NCBI GenBank assembly: GCA_016748015.1
Contig: JAAOMT010000571.1
Coordinates: 304,875-368,874, forward strand
Source of the DNA: Geosiphon pyriformis
Lineage: Eukaryota; Glomeromycota; Glomeromycetes; Archaeosporales; Geosiphonaceae
Length of the DNA stretch: 64,000 nucleotides
Direction: 5' to 3'
Shown here: one piece after another, positions 1 to 64,000 of the stretch
Layout: each line of letters begins with the position of its first letter
Position numbering within the stretch: position 1 is the stretch's first letter
Made by a program: the position numbers and the translations under genes
The notes under the pieces: model-generated
What the model was told of the DNA's origin: nothing
The model's input: the letters and a program-made list of their open reading frames with translations, nothing else
Databases searched by the model: none

Positions 1-1790
1 TAATTCCACAACTGCCCAAAACAAGTCCACAATCAACAAGAAACCAAGATTTTTCTTACCAACAACTCTATCATATCATTAGACATCCCAAAGTAGAATT
101 GTATTCAATCTACCCTTGGAAACTCAGTCGGAAACACTACAAATTCCTGAAAATCTACACTTTTGGGGCCAACACAGTTGGACCAAATTACTAAGAAAAT
201 ACAGATTACTGTTTAGAAATTTTACCCCAACAGCCAGTCAAACAGAAGGAAACATATCAACTTGGGAACAGCCACCAGCACAAAACCCAGCAGAATCAGC
301 ATCTCCTCTAATGGAAGGAACAGCTATCTTACAACCTATTGGTTCCAGCAACAAAAAAAACAACCAGCATTAGCACCCAGAAAACACTTGAATATGTGGA
401 CACCAATCTCTTTAACCATAACCAGTAACACTCCACTCATTAACTGGATCATGGTCTACTGGGATATTACTAAATTGGAGAAATTCTCTGGTGAAAAAGA
501 TAACACATATTTTTGGATTATGGATGCCGAGAAAGCAATTACTGCTAATGGATAAGACAATGACTACACAATTCAGATACTGTCATTCTTTCTGATTGGA
601 ACTGTCAATTCATAGTACCAGAGCCTTGCAAAAAAGCCTACCTTCTTTACAGAGTTTAAACTTGCCTTTCTGCAATACTTTTGTGACCCTAATACACTCA
701 TCTAATTGCAAAAACAATTCAGTATAATAAAACAAAATGACCATGAAGCAGTAACTACTTATCTCAAAAGATTCAATCAGGTTTTTTGACAAATTTTAAC
801 TATTGAGCAGAATTATTATACCACCACACAAGTCCTCAATTAATTCATTAAAGGACTAAGGAGCAGTCTCTTAAGATCCATACGATTTTGCCATCTGGCA
901 AACCTACAAGAAGCAGTCATTTTCACTTGTGATTTTGAGTCTGCAGAACAAGAAGTGAACTATACCCAAGCTGTTAACTTAGCCATCAATGGAGCCTCTG
1001 ACATTGACACAAAGATAACCCAATTAAGTAAAAAATTAACTCAGAAAATTGAGGGATTCTTAGCTGAAACCACAGGAACTTACCAACCACCACAACAAAA
1101 AGAAAATAACAACAACAGCAGATATCTATAGCAACAGAACTGTTAGCAACAGCAACAACTTTGGAGATCTGATTCCCATAATTGTTACTACTGCCAAAAA
1201 TCTGGACATATTGCCTGTAACTGCAGAAAGAAAATAATAGACCAAAATCAAAAAAACCAATACTAGCAACCAAGATATCAGCAAAACATGATATTCCAAT
1301 ATTCTATCCCTCAAAATCCATCTTCCCAGTATGCACAACAAGTCCCGTATACTTAATTACTGCCCCAAAATTATTATCAACTACCACCAATGACACAAGC
1401 AATCTCTCACTATCAAACTCCCCCTTACAGCCAGTCCAAACCTCAAGCTATAGACTATAATCAGGGATAGAAGAATTCCAACAACAATTAGGTGCAAACC
1501 AACAGTAGACCATCTCAACTAATCCTTCATGGTCCTGCACAATCTCAACTAGCACCAACCAGATACTCAAATCAAGCTTCTTATCTCAGTCTTATAGAAG
1601 ACCAGGATTTTGATAAATTTACACCTATGGAAGGAAGGGATGTAGAACAAATCTTCCAACCTTCCAAGCAAACAAAAAGCAATATCCCACCAGCCACTAT
1701 TACCGAGGACACCACCCTAGCCACCATATTTTCTTTTGACATCAATAATTTGAACACCCACAGACTTTTTAGTGGGGCAGTCATCAATTA
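1..1790 (+). pseudogene. Element A gag (capsid/nucleocapsid), broken
   Basis: This is the structural Gag region that would package element RNA in cytoplasmic particles. The frame changes near 380. Residues from about 384 resemble the gag of element C, including an AITANG stretch matching DANGWN and a Trp-rich segment (SWYQSL) near 610-630. A complete CX2CX4HX4C zinc knuckle (CYYCQKSGHIACNC) lies at 1183-1224, followed by a Gln/Pro/Tyr-rich tail. Stops replace Trp or Gln codons, for example near 555 and 615. The N terminus is outside the window. It is a pseudogene as it stands. Confidence 0.8.
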
Positions 1791-2170
1791 GAATAAACCA
1801 ATAATGGCCCTATACACCAATGCCAGAGTTGGAGGAATAGACATTAAATTAATTCTGGATAGCAGATCAGCCAGTAGCATAATTATGAAACAGCTTATGA
1901 ACCAACTAGGTTGCTGAGTAGACCATGCTGCTACCGCCTGAATCATTACAGTAGATGGAAACACAAAAACTCCAATAGGAGAAATTGACAACTTCCTCTT
2001 TGAAATTAATAGAATTCAGATCTCTACCAAAGTACTCATCATAGAAACTACTCAATATCAAGCTCTGATAAAAAATGATTGGTTGTCAAAAGCCAATACT
2101 ATGCTCAACTGGAATACCCAAGAATTTCAACTCATGTTTAACAGACAGCATGTCCAAGTTCTAGCTATAT
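1791..2170 (+). pseudogene. Element A aspartic protease, active site DSG changed to DSR
   Basis: This is a retropepsin-like protease that would cleave the Gag-Pol polyprotein. It is in the same frame as the zinc knuckle. The active-site triplet is LDSRSAS, with D-S-R at 1858-1866 where D-S-G is expected; GGA to AGA is one G-to-A change. Downstream, TPIGEIDNF and a YQALIKNDWL stretch match the corresponding part of element C. The changed glycine should abolish or strongly impair activity. Assignment rests on the motif, the position after gag and the match to C. Confidence 0.78.
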
Positions 2171-2394
2171 GTAGACACTTTAAAACCCAACATACTGAGG
2201 AGCCCCTAATTGAATTCAAAGATATACTGCTACTACCAACCATTGAGATCTATCAAATTTCATGGATAGATAATTATCAAATTGAACTACCCCCACCACC
2301 AATTTGGAAAGAAAAAGAAAAAGGCAGAGCTGAAGAAAAACCCCAATTGTCATCACTAGGATATATAATCATGGACCAAAAAAATTTATTTTAC

Positions 2395-3030
2395 CAACTT
2401 CCAAAACTAATATGTGTTGATTGTAGAAAAAAGCTATCCACAATGGGCACATATATTAAGAACAACAAAAAATGGTCCACCACCACCAAATATTACTGCA
2501 GACTTTGTGTACTGAAAAAATTTGGACAATCAAAACAACAAGACAAGTGGGACAACACACTATGCCTTATATGTGGCAAGATCCTGCCTGATGAAGAACT
2601 CTGGAATGATGTGCCTGGCAGAGGAAAAATATGCAATGAGGCTTGTTAGTACACCATATTAATCAACAATTGGGTACAAAAGAGAACCCCTATTAAGGAC
2701 ACTTGGAAATAAGCATTCAATAGACTGGATGGTTATCCACACAATAATCACAAAATCTGGAGAATGACAAGTGCCAAAGCCAAAAATACCATGCCTGAAG
2801 AAATATGAAAATTCAAGAACAATTTTTAAACACCTGAATATAATAGACTCAACTACCCCATAGATGATTTTTTTACAGATAACCTCGACACATTTCAGAA
2901 CTGATATCAAGAATTGGTCCTGACCCGAAAAGAGCAAGAACAGTGACTAGTTAATCTAAATACCAAACTATGTGATCACTGCTTAATTTCTTGCCACTTT
3001 TAATACTGTGACGAGTGTAATCTCATGTTC
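2395..3030 (+). pseudogene. Element A Cys-rich module between protease and dUTPase
   Basis: I do not recognise this as a named family. Paired cysteines occur as CVDC (2413-2424), YYCRLC, LCLICG, ICNEAC, LCDHC and YCDEC (near 3007-3018), consistent with several zinc-binding knuckles separated by helical stretches. The same spacing occurs in elements B, C and D, in worn form in E, and in the F part of G/F, always between protease and dUTPase. The first part is an open frame (2083-2649); later stops replace Trp or Gln. A nucleic-acid-binding or structural role is plausible but inferred only from the Cys pattern. Confidence 0.7.
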
Positions 3031-3159
3031 AACTTGTCTTCCAGAATCCTATACCCAATCACTAAATTACCTAAGCCCAAGGAAGAAAAAGAATTACTCA
3101 TCAAAAACATGTTATTTCAAGAGCCAAATTAGACTACCAAAATAGAATAATACCTTGTG

Positions 3160-3640
3160 TATCCTGATCTTTTCAAAGAATTAGAATTAAAATAGTATAG
3201 TAACAATAACAAAAAAATATGCTCAGAAAGAGTATATGAGACTGATGCAGGTTTTGACTTAAAATACCCTAAACAATTACTCATAGTTATAGCCCCACAT
3301 TTTCTGGTAAAAATAGATCTCAAAATAGTGCTAGAAATTTCTGTGAACACCATGATACAAGTAGCATCTAGATTGTGTCTTGCAAAAAAAAGAATCAATA
3401 TAAAAAAAGGAATTATCAATGCCAGATATACAGGAAACATTATTGTGATGCTACAGAACAATTCAGACAAACCTTACAAGATTGAATTTCACAAAAAAAT
3501 TACCCAAGCCATTTTTTTACCTTTAATTAAAATACCCCAACTAGCTCTGGTTACCATCTGAGAAGAATTAAGTCTTATTGCCCAAAGAATCAATGGGTTT
3601 GGCTCAAGTGGAAGAGAGAATGTAATGGTCAATTTTATGA
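3160..3640 (+). pseudogene. Element A dUTPase domain, catalytic Asp replaced by Asn
   Basis: This is a trimeric-type dUTPase, which hydrolyses dUTP to dUMP and keeps uracil out of element cDNA. Motif 1 is TDAGFDLKYP at 3241-3270. Motif 2 is degenerate (ASRLCLAKK). Motif 3 is GIINARYTGNI, with Asn at 3418-3420 where the catalytic Asp is expected. The glycine-rich motif 5 reads NGFGSSGR near 3594-3617. The domain lies between the Cys-rich module and the linker that precedes RT. The Asp-to-Asn change and stops nearby make it a likely inactive relic. Confidence 0.8.
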
Positions 3641-5460
3641 AGGAAGATAGTAACCAGAGAGAACTTATCTACACTGACATCATTATTTCTATCTCTCTTT
3701 ATTGGTAGTATATTCTCAAAGTTGACTGAAAGATTCAGAACCAAGCACTAGTCTTCAAGACCAATTCCAAGATCTGCTTGTTAGCTGACATTGCTAATCT
3801 GTACTTACTAACCAAAGCTCATAAACACTTCAAAATTTCCATTCACAATTCAACCGAAGATGTTATCAAAATTCCTGAGAGAACTCTCATTGGTTTTATA
3901 TCTTTAAATATTCAGAATCTAGAAAAACTCCAGCTTATTCCAGATTTCGTTCAATTGTTTTTGTTCTGTGAAATTACCTTATAAATATGAAATCTGTCAA
4001 AGAAAAGTTACTTGTTTACACCAAAAAAAATCAATAAACTCAATCTAGAAAACTTGAGCACTTTACAGCAAATGCAACTTAAGATTCTATTGAACCAATA
4101 TGCCAATGTCTTTGTTAGCAAAAATGAGTTCGGATGCACCGACATTGTAAAACACCAAATTGATATCGGAGATGCTCGACCTATTAAGCAGTGAACTTAT
4201 TGAGTATCTCTATCTGGCAATAATCTGATTAAGCAGGAAGTACAACAAATGCTTAACAATAGACTGATTAAAAAATCATTAAGCTCTTGGTCCTCTCCAG
4301 TAGTCTTAGTCACAAAGAAGAATGGGAAGGTATGATTCTGTAAAGATTACCAGAAATTAAATAGTATTACCTGAGGAGATAGCTATTCCATTTCTCTTAT
4401 CCAAAAAATTCTAAACAACTTAGAAAAGAAGAAATAGTTCTTGTTACTAGATCTAGCCAGTGGATATTGACAAGTCAAAATAGACCCGAAAGACAAAGGG
4501 AAAATAGCATTCACCACACAAGACAAAAATTTTAAATTCAACATAATGCCTTTCAGACTGTGCAATATTCCTGCTACCTTTCAACATCTCATGGATGTTG
4601 TGTATAAAGAAATCTTGTGGAAATCAGTCATAGTATACTTAGATAACACCAATGTCTTCTCATAAACATTCAATGAACATTTGCTCTACCTGCAATAAAT
4701 CTTCGAATGCCTTTGAGCTGCCGGATTGAAACTCAACTCTGATAAATACTTCTTCGGAAAAACCAAACTGAAATTCTTAGGACATGTAATCAGTAAGGAT
4801 GGAGTAAAACCTAACCCAGACAAAATCCAAAAGGTCAAGAATTTTTCAGCCCCAATTAACCTATAAGAGCTGCAAAGATTTTTAGAATTGGCTAGATACT
4901 ACTGTCAATTTGTCAAAGGATTTTTAACTATCACAAAACCTTTTTATCACTTGTTGTTCAAATACATGTCATATCTGTGAAAAAAAAAGCAACAAAAAGC
5001 CTTCAATTATTTTAAACAGTGATTAATCATATTTCCAATACTAATTTATCTTGACTTTACCAAACAATTTATTGTCACTACAGATGCATTAAAAAATGCA
5101 CTAAGAGCTGTATTATCACAAATAGAACTGAACAGAAGAGAACATCCAATTGTCTATGCCAGTTGCAGTACCAGCCCAGCAGAAAAAATATATAATACAA
5201 CAGATTTGGAATGTTTTGCCATTTATTGGGCCATATAAACATGGAAACATTATCTCTGGCAATTATTTGACTTATATACCAATTATAAGAGACTCATTTG
5301 GTTACTCAATAACCCATAACTAGAAAAAAAATATGCTAAATGGAGTACTTATCTGCAACAATTCCCACTCAAAGTTTATTACAAGGAAAGATCCAAGAAC
5401 ACCAATGTTGACAGTTTGTCAAAGATGCCACAAACCTAATCTCGGACTCATGGACACACT
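3641..5460 (+). pseudogene. Element A linker, reverse transcriptase and RNase H, broken
   Basis: The linker (about 3641-4000) has a beta-strand repeat, ISIHNSTEDVIKIPERT, shared with B and related to C. RT fingers and palm follow from about 4060: a LLLDLASGYWQV-like segment with TGA for Trp, then IPATFQHLMDVVYK. The catalytic box is YLDN at 4636-4647 instead of YLDD. RNase H begins near 5060 with IVTTDALKNALRAVLSQ and continues to NTNVDSLSKM near 5410. Stops mark CAA/CAG and TGG positions. The order and motifs are typical of Ty3/Gypsy pol; the copy cannot encode an active polymerase. Confidence 0.85.
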
Positions 5461-5539
5461 TACTTATTAGCAATTACATTAGTATCTATTGACACTACAT
5501 TTTAAGAAGATTTTATCTCAACAGGAACAAAATACCATA

Positions 5540-6790
5540 TGGAAACAAGCATGAAATTACTTTATTCAAAATAACCAACTCTATTATCAAGAACAATGAA
5601 ACCATACTACTCCACAACAATTGATCAAGGACCATAAAAAAGAAGCTATATTATATAGTATGCATTCTGACCCAACTGCAAGACACTTCAACAAAAACAT
5701 GACTTTGGAAAAAACAACAAATCTATACTATTGGTCTATAATGTATAAGGATATCTTCAAATATGTTCGCAATTGTAACTTATGCCAGCAAAAAAGAGGA
5801 ACCAGGATAATAGAACCACTTTAACCCATTCCAGTTGGAAATCCATTTGATAGAATTGGGATTGATTTGGTTGGTCCTCTTTTGATTATATCCAAAGGAA
5901 ATCATTACATCACTGTAGCCGTAAACTACCTTACAAAATAGTCAAAAGCCAGAGCAATCCAAGTAGCTGATGCCAAAACAGTAGCCAAATTCATACACCA
6001 AGATCTAATATACAAACATAGATGCCTAAAAGAACTGTTATTGGACTAAGAAACACATTTCATCAATACTACATTAATTGAATTGAGTCAACATTTTGGT
6101 ATAAAACAACTATTATCATCACCATATCACGCACAAACAAATAGACTGGTAAAACAGTTTAACAGAATATTATGTAAAGTATTAGCAAAAATAAGTTATG
6201 AAAATGAATAAGAATAGGACTTATTCATACCTTCTGTACTCTTTGTATATTGAACATTAAAGCAAAATATGATACAGTTCACACCATTCAAATTAGTCTA
6301 TGGAAGAAAAGCAATGTTATCTATTGAACAAGAAATAGCATCTTACTTAACAGAAACTATCAACAAAAAAAATTTTGAAGATACCTTATGTCAAAGAATG
6401 TACTAGCTAATGGAAGCATTAAAAAACAATCATAAAATAGTAACTGACAATATTAGTAATGCTCAAAAATGACAAAAAGAAAGACATGACAATTGCCTAT
6501 TCGAACAACCAATGGAATTTAAGATTGGAGACCAAGTACTGTTATATCATACAAAAGCAGAAAAACAATGAAACAGAAAGTTCAACCCAAAGTGAGACAG
6601 CCCATTTCACATACACAAAGTGTTAAGAAATAGAGCTTATAAATTACAATTGAAAGACAGAATTTTAAAGAAAGTAGCTCATTAAAAATTTATTATGTGA
6701 AACAACAGTCATTGTTATTAGTACATCAACTAAGAACACAAATTTCATTAATCAGACCAGAAAATATATCATAAGATCTGGAACCAATCA
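5540..6790 (+). pseudogene. Element A integrase, broken
   Basis: This enzyme would insert element cDNA into the genome. It lies one frame over from RNase H, with the change near 5500. The zinc-binding N terminus has ARHF and NCNLCQQK (CX2C) near 5680-5800. The catalytic core shows IGIDLVGP, then LLLD with a stop before THF, then TNRLVKQFN where the third acidic residue (Glu) is changed to Lys. A C-terminal segment, FKIGDQVLLYHTKAEKQ, precedes a worn GPY/F-like region (DSPFHIHKVL). Several in-frame stops make it non-functional. Confidence 0.82.
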
Positions 6791-6890
6791 TCATCATCGA
6801 AATATAAACAACATGTAGCAAATTAAATTGGGAAATTCAAGTATATATACCATCCAAAAAACAACAAGAAAATAATAGAATTTTTTCAAC

Positions 6891-7651
6891 ATGGACCTTT
6901 TAGATTAAATTCTACAACTTTCAAAACAACTGTTTGATGCAATTCAACAATTTTCTGCTCAAATAGAAATCAAAATTGATAAAAAAAAGATATGATACAG
7001 AGATAGAAGCAAAAAAAAGGTGAACAATAGTTCAACTAAAACTAAGCTGTTTCACCTTTACAAGCAAACTTTTCTCTATGAAAGAAAAAGAAAAAGGGAT
7101 ATGATAAGAATAGGACCCAATACAGCTAAAAAGAAGGGGAAGGTAACAGAAATAAAACTGTGTTAGGTGAGAATTGAGAAAATAAGAGAAGATCTAAACA
7201 AGCAAACACTGAAGCCAGTAACAAGAGAATATACATCTGAAAACGTGAAAAAATAGAAAAAGAAACTTCTATTTGTCTATTGGCTATTTAAAATTGGGTT
7301 ACAATTAGGATTAGATAGCCCATATAAAGACCTCAACTGTCAAATGATCAACAAAGAAGCCCACAGACAAATAAAAAAATTTGTGAGAAGAAACAACTTA
7401 AACTTATACTATAAAGCAACATACCAACTATATTCAGCATTTAAAAACTATCCAATGGTACTACTAGATGAAACTCTAAAAATTATTATAGTCAACAACA
7501 TAAAATAGATGACAAACACCCAATTGAAGTTCTACAAAAAACAATACTGAAGGCAACATTTGAGTTCTTTACAGAAAAACAAACTTGGCTGAAATAGATG
7601 ATTTCACAGAAGCTTAATTTTAAAAAGAGAGGAATAATGTTACTCGAATAG
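6891..7651 (+). pseudogene. Element A ORF3, unknown function, runs into 3' LTR
   Basis: This reading frame follows integrase, in the place where some LTR elements carry an env-like gene. I do not recognise the product. It starts at ATG 6891 and shows a Gln-rich LSKQLFDAIQQFSAQIEI stretch resembling the start of ORF3 in B (LAQQFFQLIQQQEIEI). It reaches the purine tract and ends MLLE-stop with TAG at 7649-7651, inside the LTR. Several stops and frame changes interrupt it. There is no obvious signal peptide or membrane span, so an envelope role is not supported. Its equivalents in B, C and D end in the same relation to the LTR. Confidence 0.6.
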
Positions 7652-8552
7652 AAAAACCAAAAGCTATGAAAAAACGTGACAAAAAAATGTGACAAGAAAA
7701 ATGCAGTACAACTTGAGGTAACACAGAGCAAACACGAGCAATAGCTAGTAATAACAAGCAATAGCTAATAATAAAGAGCAATAGCTAGCAATAGTAAAGC
7801 AATTGAAAGCAATTCTGTAAAACCAAAAAAATATATAAAAGCAAGTAGTTATAGAAGTTGAAAAGTCAGACAGTTAATTAGGAATCAATTTTACTTTGTA
7901 TTATACTTATCATATATATCCATAGTTTGAAATACAATAAATTATCAAAACCAAATCCAATTTACCAATTTATGTTTTCCCATCTTACAAATTTTAATTG
8001 AAATTAAAATCAGTATTTTTTACTTTTGTGCTGGAACAGATGCCATTGGCATAAATGTCTTAAACTCTTAATGACTTGAACCAATTACTTTTGATCATGG
8101 CAATTGATAAGAACTAATTTTTTTCTTTTCTTTTTCTTTTTTTCTTTTTTTATTTTATTTTATTTTTTTTTGGAGTGGCAACATAGGAAAATTGACTGTC
8201 TTAGAATAAACTTTGTGATAGTCTGGTAAAAAAGGGAAGCTCTACTTAAGTTTTGAATATTAATGTTATCTTGGTAGCTTACCAGAAGAGCAAAAAGACA
8301 ATGCCAGACCCTAACAACTGTGTTTGTTAGTATGGAGAAGAAAGTTCACATTTATAGAAAATGTTGCAATTGATGAAAAACAAACTTTGTGCCTTATAAC
8401 CAAAGAACTCAAACAGGTAAATTCACAGTCAGGAATAGACTTTCAGAGACTGATAACACTGACATGACAGAAAAAGCAGACAATTTTAAAAGTTAATCTA
8501 AAACTAGAGCACCAAATGTTACTACCATACCCTACTCAGTTTATCCGTAACA
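7638..8552 (+). repeat. Element A 3' LTR (915 bp)
   Basis: It begins TGTTAC after the purine-rich tract AGAGAGGAATAA and ends GTAACA, a six-base inverted terminal match shared with C and D. A TATAAAAG box lies at 7834-7841 and a long T/C tract at about 8118-8171, as in the other LTRs here. The right edge is fixed by the resumption of element B gag at 8553. The 5' partner LTR is outside the window, so the pair cannot be compared. Confidence 0.78.
7834..7841 (+). promoter_or_regulatory. TATA box candidate in element A LTR
   Basis: TATAAAAG lies about 200 bases into the LTR, in U3, where a retrotransposon promoter is expected. Placement is similar in the family 1 LTRs. Confidence 0.5.
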
Positions 8553-9790
8553 ACAATGTAGAAAAAACTATCACAGCCAACAGATGGGATGATGCCAGAA
8601 CCATGCAAGCCATTTTTTATTTTCTTCAGAATACTGCCAATTCATAGTATCAAAGCTTAGCCAACAAACCTTAGGATTTCAATGTATTTAAGCTTACATT
8701 CCTATAATACTTCAGCAATAATAATAGTATTAATCATTTAGCAAATACTTTCACCACCATCAAACAGAAGATATTGAAGCAATCACCACTTACTTGGGAT
8801 GTTTTCATCAAAATCTGTGCCAAATACAAGTTATTAATGCTGATTATTTCACTATAGCCCAGATCCTAAATTAGTTTATTTGCAGATTATGCAGTAATAT
8901 TCTGCAATGTGTACAGCCACTATATCCAGCCAACTTACAAGACACAGTTACACATGCCAGAGATTTTGAATCAGCTGAATTAGAAGTTAATCATGCCCAA
9001 GCTGTAAATCTAGTAATGAATAAATTATCTAACTTGAATTCCAAACTAAAGCAATTTAGTAATTCGATCAATCAGAAAATTGAGAGATACTTAGCTGACA
9101 ATCATGCAATTTATCAACCATCACAATAATGCAATAATTCAGGAAATGCAAATCATTTTCACAATCAGTCACATTTATTATCATCATCCAATTAGCTATG
9201 ACAGCCAGAGATGTGTATCTGCCACCACTGTGGTAAACAAGACCATATCTGAGCCAACTATCATTTTTATAGTAACACACAATCGGGAAATCAATACCAA
9301 AACTCCAATTGCAGTGTTTAAACTCCACATTATTACTCAAATTAAAACCAATATTAATCCACTTACCTATCAATGATACAACAGTTAATATATTAACCAC
9401 CCATATATCAACCTCCAGTTTATCAACTGCAGCCACCAGTAATATATCAACCACTGCAGCTACAGATAATTTATTAAACACCTGCAGTTTAAACACCACC
9501 ATCAAACTCAGCTTAGATGATATTAGAAAATCTTAGATTGAGAGTCACTCAAAATTGGAGATCAGTAATAGTTGTTTACCAACTGATCTTCAGCTCCTTT
9601 CACCAACCAACAGGATCACATTTTTAGAATTCAAGAACTGGGCACATCCAAAATCTGAATTTCTAACACTATTTAAGTCTTCTGGTTTCCCCAGAAGACA
9701 CCTAACCCAACAATTCAGGAACCAACCAACAACCAACACTTACCAGCAACATTCTACCAGCTATTATTACTGAGAACAAATCACTGGATG
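8553..9790 (+). pseudogene. Element B gag, N-terminally interrupted by A
   Basis: The gag resumes in the middle of the capsid region: the sequence from about 8556 aligns with F near 61335, up to the conserved NRWDD block. An NSWYQSL-like Trp segment follows at about 8640-8660. A frame change occurs near 8860, and the later capsid part (ARDFESAELEVNHAQAVNL) matches A and E. The zinc knuckle at 9220-9261 reads CHHCGKQDHI, then Asn-Tyr, the final Cys being changed to Tyr by a G-to-A transition. A Pro/Tyr/Gln-rich tail follows. Confidence 0.75.
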
Positions 9791-10080
9791 TCATTTTTCT
9801 GTTTGAACTTGAGAAACCAGCAGTCACGCCATTATTTAGTGGAGCTACTCTCAAAAAAAAATCTATTACTGCCATGTACATAGATGCCAAAGTTGATGGC
9901 TACCCCAATCAAAGTTTTAGTAATAGAAGCTACACAGTACCAGACATTAGTTGGTAATAACTGGTTAGTTAAAACCAACACTATGCTTGACTAGAACATG
10001 CAGAAGCTACAGCTTAGCCAGAATGGCTGACATATATAGACATCTGCTACATGTAGTCATTTCAAGACATTGAGTTTAAG
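9791..10080 (+). pseudogene. Element B protease remnant lacking its catalytic core
   Basis: The left part (ITAMYIDAKVDG) and right part (PIKVLVIEATQYQTLVGNNWL) of the retropepsin domain meet near 9900. About 55 residues that carry the DSG active site and following strands in A, C, E and F are absent. The loss looks like a simple internal deletion, since both sides align to the related copies. B cannot have made its own protease after this event. The frame on the right side continues toward the Cys-rich module with stops. Confidence 0.72.
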
Positions 10081-10380
10081 GAAGAAAAGAAGAAATCTAC
10101 CTGAAAAGCCTATCAAGTATTATGGGCTGAAGGAGACCACAACAAGTTACTACCAATACCCTCCTGGGACAACAACAAAAAAGGAAAACAAAAGAAAAAA
10201 CTTATCTGGAATGCTGACCAAATCTGGAGAACCAACAACAATTAGAAAGAGCTAATAAATTAGGAGTGGGAAAAAAATACAAAAGGAAAAGGAAAGGAGA
10301 AAGAAAAAGAACCAATATTAACTACCACCACTACTTACAACCCATACACATATAATCTATCATAACTATCTAACTATCAT

Positions 10381-11000
10381 CACCCAAAACTGATATGCAT
10401 CAATTATGACAAGAAAGTATTATCAATAGGCACATATTGCAGCAATAACAAGAAATACCAGATGGCAACTAAGTTCTATTGCCACTCATGCCTCATTGAC
10501 CACTTTGGAAAACGAGTTGGAAAATAGGATAATAAGCCATGCTTGGCTTGTGGAGAAATTCTTCTTAACAAAGGAATGTGGAATAATATTTCTAGAAAAG
10601 AAGGAATGTGCGATGAATTGTGTCAATACACAATTTTGATAAGCAACTGGGTAAGAAAAGAGACACTTATAAACACTGCCTGGAGACAAACAGTTAAATG
10701 TCTGGATGGCTGTCTATATAATGATGATGAAATATGGCAAATAGCACTTACCAAAATCAAAGAAGCATTACCAAAAGAAATAAGAACAATTAAAAATAAC
10801 TCACCTAAACTCATAAAACTTGACTGGGACCCAAAACCAGTCATAAATTTCCTAGATCTAGAACAGTTCCATGAACACTACTAAGAATTAATGCCCACAA
10901 AAGAAAAGCAAGAGCAACACTTAGAGCAGCTGAACACCTAACTGTATTAATACTGCCTAATTTCATGTAACTTTCAATATTGTAATGAGTATAACCTCAT
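10381..11000 (+). pseudogene. Element B Cys-rich module
   Basis: This is the equivalent of the unnamed module in A and C. Cys pairs occur as CINY (second Cys lost), FYCHSC, PCLACG, MCDELC and CNFQYC/CNEY. The open stretch 10543-10884 keeps the central part, including WNNISRKEGMCDELCQY. Changed cysteines are Cys-to-Tyr, again G-to-A. A linker rich in Asn and Ser (near 11075-11200) separates it from the dUTPase and is much less conserved. Confidence 0.68.
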
Positions 11001-11239
11001 TTACAATCCACTATCACACATGATCTACACAATTCCAAAGGAAAAAAAACTAATCAATTGCTGTGTATTGGAATCGGAATCAAGTTTTAATCCCAATTCA
11101 AACCCCAACAATAATGATGATGAAAACAATGGTTTCAGCTTTGCTCAATATGACAAGAAAAATAATAGTAATGCAGACTCCAATTCAAACTCTAAAACAT
11201 ACATCATGCTTCTTGATCTTTCCCAAGGAACAGAAACTT

Positions 11240-11680
11240 AGATGGTATAGTGACAACAATGAAGGCATCATGTCAAAACATGCACATAATACAGATGCAG
11301 AGTTTGATCTAAAATATTTGGGAAAAAATCCCATTAAATTGGAACCTCATTTGTGTACCTGCATTGATCTCAAAATAGCACTGGAAATTCCAGCAACAAT
11401 AATAGTTTAGTTAGCATCTAGAAGTAGCTTAGCCAAAAAGAAAATCAACATCAGAGGAGAAATAATTAACACAGGATATATAAAAAATATCATTGCTATG
11501 TTACAAAATGACTCAGAAAAAGCATATATTATAGATCTAAACAAAAAGATAGCACAGACAATATTCCTGTCTCTGGTTAAAATAGCTCAATTAGTATTAA
11601 TAGGAAACAAAGAAGAATTAAAGATTACAGCTAGAGGGATACAAAGATTCGGATCAATGGGTAGAATAGATGTATTAGTT
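11240..11680 (+). pseudogene. Element B dUTPase domain, catalytic Asp replaced by Asn
   Basis: Motif 1 is TDAEFDLKYL near 11291-11320, with Gly-to-Glu. Motif 2 is SRSSLAKKKI. Motif 3 is GEIINTGYIKNI, with Asn at 11468-11470 in place of the catalytic Asp. Motif 5 is RGIQRFGSMGR near 11632-11664. One stop (TAG near 11408) interrupts it, and the C-terminal half is open in frame with the following linker (11498-12010). dUTP hydrolysis is unlikely in this copy. Confidence 0.78.
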
Positions 11681-13460
11681 AATATGGCAGAAGAAAAAAT
11701 TATTGACAAAGGAAAAATTATCTCCACCCGTCAACCAATTTTCATTCCACTATATGACCAGTATATGATAACTATAGAGAGAAAAGTAAAGGATCAAGTT
11801 CAGATTTTTGAGACAGAAGCAGCACTTTGTAAATTAGGAGAGATTAAATTAGTCAATTTACACATACCAGCCAAGAACTACAGTCACATAAAAATTCCCA
11901 TCTACAATAATACAGGAGATGTTATTAGGATACCAAAAAGAACAACCATTGAATACTTAATCACTGAAATTGAAAACCAACTGCCAGACATTATTCCAGA
12001 CTTTCCATAACTTTGCAGATATGTGAATATTACATCACAAACAATATATGAATAAAATAAATGTTATTTGCTCCAACCAAAACAATTGAAACAAATAAAC
12101 ATGGAAAACTTAGATTCACTACAATGTATACAGCTCAAAATGTTACTCAACAATTTCAATGACATTTTTGTCAGCAAAAACAAATTTGGCAGAACTGATA
12201 TTATCTAACATCAAATTAAGACTGGAGATGTAATGCCAATTAAACAGAGAGCATACAGAGTACCACCAGCTAGCCATGAGATTATTTATCAAGAAATTAA
12301 TTAGATGCTCAACAATAGGCTAATACAGTCATCAATGTGTCCATGATCATCACCAGTGGTACTAGTCCATAAGAAGAATGAAAAAATCTGCTTTTGTGTG
12401 GATTACCAGAAACTGAATGGAGTAACAAAAAGAGACAACTACCCAACTCCAAATATCCAAGAACTTTTCAATGCTTTTAGAGGAAAGAAATAGTTTTCAA
12501 TGTTGGACTTAGACAGTGATTACTGGCAAGTAGCCATGAAACCAGAAGACAAAAAGAAAATGGCTTTTACAATTCGGGAAGGAAATTTTAAATTTGAAGT
12601 AATGCTATTTGGCTTGATGAATGCTCCAGCAACATTTCAACAGCTCATGGAAATTGTCTATACTGGATAATTGTAAAAATCAGTAGTTGTTTATTTAGAT
12701 AACACCAATGTGTTCTCTAAAACATTTGAGGACTATCTACATTATCTCCAACAAGTGTTTGAAAGATTAAGAAGAGCAAGATTGAAATTAAATGCGACCA
12801 AGTATTTTTTCAGCAAAACAGAGTTGAAATTTTTGGAACATATTATAAGCAAAGACAGCATTAAAATGGATCCAGATAAAATTGCAATAGTAAAAAACTT
12901 TCTAGTACCAACCAACTTGACAAAACTGAGAGCATTTTTGGGATTTGCAGGCTATTATCACTGCTTTATTAAGAACTTTTTTAAACTGATTCAGCCATTT
13001 CACCAGCTGCAAACCAAAAATGTAAAATACAAATGGACAGAAGCTCAGCAAGAAGCTTTTGACACATTAAAAAGAAAGCTTATCCAAGCTTTAGTGTTGA
13101 TGTATCCAGATCACAGCAAACCATTTATCATCACCACTGATGCATTAGGCCAAGCATTGGGAGCAGTACTATCGCAAAAAAAATCAGATGGAAGAAAACA
13201 TCCAGTAGCTTATGCCAGTAGAAGCCTAAATCCAGCTGAAAAAAACTATAAAACTCTAGCACTGGAATACTTAACTATCTATTGGGCTGTCATTAAATGG
13301 AAAAAATACTTGAGTCAAAAATTTAATGTGTACACTGATCACAAAGAATTGACTTCAATACAGAAACAAAAATTTGCAGATAATTGTCATGCAAAATAGA
13401 AAATAGAACTTTCATCATTTAATTATACAATATATTACAAAAAAGAAAAAGAAAATGGAA
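11681..13460 (+). pseudogene. Element B linker, reverse transcriptase and RNase H
   Basis: The linker carries HIKIPIYNNTGDVIRIPKRT. RT shows PIKQRAYRVPPASHE, SMLDLDSDYWQVAMKPED and NAPATFQQLM. The catalytic box is YLDN at 12692-12703, with Asp-to-Asn at the second catalytic residue. From 12710 the thumb and RNase H are open for 229 codons: TTDALGQALGAVLSQ, VAYASRSLNPAEKNY and VYTDHKELTSIQ, which carries the third RNase H acidic residue. Only a few stops interrupt RT. This is the cleanest pol segment of its family here, yet the active-site change predicts a dead polymerase. Confidence 0.87.
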
Positions 13461-13519
13461 ATGCTAACAGATTGTCACAAATGAGACAAATCTAAAAACA
13501 TTTCAACCCAAAAATATAA

Positions 13520-14387
13520 CAAAACATGAACATACAAAAATACCAACAACTCCAACATTATATAAATACCTGGTTGTTCAAGGAGAAATTATCTCAAAAA
13601 GAACAAAACAACATAAAACAACAATCAAAACATTTTATCAGTCATCAAAATATACTTTACCAGAAAAACAGAAAGAATTCAGAGCAACCAACCAGAGTAA
13701 TTACAGAACCAGAGAAAGAGACAATATTATTCAACATGTACTCAGATCCAATAACAGAACATTTCCATAAAAAAGCAACAATAAAAAAAACCAGAAAAAG
13801 ATACTATTGGCCATCAATGTATCCAGACATTATTCAATATGTTCAAAATTGTGATGCTTGTTAGAGAAGAGAAGAAACAAAACCCAGTGAACCATTGAGA
13901 CCAATCAAAGTGAGACAACTATTTGATCACATTGGAATTGACTTAGTCAGACCATTAACAATCATCAACAAAGGCAACAGATATATTGCAGTAGCTATGG
14001 ATTATCTCACAAAATGGCCAGAAGCAAAAGCCATTCAAAGAGCAGATACATAATCTGTTGCCGAATTCATTCATTAAGACTTGATCTGTTAACACAAATG
14101 TCCAAAAGAATTTTTATTGGATCAAGGAACTTACTTTGTGAATAGAACATTGGCAGAATTAAGTCAAAAATTTGGAATAAAAAGACCATTATTATCACTA
14201 TACCATCCACAAACAAATGGGTTAGTTGAAAGATTCAACAGAACACTGTGTGAAGCAATAGCCAAAATCAGCCAAGAAAACTAGGACAAATAGGACTTGA
14301 TTATATTATCAGTATTATTTGCTTATTAGACAATAAAACAAGACACTACACAAGCAACATCATTTGAATTAGTATATGGTAAAACAG
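13520..14387 (+). pseudogene. Element B integrase, N-terminal part, cut by element C
   Basis: The zinc-binding domain (EHFHKK, then NCDAC) is at about 13740-13862. The catalytic core follows, with all three acidic positions present: IGIDLVRP near 13935, LLDQGTYFV near 14118 and TNGLVERFN near 14214. Several TAG/TAA/TGA codons replace Trp and Gln. The frame stops in LVYGKT at 14387, where the LTR of C begins. The continuation is on the minus strand from 33215, starting ATLSVE. Confidence 0.85.
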
Positions 14388-15305
14388 TGTTACCAAACGA
14401 AACTAGAGATATTATTTAGCATGAAATTATCTTTATAATTCCTATTATTAATTAGCATATATTATTGTTTCAAATTATCACTTATTATATTAGCAAATGT
14501 CCAAAATTATCATTTAATTAATAATCCAATTTGTACATAACACAAATGTAACCTAAGTGCAATGATCAATCAGGCAATATCCCGAAATATGTAATATTCA
14601 AAAGTTCACTAAAATTTGTAGAAATTTGCTGAAATGTATTTTTAGTTCAGCAAAATTGTAGAAAAGAGCAAAGTTCAAGTTCATGGAATAGTGTTACAAC
14701 AAGTTGTATAAAAGAAGAGCTTTTCTCTTCGAGAAAATATATTTTACTTTAGATTTATTACTTAGAACCATTCCTACACACACAAAAAGAAATAAATATC
14801 AAATAATTTGAAAAACCAAATTCTTTAATTATTGCACTTGGAAAATCCTTAAAACCCAACTAACGTTTTGAAATTGATTAGCTACCAATTTCAGTAAACT
14901 GTTAGTGACTCCAGGCCTGGATAAAAAACGTTTCCCTTGATAAAATCCTATTTTTTTTACATTTTTTTTATTTTTCTTTTCTTTTCTTATTACAATCATT
15001 AGGGTAGCCTATAAACAAGATTCCTGTAGAAGAGTTGACTTTTACAGCAAAGTAACTACACATTTTTAGTAAGCTTCCAGACAAGTAATTTCTGGGAAAG
15101 AGTTGATGTTTACTACAACATAACTATACAAAGCAACTGGCACAGAATTGGCTATTTCACTTATAAGCCCAGCAGTTCAAATTATAGGAAATAATTTGAA
15201 GATAAATTCAGTTATTGGAGGTTCAAACACTTCCTATAGTCGTGAATTAACAGCATTACAACAAACATACAAGAGCTAAGAAGAGACCAAAAACCTCCAG
15301 TAACA
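14388..15305 (+). repeat. Element C 5' LTR (918 bp, short form)
   Basis: It starts TGTTACC, ends GTAACA and is followed directly by the candidate primer site. It lacks the 60-base repeat block seen in the 3' LTR of C, but matches the length of the D 3' LTR (919). It contains a TATA box and a T/C-rich tract near 14950-14990. Its left flank, ACAG at 14384-14387, is integrase sequence of element B. Confidence 0.92.
14707..14714 (+). promoter_or_regulatory. TATA box candidate in element C 5' LTR
   Basis: TATAAAAG is followed by GAAGAGC and a TTCTC-rich stretch. The same box is kept at 23616-23623, and on the minus strand at 33811-33818 and 42633-42640, in all four family 1 LTRs. This supports a conserved promoter for element transcription. 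Confidence 0.6.
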
Positions 15306-15323
15306 TTTGGTGCTCTCTTATGG
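15306..15323 (+). promoter_or_regulatory. Candidate primer-binding site of element C
   Basis: The sequence TTTGGTGCTCTCTTATGG follows the LTR end immediately, with the TGG expected opposite a tRNA CCA end two bases in. D, E and G have the same TTTGGTG start at the same place (D: TTTGGTGCTTTCCCATGG). I could not match it to a particular tRNA, so the primer is unknown. Confidence 0.5.
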
Positions 15324-15350
15324 AAACAACACAGCAAAAACAACTTCAAA

Positions 15351-17130
15351 GTGGCAACCACACCAGATGCAACAACTCTAGAATATTACCAGTCAATTTA
15401 CACTTACTGCAAGCAAAAATTCAACATTCCAGATGGAATTGAAGTTGTCAAGAAATCAGTATACCAATATATTGAAAACCGCATCAACAATTATCTTTTT
15501 GGAAATTACAATATCTCAGAAGTTAGAAGCAACCTTTACAATAATTTAGTACACTATTCACAGTTGGTAACTGAAGACCTTAACAGTGAAACACTTGCCA
15601 CTTATTTTCAAGAACTTAATTTTAACATTATCAAGTACTGTAAAGAAACATATCCAGTGCAGTTTCAATACTCTATTGATTTTGAATTAAAGACAGAAAC
15701 AAGCAACAAAGGCAAACAAAAATTGAAGCAATACTCAAAAACCATTCCAAATACTTCAATACTACCAAAAACAACTGCCAAACACTTACAAACACCTGAA
15801 CAAAGAACCAGTTCAAAACTTCCACTTACCATCACATCTTTTCCAGTTTCACTTGCACAAACACAAACACCTAATTTACTCTTAAATCAATTTGCAAGAC
15901 TAGAAGATTTTACATCACCCAGAAGTCCCACCAGACAACAAGAACCCCTTCAAACTAGTTCCAATCTTCTTGACTTTCTAGCTGAAAATCAAAGTGAATA
16001 CTCTGAGACAGCAGTAAACAAAGAAAATGACTCTGAAATATCTGAAGAAGAATCAATGGACAGTAAAAACAAAGAAAATGAAATGATAGCATACATCACA
16101 AAAATCCCTAAATTTAATAGAGAAGACATTGAAACCAGTCCCCAAGAATGGCTTGACCAAGTTACTAAAGCTGAAGATGCAAATGGATGGAATGCTGCCA
16201 GAATGTTAAGAACAATTCCCTACTTTCTTAAAGGAACAGCAGGCAAATGGTTCGAAAACTTGACCACTCCTTTTAATAATTGGACCACTTTCAAAACTGC
16301 TTTCTTAGAACAATTTACTAATAACAACACTTCAATCACACTTCAAAATCGTTTTCACAATATCAAACAAGAACCCTCTGAATCTGTTATAACTTATATT
16401 GGGAGATTCAACAAACTTCTCAGACAAATTTGCCAACTTGAAACTAATGATTATTATTCCAATGCTCAAATCTTGGATTAATTTATCGCTGGTTTAAAGG
16501 ATAAACTGATTAAAAAAGTTTGCCCACATGCCCCAGAAGATTTAAATTCTGTCATTCAGCATGCAAAGAGATATGAAATGGCCATGGAAGAAGCCAATTA
16601 TACAAAACTCATGAACTTAGTCATTGGAGAGACCAGCTCAGCAGCTGAAGAGAAAATTGACCAACTCACAAAGAAAGTTGAAAACTATTTCACCAACCAA
16701 CAACAACAGCAACCCCAAAGATATTAACCACCCCAAAAATAGAATCAAAACAACTTCATATCATCCTCTAATAACCAGTCTCAGAATTGCCATTACTGTG
16801 AAATCTCTGGCCACTGGAAAAGAGATTGCAGAAAGCTACAACAAGACCAACAAAACAGGAGTAATCAACGTTACCCTCCGCCACAACAATCTTATTACCA
16901 ACCACCACTATTACCAGCTTACTATCCACCAAGATCACAATATCAAACCGACAACTATCAATCTGCTCCACAGCCAATGCAACAACAGCATTAACAATCC
17001 ATTTAACATTATCAAGTACCTGCTCGAAGATTGGTTTAACAAAACCAATTTGCACCACAAAACTGATTCACAACAAACAACAACAGAATCAACCCAAATA
17101 ACCAATTAGTTCCCCAAAATCCAGCTCAGC
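15351..17130 (+). pseudogene. Element C gag, nearly intact
   Basis: This is the structural Gag. The frame is open 15351-16481 (376 codons) and continues past a TAA to a CX2CX4HX4C knuckle, CHYCEISGHWKRDC, at 16788-16829. The N-terminal half has an acidic Ser/Glu-rich region. The capsid part has TSPQEWLDQV, DANGWNAARM and GKWFENL. A Gln run (QQQQQPQ) precedes the knuckle and a Pro/Tyr/Gln tail follows it. No in-frame ATG precedes the conserved N terminus; the frame is open from within the LTR, so the start is uncertain. Confidence 0.85.
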
Positions 17131-17740
17131 TAAAACCCACCCATTATTATACTCAATCTAGCTATCTTACAATACCTGAAGAACAGGATTTTCACCATAC
17201 TGCACTTTCGGAAGGTAGAGCTGCAGCACAACAACAAAACCCTTCCTATACTCCTACTACAATTCCACCAGCCAGAATTGCCAAAAATGCCAACCTTTCA
17301 GATATATTCCCTTTTGAGTTCGAAACAAATGAGTTACCATTCCTGCTTAGCAATGCAGCCGTTAACAAACAGAAAGCAATCACTGCTATGTACACTGAAG
17401 CAGAAGTTGAAGGAAAGGCAATTTGCTTGATTCTAGATAGTGGATCCGCCGGAAGCATCATCATCTACCAGTTAATGTAACAGTTAAAGAGAAATGTCAA
17501 CTGACCAGCTCAGACAGTAATTGTTACTGCTGATGGCATGAAAAAGACTCCAGTAGGAGAAATTGACAATTTTCCGTTCACTTTTGATGGAATCACCATT
17601 TCAGTCAAAGTTCTTGTAATGGACGCTCCTCAGTATCAAGCCCTTGTCAAAAATGACTGGCTTCAAAAAGCCAATGCAAAATTAGACTGGAAAACCCAAG
17701 AACTACAAATCTCTTATCAAGGACAACATGCTTGAGTACC
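17131..17740 (+). pseudogene. Element C aspartic protease, DSG intact
   Basis: The retropepsin-like domain is in frame with gag. The active site is ILDSGSAGSI, with D-S-G at 17436-17444. The conserved strand TPVGEIDNFPFTF and the segment YQALVKNDWL follow within an open stretch at 17538-17735. A TAA and a TGA near 17478 and 17502 replace Gln and Trp. This is the only protease among the copies in the window with the canonical triplet, though the frame is interrupted. Confidence 0.82.
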
Positions 17741-17975
17741 TGCCACTTGTGGTACATTCAACAAACGCTCCAAAAAAGCCTCGGCTTTTGAATTTGAATC
17801 AGAAAAAGAAAAACCAATAATTGAAACATTCATGGCTCTTAGATCAATGTCCAATTGGGCCAATGAAACTGAACAAGAACATTTTACTTTACACTCTGAA
17901 CCTAAAACCCCTGGATGAAATATCCCTTACTTAAAGTCTGAACCAAGGAAATAATGCCCCTACATTTCTCTTAAA

Positions 17976-18575
17976 TGCAAAGATTGCCACAAAAAACTTT
18001 CATCAATGGGAGCCTGCATTTCATCTGAAGAAAAATATGAAAATCATACTTGTTATTATTGCAAGACTTGCCACAGAAAACGATGGGGCCACCTAATAAA
18101 AAGAAGTGGAAAATGAGACAACACTCTTTGTTTGACTTGTGGAAATATGCTACCAGAAGAATGCAATTGGATTGATGTAGCAATGAGAGGAGGAGTCTGT
18201 GATCAAATCTGCCAATATGCTTTATTAATTTCAGAAAAAGTCAAAAGAAGAACATTTTTTGATGCTGCTTACAATAGTGTGCTCAACAAATTATACTATT
18301 ACCCTTACAATGCTGAAATGATTTTTGATTTAGCAATGGCTTTAATCAACGGAGCCACTCAAGAAAATATTCGTCAAATGAAAGAATCAGAATACATTGC
18401 ATATACCTTTGAAATCGCTGGATACAACTACAAAGATAAAATAGAAAAATATTACCAAATTGTTAGTCACATCTACCTGACCAAAGAAGCTTAAGCTCAA
18501 TGGTTAGAGCAAATGAACATTAAATTATGTGAGGAATGCATAATGCCTTGTGATGAACAATAGTGTCCTGAATGC
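17976..18575 (+). pseudogene. Element C Cys-rich module, best-preserved copy
   Basis: This is an unnamed conserved module. Cys pairs are CKDC at 17976-17987, YYCKTC, LCLTCG, VCDQIC, LCEEC and the final CPEC ending at 18575, six pairs in all. The open stretch 18132-18494 has a helical middle (VLNKLYYYPYNAEMIFDLAM). Stops are only at Trp codons (TGA, TAG). The paired-Cys spacing suggests about three zinc sites. It sits between protease and dUTPase in one polyprotein and could bind RNA or assist maturation; this is inference. Confidence 0.72.
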
Positions 18576-18593
18576 TATGCTCTTAGCATTCCC

Positions 18594-19130
18594 TTGCTCA
18601 ATGAAAGTGATGAATATGAAATTGAATTTGGAGAACTTGAAGCAACAGAAAAAATAAAAGCCACACCCATCTATCTTATCAAAAATCAGTCTGCTTCACA
18701 ACTCAAATACTTCGACAACAATGGACAAGGAATAAAGCCTGAAAAAGCCCACAAAATTGATGCTGGATACAATCTAAGATATCTAGACAAAAATACTCTC
18801 ATTCTTAAACCCAAATCTCTCACAAAAATTAACCTCAAAATTGCTCTCAAAATTCTACTAGAAGCAATGGTTCAAATCGCCTCCCGGTTCTTTCTAGCAA
18901 ACAAAGGAATCAATGTCAAAGGAGGAATAATCAATGCTGGATATACTGGTGACATAACAGTAATACTCCAAAACGAAACTAACAAGCCATTTAAGATTGA
19001 ACATGCCAAGAAAATTACCCAAGCCATTTATTTACCCTTAATCAACATTTCGGGTTTACAATTAGTTAATCAAAAAGAACTATTGGGAAAAAGTGAAAAA
19101 AGAACCCAAGGTTTTGGTTCAACTGGATGA
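18594..19130 (+). pseudogene. Element C dUTPase domain, catalytic Asp replaced by Asn
   Basis: This 178-codon open stretch is the dUTPase. Motif 1 is KIDAGYNLRYL, with the GAT codon at 18759. Motif 2 is ASRFFLANKGI. Motif 3 is GGIINAGYTGDI, with Asn at 18933-18935 at the catalytic Asp position. Motif 5 is RTQGFGSTG at the end. Element D has Asp at the equivalent site (38419-38421), so the Asn here is a G-to-A change. The fold is otherwise well kept. Confidence 0.85.
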
Positions 19131-20960
19131 TTCACAGTTCCAGTAAACATAGCCCTCAATGAACAGAAAGAATCTCACCAGATTTTATGACTTCCACAAC
19201 CAATTACCATTTCACCCTTTGGAGAACACCCTGAAATTTATATTTGTGAAAAGCCAACAACCACACAACAAATTTTTGAGTCCAACAAACAAATCTGCTT
19301 GGAACATAATGTCTCAATCCCAAATATTTACATTCCAGAAAGAACAAAGAAAGTCCAAGTTACTTTTTACAATCCCAACAGTTACCCCATAGTTTTATTA
19401 AATAACATAGAAATTGGAGTTATTCATAGTAACATTTTTCAACAAGAATTACTCCAGACAGTTCCCAATTTCTTGGAAATTATTAAACATTCACTACCAA
19501 AAATCAACCCAAATCCCAGTTCTGAAAACTACCATGTTGTCATAGAAAAACTATTTCAAATCAACATGGAACAACTTGAACCACAACAACAGGACCAGTT
19601 CAAAGAGCTAATTGCAGAATTTGCCAATATCTTTGCCGAAAACAACAATGACTTAGGAAGAACTGATTTGGTTCAACACCAAATCTATACAGAAGATGCC
19701 AAACCAAAATGACAACAAGCCTACCAAGTTGCTTTAGAAAGTCACCAATTTATCCAAGAAAAAGTACAATGGATGCTTAACAATAGGCTTATTCAACCAT
19801 CAATGAGTCCATGGGCCTTACTTGTGGTCCTAGTTAAAAAGAAAAATAGAAAGATATGATTTTATGTTGATTATTGACAACTTAACAGTATCACCATTGA
19901 AGATGCCTACTTTCTTTCCTGAATCAATGACATGTTAGATGCCCTTGGAAAATTTAAATATTTTTCAACACTAGATCTAGAAAGCAAATACTGGCAAGTT
20001 GCCATGGATCCCAAAGATTGCTTCAAAACAGCATTCACCACTCAAAGAGGAAATTACGAGTTCAACATTATGTCTTTTGGATTATGCAATGCACCAGCAA
20101 CATTCCAAAGACTCATGGATGTTGTTTACAAAGGCCTCCTTTGGAAATCAGTAGTTGTTTTTCTCGATGATACTAATGTTTATTTACCATCTTTTGAATT
20201 ACACTTAAAACACCTGTAAAAAGTTTTTCAACGATTACAAAAAGCAGAATTAAAACTGAACATTGAAAAATGCTACTTCGGAAAAATGAGTTTGGCCTTT
20301 CTTGGTTACATTGTCAGCAAAGATGGAATTAAACCTGATCCAGAAAAAATAAGCACTGTCAAAAATTTCAAAACTCCTCAAAATACCACAAAATTAAGAG
20401 GATTCATCAGATTAGCATCCTACTATCGAAAGTTTATCAAAGGATTTTCAGAAATTGCAAAACCTCTCAACCAACTCACCACCAAAAATGTCAAATACAA
20501 ATGAACTACTAAACACCAAAAAGCTTTTGAAATTCTCAAAGAAAAGCTAACAACAGCTCCAATTCTTGCTTATCCAGACTTCAGCAACCAATTTCAACTA
20601 GTTACAGATGCTTCATATACTGCCTTTGGTGCCATCTTATCACAATTAGATGACAACAGAAATGAATGAATAATTGCTTATGCTAGCAGAACATTAAAAC
20701 CAGCCAAAAAAAACTACACTGCCACAGAACTAGAAACAGCAGCCATAATTTGGGCCCTACACCACTTCAATTTTTATCTTAGGCCTAAAGAATTCAATAT
20801 TATCACTGATAATATTGGATTCAAATGGCTTCAAAACAAAAACATTCAACTGAATGCAAAACAAACCTGATGGACAGGATTTTTAGCCAACTACCAATAC
20901 ATTGTACACCACAAACCAGGAAAACTCCATACCAACATTGATTGTCTCTCAAGAATGAGG
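19131..20960 (+). pseudogene. Element C linker, reverse transcriptase and RNase H
   Basis: The linker (19131-19480) has IPNIYIPERTKKVQVTFYN. RT follows: LGRTDLVQHQI, LLVVLVKKKNRKI, FSTLDLESKYWQVAMDPKD, CNAPATFQRLMD and the catalytic box FLDD at 20160-20171. The thumb/connection part is LRGFIRLASYYRKFIKGF. RNase H has VTDASYTAFGAILSQLDD, YASRTLKPAKKNYTATELE and IITDNIGFKWLQ. TGA codons at Trp positions (19857, 20502) and a few other stops break it. The motifs are complete, so this was a competent polymerase before these stops. Confidence 0.9.
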
Positions 20961-20994
20961 CAAGATTAGAAAACAGAACCAACACCCATTTGAA

Positions 20995-22404
20995 TTAACA
21001 GCAACAAAACAACAAACAATAAATTCCAAAAACTACAACAATCTTAAACAATATCTGGAGACATTAACAATCCTAACAGATTGGTCCCCAGATGAAAAAC
21101 GTCAGTTACAACAACAAGCCAAACAATACTTCTTACACAACAACATTATTTATTATTGAAACTTCAGAAATCCAGACAATCCATTCAAATTAATACAAGA
21201 ACATGAAAAAGAAACTATTTTATACAACATGCACTCAGACTCTTTATCAGCATATCTAGAAAAAGACAGTACTACCCAGAGAACACTAGAATATTTTTTT
21301 TGGTCTCGAATGAGAAAAGACATTCATAAATATGTTAAATCTTGTGATAGTTGTTAAAGAAGAAAAGGAACTCGCCCTATAGAACCATTAAACCCAATCA
21401 AAGTTGGACAGCCTTTTGACTGAGTTGATATCGATTTAGTCAGACCACTACTTATCACAAACCAAGGAAACCATTATATTACAGTAGCCATAGACTATCT
21501 TACTAAATGGCCCAAAGCCAAAGCCATTCAACAAGCAGATACAAAATCAGTAGCAAATTTCATTTATGAAGACATTATTTGTAAACATAAATGCCCAATT
21601 GAATTTTTATCCAATCAAGGAACACATTTCATGAACAATCTAATTCAAAAAATCTGTGAACAATTCAATGTCAAAAGACCTCTGTTTTTGCCATACTATC
21701 CATAGACAAACAGACTTGTGGAACATTTTAACAGAACATTGTATAAGTCATTAGCCAAAGTCTCAACCAATTTTGAGCAAGAATAGGATATTTTTATTCC
21801 ATTAGTGTTACTAGCATACAGAACACTAAAACAAGATACCACAAAACACACACCATTTGATTTAACTTATGGAAGGACAGCAATGTTACCAATTAGTTTC
21901 ACAGTGGAAACATATCCAGCACAACCAATTGATAAAAACAATTTCTAGGAAACACTTCAGTGAAGAGCCTACACTCTGCTTAGCACATTAGAAAGAAAAT
22001 AACGAATAGCAGCCACCCATATTAAACACTCCCAAGCTCAACAAAAAGAATGGCATGACAATAAATTGCCTTCAGTCACTAATGAATTTAAAGTTGAAAA
22101 CAAAGTTTTCTTACACAAAACTAAAGCTGAAAAACAATAGAGTAAAAAATTTGAAAATAAATAGGATGGGCCATTTTTTATTCATGAAGTTCTAGGCAAT
22201 GGATCATACAAGCTAAGACTTGATAACAAAATCCTAGCAAAAGTTGCATATGGAGATTGTTTGAAACACTATAATTCCAGAAACAATCCTGAACTATTAA
22301 TTCCACAAATCGGTATACATTCTCCTTTAATCAATCCCGAAAATATTCCCCAAAACTTAGAACCAATAGTTGTCATTGAACATCCCCCCAACTTGAACAC
22401 TTAA
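20995..22404 (+). pseudogene. Element C integrase with GPY/F-like C terminus
   Basis: Integrase lies one frame over from RNase H, the change falling near 20990. The N-terminal zinc part has SCDSC near 21340. The core has a VDIDLVRPL block near 21425, then LSNQGTHF (second catalytic Asp changed to Asn), then TNRLVEHFNRTL. The C terminus has KVENKVFLHKTKAEKQ and WDGPFFIHEVLGNGSYKLR, a GPY/F module. It ends with TAA at 22402-22404. Several Trp/Gln codons are stops. Confidence 0.87.
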
Positions 22405-22547
22405 ATTCAATTTTATTATAATTATTCCCTTATAATTTAGAAAAAATGTCACAACAAAAACAAAACATAGCATGCTGAAAAACAAAAATAACATAAAAAC
22501 TCATATACCAAAAATAATTTCAATTTTATTTTTCCAATTTTATTATA

Positions 22548-23267
22548 ATGACTATCTCTTAAAATATTTAACAGTTATCTCAAAAATTAATATTAGCTTT
22601 AAAAACAATACCCGAATTATCTATTACTATCATTGGAAAACATATTAATTATAACCAAACAGAAATAGTTACAAATTTAACCCCAAATTCACAAAAGTAT
22701 TATCCTTATAGAAAAAACACAAGAAGTTATTCTGGAATTCATTTACCAGAACTTTTGAAGCTTGCTTTAAGAGAAAACTTATTGCTCACTCCTATTAGTA
22801 TTTTATCAAATGCTACTATTTAACAAAAACTTCAACTGTGTCTTAATAAAGAAAGCAGCAAATACTCCCCAATATATAGATATTTTTACATTGAAAAAAC
22901 ACTTCACGAACAAAAACTGGAGCTTACAGCAGCAAATCTCACAAAAGAAGCTATTCAGAAACAACTCCACAATGAATTCAAAACAACAGCTGAACCTACA
23001 AACAGCTGCTATAAACTAAGAGCTGCTCTTAGACTTTATAATTTATTTTATATCTGTGAAAATGTCCTACAAAACCCAATTTTACAACCTTTGAAGATTC
23101 AATATATTGGAAAGCTCACAAAACTGAAATTTCAACAATTTTCAGACCAAATTTCTTCAATAATTTTGGATTATTATCTGGAAATTACAGACAGTATTTG
23201 GATTTTGATGGAGCTCAGTCTTAAGAAGAAGGTTATGTTACTAGATGAAATTAGAGATATTATTTAG
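22548..23267 (+). pseudogene. Element C ORF3, unknown function, overlaps 3' LTR
   Basis: This is a 239-codon frame downstream of integrase, starting ATG at 22548 and ending TAG at 23265-23267, 32 bases inside the LTR. Three TAA codons interrupt it; D keeps CAA at each of those positions. Recognisable blocks are LSQKLILALKTIPELSI, YPYRKNTRSYSGIHLPELL and LKIQYIGKLTKLKFQQF, all kept in D. There is no hydrophobic signal or membrane span, so it is not an obvious envelope. I do not recognise the family. Confidence 0.72.
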
Positions 23268-24214
23268 CATGAAATTATCTTTATAATTCCTATTATTAAT
23301 TAGCATATATTATCATTCAAATTATTACTTATTATATTAGCAAAATGTCTGAAATTATTATTTAATTAATAACCCAATTTGCATATAACATAAATGTAAT
23401 CTAATTGCGATGATCAATCATGCAATACCCTGAACTATGTAGCATTCAAAAAGTTTGCCAAAATTTGTAGAAATTTGCTGAAATAATTGATAGTTCACCG
23501 AAATATCTAATAATTCACAGAAATAACTTGTAATTCACCGAAATGTATCTTTAGTTCAGTGAAATTGTAGAAAATAGCAAAGTTTAAGTTCATAGAATAG
23601 TGTTATGACAAGTTGTATAAAAGAAGAGCTTCTCTTTTCAAAAAAATGTATCTTACTTTAGATTTATCACTTAGAACTATTCCTATATACACAAAAAGAA
23701 ATAAATATCAAATAATTTGAAAAACCAAAATTTTTAATTATTGCACTTGAAAAATCCTCAAAACTCAACTAACGTTTTGAAATTAATTAGCTACCAATTT
23801 CAGTAAACTGTTAGTGACTCCAGATCTGGATAGAAAACGTTTCTCTTGATAAAATCCTATTTCTTTTACATTTCTTTTCTTTTTCTTTTCTTTTCTTATT
23901 ACAATCATTAGGGTAGCCTACAGACAAAATTTCTGTAGAAAAGTTGACTTTTACAGCAAAGTAACTACACATTTTTAGTGAGCTTTTAGATGAGCAATTC
24001 CTGGAAAAGAGTTGATGTTTACTACAATGTAACTACATAAAGTAACTGGCAAGGAATTGGTCATTCTACTTATAAGCCCAGCAATTCAAATTATAGAAGA
24101 TAATTTGAAGATAAATTCAGTTACTGGAAATCTAACTACTTCTAAAAAACGTCAATTTGCAACCAACAGACAGTTACAACATTCAAGAAAAGAGACCAAA
24201 AACCTCCAGTAATA
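23236..24214 (+). repeat. Element C 3' LTR (979 bp, long form)
   Basis: It starts TGTTAC and ends GTAATA (from GTAACA). It carries a 60-base block at 23485-23544 of short GTTCACCGAAAT-like units that is absent from the 5' LTR. The D 5' LTR has the same block and exactly the same length. Its right flank, GCGA at 24215-24218, is ORF1 of LINE1 on the minus strand. Confidence 0.92.
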
Positions 24215-25036
24215 GCGAACTCCACCACAGCCTTTTGCCACATACTAATTAACTGAATCTTGATCGACCTGATCTCTCCAAACTCAGCAGCTGTGGCAAC
24301 AATCATTTTCTTTGGTGTATCTATGGGAATTTCTTTGATCACCACAGCCCGATCTGAACGCACTCCTTGTTTTTTGAGATTAGTATTTACAATGATCTTA
24401 TTTTTTCTAGCCAATGATGTGGCCATTTCTATGCTCTTTTCTGATGTAAATGTTGATCTAATGATCTCTTCAAATTTTGAGAGAATAGTGGCCCCCCAAA
24501 ACCATTGATTGTTGAGAAAATTTTTCTAATTAACTGAGTCTTTGCTGTTGCCAATTTACCCTCCATAGCTGAGAGATTAATATTCAAAGCAAATAACTTT
24601 TTAATTGACACTTTCACCAAAGTCTTAATAATTTTAGAGTCAATCCATTTTTTTTCTAAAAAGATAGGCAAGTAAGAAGGGAGCACAACTTCATCATCAT
24701 TTATATGAAAATTAGGAAAGCCAAGTGGAGAACCAAAATCAGCACCAGTGTTGATTCGCTTTGTCTTGGGTGTAGTAGCTGCTAAACCCAAAAAAAATCC
24801 GCCATTTGTCTCAGACATGCTAACATCCTCATTCTCACCAGAGAGACTCTCCACATCAGAATACACACTGCCACTAGATCCAGATTTGCTCAAGGATATA
24901 TCCTTTTCATCACCAGAATGTTTTATATTACCAAAAACAACTTTTTTTTTTGAGAAAAAGAGCCACCAGCAGAATCTTGAAAAGCACCCTTAGGAATCCT
25001 CTTTTTAAGTGCAGTGCTACTAACAGTAGTCTTCAT
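24215..25036 (-). pseudogene. LINE1 ORF1, N-terminal half
   Basis: ORF1 of a non-LTR retrotransposon encodes an RNA-binding protein. The likely start is ATG at 25034-25036 (MKTTVSSTALKKRIPKG). Two single-base losses shift the frame: an A run of 10 (T run at 24942-24951) where 11 fit, and a G run of six (C run at 24492-24497). An RRM-like segment follows, AVVIKEIPIDTPKK and EFGEIRSIKIQL, near 24360-24250. It ends in WQKAVVEFA at the C element junction. LINE2 has the same layout. Confidence 0.8.
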
Positions 25037-25150
25037 ATCCACAAAAAATGTGTTACTATTAGGTAAAAAAATATTGATATAGACTAAAAAAACAAAAAAC
25101 TTTTTTTTTCAGAAAATGCATTTTTTGGGGATTTGTGAAGGTAAGAAAGA
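24215..25150 (-). mobile_element. LINE1, 5' segment
   Basis: The minus strand reads from a 5' leader near 25150 through the first part of ORF1 and stops at the LTR of element C. The rest of the same LINE is at 43021-48868 on the plus strand. The joined codons are in frame and align with LINE2 across the break. The upstream border of the leader is set only by similarity to LINE2 and by the change to extreme AT sequence, so it is approximate. Confidence 0.85.
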
Positions 25151-26929
25151 AAGAAGTTTTTTTTTAATTTAATTAAAATTAGTTTAATTATATTTTTAAA
25201 AATATTTATAATAAATAAAATTTGCTTATTAAAAAGAAACTAAAATTTAAAGTTAACTTATTTAGTTAAAATAATATATTATTTTTTTTGTATAAACTAA
25301 AGTTTTTTAATTTTTGTAATATTTTGAATTAGTTATTTAATTATTATTTTATAAACTTATAGATTTTAAGTTAAATATTTAAAAACTTTTTATTAAGTTG
25401 TATATTAATTTTTTAAACAGTTTTTTTACTAAAGTTGTTAAAATAATTATAAATTATAGTTTTTTTCTTATAAACAATTTATCTAAGACTTTTTATTTTG
25501 TTAAAAGTATTTTTATGTTTATAGTTTTAAATAATATTGTTTATTTTAGAATAGTTTAATTTCTAAAAAGATTTAAAAATGCTTTTGTTGACTAATTATT
25601 AAATAAAAAAAACTATGTTTTAATTAAAAGTTTTATTATTATTAAAAAATCTTAATCTTAAAAGTTTTATATTTGCTTAGTTTATTTTTGCTATTACTTT
25701 TATTAATATTGGTCATTTTTTTAAAGCTGTTTTTTTTGTACTTATTTGTTTTTGTTTTTTTAATATACATAATTTTAAAAATTTTTTGTTGACTTATTTA
25801 AATTTTTATAATTTTAAATTAAACATAATTAATATATTTACTAATAAAGTTTTAAAAAATTATGATTTATTTAATATAATTAATAATATTTTGGCTTTTT
25901 TTAACAACTTAGAATTAAATATTAAAGCTAACATATTTTTTTTAATAATGATTAAATTATAGATTATTGATTTTATTTTAAATTGCATCTTTTTTTTTAT
26001 TAAAATAATTGTAAATTTAAATAACTAAATAATTTTAAATATATATATTACTAAATTAAATATATTATTAAACTTTAAAAACTATTGCTAACTAGAAAAA
26101 TAATATATAATAAAACTATTATAAAAAAAAATTTATTAATTATATAAATAAAAATTTAAAAATAATTAAACTATTAAAATTGTTAATTATATGTATTTAT
26201 TTTTTGTTAAGTTTTTTGTTATGTTGATAAAAAATTTTTGTAGTTAAAAATAAAAAATATTAAATAATACTTATTATTTTATTTAAAAAATATATAAAAT
26301 TATTTATTAAGCTTATTAAAAAATTAAACCAGAAAATAATATATTAAAATTAGAAATATTAATTGGTTATATATTTTCTTTGTTTGGTATTCTAATAAAT
26401 ATATAACTGTAAACTTCAAAAATAAATTTTTAATTAATTTATATACTTATATTATTAAAATAATATATCAAAAACTATTGATTATAATTAGGAAATATTT
26501 TTATAATAAATTCTATTTAAGTGTTTTATGTTTGTTTTATAATAATTTAAAGATATAAATTACAAAATATAGTTAACTATAAATAAAAAGTTTTAATTAT
26601 ATACTAATATTACTTTAATATTTAATATATTAAACATATCTAATTTATATATTTTATTTATAATATTTATAAAGTTATAATTATTTTTAATAAAATTATT
26701 TATATATTTAGTAGTTTAATTAAAATTAAACTTAATACTTAAAAATTGGTTTATATAAATCTTTATTATTTTATTAAAAATATTATTAACAGAAAAGTTT
26801 TTATTATTATTATTTATATTATTATTAAACATATTTATTAAATTAATCAAATTATACTGTTTTTAAAAGTTCATAATTTTATTTTATAACTTAAAAATTA
26901 TAAGATATTAGAAATTTTTTAAACTTTCT
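25151..26929. other. Extremely AT-rich spacer
   Basis: About 1.8 kb of T/A runs with almost no G or C separates the 5' ends of LINE1 and LINE2. I see no open frame, LTR terminus, tRNA-like fold or conserved motif. It may be a very old repeat decayed beyond recognition, or ordinary intergenic DNA. Confidence 0.6.
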
Positions 26930-27049
26930 CTTGTTAATTTTCTGGTCACAATAAGAGCAAAGAATAATTTTGAAGTTTTAGCTTTCTTTTTTCTCTTTTT
27001 TCTCTTGTCTTTATTAGTTATTTCTTTAAACACACTTAATTTTGTTGTG

Positions 27050-29002
27050 ATGAAACTGGTGAAAATGGTCACTGGTGTTTCTGGCTCTAGTTTGACTGGT
27101 TAGGAAATCTGATTAAGTATTAAGAAAAAACATGTAAACAGCATCTATTTCTGTAGTACATCTTATAAAAAATCTAAAAAGCCTATTGTTAGTAGTATTA
27201 TTGACTTGTCTACTGGTTCATTAAGCTTGGTAGACATTGGTAGTGCTGATAACAAATCTGTAGTGTTCTGAAAAAACAAAGTTGATAACATTAAGAGTAG
27301 TATTAGTGGTCTTTCTAATTTGGAAAATATGAGAAACACAGTTGTGAAGGAAACAAGTTATGCAAACTTAGACAATTTTGTTGGCAATAAGGACATAGAC
27401 AAGACTACTTCAAGGAAAACTTGAACTCAAACTTATGTGCTAAGCCATTTACCAAAAACACTTTTATTCAATAATTTGAGTAATGATGACAATGTTTTGG
27501 GGCTTTCTCTTTTTAAGTTTAATAATTCCAATTAACTATTATCTGTTAAATTACATGTTCTGGAAAAACAAAGCTTCAAACCAGTTAAATTGTTTATATT
27601 AGACAGGAAATTGGCTGTTGTGTTTGAAAAAACTAATAATAATAAGTTGATTTCAATCAAAAAAATTTTTTATCAAATTGATGGTTTTAGGGGGATGTTA
27701 ACTCCTTCAAAATTTCTAAGGATCATCAGAGCTTTATTTATTTCTAAATCTAGTATAAATAAAACAAAAAAATTGATACTCTGTAAAAAAATTATGGTCA
27801 ATGATAATTTCAGAAAAGTAAACAGTCATTTGGATTGGAAAATAATTGTTAAGAAGATTCCAGTTGATCTTTCCAAATCAGCTGTGGAGTCAGTTTTTTC
27901 TAAGTTTGGTAAGATTATATCAATCAAGATACAACTAATTGGTTTATGACAAAAGACTTAGATAGAATATAAATTATCTGAGATAGCTAATTTGGTTGCA
28001 ACTAGATAGTCTGTTGTTATAAAGAAAAACTCTGTTCATATAGCAAAAGCTATTGGTAACAAACAAATATAGATGTTCAAAGATCAACATCAGGCTTTGT
28101 TGTACACACTTCCAGTTGGGACTACTGTTTATGATTTATCTGATTTGCTAGTTTCTTATGGTAGAAAAACTTGTGTCATTGGCTGTAATCTAAATTCATA
28201 TATACATAATAGGTGTATTATAGTGTGTTTTAAAAGTGAGACATCCAGATTGGCTGCTGTTGGTTTTATTCTAGTGTTTAAGAGTGTGAATTTATGCTGG
28301 ACTGGTTTTTTTTTGGCCTGTTGTGCTTGGTATAAACAATTTGGTTATATTTTTGTTGATTGTGCAGTAAGTAGAAATCCTAGTGATTGTAGTAAGTAGG
28401 TAGTAACTTTTCAGAATTGTGTTTACTTGGCTAATATTTATAAAAAAAAGCAGGCACTTATTGTTCATCCAGTTTTTTTTGGTGGCAAAACTTGGGTCCA
28501 AATTGCTGGTGGCTTTTTTTTTCATATAATTTTATTGGATTCTTTTAGTATTGGTTTGTCTTTGGGTGCAAAACTCATCTCATTGGTTTTTAACTCTTTT
28601 AGTGATTCCTGTTTGATTGATTGTTTGGCTTTTTTAGAATGTTCTTTGGAGCTTTTGGCAGATCAGATTTCTGTTATTATAAAAAAATTGAGCTTTGTAG
28701 AATTAGTGCTCTTGGCACCCATGTCTCATGTCTTCTCTCCAATTGCTCCAGTGTCTTTGGCTTCTAATTTTAATTCGAATATGGCTCTGGATGGTATGAT
28801 AACATCTTTTGTTCCTCCTTTTTTGGTCATTATGGATACAGTTGCTGACTTTAGTTCAAGTAGTTCTAAGGTTTTAACCACCAAAATAAGTGGGTTAGAA
28901 TCTAAGATGGTGGCTTTAGAAGTGTTAGTTGAATTAGTTTTGAAAAAATTGGATTGCTTGTGCTTTGGTTTGGGTTTGTCAGCTCTTCTTACTTCTCAAT
29001 GA
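27050..29002 (+). pseudogene. LINE2 ORF1, RNA-binding protein
   Basis: It starts ATG at 27050 and stays in one frame to TGA at 29000-29002, with scattered stops at former Trp or Gln codons. An RRM-like region (DWKIIVKKIPVDLSK, FSKFGKIISIKIQL) lies at 27834-27945. A knuckle near 28318-28360 reads C-AW-Y-KQFG-Y-IFVD-C; both Tyr sit where Cys and His would complete CX2CX4HX4C, each one transition away. The C-terminal part (HPVFFGGKTWVQIAG, then long hydrophobic helices) matches LINE1. ORF2 begins at the overlapping ATGA. Confidence 0.82.
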
Positions 29003-31147
29003 ATAATTTTGTATGGAAAATTGCTACATATAATGTTCATGGTATTAATATTTTTGCCAAGCAAAAGGATGTTATCTATTGGTATAAAGATTCTGGAAAT
29101 TTGGTTTTAATAGTTATGGAGATGAAGTTAAAGTCTAGCAGTAGGCTGTGGATTAAAAATAAGTTTAATGGAGTTAAAGTTTTTTCATCTGGGTTGGACA
29201 AGAGATTTCTTGGTGCTGGATGGTAATTATTATGAATGTTTTTCTGGCTTATTATGTGTGTAAGATTTTTGAGATGTCTGGCTGGCTCCTTTCTATCAAG
29301 TTGCTTTTCAAACATAAGCTTTCTGTATCAATATTGGGTCTTTACACTGGTATTTCCCTGGTAGTTTGTTTCTCTTAAGTTAGCAAGATCAACTCTTTGA
29401 TTGCAAAGACTGTAAATAAATCTTTTTTTATTATTCTGGGTGGCAATTTTAATAAAGATAGTTCCCATAGGTGTGCCAGTTTCAGGAAATATCTTGATTT
29501 AGAATTAGTTAATTCTATGTTAAAAAGTTTGGTTGTAAAGAATTCTACATAAAAAAATTCAAGAGGTGCTAAGAAGATAATAGATTATATATTTATTTCT
29601 TCAAGTTTGATTAATATAGTTGTGAGTTGTGATGTTTTGAATATTAACAAACATTTTGACACTAATTACCAAGCTGTTTCTGTGTTTGTGGATTTGGGTA
29701 AACTTTTAAATATGCAGCTGAACTTTCTTTGCAAACAAGCAAATAAAGATTGTTAGAAGTTTAATGTTAAAAATACTGATAAGGCAAAGTGGTATAGGTA
29801 CAAAGAGTCTACAGTAGTAAATACAGCAATGTTTTCAAGTGAGTTTTTTGTGACTGAAAGATTTAAAAATCTGGATGTTATGTGGAATGCTGTTCGTAAA
29901 ATGATGTGTCTTTTAGCAAATAAGATTTTTAAAAAGAAATAGTTTAAGAACTTTGATGGCATTTTTACTAGAAAGTCTTCTGAGTTTTATAAGTTGGAAA
30001 TTTTGGTGTCAAAGATAGTCAAGTTCTTGTGTAAGGGTGTTAATGATGTGTTTGAGTCTTTAATAAGCTGTTAAACATCTCTGAATGTTAATATGACGTT
30101 ATCTGTTTAGACTTTATTGGATTCTGGTGTAGATCTTGATTGTGTATATTTAGCTCTTTTCACTCTGTGTAAATCATATTATGCCTCCAAGCTTGCTAAG
30201 TTTTTGTGAGCTGAGAAGTCAAGGATTAAGTTGGCTATTGATAAACAAATGGAGAATTTTGCAGTCAATAAAGATCACATAATCAGAAGTATACTGGAGC
30301 ATCTTTTCTAGAAGGTGGTTTTGGACCATTTGGTCATTAAGAATAAACTGATTTTGGAATCTGATCTGGTTAAGACAAGGTAAATAAGATTATAAAGAGC
30401 TAGACTAGAAAGCATAAAATGCTAGTGGATTTCTCTGATAATTGGTCTTGTCAATACTGGTTTTTAAAGTATGTTTTTGATGATGCTTTTTCAAATGTAA
30501 TATGTTTGATTAGTTTCAATAAATTGCTTAGTGTGGTTTCTAATCTGCCTAATGGCAAAGCTGCTGGTTTTTTTGGGGTCTCAAATGAACTCTAAAAGCA
30601 TTGCAACAAGTTGGTCTTGGATATGCTTTTGGTGCTTTTGAATTTTTGTTTGTTTCATGAGGCAGCGCCTGGTGTTTGGAGAAAAGCTTGGGTCTTAATA
30701 ATTCTCAAGCCTTATAAGTAAAAGGGGGTTTTTATAAATACCTGATCTATTGCATTGATTAAGACTGCCCACAAAATTTTTTTCAAGATTCTCTTGAACA
30801 GGATTTTTTTAGCATCCAGCACTTTTAATGTTTTACATAAAGACAATTTTTCAGTTTTAAAAGATATAACAACACAATTTTTCATTTTGCCATTGGTTTA
30901 ATTAATGAGAATGCTTTAAAAAAAGACTGTGAACTTTGGCTGGTCTTGTAGAACATGTAAAAAGCCTACAATTCTGTTAGATAAAAGCATCTTAAGAAAA
31001 GCTTACTTAAGATAAAAATGTGTGACAAATTCATTAGATTTTTTGGTAGCATTTACAATAATTGTTTCAACAGGATTATGTCTAATTTTGGATTAACAGC
31101 ATAATAGTTTGGATTAAAAGAAGATGTTTTCACCTCTTTTTTGGTGC
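28999..31147 (+). pseudogene. LINE2 ORF2: endonuclease and partial reverse transcriptase
   Basis: It starts ATG at 28999-29001, overlapping the ORF1 stop as ATGA. The APE-type endonuclease shows a worn ATYNVHGIN start, VMEMKLKS, GGNFNKDS and a KIIDYIFIS block. A one-base change near 29222 shifts the frame. RT begins near 30540 with LPNGKAAGFFGVSNEL and shows DNFSVLKDITTQ near 30840. The catalytic FVDD region is missing because B interrupts first. Many stops are present. Confidence 0.8.
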
Positions 31148-31997
31148 TGTTATAGGTAATTATTTGGGGTCTTAAAGCAAATAACAAACCCATAACTTGG
31201 TGTTCAATTGATATAATAATGTTAATTACTGAAGGTGGTTTGTATCTAAAGGTTTTGGTTGAGTTCTTTGTATAATAGACAGAGTTTCAATAGTTGTTTT
31301 CAGTAGTCTCCCAGAATTGCAATTCTGTCAATTTTTTTCTCAGCTTGATGGCTGGCAATCCTTTGATAAGTAATCCATAATTCTTGTACATGCTCTACCT
31401 ATTCACAAGGGTTTTTTACTAGACAATCCTTGATGTCAGTAATTTAGTGCTTAATTTTTAATCAATTTAGTAAACAACAAAATAAATAACAATAGAAAAT
31501 AAAAGAAAACAAAAAAAATAAAGAAATAAGCCAAGGTAATTTTTCAAGTTAGTATCCCATCAATAGCTATGATTAAGAGCTATTGTTCCAGTGTGGTTAA
31601 GTATAAATTACTATCAACATGAAGTGTTGATAATAGAAAGTGGATTAAGATAGTGAACAATTATTTATTGATATTTGTGATGTGAAAAATTGCTTAGATC
31701 AAATCTAAATTGAGAGGTCTCTAACTAAAAGATTCTGCTTTTTCTACTTCTAGCATTACTGCTATATATACATAATTAAGATTTCTCAATTCCTCAATTT
31801 TTCACACCAAAAATTCTGCAATTTCTTTAAGAAAAATCCTGGAATTCTGGAATCCTGTAATTTTTTGTATGAGAATCCTGAAATTTCTGGAATCCTATAA
31901 TTTTTCTGATAGGAATTCTGAAATTCTATATTTACTATGGTTACTTTTGATTGGCTAATTTATGCTAATATATATTTTCTATATTCTATGAGTAACA
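31148..31997 (-). repeat. Element B 3' LTR (850 bp, family 2)
   Basis: On the minus strand it starts TGTTACTC after the purine tract AAGGAGGGAATAA and ends ATAACA at 31148. It is similar throughout to the LTRs of E and G. Near 31805-31925 it holds repeated GGAATTCTGGAAT-like units, many of them palindromic. Its outer flank is LINE2 RT sequence. Confidence 0.85.
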
Positions 31998-32004
31998 TTA
32001 TTCC

Positions 32005-32661
32005 CTCCTTTTAATATTGAGCTTTGTCAAGATTTCTTAATTCTAATTTTCCATCTTTGAGTATTTCTTGAACTTCTTTTTCAAAAATTATTTGTGCTAT
32101 CTTGTTCTGTAAGTTTTCAAATTGGACATTGGTTATTTTTTTTATTTGGTTAATAATAATAAAGTCCATTACTGGATTGAGTAAGATTTCTAGTCGTTCT
32201 TAAAATTCAGTATGTAGCCAATAAATAGCTCTTGCTTGTGTGGTTAAATTGTTTTTTCCCACAAATTGTTTTAGTTGTTGTAGTATTGTTGTGTCAAATA
32301 ATTGTTTTGTTTTATTCATATATAAGCTCTGGATATTCAAGTGTTGTCTCAAATAAAAATAACAAAAGTTTCTTAAAAATTGTTGTATTTACCAATTCCA
32401 AGTTTCCATAGTCAACTCTTGATATTGGGTGACTTTTGGTTGTGTTTTTATTGCCAATTTCACTTTTGTGATTATTTTGTCCACAATATTCTCTGTTTTC
32501 TTCCATATTTTTTCTCGTGGTCTTTTTCTGGTGTTTGTATATTTGATAGTTTGTTGGTTGTTTGTAATTTCTATCTCTTGTTGTTGTATCAATTGAAAAA
32601 ATTGTTGTGCTAGTGAGTGAATGTTGTCAGTAATCTCTATTTTTCTACTGTTTTCTGTCAT
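32005..32661 (-). pseudogene. Element B ORF3, unknown function
   Basis: It starts MTENSRKIEI at 32661 and has a Gln-rich helix (LAQQFFQLIQQQEIEITN), then a basic NTRKRPREKIWKK segment. A TAA after METWNW sits at a likely Gln codon, and the frame continues via QLKQFVGKNNLTTQ to KEGIM at the LTR edge. It corresponds in position to ORF3 of A, C and D. No signal peptide or transmembrane segment is visible. Function unknown. Confidence 0.65.
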
Positions 32662-32700
32662 GTATACTGTATTTTTATATAATCTTTTGGTTGTTCAATT

Positions 32701-33215
32701 TTATGTGTTTGGTTCAATAATTATAATTGGTTCTAGATTTCATGGAATCTCATCTGGTTTGACTAATATTTTCTGTACTCCTAATTGTAGAATATTATTG
32801 GTAAATAATAATGTTATATAGTGATATTGTTTTAGTTGATCACCATGTGCTGCTTTGGTTAAAATTTTGTTGTTCAATCTTAATTTATAAGCTTTATTTC
32901 CAAGAATTTCTTCTATGTAAAATAGTCCATCCCATTTGGGGTCAAATTTTCCACTCTATTGTTTTTCTGCTTTGGTATAATATAGAAGTACTTTGTTTCC
33001 AATCTTGAATTCAACTGGTTTTTTTAATAGTTGGTTATCATGTCTTTCTTTTTGTTTTTCTTGTGACTTTTGTATATTATTAGCTGCTCTTTGCTGTGTG
33101 TTTTCTAATGTTTCTATTAAGTTATATGTTCTTCTTAACAATGTTCTTTGGAAATTTTCTTCTGTTATTGGTTCTGTTAGATATGTCTTGACTTTTATCT
33201 CAACTGATAATGTTG
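32701..33215 (-). pseudogene. Element B integrase, C-terminal part
   Basis: On the minus strand it begins ATLSVEIKVKTYLTEPI and continues through RRTYNLIETLENTQQ to KIGNKVLLYYTKAEKQ. It then has the GPY/F-like segment WDGLFYIEEILGNKAYKLR and ends at the TAA at 32701-32703. This is the missing end of the integrase cut at 14387. A few stops replace Trp codons. The match to the same part of A, C, D and E is clear. Confidence 0.87.
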
Positions 33216-33219
33216 CTGT

Positions 33220-34138
33220 TGTTACTGGAGGTTTTTGGTCTCTTCTTAGCTCTTGTATGTTTGTTGTAATGCTGTTAATTCATGACTATGGGAAGTGTTT
33301 AAACCTCTGATAACTGAATTTATCTTCAAATTATTTCCTATAATTTGAACTGCTGGGCTTATAAGTGGAATGGCCAATTTTTTGCCAGTTGCTTTATATA
33401 GTTATGTTGTAGTAAATGTCAATTCTTTCCCAGGAATTGCTCGTCTAGAAGCTCACTAAAAATGTGTAGTTACTTTGCTGTAAAAGTCAACTTTTCTACA
33501 GAAATCTTGTCTGTAGGCTACTCTAATGATTATAATAAGAAAATAAAAGAAAAATAAAAGAAATGTAAAAAAAATAGGATTTTATCAAGGGAAACGTTTT
33601 CTATCCAGGTCTGAAGTCACTAACAGTTTACTGAAATTGGTAGCTAATCAATTTCAAAATGTTAGTTGGGTTTTGAGGATTTTCCAAGTGCAATAATTAA
33701 AAAATTTGGTTTTTCGAATTATTTGATATTTATTTCTTTTTGTGTGTGTAGGAATAGTTCTAAGTGATAAATCTAAAGTAAGATATATTTTCTTGAAGAG
33801 AAAAGCTCTTCTTTTATACAACTTGTTGTAACACTATTCCATGAACTTGAACTTTGCTCTTTTCTACAATTTTGCTGAACTAAAGATACATTTCGGCGAA
33901 TTTCTACAAATTTTGGCAAACTTTTAAATGTTACATATTTTGGAGTATTGCCTGATTGATCATTGCACTTAGGTTACATTTGTGTTATATACAAATTGGG
34001 TTATTAATTAAATGATAATTTCAGACATTTTGCTAATGTAATAAGTGATAATTTGAAATGATAATATATGCTAATTAATGATAGGAATTATAAAGATAAT
34101 TTCATGCTAAATAATATCTCTAATTTTGTCTGGTAACA
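33220..34138 (-). repeat. Element D 3' LTR (919 bp, short form)
   Basis: It starts TGTTACC at 34138 and ends GTAACA at 33220 (minus strand). It lacks the 60-base block, like the C 5' LTR. A TATAAAAG box is at 33811-33818. Its outer flank is element B integrase. Confidence 0.92.
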
Positions 34139-34826
34139 TAACTTCTTCCTCAAGACTGAGCTCCATTAAAGTCCAAGTACTGTCTGTAATTTCCAGATAG
34201 TAATCCAAAATTATTGAAGAAATTTGGTTTGAAAATTGTTGAAATTTCAGTTCTGTGAGCTTTCCAATGTATTGAATCTTCAAAAGTTGTAAAATTGGGT
34301 TTTGTAGGACGTTTTCACAAATGTGAAATAGGTCGTAAAGTCTAAGAACAGCTTTTAGTTTATAATGACTGTTTATAGGTCCAGCTGTTGTCTTGAATTT
34401 GTTGTGGAGTTGTTTCCAAATATCTTCTTTTGTGAGGTTTGCTGCTGTAAGCTCCCATTTTCATTCGTGAAGTGTTTTTCCAATGTAGAAATATCTATAT
34501 ATTGGAGTATAATTGTAGTTTTCTTCATTAAGACACAGTTGAAGTTTTTGTTGAATAGTAGTATTTGGTAGAATACTAATAGGAATGAGCATTAAGTTTT
34601 CTCTTAAAGCAAGCTTTAAAAGTTCTAGCAGGTGAATTCCAAAATAACTTCTTGTGTTCTTCTTATATGGGTAATATTTTCGTGAATTTGGGGCTAAATT
34701 TGTAACTATTTCTGTTTGAGTATAATTAATGTGGCTTCCAGTAACAGTAATAGATAATTTGGGTATTGTTTTTAAAGCTAACATTAGTTTTTGGGATAAT
34801 TGTTGAATGTTTTGAGAAATAGTTAT
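34107..34826 (-). pseudogene. Element D ORF3, best-preserved copy
   Basis: This frame matches C ORF3 end to end and keeps Gln where C has TAA. The start codon is ATA at 34824-34826 where C has ATG. It is open 34461-34784 and then has few stops, ending VMLPDKIRDII with TAG at 34107-34109, inside the LTR. Similarity between C and D extends through the whole frame, which argues for past coding function. Product unknown. Confidence 0.74.
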
Positions 34827-34949
34827 TATAAGAGATTTAAAAATAAAAGAAAATTATTTTTGGTGTATGGGTTTTTATTATTTTTGCTTTGTTTTTGTGA
34901 GATTGTTTCTAAATTATAAGGAGATAACTATAATAATAATAAATTTAAG

Positions 34950-36365
34950 TTAAGTGTTCAAGTTGTGAGGTTGTTTAATGACAACTATTGGTTCTAAATT
35001 TTGGGAAATATCTTTGGGATTGATTAAAGGGGAATGTGTACCAATTTGTGTAATTAATAGTTCAGGATTGTTTCTGGAATTATAGTGTTTCAAACAATCT
35101 TCATATGCAACTTTTGCTAGGATTTTGTTATTAAGTCTTAGCTTGTATGATCTGTTGCCTAGAACTTCATGGATAAAAAATGGCCCATCCCATTTATTTT
35201 CAAATTTTCTACTCCATTGTTTTTCAGCTTTAGTTTTGTGTAAGAAAACTTTGTTTCCAACTTTAAATTCATTGGTGACTGAAGACAATTTATTGTCATG
35301 CCATTCTTTTTGTTGAGCTTGGGAGTGTTCAATATAGGTGGCTGCTATTCGTCATTTTCTTTCTAATGTGCTAAGCAAAGTGTAGGCTCTTTACTGAAGT
35401 GTTTCCTGGAAATTGTTTTTATCAATTGGTTGTGCTGGGTATGTTTCCACTGTGAAACTAATTAGTAACATTGCTGTCCTTCTATAAGTTAAATCAAATG
35501 GTGTGTGTTTTGTGGTATCTTGTTTTAGTGTTCTGTATGCTAGTAACACTAATGGAATAAAGATATCCTATTCTTGCTCAAAATTGGTTGAGACTTTGGC
35601 TAATGACTTATACAATGTTCTGTTAAAATGTTCCACAAGTCTGTTTGTCTATGGATAGTATGGCAAAGAGAGAGGTCTTTTGACATTGAATTGTTCACAG
35701 ATTTTTTGAATTAGATTGTTCACAAAATGTGTTCTTTGATTGGATAAAAATTCAATTGGGCATTCATATTTACAGATAATGTCTTCATAAATGAAATTTG
35801 CTACTGATTTTGTATCTGCTTGTTGAATGACTCTGGCTTTGGGCCATTTAGTAAGATAATCTATGGCTACTGTAATATAATAGTTTCCTTGGTTTGTGAT
35901 AAGTAGTGGTTCGACTAAATCAATACCAACTCAGTCAAAAGGCTGTCCAACTTTGATTGGGTTTAATGGTTCTGTAGGGCAAGTTCTTTTTCTTCTTTGA
36001 CAACTATCACAAGATTTAACATATTTATGAATGTCTTTTCTCATTTGAGGCCAAAAAAAATATTCTAGTGTTCTCTGGGTGGTACTGTTTTTTCTTAGAT
36101 ATGCTGATAAAGAGTCTGAATGCATGTTGTATAAAATAGTTTCTTTTTCATGTTCTTGTATTAATTTGAGTAGATTGTCTGGATTTCTGAAGTTTTAATA
36201 ATAAATAATGTTGTTATGTAAGAAGTATTGTTTGGCTTGTTGTTGTAACTGATGTTTTTTATCTGGGGACCAATCTGTTAGGATTGTTAATGTCTCCAGA
36301 TATTGTTTAAAATTGTTGTAGTTTTTGGGATTTATTGTTTGTTGTTTTGTTGCTGTTAATTCAAA
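34950..36365 (-). pseudogene. Element D integrase
   Basis: As in C, it lies one frame over from RNase H. The zinc part (SCDSCQRRKRTCPTEPL) is in the open stretch 35931-36125. The core follows with worn catalytic blocks near 35900, 35745 and 35630. The C terminus is open at 34950-35288 (FKVGNKVFLHKTKAEKQ, WDGPFFIHEVLGNRSYKLR) and ends at 34950. It is interrupted by stops, mostly at Trp and Gln. Confidence 0.85.
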
Positions 36366-36389
36366 TGGGTGTCGGTTCTGTTTTCAAAT

Positions 36390-38219
36390 CTTGCCTCATT
36401 CTTGAGAGACAATCAACATTGGTATGGAGTTTTCCTAGTTTGTGGTGTACAATGTATTGGTAGTTGGCTAAAAATTCTGTCCATTGAGTTTGTTTTGCAT
36501 TCAGTTGGGTGTTTTTGTTCTGAAGCCATTTGAGTCCAATATTATCAGTGATAATATCGAATTCTTTAGGTCTGAGATAAAGATTGAAGTAGTATAGGGC
36601 CCAAATTATGGCTGCTGTTTCTAGTTTTGTGGTAGGGTAGTTTTTCTCAGCTGGTTTTAATGTTCTGCTAGCATAAGCAATTACTCACTCATTTCTATTG
36701 TCATCTAATTGTGATAAAATAGCACCAAAGGCAGTGTAAAAAGCATCTGTAGCTAGTCAAAATTGGTTACTGAAGTCTAAGTAGGCTAGAATTGGAGCTG
36801 TTGTCAGCTTTTCTTTGAGAATTTCAAAAGCTTTTTGGTGTTCTTCCGTCTATTTGTATTCGATATTTTAAGTAATAAGCTAGTTAAAAGATTTTGCAAT
36901 TTCTGAGAATCTTTTGATGAATTTTTGGTAATAAGAAGCTAATCCAATAAATCCTCTCAATTCTGTGGTATTTTATGAAGTCTTAAAGTTCTTGACAGGG
37001 CTGATTTTTCGGGGGTCTGGTTTAATTCTATCTTTGCTCACAATATGGCCAAAAAAGGCCAAACTCGTTTTTCCAAAGTAGTATTTTTTGATGTTCAGTT
37101 TCAATTCTGCTTTTTGTAATCATTGAAAAACTTCTTGCAGGTGTTTTAAGTGTAATTCAAAAGATGGTAAATAAACATCAGTATTATCGAGATAGACAAC
37201 TACTGATTTCCAAAAAAAGTCTTTGTAAACAACATCCATGAGTCTTTGAAATGTTGCTGGTGCATTGCATAATCTGAAAGGCATTACATTGAACTTGTAA
37301 TTTTTTTTTTGAGTGGTGAATGCTGTTTTGGGGCAATCTTTGGGATCTATGGCAACTTGTCAGTATTCACTCTCTAAATCTAATGTTGAAAAGTATTTGA
37401 ACTTTCCAAAAACATCCAACATGTCATCAATTTGGGGAAGAGGATAGGCATCTCCAATGGTGACACTGTTGAGTTGTTGATAATTAACACAAAATCATAT
37501 CTTTCTATTTTTCTTTTTAACTAGGACCACAAGTAAGGCCCATGAACTCATTGATGATTGAATAAGCCCATTGTTAAGCATCCGTTGTACTTCTTCTTGG
37601 ATAAATTGTTGGCTTTCTAGAGCAACTTGGTAGACTTGTTGTCGCCTTAGTTTGGTATCTCCTATATAAATTTGGTGTTGAACCAAATCAGTTCTTCCTA
37701 AGTCATTGTTGTTTTCAGCAAAGATATCAGTAAATTTTGCAATTAGCTCTTTGAGCTGGTTCTGTTGTTGTGGTTCAAGTTGTCCTATGTTGATTTGAGA
37801 TAGTTTTTCCATGACAACATAGTAGTTTTCAGAGCTGGGGTTTGGGTTGATTTTTGGTAGTGAATGTCCAATAATTTCCAAGAAATTAGGAACTGTTTGG
37901 GATAGTTCTTGTTAAAAGATGTTACTGTGAATGACTCCAATTTTTAAGTTATTTAATAAAACTATAGGATAATTGTTGGGATTATAAAAAATAACTCAGA
38001 CTTTCTTTGTTCTTTCTGGAATATAAATGTTTGGGATTGAAATATTATGTTCCAAGCAGACTTGTTCATTGGATTCAAAAATTTGTTGTGTGGTTGTTGG
38101 CTTTGGGCAGATGTAGATTTCCAGATGTTCCCCAAAAGGTGAAATAATAATTGGTTGTGGAAGTCGTAGAATCTGGTGAGATTCACTTTGTTCATTAAGA
38201 GTTATGTTTACTGGAACTG
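36390..38219 (-). pseudogene. Element D linker, reverse transcriptase and RNase H
   Basis: The linker has IPNIYIPERTKKV near 38000, and the start of RT is open at 37495-37881 (LGRTDLVQHQIYIG, SSWALLVVLVKKKNRKI). The catalytic box is YLDN at 37183-37194, where C has FLDD. RNase H follows with a YTAFGAILSQLDD-like segment near 36710 and ends near 36400 in DCLSRMRQD. Stops at Trp codons and a few frame changes are present. The order and length match C. Confidence 0.87.
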
Positions 38220-38759
38220 TGAATCGTCCAGTTGAATCAAAACCATTGGTTCCTCTTTCATTTTTTTCCAATTGTTCTTTTTAACTGATTAATTGTAAAC
38301 CCGAAACGTTGATTAAGAGTAAATAAATAGCTTGAGCAATTTTTTCAGCATGTTCAATTTGAAAAGATTTATTGGTTTTATTTTGTAACATGATTGTAAT
38401 GTCTCCTGTATATCCAGCATCTATGATTTTTTGCTTACCAATGATGATTGTGAAACAATTTGGACCATTGCTCCTGGTGGAATTTTGAGAGCAATTTTGA
38501 GGTTGATCTTGGTAAGAAAATTTGGTTGAAGAACCAAAGTGTCTTTTTTTGGATATTATAGATTGTATCCAGCATCAATTTCATGTGCTTTTTCAGGCTT
38601 TATTCTTTGTCCATTGTTGTTGAAGTATTTGAGCTGTAAAGCAGACTGACTTTTGATAAGATAAATGGATGTCATTTCAATTTCTTCCATTGCTTTAGAT
38701 TCACCAAATTTGATTTCATATTCGTCACTTTCACTGGGTAATGAAATGCTAAGGGCATA
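38220..38759 (-). pseudogene. Element D dUTPase domain, catalytic Asp kept
   Basis: Motif 1 is EIDAGYNL near 38580. Motif 3 is KIIDAGYTGDI, with the catalytic Asp codon at 38419-38421. Motif 5 is GTNGFDSTGR near 38230, with one Gly-to-Asp change. A frame change lies between motifs 1 and 3 and another before motif 5. This copy shows what C had before its Asp-to-Asn change, but frameshifts still break it. Confidence 0.8.
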
Positions 38760-39503
38760 GCATTCAGGACACCATTGTTCATCACAAGGCATTATACATT
38801 TCTCACATAATTTAATGTTTATTTGCTCTAGCTATTGAGCTTGAGCTTCTTTGGTCAAGTAAATGTAACTTGCGATTTGATGGTACACTTCTACTTCATT
38901 TTTATAATCGAATCCAGCTAATTCTAAGGTATATTTGATATATTTAGCTTCCTTCATTTAAAGAACATCTTCTTTGGTTCCTCTATTAATTAAAATCATG
39001 GCAAGTTCATAAATCATTTCGGCATTATGGGGGTAATGATGGAGTTTGTTGAAGACACTATTGTATGCGGCATTGAAAGATGTTCTATGTTTTACTTTTT
39101 CTGCAATAGAAAGAGCATATTGGCAAGTTTGATCACAGACTCCTCCTCTAAATGCAACATCAATTTAGTCACATTCATCAGGAAGCTGCTTTCCACAAGT
39201 AAGACAGAGTGTTTTATCCCATTTTCTATTTCTTTTGATCAAGTGGCCCCATTGTTCTCAATGGCAGGCCTTGCAGTAGTAGCAGATGTGACTTTCATAT
39301 TCTTCCTCAGGTGAAATACAAGCTCCCATTGACAATAGTTTCTTATGGCAGTTCTTATATTTAAGGGAAATATAGGGGCGTCGTTTCCTTGGTTTAGGCT
39401 TTGAGTAAGGGATATTCCATCCAGAGGTTTCAGGTTTAGAGTGTGAAGTAAAATGTTCTTGTTCAGTTTCCTCGACCCAATTGGACATTGATCCAAGAGC
39501 CAT
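38760..39503 (-). pseudogene. Element D Cys-rich module
   Basis: This is the equivalent of the C module on the minus strand, with LKYKNCHKKLLSMGACI (first Cys lost), CYYCKACH, LCLTCG, VCDQTC, MCEKC and a final CPEC near 38770. A one-base frame change lies near 39300. The middle helix-rich part aligns with C but has stops. It supports the module being a fixed part of the family. Confidence 0.7.
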
Positions 39504-39599
39504 GAATGTTTCGATTATTGGTTTTTCTTCTTTTAGTTTGAATTCAAAAGCCGGGGCTTTTTTGAAGCATTTGTTAAATGTACCACAAGTGGCAGGTAC

Positions 39600-40241
39600 T
39601 TGGACATGTTGTCCTTGGTAAGAAATTTGTAGTTTTTGGGTTTCTTAGTCTAATTTTGTATTGGTTTTTTGAAGCCAGTCATTTCCGACAAGGGCTTGAT
39701 ACTAAGAAGCATCCATTACAAGAACTTTAACTGGAATGGTGATTCCATTAAGAGTGAATGGAAAATTGTCAATTTCTCTCACTGGAGTCTTTTTTATGCC
39801 ATCAGCAGTAACAATTACTGTTTGAGCTGGTCAGTCAATATTTCTCTTTAACTGTTGCATCAACTGGTAAGTAATAATACTTCCAGCAAATTCACTGTCT
39901 AGGATTAAGCGAATTGTCTTTCTTTCAACTTCAGCTTTAGTATATATAGCTGTGATTGCTTTCTGTTTATTTGCAGCAGCATTGCTGAGTAGAAATGGTG
40001 ATTCATTGGCTTTGAACTCGAAAGAAAAGATATTAGAGAGATTGGCATTTTCAGCAATTCTGGCTAATGGAATAGTGGTGTAGTTATGAAAAAAATTTTG
40101 TTGTTGTGCTGTAGCTCTACCTTCTAAGAGTGCAGTATGGTGAAAATCCTGTTTTTCTGGCATTGTTAAATAACTGGGTTGAGTGTAATAGTGATTGGGT
40201 CTTGGTTGAGCAGAATTTTGGAAAACCAATTGGTTGTTCAA
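39600..40241 (-). pseudogene. Element D aspartic protease, DSG changed to DSE
   Basis: The frame 39831-40241 includes the linker after gag and the start of the protease. The active site reads ILDSEFAGSI, with the D-S-E codons at 39891-39899; GGA to GAA is one G-to-A change. The downstream strand has TPVREIDNF and a YQALVGNDWL stretch. Otherwise it matches the protease of C. Predicted inactive. Confidence 0.8.
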
Positions 40242-41999
40242 ACTGATTCTATTGTTGTTTACTTGATATCAGTTTTGTGGTGTGAATTGATTTTGTGTAA
40301 TCAATCTTCAAGCAGATATCTGATAATGTTGTGTGGGTGGTTGTTGGTATTGCTGTTGGATTGGCTGTGGGATGGGCTAATAATAATTATTTTGGTATTG
40401 GGGTCTTGGTGAATAGTAAGCTGGTAGTGGTAGTTGATAATAAGATTGCTGTAATGGAGGGTAATGTTGATTATTCCTCTATTGTTGGTCTCATTGCAAT
40501 TTTCTACAATCGCATTTCCAGTGTCTTGGAATTCCACAATAATAACAATTTTGGATTTGGTTGTTGAATGGTAGTCTGAAGTTGTTTTGATTGCATTGTT
40601 GTGAAGATTGGTATCTTTGTGGTTGTTGTGATTGCTGTGGCTGCTGTTGTTGCTGTTGGTTGGTAAAGTAGTTTTCAACTTTCTTGGTTAATTGGTCAAT
40701 TTTTTTTCAGCTGTTGAGCTGGTTTCTCTAATAGCCAGGTTAACAAGTTTGGTACGGTTGGCTTTTTCTATGGCCATTTCATAGTTTTTTGTCTGTTGAA
40801 TAGCAGTGGCTAAATCTTCTGGTGCATGTGGGCAAACTTTCTTGATAAGTTTGTCTTTTAGTCTAGCAATGAATTGGTCCAAGATTTGTGCATTGGAATA
40901 GTATTCATTGGTTTCCAATTGGTGAATTCTTTTAAGCAGTTTGTTGAATTTCCCAAAATAGGTCATAACTGATTCACTTGGTTCTTGCTTGATATTTTGG
41001 AACTGATTTTAAAGAGTAATAGAAGTGTTATTGTCAGTAAACTGTTCTAGAAAAGCAGTTTTGAATGCTTTCCAGTGTTCTGGTGGGGCTTCCAAGTTTT
41101 CAAACCATTCACCAGCTGTTTTTTGTAAGAAGTATGAAATTGTTTTTAACAATCTGGCAGCATTCCAACCATTTGCATCTTCTGCTTTTAAGACTTTGTC
41201 AAGCCATTCTTGAGAACTGGTTTTGCTGTTTTCTTCTGTGAACTCAGAGATTTTTGCAATATATGTGGAGGCCATTTTTTCTTCATTTTCTAAGTCTTCT
41301 GTTTCTTGTTCTGCTTCAGTTTCTTTGCTTTCCAAACTTTCTGAATGATTACTTTCATTTTCCTGTAGGTAATCAAGAAGGTTGGTGCTAGTTGAGATTG
41401 GTTTTTGTTGTTGAATAGGGCTTTTGGGTGACTGAAAATCTTTTATTCTTGAAAATCGAATAAGAAGTGAATTTGGTGTTTGTAATTGAGCAAGTAAAAT
41501 TGGAAATGGTGTGATAGAAAGTGATAATTTGATGCTGGTTCCTTGTTCAGGTGTTTGCAAGTGTTTGGCAGTTGTCTTTGTTAGTATTGGAGTGTTTGAA
41601 GTGGTTTTTGAGTGTTGTTTCGCTTTTTGTTTGCCTTTGTTGCTTGTTTCTGTTTCTAATTCAGAGTCAAAAAAGTATTTGGACTGCACTGGATATTTTT
41701 CTTTGCAATACTTGATATTGTTATAATTGAGTTCTTGGAAGTAGGTGGCAAGTGTTTCACTGTTAAGGTCTTCAGTTTCTAATCGTGAATAGTGTGCTAA
41801 ATTATTGTAGAGATTGCTTCTAACTTCTGAAATATTGTAATTTCCAAGAAGATAATTGTTGATACAATTTTCAATATATAGATAAAGTGTTCTTTTGACA
41901 ATTTCAATTCCGTCTGGAATGTTGAATCTTTGCTTTCAATGAGTGTAAATTGACTGGTAATACTCTAGAGTTGCTGTGTCTGGTGTGGTTGCTACTTTG
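40242..41999 (-). pseudogene. Element D gag
   Basis: It aligns with C gag from VATTPDTATLEYYQSIY to the knuckle. The longest open pieces are 41009-41689 (acidic and capsid parts, SSQEWLDKV, DANGWNAARL) and 40688-40966. The knuckle at 40506-40547 is complete: CYYCGIPRHWKCDC. Frame changes and a few stops occur before and after it. As in C, the only ATG next to the primer site is out of frame with the conserved N terminus. Confidence 0.82.
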
Positions 42000-42041
42000 A
42001 ATTTTGTTGTTGCTGTGTTATTTCCATGGGAAAGCACCAAA

Positions 42042-43020
42042 TGTTACTGAAGGTTTTTGGTTTCTTTTCTTGAATGTTGTAACTGTCTGTTGGTTGCAAA
42101 TTCACGTTTTCTAGAAGTAGTTGGACCTCCAGTAACTGAATTTATCTTTAAATTATCTCCTATAATTTGAACTGCTGGGCTTATAAGTGGAATGGCCAAT
42201 TCCTTGCCAGTTACTTTATGTAGTTACATTGTAGTAAATGTCAACTCTTTCTTAGGAATTGCTCGTCTGGAAGCTCACTAAAAATATGTAGTTATTTTGC
42301 TGTGAAAGTCAACTTTTTTACAGGAATCTCATCTGTAGGCTACCCTAATAATCATAATAAGAAAAGAAAAGAAAAATAAAAAAATGTAAAAGAAATATGA
42401 TTTTATTAAGGGAAACGTTTTCTATCTAGATCTGGAGTCACTAACAGTTTACTGAAATTAGTCGCTAATCAATTTTAAAACGTTAATTGGGTTTTTGGGG
42501 ATTTTCCAAATGCAATAATTAAAGAATTTGGTTTTTTGAATTATTTAATATTTATTTCTTTTTGTGTGTGTAGAAATAGTTTTAAGTGATAAATCTAAAG
42601 TAAGATACATTTTCTCAAAGAAAGAAGCTTTTCTTTTATACAACTTGTTATAACACTATTCTATGAAATTGAACTTTGATATTTTCTACAATTTCGCTAA
42701 ACTAAAGATATATTTCAGTGAATTACAAGTTATTTCTGTAAACTATTAGATATTTTGGTGAACTATCAATTATTTTGGCAAATTTCTACAAATTTCAGTG
42801 AACTTTTTGAATGTTACATAGTTTGGGGTATTGCATGATTGATCATTACAATTAGGTTACATTTATGTTATATGCAAATTGGGTTATTAATTAAATAATA
42901 ATTTCGAACATTTTGCTAATGTAATAAGTGATAATTTGAACAATAATATATGCTAATTAATAATAGAAATTATAAAGATAATTTCATGTTAAATAATATC
43001 TTTAATTTTGTCTGGTAACA
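42042..43020 (-). repeat. Element D 5' LTR (979 bp, long form)
   Basis: On the minus strand it starts TGTTACC at 43020 and ends GTAACA at 42042, followed by TTTGGTGCTTTCCCATGG. It includes the 60-base repeat block (about 42714-42773) shared only with the C 3' LTR. A TATAAAAG box is at 42633-42640. Its outer flank at 43021 is LINE1. Confidence 0.92.
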
Positions 43021-44059
43021 TTGCTGAATTGGGGCAGGCTGAGCTATTGGTGTCAAAATGATCATTCCTCATTGGAAAAGACTCAGTTTGTGTGGCTATG
43101 ACTGTGGAAAATTGTGATACATAGGTGTTTAGAGATTGCTTCAGAGCGCTTCTGTTTATTTTGCTGGTGGAAACAACTGTGTATAATCTTGGCACTCTTT
43201 TGGATGGGGCTGGTGGTAGAACTTGCATTATTAATTATTCTTTGGATACTGGTAATAGATTTTACTGTGCTGTGGTCAGCTTTGAATCTAAAAGAGATTT
43301 GGATTTTGCCTTTCACACTGAGCCTAATTTTGGTGGTGTGCGACTCTTTTGGGCTAAATTGGATTTGGTTCAGTACAAAAGGAGTGTTTTGGACATTCAG
43401 TGCTTAAATGTAATGCTTCTGCTAATAATATGCCATCATCATCTTTGGCTAAATCTTTTAAAGGTTTTGTTTCTAAGAAAAGATGTCTCCAGCTGGCCAA
43501 ATTATATCAAAAGAAGGATGTTCCGATCTCTCACTCTGTTGCTTTTGGTGGAAAATCCTGGGCCCAAGTGGTCTCAGTGGCAACCCTTTTCTTTCATGAC
43601 TTTTCTGCTGGTTCTGGCTTAGGTTCTCTCCTTCCTTTACATCATGGCTTTGGTGATGTTTCTTCTTTGAATGACTGCTTGGCTTCTTTGGAATGCTTAT
43701 TAAAGCTTCTTTCTAACTGGGTGTCTACCATTATTAGGCATCTTGCCAGTGTTGAACTGGTGCCTCTGGTGTTCTCATCTCTTACTTCTCCTCTCAACAC
43801 TTCTGCATTTTCAGCTTTGAGTTTAGACTTGGATATGGTTTTGGATGGCACTTCAATGTTGTCTGCTCCTCATTCCTTTTTTGCTGTTATTGTTGGTAAG
43901 CCTACTCTTGGTTCGAGTAGTTCTAAGGTTCTCACTGGCAAGGTGAATGGTTTGGAATTTAAGTTAGCATTCTTAGAAGCTTCTATTGGTTCAGTGTTGG
44001 CTTGTTTAAATAATATGTGCTTTAGTTTGGGTGCTCCTTTGTCTTCTTCATCCCAATAA
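43021..44059 (+). pseudogene. LINE1 ORF1, C-terminal half
   Basis: It continues from WQKAVVEFA with ELGQAELLVSK in frame after the insertion site. Trp codons near 43055 and 43115 are stops. A frame change lies near the T run at 43387-43390, within or next to a zinc knuckle whose FGHSVLKC half is visible. The open stretch 43400-44059 holds VAFGGKSWAQVV and Ser/Leu-rich helices ending APLSSSSQ, then TAA. It matches the same region of LINE2. Confidence 0.82.
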
Positions 44060-47000
44060 ATAACCTGGTTTGGAAATTCGCTATGTGTAATATTTGGGGT
44101 CTCAATGTTTTTGCAAAGCAAGTGGATGTTCTCTATTGGCACGTGAATTCTGGCTTTACAATCTTTTTTGTAACTGAAATGAAATTAAGATCCTCTGTTG
44201 GTCCATGGATTAAGGATAAATATGAAGGTGTTTGTATCTTTACTTCTGGGTTGGATGTTGGTTTTCTTGGTGCTGGTATTGCCATCATTATGAACAATTC
44301 TTTGGCTTGTCATGTCTCTAAGGTTGAGGAAGTTTCTGGCCAAGTTGTTGCTGTATGGCTTCTGTTCAAGAATAAACTTTCGGTTTCTGTTATTGGGTTG
44401 TATGTTGGTGCTTCTTCTGGTGTTTGTTTTGGTCAGGCTTTTGAGGTAAATTTTCTTATTGCTAAGACTGTTAACTCCAGCACCTTTGTTGTTTTGGGTG
44501 AGGACTTCAACAAAAATAGATCTGGGAGGAGTGCAAGCTTCAGGTTCTGCTCGAGTTTGGGTTTGGTTAATTCATTTTCTGGTCATCTTTTGGTTGGGAC
44601 TACAACATGAGGTAATTCTAGGGGGGTTGAGAGGACTATTGATTTCATTTTTGTTAGTGAGAATTTGGTTTCTGCTGTGGCTGGCCATAGAGTTGGCCTG
44701 GTTTTGGACTTTTTCGACACCAATCACAATGCTATTAAAGTCTCTGTTGGTTTGGATGGACTCTTGAATGTCTATTTGAATAGCTTGCGCAAACAGGCTA
44801 ATAAAAATTGCTGGAAGTTTAATATCAAGGATGCAGATGTTACTGAATGGTTTTGTTTCAGAGACTGTTCCTCTGTCATGGTTTTGGGAATAAAAGATGA
44901 TTTCCTTGCTGCTGCTGCTGAGCAAGATCTAGATGCTATGTGGTTTCTACTGAAAAAAGTGTTGGTAGATTCTGCAGATAATATCTTTTCTCAGCATTGG
45001 TTCAGTGAATTTCAGTGTTCAAAAAATAAACAATCCTCTAAGTTTTTGGGCTTGGAATTGCTAATTGTCAAAATTGTCAAAAAGTTTGGCTTGACTGATA
45101 CCTTTGGTTTTGATTGTCTTGTAAAAAAATGGTCTATATTGGATGCTGACAAGGCTTTTATGTTGATGGATATGGTCCAATCAGGTCAGAAGAAGGTTGC
45201 CATTCTTAAGTTCTTGTCAATCATCAAAAAAGAGTACAGAAAGTTCAAATTATATGAATCGAAACTGGTACAGGAGGCTTCTATTAGGAAAGCTATTAAA
45301 AAACGCATGGAAAAGTTTTGTTCTGACAAGGGTAACATGATCAGGAGTGTTTTGAATTGACTCTTTCGAAAGGTTGTGTTGGATCATTTATTCATTGACA
45401 ATGAGCTTGTTTTGGAGCCTGAGAAGGTAAAATTGAAAGTTGACAGTATTATGGAAGACTAGACGAGAAGACAGATGGTGCCTTCAGTGCTGCCTGATCT
45501 CTGGGCTCGTCAGTATGCCTCTTTGGCTTATGTTAAGAATGATGCTTTTTCTGATGTTATGAGTGCTATCACTTTGGATAAATTGCTTTTGGTTGTTGGT
45601 AGTTTGCCTAATGGCAAAGCTGCTGGCTTGTCTGGTATTCCTAACAAACTTTAGAAGTAGAGTAGTGAGGAAGTGATGAAATGTCTCTTGGTTTTGTTGA
45701 ATGTGTGTTTGTCTGTTGGTTCAGTATCTGCTTTATGAAAGAGGGTCTGGGTCTCAATGATCCCAAAACCTTATAATTGGGATAAAGTTCTGACAAACAC
45801 TTGCCTCATCACTTTGATAGAGACAACCAGAAAGATTCTCTCCAAGATTCTTTCAGATAGAATTTCTTTTGTGTGTAGTAGATTTGGCATTCTCCGTGGT
45901 GACAATTTCTCAGTGTTAAAAGATACTTCAATACAATCTCCTGTGTTTGCTGTTGGATCAGTGGTTGAAGATGCTCTTCAAAAAAATAGAGAACTTTGAT
46001 TAGTTTTGCAAGATATGCGCAAGACATATGATTCTGTTGGTTGGCACTATCTAAGAGCTAATTTGCATCATATCAAAATATGTGGCAGGTTTATTAACTT
46101 TTTTGGTAGCATTTATGAAGACAGGGTTAATAAGGTGATGACTGATTTTGGTCTTTTGAATGATTATAGAGTGCATGATGGCCTTGATTAGGGTGAAGTC
46201 TTCTCACCTCTTCTTTGGAGAATCTTTTATAACTCACTCTTGTGTAAGGTTAAAAGGCATGAACATTTGTGTGGTTATTGTATTAATACTAAGTTTGTAG
46301 TAAGAACTGACAGAATTGAGAATAGTGGTGGGATGTCTTCCTTCTTTGCTACTAGTGCTTTTGTGGATGATATGATTTGGATTGGAAATTGTCAAGCTTC
46401 TATGTAATATGCTTTAAATATTGCTAGTGAGTTCTTTTATATCAATAATATTTCTATAAACAATGAGAAAACAGTAGCTATACCTATTAATCAGGGTGTT
46501 AAGATTGCTACTTTGAGTATAAGTGGTCGGCTGATTTCTATTGCCAGGAAGGGTGAAGCTCACAGATATTTGGGAATTTTTTTGTCAACTAAAGAATTGT
46601 CCAAACCAAGTTTGGTTAAGGCTCACTCAGATGTTCGTTTTTTTGTCAACAAGGTGCTCAGAAAAGTGATTACAGATAAGCAGTTTTCCTATTTGGTGTT
46701 GGCTGTTTTGCAGTCCATTGTTAGTTATGGTACACAGTTTCATCTAGTGTTTGCCACAGGTGAAATGTTTTAGTTAAAAAGGACTTCAGATCCAAGGCAT
46801 GTCTACCTCATGATTTTCCTAATGCTGCTCTGCATCATCTTTCTCTGTATGGTCTGAAATCTTTTAAGCAGGTGCAGTCTGAAAGAAAGATGGCTTCTAT
46901 GGTCTTGTTTGCTAATACATCTGGTATTTTTGGCTGCTTATTTAAACATAGGTTTTTGGACTTGCAGGTTCTGAGTTGGACCCCTTTGAATCCTTTTCAG

Positions 47001-48737
47001 TATCCTGTTAAGTTGTGTGTTAGTCCGGTGAACAATTTTTTAGTAGATGTTGTGAAGATTTTGATGAATATTGATTTCTCTTTGGTAAACAACCTCTTCA
47101 ATGCTTTCCATTATCCTGGTTATTTTTCAATGCCTTCGATTCTTGAGAAGTTTTTATACTTCGATTCTGTTTATTCTCTTAAGTGTTTTGGTGTTGCTTT
47201 CAGCAATCAGCTTTTCGATAAAAAGGGGTTGTTATTGGATTGGAAGACTTTTTGTTGTTGAAAGTGTTTAGATCCATGGGGTCTTGTGCCTCTTTGGTTT
47301 ACAATTGCTTCTAAGTACTTTCTGAATCAGAGTTTTTCTTCCTTTCACTCATCTGTTGCTGTCTAACCTGGTGGTTTGAACATTTTGAAGTCTAATATGT
47401 TTTCCTCTGTGCAGAATGGTTTACATGAGATTTGGTTTGGCTATTTTGAGGCGTATATGGATGGGTCTTTGAAGGGGGCTGGATCTGCTGATGTGTCAAG
47501 TGGTGCGGCTGCATATTTCCCAGTTTTGGGATTGGGTGTTGGAGTCAGAGTTTGTGGCCTTTTGTCCTCTACTATGGTGGAGTTGCAGACTGTTGCTCTG
47601 GCTTTGGAATGTGTTTCCTCATCTAGTTCTGTGGTTTTGTATCTCAACAGCCAAGCTGCTATTGATGTGTGCATTTCTGAAATGTTGCTTGAAGTTCTGG
47701 ATTTCCGCAATCACTGCTGGGTTGAAAGAAAACATGTTTTCAACTTGATTAGGAATAAGGATCTTAGTGTGAATTGGATCAAAGTCAAAGATTATGCTGG
47801 TGTTCTTGGCAATATGGAAGCTGATAGGTTTGCAGGTGAGGCTGCCTGCTCTTCTTTTGTTTTGCCAATGAGAATATGAGAGCATTTTTTGGTGGCTGAT
47901 GACACTGTGGTTTTGGGCAATGCCCACCACTTTGTTAGGGATGTGTTTAGGTCTATTTGTTATGCTTGTTGGGAGGCTGGTCCTGGTCGGAATGTGGTTT
48001 CAGCTAACATGTTGGGGGATTTTGATTGGGCTGCTTCTGCAAAGATCTGACATCCTGACTCACACATGCTTACTGGGTTTATTAGCTGCAAGTCGGCAAA
48101 TCTTCATACATATTTGATGAAGGCATTACATAAGAGATTGCCAGTGGTGGTCAGAAAGAGGCTGTATAATAGATGTTATCCAGATGTTCAGTATTTGTTG
48201 TGTAGGGAGATAGAGCTGCCGGACCATGTTTTTACTTGTTCACAAGATGTTCATATCTGGAGAGAAATTTTGCTGGAGGCTTCTATGCACTGGGCTTTTT
48301 TGGTTGGTGTTTGTGATCTGTCCTCCTCTTTTGTTCTTTAGGTCTTTGATTCTTGTCATTTGGACATTGGCAGATATTTGGTTTTATGTAAGGGTTTTGT
48401 GATGAAGGTTTGGTGTGCTGAGGCAGTGGATGTTTTCGATGATGTTAAGAAGGCTTCCTGTGTTGTGGTTGATTTTGTGAGGTTCTTGGTTGAATTGTAT
48501 TGATCTAGAGTCTGGTTGGTTAGATCTAGATTCAGGGTAGACATAGAAAAGGCTGGCTTGGTTGGTGATAATGGTTTGGTGTTGGGTTTGTTCCATTGTG
48601 TGTCTTCTGTGCTTTCTGATGGTGTGGTAAGGATGCTTGACATTGCTGAGTCTTTTGCTATCAGTTTTGGCTATCTTAGGCCTTGCCTCATTTTTTTGGT
48701 TCTGGATGGTAGACCTCATGTTAATATTAGTGTGTAA
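44056..48737 (+). pseudogene. LINE1 ORF2: endonuclease, RT, RNase H, zinc motif
   Basis: About 1560 codons. The endonuclease (44056-44760) has CNIWGLN, VTEMKL, GLYVGA, GEDFNKN and a TIDFIFVS block. RT (about 45590-46480) has LPNGKAAGLSGIPNKL, a VFSPLLW block and the catalytic FVDD in SAFVDDMIWIG near 46360. A one-base loss at the A run 46776-46780 shifts the frame. RNase H (47450-47860) has YMDGSLKG and NMEADRFAG, but YLNSQAA has Asn for Asp. A Cys/His motif (CYPDVQYLLC, HVFTC) follows at 48175-48240. Stops are mostly at Trp codons. Confidence 0.88.
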
Positions 48738-48868
48738 TGTTGTCTTGTCTGGTCTGAGTGGCTAATCACATGTTGTTGATACGTGAGTTGCATTTAGTTT
48801 AGGCCACTTAGTTTGGCTTTATGTACTAGATAGCAGTTGGGCTTTACTCATTAAATGCTTAATAAAAA

Positions 48869-49002
48869 AAAATAATTAAACTATAAAACTGTTAGCATTA
48901 AATACAAAAATAGTTTTTTTAAAATTATATTAGCAAAAAATTTAATATTTAAATAAGTTTTTTTCAAATTAAAAATAAAAAAATCATCTATTAACTAGAA
49001 TA
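48869..49002. other. Short AT-rich gap between two LINE tails
   Basis: This 134-base A/T-rich stretch lies between the tail of LINE1 and the tail of LINE3, which face each other. No motif is seen. Confidence 0.6.
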
Positions 49003-50180
49003 TTTTTTTTTTATATTTAACGAGTAAGATCCAAATACTGTCTAATACAATACATCAAAAAATTGATCTAAACTAGATGTGAATTATGTATTTTCTATAT
49101 GTAACCAGCCACTCAAGCCAATTAGGACAACACTAAGCATTTATATAAACAAAGACAGGACTTTTAATACTTGAAAAAAATAAACAAGACTTATAAAATT
49201 CAAAACCAACACCAAATGTCTCATTAATACCTAGTAATTTAACTATATTAGCAGAAAACATTAAAGACAGTCCAGAAACCAAACCCAAAACTGATTTATT
49301 ATGTGGTATCAGTTTATTCTTCTCTATAAAAGTATGATGTTTAGCATAAACCAACCAAACCTTTTTTCTAAAAGCAAAACAGAAGTCATGTACAAAGTCC
49401 ACAACTCTTTAACTCACAATTTTGGAATCTTTAAAAACAAATGCAGTCTTCTGAAGCCAATCTTTAAAAACAAAGCCCTTATAAAGAGCTGTATATACTA
49501 CAGCATTTGAAACACAGAAGAACAACAATTGTAACATGCATAAAAAAGAAGAGAAAAGACCAGAAAATGCATACTAAACAGCTGCATAAGCATTCAACAA
49601 TTGACAATGAACAGATTTATCAACTATGCAAGAAAAAACATGATTAAAAACCTCAACATTTTTATAATACAAACATAATACACTAGAATAATACTTGTTA
49701 TACAGGTATTTCCAAACAGTAACTGATAATTAACAATACAAAGCTTTCATAAAATACATATAAGTGTCAACAGTAAACTTACTAGTAAAACCAGTAGCCA
49801 TGTGTGAATTGGAATGACACATCAAGAATAAACTAAGCCAATCAATATCTGAGAGTAAACTATTATCCAATATTTCAGACCCAAAACCAACTTCCTAATG
49901 CACATAATAAATAGACCAAAAGATTCTATAAATAAAATGTCTAGAATTACCAGAAACGACACTACTATTAGCCAAAACACAATGTTTTTTCAAATTAGGA
50001 GAAAAGCACTAAGGGGAAAAAGAAGCATCATTAGCAAGTGTGTTAGCACATTTGTTACCAAAAATATCTGAGTAATCTTTAACTTTGCACTAGTTAACAT
50101 CTAAATTTTTTTTTCTAATAATGTTCATAATATGTTGACACTTGACCCAATACTAATTCCGAAAATCTGAATGCATTAGA
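49003..50180 (-). mobile_element. LINE3: 5'-truncated LINE tail
   Basis: On the minus strand it begins inside the RNase H domain near 50180 (DFRN, then VNWCKVKDYSDIFGN with Trp as a stop). It continues through the C-terminal region, including the open piece 49133-49402 (KNKLIPHNKSVLGLVSG, aligned with LINE1), to a 3' untranslated part ending in an A run (T run 49003-49012). 5' truncation is typical of LINE insertion. It is more decayed than LINE1. Confidence 0.75.
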
Positions 50181-50589
50181 CCCTAAAATATTTATAAGTT
50201 TTTTTATGTTTTATAATTAAAATTAGTATATTACTAATAAAAAAAATGTTTTTTACTTTTTAATTAATAAAAACAATTATAGTTTTATTATTATTAATAA
50301 ACTTATTATATATCTTAATTTTAATTAAATTTTTATATAAATAATATTAATTAACTAAATTATAAGTTTTGTAAAATTAATTAAAGCTTATGTTTTTTTT
50401 AAAAATATTTTTTATTATTAACTTTATTGTAAAGATTAATAATTAAATTAAAATATCTTTTAAAACCAAAAAATTAATTTTACATATTAAACATAAATTT
50501 AACAAAATTAAGAATTATTTTAAAACAAATTTATTATAATATTTTTATAATTTAATCAAAAAATTTAACAAACTAATAGTTTTTTATCT
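50181..50589. other. AT-rich stretch before element G
   Basis: About 400 bases of A/T-rich DNA lie between the truncated 5' end of LINE3 and the LTR of element G. No open frame or recognised repeat is seen. Confidence 0.55.
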
Positions 50590-51054
50590 GTTATAACTCA
50601 TAAAAAAGAAATCATAATAGATAAAAAATAGCCAATAAAAAAAACATAGTAAAAGAAGAAATTCTAAAATTTTTCTTAAAAAATTACTAGATTCTAGAAT
50701 TCTAAAATTCCAAAATTTCTTTAAAAAAAATTGAAAAATTTTAAGAAATCTTATATAACATGAATTATATATATATAATGAAAGTATTAGAAACAGAAAA
50801 AAGCATTCAGAATAAAGAACAATAGTTAAAGACAAGTAATTATCTAATATTTTTTTTACAAAATAGTTTTTTATAACTTAAAGTGAGATCAAACTCATAT
50901 TAATAAAACATTTATTATTATTCAAATTTATGTTCTTATTGTTTGATTAAGAAATATTAATTAATTTTACATTATTAATAATTCTTGTTAATAGAATTTA
51001 ATACTTAACTATATTAAACTAATAGTTTTTAATTATAGTTATTAATAAAATACT

Positions 51055-51085
<31 letters not shown>

Positions 51086-51446
51086 TTTTTATTTTTTTTA
51101 TTTTTTTTGGTTTTGTTTTCTTTGTTATTATTAATTGATTAAAGAAATTAAGTACTGAGTAATTGACATTAAAAATAAATTAGTAAAAAATCTGTAAAAC
51201 AAAAATAAAAAAAACTTAAGAATAGTTTATTAAAAAGATATAACTATTAGAATAATCCAGTCACCATACTAAAAAAAAAATTCACAGAAAAAAAAATCAT
51301 TAATTGAATTTCTGTTCATTATACAAAAGACTTAACCAAAATTTTTAAACTCTAAAATCTTCAGAAATTACTATTATCAATAGTTATTAAACACCAAATT
51401 ATAAGTTTGTTATTTGTTTTAATACTTTAAATAATTATCTGTAATA
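50590..51446 (+). repeat. Element G/F 5' LTR (857 bp, family 2)
   Basis: It starts TGTTATAACTC and ends GTAATA at 51441-51446, followed by TTTGGTGCTTTCTG, the same primer-site start as in C and D. It contains GAATTCTAAAATTCC-like palindromic units near 50690-50720 and a long T tract near 51056-51110. It is similar to the B and E LTRs. Confidence 0.82.
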
Positions 51447-51938
51447 TTTGGTGCTTTCTGTAAAATATAATCTAATAAAAAATTAATATCAATATCTATT
51501 ATTTAAAACAGTAATAGAATCAAAAATAATAGAAACAAATTACTTAAAATTTATAAAAGTTTTATTTTAATAATATCAAACTCACTTTAAACTAACAAGT
51601 AACTATTGACTAACAGAATTAGCTTTCAACTTCTATGTTAATAAAAAAATTATATTCTACTTGGAAAACCAAGAAGATTTAAAAACTGCTCTTAAAAATT
51701 TCTACAGTAAATTACTCTAAAGTATTACATTTTTACAAAATTATTTGTTTACTTTACTAATCACAAAAATAAATTAAAAAATTAAAAATTATATTCTACA
51801 AAAATTTTTTATTGCTTTTACAGACAAAGAAAAAAAATTACAAACTCTAATAAAAACATCAAGAAAAATACAACTGTCTATATAAAAAAAACCAAAAGTT
51901 ATTTTATTTATTCACTTATTATATTATTATATGTCCAG
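50590..51938 (+). mobile_element. Element G/F, 5' segment (LTR and gag start)
   Basis: A family 2 LTR is followed by the leader and the start of gag, which aligns with the same part of element E read on the other strand. The sequence stops at 51938, where the E LTR begins, and continues at 60824. Alignment to E shows that the two pieces join without loss: TATTATATG-CCAG on the left and CTAAAAATATTATTTAG on the right both match one continuous stretch of E gag. Confidence 0.8.
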
Positions 51939-52653
51939 TATTACAAATAATTATTTAGAGTATTGAAACAAATAACAAACTCATAACTTGGTGCTTAATA
52001 ACCGAAAATATTAGTAATTTCTAAAGATTTTAATTAAGTTTTTTATATAATGAACAGAGATTTATTAATAATTTCTTCTGCAAATTTTTTTTCAGCATAG
52101 TAGCCAGTTTATTTTGACAGTTATGTTTTTTTGGTAAGCTATTCTTAAATTTTTATTTTTGTTCTCAAATTTTTTACTAGGCTATCTTTAACATCAAATA
52201 CTTAACACATTATTTCTTTAATTAATTAATAAACAACAAAAAAAAATTTAATATTTTATTAATAGTCATAATTAAGAGCTATTGTTCTAATATAATTAAA
52301 TATTAAAGTTTATTAATATAAATTATTAATATTGATATAATTTTATTTCAAGTCATAAAAAACTATCTTTTAAAAGAAAAAGTATAGGATAAGTAGTTAT
52401 CATTAACTACTATTTTGTTTGAGTCAAATACTTTTTCTGTTTCTAATATTTTCACTATATATATATATAATTTGTATTATATAAGATTTTAAAATCTTGC
52501 AATTTCTTAAAAAGAATTCTGAAATTCTGAAATTTTGCAATTTTGCAATTTTGCAATTTTTTAAAAAAAATTCTGATTTTCTTCTTTTTATTATACCTAT
52601 TTTTGATTGACTATTTTATTTATTATTATAATTACTACTTTTTATAAGTAATA
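51939..52653 (-). repeat. Element E 3' LTR (715 bp, internally deleted)
   Basis: On the minus strand it runs from TATTACTT at 52653 to GTAATA at 51939. It is shorter than its 862 bp partner; at least one block near 52320-52340 present in the 5' LTR is missing. Palindromic GAATTCTG units remain near 52510-52575. Confidence 0.8.
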
Positions 52654-52659
52654 TTATTC

Positions 52660-53350
52660 CCTTCTTTTAATATTGAACTTTATCAAGATTTTCTAAATCT
52701 TTTAAATTTTTTTTTGAATTAGTTTTATCACTTTTTTTTCAAGAATTGTTTTTGTAATTCTGGTTTGTAATTTGTCAAATTGGGTATTGGTTAGTTTTTC
52801 TAGTTGATTAATAGTTACTGTATTTATTGTTAGGTGTAACAATATTTTTGATTCATCTTAAAATCCCATTTATAGTCAATAGATTGTTCTTATATATGTG
52901 AATAAATTGCTTTTTTTCACAACTTGTTCAATTTGTTATAATATAGTCATATTAAACATTTTTTTGGTTTTATTTATATATAAGTTCTAAATATTTAATT
53001 TTTGTCTCAACTAATAATAACAAAAGTTTTTAAGAATTTGTTGTGTCCATTGGTTTTAAATTTTTAGTAGTATTTTTTTATTTAGTATTATTATTTTTGA
53101 AGTTTTTAATATCTTTTTTACTTTTTCTATTATTTTGTTTACTGAATTTTTAGAAGTATAATATCTGAGATATTGTTCTTTTCTTTGAAATTTTTGAGTT
53201 ATTTTTTTGTCTTTATATTAAATTGTTTATTTGTTAATAGTAACTTTTAAACTCAATTTTTAATATTAGATAAATTGTAATAGTTGTTATATAAATAAGT
53301 AAATATTGTCAATAATTTCTATTTTTCTGTTTGCTTTTGTTGTATGTATT
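52660..53350 (-). pseudogene. Element E ORF3 remnant
   Basis: Between the integrase tail and the 3' LTR, the minus strand aligns with B ORF3, including a Gln/Asn-rich start and an end next to the purine tract AAAAGAAGGGAATAA. It is too decayed to read through. Confidence 0.5.
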
Positions 53351-53389
53351 GGTTCTTTATATACTGTTTTTATAGATTAATTTGACATG

Positions 53390-53970
53390 TTTGTGTTAAT
53401 AATTATAATTGGTTTTAAATTTTGTAAAATTTCATCTGGTTAGATTAGTATTTATTGTATTTTTAGTTGTAAAATATTATTGATAGATGATAATACTATA
53501 TTGTGATATGATTTTAGTCAATTCTCATGTGTTGTTTTAGCTAAAATTTTGTTGTTTCATCTTAATTTATAAGTTCTATTTTCTAAAATTTCTTTAATGT
53601 AAAATAGTCTATTCTATTTAGAATCAAATTTTTCACTTTATTGTTTTTTTATTTTAATATAATGTAAAAGTATTTTGTCTTCAATTCTGAATTCGACTGG
53701 TTTATCTGATAATTAGTATTTTTTTTGGTCTTTTTTATGATTGCTTTTTTATGAAAATGTTCTGTTAATAGATCTGAATGCATATTAAACAGTATTGGTT
53801 TTTTTCTGGTTCTGTGATTACTTTGAGTAACTGGTCTAAATCTTTTCTGTTTTTTTAATATAGTATATTTTGGTAAGTAATAAAGTATTTTAATTGCTAT
53901 TTTATGTTGTTTTGTTTTTTTTAAGATAATTTCTTCTCAAATTGTTGAATATTAATATAATATTGAAATT
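53390..53970 (-). pseudogene. Element E integrase remnant without catalytic core
   Basis: The N-terminal zinc part (EHFHKK-like, near 53750) is joined near 53722 directly to the C-terminal NYQINQSNSE stretch that matches the B segment NQLLKKPVEF. The intervening DDE core, roughly 900 bases in A-D, is absent. The GPY/F-like tail follows and aligns with B. Confidence 0.72.
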
Positions 53971-54059
53971 GTTAATATTTTTATGTATTTATCTTTTGTT
54001 ATATTTTTGGATTAAAATGTTTAGATTTGTTTTATTTGTAACAAACTGTTGGCATTTCT

Positions 54060-55330
54060 ATTTTTTTTCTTTTTTATAATATATAATATAATTAAATAAT
54101 AATAGTTTTATTTTTTATCTTGTATGATAATTGTCTTTAAATTTTTGTTTTTGAATTGATGTTAATCTTTTGTGGTTAGTGTATATATTAAATTTTTGAC
54201 TTAAGTATTTTTTTTATTTGATGACAGTCTAATAAATAACTAAATATTCTAATACTAAAGTTTTATAATTCTTTTTGGCTGGACTTAAACTTCTGCTGGC
54301 ATATGTCATTAAATGTTCTTATTTATTGGCTCTTTTTTGTAACAATATGGTTCTCAATACTTGATTAAATGCATCAGTAGTGATAATAAATAGCTTGCTG
54401 TAATTTGAATAGATTAATACTAAAGCCTAAATAAACTTTTTTTTTAAGATATTGAAAGCTTCTTGTTAAGTTTTAGTTTATTTATATTTAGCATTTTTTG
54501 CTTAAAACTAATAAAATGACTGAATTAATTTGGAGAAGTTTTGAATAAAACAGTAATAATATTTAGCAAATTCCAAGAATGCTCTTAATTTTGTAAGATT
54601 TATTGGTACTAAAAAGTTTTTGATTATTTTAATCTTGTTTAAATTTGTTTTTATGCTATTTTTGTTCACAACATGACCCAAAAACTTGAATTCAGTTTTG
54701 TCAAAAAAGTATTTGATTACATTTAATTTCAATCTAACTTTTTTTAACTTTTCAAATACTTGTTAAAAATAATAAAGATGATTATCAAATGTTTTTGAAA
54801 ATACATTGGTAATATTTAAGTAAATTACTATAAATTTCTATAGCAATTTAGTATAAACAATTTTTATAAGTCATTAAAAAGTGGCTGAAGTATTGGTTAA
54901 GCCAAAAACATAACATTAAATTTGAAATTTTTTTCTTTAATTGTAAATACCATCTTTTTTTTGTTATCTAAATTTATGGCTACTTACTAATAGTCTATAC
55001 AAAGGCAGATTTTTCCATTTTTTTTCTGAATAAGTATCATTAATAATGATTATAAACTCATTAATAGTTAAATTAAACTGTTGTTCAACATTCAATTGAT
55101 TTTTTGTCAAATAATCTTATGATTAATAAGTGGTACTCTATATGTTCTTTGTTTAATTAACATAATATCTCCAATTTTAATTTGATATTGAATAATATCA
55201 ATTCTATTAAATTTGTTTTTATTAACAAAGATATCAATAAAATTGTTAAGTAATATTTTAAGTTGTATATATTAAAGTGTGTCTAAATTTTTCAAGTTTA
55301 TTTGTCTTAATAGTTCTGGTTGTAATAAAT
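54060..55330 (-). pseudogene. Element E reverse transcriptase and RNase H, decayed
   Basis: The RT catalytic box reads YLNI at 54811-54822. The thumb region is open at 54508-54732 (KTEFKFLGHVVNKNSIKTN, LTKLRAFLEFAKYYYCFIQ), close to B. The RNase H part (a TTDAFNQVLRTILLQK-like stretch near 54350) follows. Numerous stops are present. Confidence 0.72.
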
Positions 55331-55739
55331 AACACTTTTTTTGTTTATAGATTATTTGTAATATAATATCTATATATTTACACAATTGTCAAAAGTTTAG
55401 AATAGCAATTGATAATTGGTTCTCAACTTCAATACTTAATTATCTAATAATAGTTCTATTTGGTATTTTTATAAAGTTTTTGATTGTGTTGTATATTGGA
55501 ATTTTAATATATTTGTGGTTTTTGACTGGTATATAAAAATTAATAATACCAATCTCTTCTGACTTATAAATATTTAGTTTTGTTTCAAAAATTTAGGATT
55601 GATTTTTCATTTTTCTCTTTATAATTAATATATGCTAATCATATGATAAAATAAAAATAGATTAATTGGTAAAGATAATTTCTTCTTTATTAATTGTTTT
55701 TTTTTCTGTTATATTAACTAGTATCTTTATTTTACTTGT

Positions 55740-56110
55740 GGATCCAAATCTTTTTATCTCTCTTGCTGTAATTTTTAACTCTTTTCTCATTCTTATTAAT
55801 ACTAACTAAGCTATTTTAATCAGAAACAAAAATATTGCCTGTGTTATTTTTTCTTTTAATTCAATAATATATCTTTTTTCTGAATTATTTTGTAGGATTA
55901 TAATAATATTTTTCACATATTTTGCATCAATTGTTTCTCTTCTAATATTAATTTTTTTTTTGCAAAACTAGATTTAAAGACTAATTGCACCATTGTTATT
56001 GCTAGAATTTCTAGTATTATTTTTAGATCTATACTAATATACAAATAAAGTTTCAATCTGATGGCAGTTTTTCTTGAATATCTAAAATTAAACTCTGTAT
56101 TAGTATTATG
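55740..56110 (-). pseudogene. Element E dUTPase, decayed
   Basis: Motif 1 is reduced to TNTEFNFRY. Motif 3 reads ETIDAKYVKNI and keeps the catalytic Asp codon at 55926-55928. A motif 5 remnant (KRFGSTSK) lies near 55750. Frame changes and stops break it. Confidence 0.65.
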
Positions 56111-56329
56111 TACATATTCTGATATAATACTTTTATTATTATTACTGAATTATTTAAGTTTCTGCTTTTTTGAAAAATTTGAGAATATAATATATTGTTT
56201 GAAATTGTAATTAAAGTTTGAATTATTATTATTATTGTTGCCATAGTGAATAATATTAAAACTGTTATTGTTATTATTATCAAAGTCTAAATTACAATTG
56301 AATTTGATTTTGATTTTAATATGCATTTG

Positions 56330-57060
56330 CTAATTGGCTCTTTTTTTTCAGAAATTAAATAGATTAAGCATAATAATGAATTGTAGATGAAATCTCAATT
56401 GTTACAATATTCAAAGTTACTAAAAATTAAGTAATATTTATAGAATCTTGTATTTAATTGTTCTAAATGCTGCTTTTGTTCTTTTCAAGTAGATGTTAAA
56501 TCTTGGTAATGTTTATAGAATTGTTCTAAATTGTTCAAAATATCAATAAATACATTTGAATTGAGAATGAAAATGGTTTTGACAAGTTTTGGTAAGTTGT
56601 TTTTGATAGCAAGTATTTTGTTGAATGAAGTGCTTTAATTTTAGCACTTGCTATTTACCAGATTTTGTTTTTATTATATGAATAACTGTTTAAGTATAAG
56701 AGTACTTGGTTCTATATAGCATTGAAAGACGTTTTTTTGTTTATTCAGTTATTTATAAAGATTGTGTATTAACATGATATATTACATGTTTTTTCTTATT
56801 CAGAAATATTATTTCACATTTTTTTATTAAGTGAAATTTTTTTACAAGCAAAACATGGTTTGTTGTTCTATTTTTTTTGTCATTTTGAATACTTAAAACG
56901 TTTTTTGTAACACAATTTGCAATAATAATGAGTATATATTCAGTAGTCTTTTTTTGGCAAAATTTAAGCTTCTATAAAAAAAAGTTTTTTCTTATAATCA
57001 ATACATCTAAAAGAAATATAAGATAGTTTTTTTTTTGTTTCAATAAATAGGATATATGTC
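56330..57060 (-). pseudogene. Element E Cys-rich module, decayed
   Basis: The minus strand keeps HYYCKLC near 56935, CFACK, a WNNIS block and TCNISC, in the same order as in A and B. Other Cys positions are Tyr or stops. It supports the module as a family-wide feature but is not functional. Confidence 0.6.
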
Positions 57061-57259
57061 AACTGTTAGCTGTTTCTTTAATGACAGTAGTGTTTTAAGA
57101 GTTATTTTCCTTTTTTTTTTCTTTTTTATCTTAAAAGAGTATTGGTGGTAACTTATTGTGATTATTGTCAATTTACAAGACTTGATAGGCTTTCTAAGTA
57201 GATTGTTTGTTTCCTTTTCAAACTTAATTAGTGATAATTGGGTGATAGTATTTGTTTTG

Positions 57260-57650
57260 AAGTAACTACAAGTGGCTAATATCTGAGTATACTGACTAAT
57301 TTGACTGAACTATAACTCTTGTATAGTTCAATCAAATACAGCATTGGTCTTGAACAGCCAGTCATTACTAATAAGAGCTTGATATTGTGTGGCTTTTATA
57401 ATTAAAACTTTAATTGGCATGATAATATTATTAACTTTAAAAAAAAAGTTATTAATTTTACCAATAGGAGTCTTAGTTGTTCTATTGGCTGTAATGATTT
57501 TGGTGTTAGTAGTATTTTCAATTTGGTAATTTAATTGGTTTATAAGTTGTCATGTAATAATATTGCTTGCTGACTCATTATCAAAAATTAGCTTAATAGC
57601 TTGGCTATTAACTTTGGCATTTATGTATATTGTAGTAATTAGTTTAGTGT
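57260..57650 (-). pseudogene. Element E protease, active site changed to DNE
   Basis: On the minus strand it reads IYINAKVNSQAIKLIFDNES; D-N-E replaces D-S-G. KTPIGKINNF and YQALISNDWLFKT follow. It therefore still has the core that B has lost. Predicted inactive. Confidence 0.68.
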
Positions 57651-57699
57651 TAAAAATGGCTCTACTAAATAATAGGATTTTTAATTGGTCTTCTAACTC

Positions 57700-59940
57700 A
57701 AATAAGAAAATAATGATTAGTAATTTATTTTCTGTAATGTTATTAGTAAATAGTTAGTGGTTGGTTTTCAAGTTATTGGGTGAATTGTTTTTTGTTACAC
57801 TCAAAAAGCTTAACTAGTTCTGAAAATTTGGGTTTTGGACATATTCATTTTCTGAATTTTTTGGGCATAATTTTGATGTCTGATTTGAAAAATTGAAAAT
57901 TAGTTGGTGCATAATTATTGCCAATCTTTAGTTTTGTTGTGTGTGTATAATTCTCAGTTTTTAGTTTTTGGTTGTTATTTGAGTTAAGTTTTATAATAAT
58001 GTTTAAATTAATTAGAATTAATAAATAATTTAAGACTGTAACTAATATATTATTAATATTAGAGTTTGATATATTGAAAGTAAGTATATTAGTTGTTGTA
58101 TTATTGGTGCATAATAAAATTAGTATGGTTTTAATAACAAATTGTTAGTAGAGTTTTAGTTTAAAACCAGTGATCAGAATTTTAATATTGATTTCCTAAT
58201 TATTAATTATTTTATCTAAAATAACAATCTGTTTTTAAATGATTTTGTTTATTATAATAATAACAATTATGCATTTTTTGTTGTCATAATTAATTGACTA
58301 ATAATAATAATAAACATAATTGATTTTAGAAACAATTAAAGTTTTCTGGATTATTATGATGTTAAGAAGATTAATAAATTGTTTGATTGTTAATTAAGTA
58401 TTCTTCTAATTTTTGATTAATAGAGTTACTAAATTGTTTTAGCTTAAAATCCAATTCAGATAATTTATTTATTACTAGATTTATAGTTTGAACATGATTG
58501 GCTTTGAATTTAGCTAATTCAAATTTTCTGATGTGAGTAACTGTGTTTTGTAGAATATTTGGATACATTAAATATACTTGTTATAACAAATTGCTATATA
58601 ATTCATGAATAAATTGATTTAAAATCTGTGGCACTGTAAAGTAGTCAGTGTTAATTACTTAAATTTGGCACAGATTTCTGTAGAAATATTCCAAGTAAAT
58701 AATAACTGCTTTAGTATCACCTTGTTTGATTGTAATAAAACTAATTAATAAGCAATTAATGCTATTATTATTACTAAAATACTGTAAAAACACAGTTTTA
58801 AACACATTAAAATCTTGGAATTTGTTTACAAAATTCTGATATTACAAATTGGCAATATTTTAGAAAAAGTATAAGATGGCTTAAAAAGCTTTGGTATTAT
58901 TTTATCTATTAACTGTAATGGCTTTTTCCATATTGTTTAGCTATGCTTAGGCATTGTCTTTTTTGCTAGTGAATTTTTTAAGTTTGACAATAGATACATA
59001 TGTTATTGGTGTAAATTGTTGTTGTTGTGGTTGTTGTTAAAATTGTTGTTGAGATTGTTATTATTGTATAATAATTAGTACAACTAATGAATTAATCACA
59101 ATAACTGGCAGTAAGTTTTGTTGAAAAATAGGAGTGAAATTTGAATTGTTTAAATTTTGGCTAAGTTTGAATAATCGAAGTTATAATTTTTGGATTAATT
59201 AGGATTGGGTTTTAATTATTATTTTTCTGATTGTTGCCTTCTTCTTTTTTTGAATTAGTGTCTTTCTAATAACTGGTAGATTCGAAATTTGGTTAAGATA
59301 ATAATAATTAAAGTCCTAATAGTGTTGTTAATTACAATTTAAATTTTTTAAAGAAATTATCATAGGTTTTTAATAATTTGGCTTTTTTTGATTATTTTGG
59401 AATAGTACTCTGAATAATAGTATTTTTGCAGTTGATAATAATATGAATTTAGATAGTATATAAATAGTATTTCCTAGTATATAATAGTATAATAGGTAAA
59501 TAGGTAAAAAAATTCTTGATTTTTTTCAAGTAGACAGTTGTATTTTCCTTAATGTTCTTACTAAAGTTTGTAATTTTTCTTTGTCTGCAAAGGTAATAAG
59601 AAATTTCTGTTAAGTGTACTTCTTAATTTCTCTGTTTATTTCTGTAATTAGTAGTGTAAACAGATAGTTTAATAGAAATGTAATGTTTTGTAATAATTTA
59701 CTGTAGAAATTTCTGAAGATGGCTTTTAGATTTTCTTGGTCTTTCAAGTAGAATTTAATTTTTTTGTTAACATAAAAGTTAAAAGCTGATTCTGCTGACC
59801 AATAATTATTTGTCAGTCTGAAATAAGTTTGGTAATATTAAAATAAGAATTTTATGAATTCTAAATGATTTTCTCTTATAATTTTTTGGTCTGTTATTTT
59901 TCTGAATAGTTAATGTTGATGCTAATTTTCTGTTAGATTA
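57700..59940 (-). pseudogene. Element E gag, decayed
   Basis: It aligns with gag of A, B and F. The clearest piece is 58371-58568, containing FKLKQFSNSINQKLEEYL, which is close to the same part of B. The N-terminal part (near 59450-59900) aligns with G. A knuckle can be placed only roughly. Most Gln and Trp codons are now stops. Confidence 0.65.
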
Positions 59941-59961
59941 TATCTCATAGGGAACACCAAA

Positions 59962-60823
59962 TATTACAAGTAATTATTTGGGGTGTTGAAACAAATGACA
60001 AACTCATAACTTGGTGCTTAATAGCTGAAAATATTGATAATTTCTGAAGGTTTTGAAGTTTGAAAATTTTGGTTAAGTTTTTTATATAATAAACAGAAAT
60101 TTAATTAATGGTTTTTTTTGTGAATTTTTTTTTCAGTATGGTAGCCAGTTTATTTTAACAGTTATGTTTTTTTGATAAACTATTTTTAAATTTTTATTCT
60201 TGTTATCAGATCTTTTATCAGACTATTTTTGATGTTAAATACTTATTGTTTAATTTTTTAATCAATTAATAAACAAAGAAACAAAACAAAAAATAAAATA
60301 AAAAATAAAAAAAAAATAAAAAATTAGTATCTTATTAATAGTTATAATCAAAAGTTATTGTTTCAGTATGATTAAGTATTAAAGTTTATTAACATAAATT
60401 GTTAATAATAAAAAAGTAATTAATATTCTTAATTAAAAATTAGATGATAATTAAATATTTTATTAATATTAATATAATTCTATTTTAAGTCATAAAAAAC
60501 TATCTTTTAAAGAGAGAAATATAAGATAAATAATTATTGTTAACTAGTGTTTTGTCTGAATCAAATATTTATTTTGCTTTTAACATTTTTGTTATATATA
60601 TACATAATTTATGTTATATAAGATTTCTTGAAATTTTTCAATTTTTTTGAAAAAAATTTTGGAATTCTGCAATTCTGCAATTCTATAAAAGAAATTCTGG
60701 AATTTTGGAATTTTAAAATCCTGCAATTTCTTGAAAAAAATTTTGGAATTTCTTTTTTTATTATGTTTATTTCTAATTGGTTATTTTATTTATTATTATA
60801 CTTTTTACTTTCTATAAATAACA
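59962..60823 (-). repeat. Element E 5' LTR (862 bp)
   Basis: On the minus strand it runs from TGTTATTTATAG at 60823 to GTAATA at 59962, followed by TTTGGTGTTCCC. Repeated GGAATTCTGCAATTCTGCAA-like units lie at about 60655-60760. The small open frames in it are chance products of these repeats. Confidence 0.82.
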
Positions 60824-62600
60824 CTAAAAATATTATTTAGATAATATTAATAATTATGGTTATGACAAAAACACTATTAATATAAGTACTATTTCAAAAC
60901 AATAAAAAAAAACTAAACTATTAAAAACCTATAATGATTTTTTTGAATGATTTAAATCATGACTAACAATATTATCAAAACTTTAATTACCATCATCTTA
61001 ACCAAATTTTGGATTTATCAATAATTAAATAAACATCAATTTAAAAGAAAAAGAAGACAGTAATTAAAAAAAAATACTTAAAACCCAATTTCAAATAACT
61101 TGAAAATCTAAATTCTAATTGTTCAAATTCAGCAAAACCTGAACAATCTAAACTCAGTTTAACAAAATTTATCTCTAGCTATCTCAATTAATCAACTACT
61201 AGTAGTAATAATTGCCATTTTTTAACAACCATAATAACAACAATTTATATTAATAGTCTATGTACCAATTACAAAACTTGAAAAATTTATTGACAAAGAG
61301 AACAATATTAAAACATAGTTAAATAATATGGCAAAAACCATTACAATCAACAGATGAAATAACACTAAAGCATTTTAAGCTATCCTATATTTTTTTTAGA
61401 ATACCACCAACTTGTGATATTAGAATTTAATTAACAAATCACAAACTTTTAACGAATTTAAAACTGGGTTTTTGTAATATTTTAATAATAATAATAGTAT
61501 TAATTGTTTGTTAACTGATTTTATTACAATCAAACAAAGTAATACAAAAGCAGTTACTATTTATTTAGAATGTTTTTACAAGAATCTGTGCCAAATTTAA
61601 GTAGTTAATACTAATTATTTTTTAATGCCACAGATCTTAAACCAATTTATTCATGGTTTACACAGCAGTTTACTACAATAAATATGCTCATTGCACCCAA
61701 ATACTCTCTAAGATATAATTATACACATCCAAGATTTTGAATTGGCCAAACTTGAAGCCAATTACATGCAAACTGTAAATTTAATAATAAACAAATTATC
61801 TGAATTGGATACCAATTAAAACAATTTGGCAAAGCTATTAATCAGAAAATTAAGGAATACTTAACTAATAATTAAATTATTTATTAGTTTTATAACATTG
61901 TAACAATCAAAAAAACTTTAATTGATTCCAAAATCAATTGTATTTATTATTATCATTGAATCAATTATGGCAACAAAAAACATGTAATTGCTATTATTGT
62001 AGTAAACAAAACTATTTAAAAACAGATTATTGTTTCAGGTCTAATAATTTATAATCAAAAAACCAATATAGAAATAATGATTACAAATTCCAAATCTTAA
62101 ACTATATTAATAATCTATTATTTAAACAATATTAATATCAGTTACATTTCTTTTAAATGACATAACAGCCAATATACATATCTTCTATTTATTAAGTTTC
62201 AACACTCATAATTTATTAACTATTACAGTTACAAATAATTTATTAATCTCAACCAATTTAAATACCACCATAAAATTTAGTTCAAATATTAACTGAAAAT
62301 TCAAGACCAAGAATTACATACACATAATAAAATTAGAGATTGGCAATAATTATGTATTAGCTAATTCTTAACTCCTTATACCAGTTATTAAAATTGCACT
62401 CAAGAAATTTGGAAAATAAAAATATCTAAAACCTAAATTTTCAGAATTATTTAAGTCTTCTGGCTATATCAGCAGATAATTTATTTAATAATCTAAAAAT
62501 TCACTACAATTTACTAATCAACAATATCTCACCAACAATTATTACAGAAAACAAATTACTAGCTACTATTTTTTTATTTAAATTAAAAAATTAATCAAAA
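60824..62600 (+). pseudogene. Element F gag, decayed
   Basis: The capsid part aligns with B from about 61335 onwards. The knuckle at 61989-62030 reads CYYCSKQNYLKTDY, with His and the last Cys both changed to Tyr by single transitions. The tail is Tyr/Gln/Asn-rich as in other copies. Confidence 0.62.
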
Positions 62601-63050
62601 ACCCTATTATTTAGTAAAGCCACTTTTAATACCAAACTCATTATTGTTATATATATTAACACTAAAATTAATAATTAATCTATTAAACTTATCTTTAATA
62701 GCAGATTAGCAGACAATATTATTACAGAACAATTCATAAACCAATTAAATTACCAAGTTAATTAAGTTGTTAGCACCAAAATTATTACTGTTAATAGAGC
62801 AACAAAAACTCTAATTGAAAAAATTAATAACTTTTTTTTTAAAGTTAATAGTATTATTATGCTCATCAAAGTTTTAGTAATAGAAGTCACACAATACTAA
62901 GTTTTTATTAGTAATAACAAGCTGTTCAAAATTAATACTATACTTGATTAGAATACTTAAAAGCTCTAATTAACATTTAATAATTAGCATATTCAAGTAT
63001 TTGCCACTTATAGTTATTTCAAAGCTTTTTTAAAAAAACAATCATTGATC
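62600..63050 (+). pseudogene. Element F protease, active site changed to NSR
   Basis: It aligns with A and E: YINTKINN, then LIFNSRLADNIIT, where N-S-R replaces D-S-G. The strand KTLIEKINNFFF and a YWVFISNN stretch follow. Both changed residues are G-to-A transitions. Confidence 0.62.
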
Positions 63051-63179
63051 AAGCTAGAAAAAAACCTACTTGAAAAGCCTATTAAGTTTTATAAATTAAA
63101 GATAATTACAATAAACTATTATTAATACTCTCCTGAAAAAAAAAGATAAACTCTAAACCATTACTATTATTGAAAAAAT

Positions 63180-63880
63180 AGCCAACAATTGATATGTATT
63201 ATACTCAACTCTAAAACTAAGAAAACAACCACTTTATATCTTACTCAAATACAAAGACTACAAGAAAAAGCTTTTATTTATGAAAGTTTGGATTTTGCCT
63301 AAAAAAAACTATAAAACATGTATCTATTACTACTGTAAAGCATATTACAGAAAATATTTTCAATACTTAAAATAACAGGAAAAGTAGAACAATGAACTAT
63401 GTCTTGCTTACAAAAAAATACTATTCAATAAAAAAATATAGAATAATATTCTTAATCATAAAAAAACATGTGATATATTGTGTTAATACACAATTTTTAT
63501 AAATAATTAAGTAAATAGAAGAATATCTTTTAATACTACATAGAACTATGTATTTTTATGTTTAGATAATTATTCATATAACAAAAATAAAATCTAAAAA
63601 ATAACAAATGCCAAAGTCAAAGGTACTTTATTCAATAAAATTTTAACAATTAAAAATAATTTACCAAAATCTGTTGACACTGTTTTCATTTTAAATTTAA
63701 ACATATTTATTAATATTATGATAATTTAAAACAATTCTATGAACATTACTAAGATTTAATACTCATTTAAGAAGACAAAAGCAGCATTTAGAACAATTAA
63801 ATACAAAATTCTGTAAACATTGCCTAATTTTTAGTGACTTTGAATATTGTAACAATTGTAATATTATTTATAATTCATTA
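63180..63880 (+). pseudogene. Element F Cys-rich module, decayed
   Basis: It keeps the order CIYYYCKAY, LCLAYKK, WNNILNHKKTCDILC and CNNCN near 63850. Several Cys are Tyr. It aligns with B at 10430-10990. The sequence after about 63930 no longer aligns well with B. Confidence 0.6.
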
Positions 63881-64000
63881 TCATATATGATTTATTTACA
63901 GTCTAAAACAAAAAAAATTGGACAAAAAAATGCATCTTATAAGATTTGATCTAGTTTAACCAATTTTGGTTAAATTGTGGTAAGATTAGTTGGAAATAAA

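Follow-up and report, generated by a model that had tools for sequence, protein, structure and literature searches.

Elements and host sequences at the locus

The window, a 64,000-nucleotide stretch of the Geosiphon pyriformis genome (C389:304875-368874 of the 124.7-Mb, 406-contig assembly that was searched), carries two related LTR elements in opposite orientations, C and D, which are 83.8% identical across 9937 columns (Table 1). Both are decayed Gypsy-like elements (gag, dUTPase) of a family with two LTRs that have TG...CA ends, sometimes decayed (TGTTAC...GTAATA in C, TGTTAC...GTAACA in D), and with a short duplication, as in Ty3/Gypsy LTR retrotransposons; in 15/17 control pairs of the family the 4-bp flanks are identical or one transition apart. 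Pfam matches in C are to Retrotrans_gag and dUTPase, with no match in the piece at 19191-19709; at the nucleotide level C aligns with the related element B, where RT/RNase H was matched. The gag of C is the sole ATG/GTG/TTG frame of at least 250 amino acids in the window, and 438 relatives of it were found, of which the 120 listed are named as G. pyriformis. The C/D family is large, each C or D query returning 1,030-3,630 candidates in the genome search, of which the best 40 were scored. Scans of the window for tRNAs and Rfam families found none.

Table 1. Features of the locus, in window coordinates unless a contig is named. X and Y denote the proposed ancestral copies.
Feature	Position	Strand	Remarks
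B 5' LTR	C389:301539-302389	+	2.5-3.3 kb left of window; sister of 31148-32000
B body up to X insertion in pol	8552-14387	+	integrase is a label from the reading frame
B dUTPase	11411-12007	+	
B RT/RNase H	12677-13396	+	Pfam
ACAG flank left of C	14384-14387	+	half of ancestral X duplication
Chimeric LTR element C	14388-24214	+	X 5' side, Y 3' side
C 5' LTR	14388-15303	+	subfamily I (21/21 diagnostic columns); lacks a stretch of ~60 bp also missing from D 3'
C gag open frame	15246-16478	+	
C dUTPase	18564-19127	+	
C part of C-D high-identity tract	20860-22320	+	likeliest place of the crossover and of conversion
C 3' LTR	23236-24214	+	subfamily II (18/21 diagnostic columns)
GCGA flank right of C	24215-24218	+	half of ancestral Y duplication
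Interval between C and D	24219-33215		minimal inverted host segment, 8,997 bp
LINE1 left part	24219-24989	-	open pieces 24145-24525, 24432-24989; continues at 43025
LINE2	27536-31154	+	uninterrupted relative of LINE1
B 3' LTR	31148-32000	-	
B 3' pol part	32001-33215	-	continues from 14387
ACAG flank, D 3' side (complement)	33216-33219	-	second X half
Chimeric LTR element D	33220-43020	-	Y 5' side, X 3' side
D 3' LTR	33220-34139	-	subfamily I (20/21 diagnostic columns)
D part of C-D high-identity tract	35034-36494	-	
D 5' LTR	42044-43020	-	subfamily II (19/21 diagnostic columns)
GCAA flank, D 5' side (complement)	43021-43024	-	second Y half
LINE1 right part	43025-46231	+	aligned with LINE2; may extend further

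Each element interrupts a sequence that is continued beside the other. On the left of C this is element B, whose frame breaks off at 14387 and resumes on the minus strand at 33215, as the first-pass annotation had read it: the joined flanks give ...SFELVYGKT/ATLSVEIKV... in one frame. With a 465-base query made of the joined B flanks, all 40 scored genome matches span the junction end to end (within 2 bases) at 88-90% identity. B also retains both of its LTRs. The best non-self match of the 3' LTR, among the best 40 scored, is the LTR to the left of the window (88%), and the two are separated by 1 transversion and 0 gaps over 601 sites, compared with 5-10 transversions and 2-3 gaps to five other copies; by plain identity the pair (0.877) is not the top of the six compared (range 0.856-0.882). 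Their outer 4-bp flanks, GTAC and GCAC, are one transition apart. The LTRs of one element share direction at insertion. Those of B now lie in opposite orientation, and an inversion is therefore indicated without use of C or D.

On the right of C the interrupted sequence is LINE1. Its frame is broken at 24215 and taken up again at 43025, which agrees with the earlier reading; the joined flanks read ...MWQKAVVEFAELGQAELLVSK in one frame, the other frames containing stops. The alignment with LINE2 also holds, the left half of LINE1 matching at 27662-27946 and the right half, in order, at 28073-28303, 28403-28999 and 28990-29220. Among the 40 scored rows for a 446-base query of the joined LINE1 flanks, 38 cross the junction at 76-87% identity, and the remaining 2 are the window's own halves. 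No Pfam match was obtained for five pieces from LINE1, LINE2 and their surroundings (six of the ten pieces scanned in all had no match), and 'LINE' is therefore used here only as a label from the first reading. Once an inversion is undone, the host sequence is continuous at both sites. None of the scored matches of the joined queries comes near enough to identity to be a second copy, empty or uninverted (best 90% for B, 87% for LINE1).

Crosswise flanks and LTRs of C and D

Neither C nor D has a target-site duplication of its own. Such duplications had been named beforehand as a finding that would refute an inversion; they were looked for and none is present. The four flanking 4-mers instead match crosswise, exactly as had been claimed: ACAG left of C agrees in 4/4 positions with the ACAG beside the 3' end of D, and GCGA right of C agrees in 3/4 with the GCAA beside the 5' end of D, one transition separating them. 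That the second pair differs by a single transition stands, although the change had been written as C-to-T and reads G-to-A on the element strand. Exchanged target-site duplications of this kind characterize inversions that arose by ectopic recombination.

In 17 control LTR pairs of the C/D family, the 4-bp duplication is exact in 10 and one transition apart in 5, and 2 have neither. For two control flanks (C355 5' and C255 3') a manual reading replaced that of the script's pattern; the flanks of C255, GCAG and GTGG, could be a doubly decayed GCGG. One control of the 17, C323b, combines unlike flanks with non-sister LTRs. Between the ends of different controls, 14/272 comparisons give an exact 4-bp match and 16/272 a match with one transition. 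From these frequencies, a double crosswise match would arise by chance at about 0.05 x 0.11 (14/272 and 30/272), even before the host sequences are considered; the figure is drawn from small and non-independent samples.

The LTRs are paired in the same crosswise manner. When an LTR element inserts, its two LTRs are identical. Among the four LTRs of C and D, C 5' and D 3' are closest to each other (857/916 identical), and sites at which the four split 2:2 favor the crosswise pairing at 50 positions versus 12 and 7 for the other pairings. The two also have in common a gap of about 60 bp, the main 42-column part of which is gapped in 0/34 control LTRs. The control LTRs form two well-supported subfamilies in the tree, I and II, for which 21 diagnostic columns were defined from 16 controls (7 I, 9 II; C323b left out) without C or D. 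These columns are not independent, since 7 are gap columns and several adjoin. By them, C 5' is of type I at 21/21 and D 3' at 20/21, while C 3' is of type II at 18/21 (2 type I, 1 neither) and D 5' at 19/21 (1 type I, 1 neither). Both elements are accordingly chimeric, with the two subfamilies reciprocally placed.

A tree of 38 LTRs recovers two crosswise sister pairs, C 3' with D 5' (100/97) and C 5' with D 3' (89/79, below the starred level). The two LTRs of one element are sisters in 14/17 controls, the exceptions being C17, C325 and C323b. AU tests reject the grouping of C 5' with C 3' (p 0.0002) and, at smaller p, those of D 5' with D 3', C 5' with D 5' and C 3' with D 3'. Judged by plain identity, C 3' lies closer to C293 5' (0.911), its nearest LTR in the set compared, than to D 5' (0.903), and D 5' is absent from the best 40 scored genome matches of C 3'. 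By transversions C 3' and D 5' differ at 7 sites, the fewest for both LTRs, and the C 3'-D 5' pairing rests on the transversions and the tree. For C 5', transversions give a tie, with 2 each to C17 5', C325 5' and D 3'.

The shared tract and the probable route of the inversion

Identity between C and D, in windows of 200 columns, is 63-92% left of 20.9 kb in C and 79-95% right of 22.3 kb, and rises to 94-98.5% between these points. In this 1.45-kb tract 68 differences are found over 1460 sites. At 95.5%, C and D rank first there among the 435 pairs formed by 30 copies (next pair 0.950), whereas beside the tract they rank 268/406 and 235/435 on the left, 357/406 on the right and 35/434 in the 3' LTR part. 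The longest identical runs in the tract are 105 and 78 bp, and among the best 40 scored genome matches D is the copy nearest to C (95%, next 92%). Within the examined region, 19350-23850, seven states are common to C and D and present in at most one of 28 other copies, and all seven lie at 21253-22062. Other pairs of copies have more rare states in common in some windows, up to 14 per 250 bases, and therefore the place of the C-D states is telling, not their number.

Taken together, these observations argue that C and D are inverted copies of one LTR retrotransposon and that ectopic recombination between them flipped the intervening DNA, a reading to which we give a probability of about 0.92. 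The first-pass annotation had likewise proposed a single recombination between the two inverted copies, and the LTR phylogeny, the copies of the host families, the B LTR pair and the C-D tract all back it. In the proposed course of events, X and Y, both full-length members of one family of LTR retrotransposons, would have stood in opposite orientations, X inserted into the pol gene of B and Y into LINE1. B is older than X, because X sits within it, and X and Y both predate the inversion. A homologous (ectopic) exchange between the interiors of X and Y would then have inverted the host DNA between them and left two reciprocal chimeras: C, with the 5' part of X and the 3' part of Y, and D, with the 5' part of Y and the 3' part of X. 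From the sequence, a mitotic exchange would be indistinguishable from a meiotic one.

We infer that the cause was one crossover inside the C-D tract, by way of homologous recombination. The tract is likely the crossover site, and the exchange would most plausibly fall within its ~1.45 kb (C 20.86-22.32 kb, D 35.03-36.49 kb), together with gene conversion. Since a crossover alone is insufficient to make C and D alike there, their likeness probably reflects conversion accompanying it. The host DNA between the elements measures 8,997 bp, in place of the 10.9 kb given at first. With the crossover in the tract, the inverted segment would extend over about 12.7 kb (from 22.3 to 35.0 kb) to 15.6 kb (from 20.9 to 36.5 kb); leaving that assumption aside, its length could lie anywhere from 9 to 28.6 kb.

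The place of the crossover rests on the C-D tract, because the interior mosaic of the family gave no independent lineage switch. Tracing the switch from X to Y through interior relatives was tried, and the loci typed by their LTRs (6 I, 12 II) lack a consistent switch at 19.35-22.3 kb. The gag relatives of C and D differ, no place occurring in both lists (39 listed each), and the gag type is not tied to the LTR type: C17 and C356, with LTR I, are in the gag list of D, and C138, with LTR II, is in that of C. Judged by eye, both gag lists contribute to the best relatives at 18.05-18.65 kb as well as at 20.25-20.8 kb. Further right, over 22.30-22.95 kb, C lies closer to the 5 copies with Y-like gag and D to the 4 copies whose gag is X-like; from 22.95 to 23.24 kb there is only a small difference between C and D in affinity to gag-typed copies, and in the 3' LTR part at 23.24-23.84 kb D departs from the pattern of 22.30-22.95 kb. 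Dating by divergence was abandoned, change in these elements being hardly clock-like. The X LTR pair differs at 59/916 sites, the Y LTR pair at 95/976 and the tract at 68/1460 (Fisher p 0.06 for the tract against the X pair, 1e-6 against the Y pair). Nearly all differences are transitions (1055, with 34 transversions, in 18 LTR pairs), and finer dating is therefore unsafe.

The same arrangement might have been produced by template switching at a replication fork between the inverted copies, in place of a reciprocal homologous crossover. Fork switching is known to occur at inverted repeats 9 kb apart, and its end product can look the same. Both host sites, however, are restored with no base lost or gained apart from the 4-bp duplications, and the C-D tract is long, so that a single crossover is the simpler account. 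We give template switching a small but appreciable probability; it is a variant of the best explanation and leaves the inversion itself unaffected.

Alternatively, the assembler could have misjoined the elements where they are most alike, and the true order would then be uninverted. The joins are known from one assembly of a single genome, and the putative crossover sits in the 95.5% stretch, where a misjoin would also be likeliest. Against this, the copies are only 83.8% identical over their length, and reads longer than the tract should separate C from D. A second copy of the C/D locus was not seen either, as the best non-self matches among the best 40 scored (93% and 95%) are both to the partner element. 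A misjoin by itself would also leave the likeness of C and D in one tract unexplained, and the pair has therefore probably recombined, at least by conversion, regardless of the joins. An assembly artefact is thus unlikely, and we assign it a slight probability.

An origin without any inversion, in which C and D either arose as separate insertions of recombinant cDNAs, the crosswise agreement of their flanks being accidental, or exchanged LTRs through gene conversion alone, has a negligible probability even though the interior of the family is mosaic between copies and C323b resembles C and D in its flanks and LTRs, since LTR conversion is unable to move host flanks, a chance match of flanks would be as rare as estimated above, and independent insertion would require both host genes to be cut at adjoining bases and another route to the opposite B LTRs.

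On this reading of an inversion by ectopic recombination, the locus preserves one event with unusual completeness: both products and both insertion sites, both LTR pairs, a further LTR pair outside them and what is probably a conversion tract, all on a single contig. It implies that exchange is possible between LTR elements with an overall identity of only ~84% in this fungus, a relative of the arbuscular mycorrhizal fungi. The combination of LTR sisterhood and 4-bp flanks is an approach usable genome-wide for counting such events. It is possible, if doubtful, that such exchanges are common in this genome, where the family is large and C323b too has unlike flanks and non-sister LTRs. Reciprocal chimeras whose duplications match crosswise could then be read as traces of past ectopic crossovers in a fungal lineage in which, to our knowledge, sex has not been observed.

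Comparison with known systems

The type of event is already known, and this locus is a further well-recorded case, in LTR elements of a fungus. An open-access literature search found no paper on retrotransposon inversion in Geosiphon and, among the papers listed, none naming this locus. Recombination between LTR retrotransposons yields elements with unlike LTRs and without matching duplications. Descriptions usually concern a single surviving product, a solo LTR or a hybrid, whereas the C/D locus keeps both products and both sites.

The closest parallel is inversion 2z3 of Drosophila buzzatii, for which oppositely oriented copies of Galileo, exchanged target-site duplications and chimerism of both copies are reported and attributed to ectopic recombination (PMC2775673). 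C and D resemble these copies in all three respects. The systems differ in that Galileo, a P-superfamily transposon, makes duplications of 7 bp, while C and D are LTR retrotransposons with 4-bp duplications; and in that the Galileo study sequenced non-inverted chromosomes (PMC2775673), while the C/D locus is known from the inverted order alone. A further difference is that the C/D inversion is small, about 13-16 kb. With regard to element type, Gypsy elements carrying a dUTPase are described from Postia placenta in a report that also cites Phanerochaete and Tuber (PMC2864245). C is like these fungal elements in being a Gypsy-type LTR element with a dUTPase domain.

Substitutions and flanks in C/D-family LTRs

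Paired LTRs were compared across 18 pairs of the family to which the opposed Gypsy-like elements C and D belong, comprising 16 control elements from elsewhere in the genome and the crosswise pairs C5/D3 and D5/C3 (5' and 3' LTRs of C and D). Transitions account for 1055 of the 1089 differences within pairs, and C-containing sites are variable in 160 of 274 cases (58%) at CpG versus 12-20% in CpA, CpC and CpT. The pattern resembles the outcome of one of two processes, methylation-linked decay or repeat-induced mutation. At G000:C323:689035-702275, two LTRs of the family lie about 12 kb apart with differing 4-bp flanks (TTGC/CTGG) and are non-sisters in the LTR tree; they may come from two distinct elements or mark a further exchange.

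Other repeats in the window

Related but diverged Gypsy-type bodies, ~61% identical, are found in tandem at 524-6311 and 8556-14387, and the former may be nested between the 5' LTR and the body of B, the interrupted host element. The 50592-63913 region contains a large inverted pair (60828-63913 versus 59472-56341, 72.9%) and additional inverted matches at 50.6-52.7 kb, which are further opposed elements within the same window as C and D. The stretch 25055-26939 matches itself in both directions (~60-62%) in many registers, as low-complexity or palindromic repeats would.

dUTPase domains

Domains matching Pfam PF00692 within the LTR elements
Feature	Position	Strand	E-value
dUTPase domain, element C	18564-19127	+	4.9e-17
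dUTPase domain, element B	11411-12007	+	2.1e-9

Fungal Gypsy elements with a dUTPase are on record (PMC2864245).
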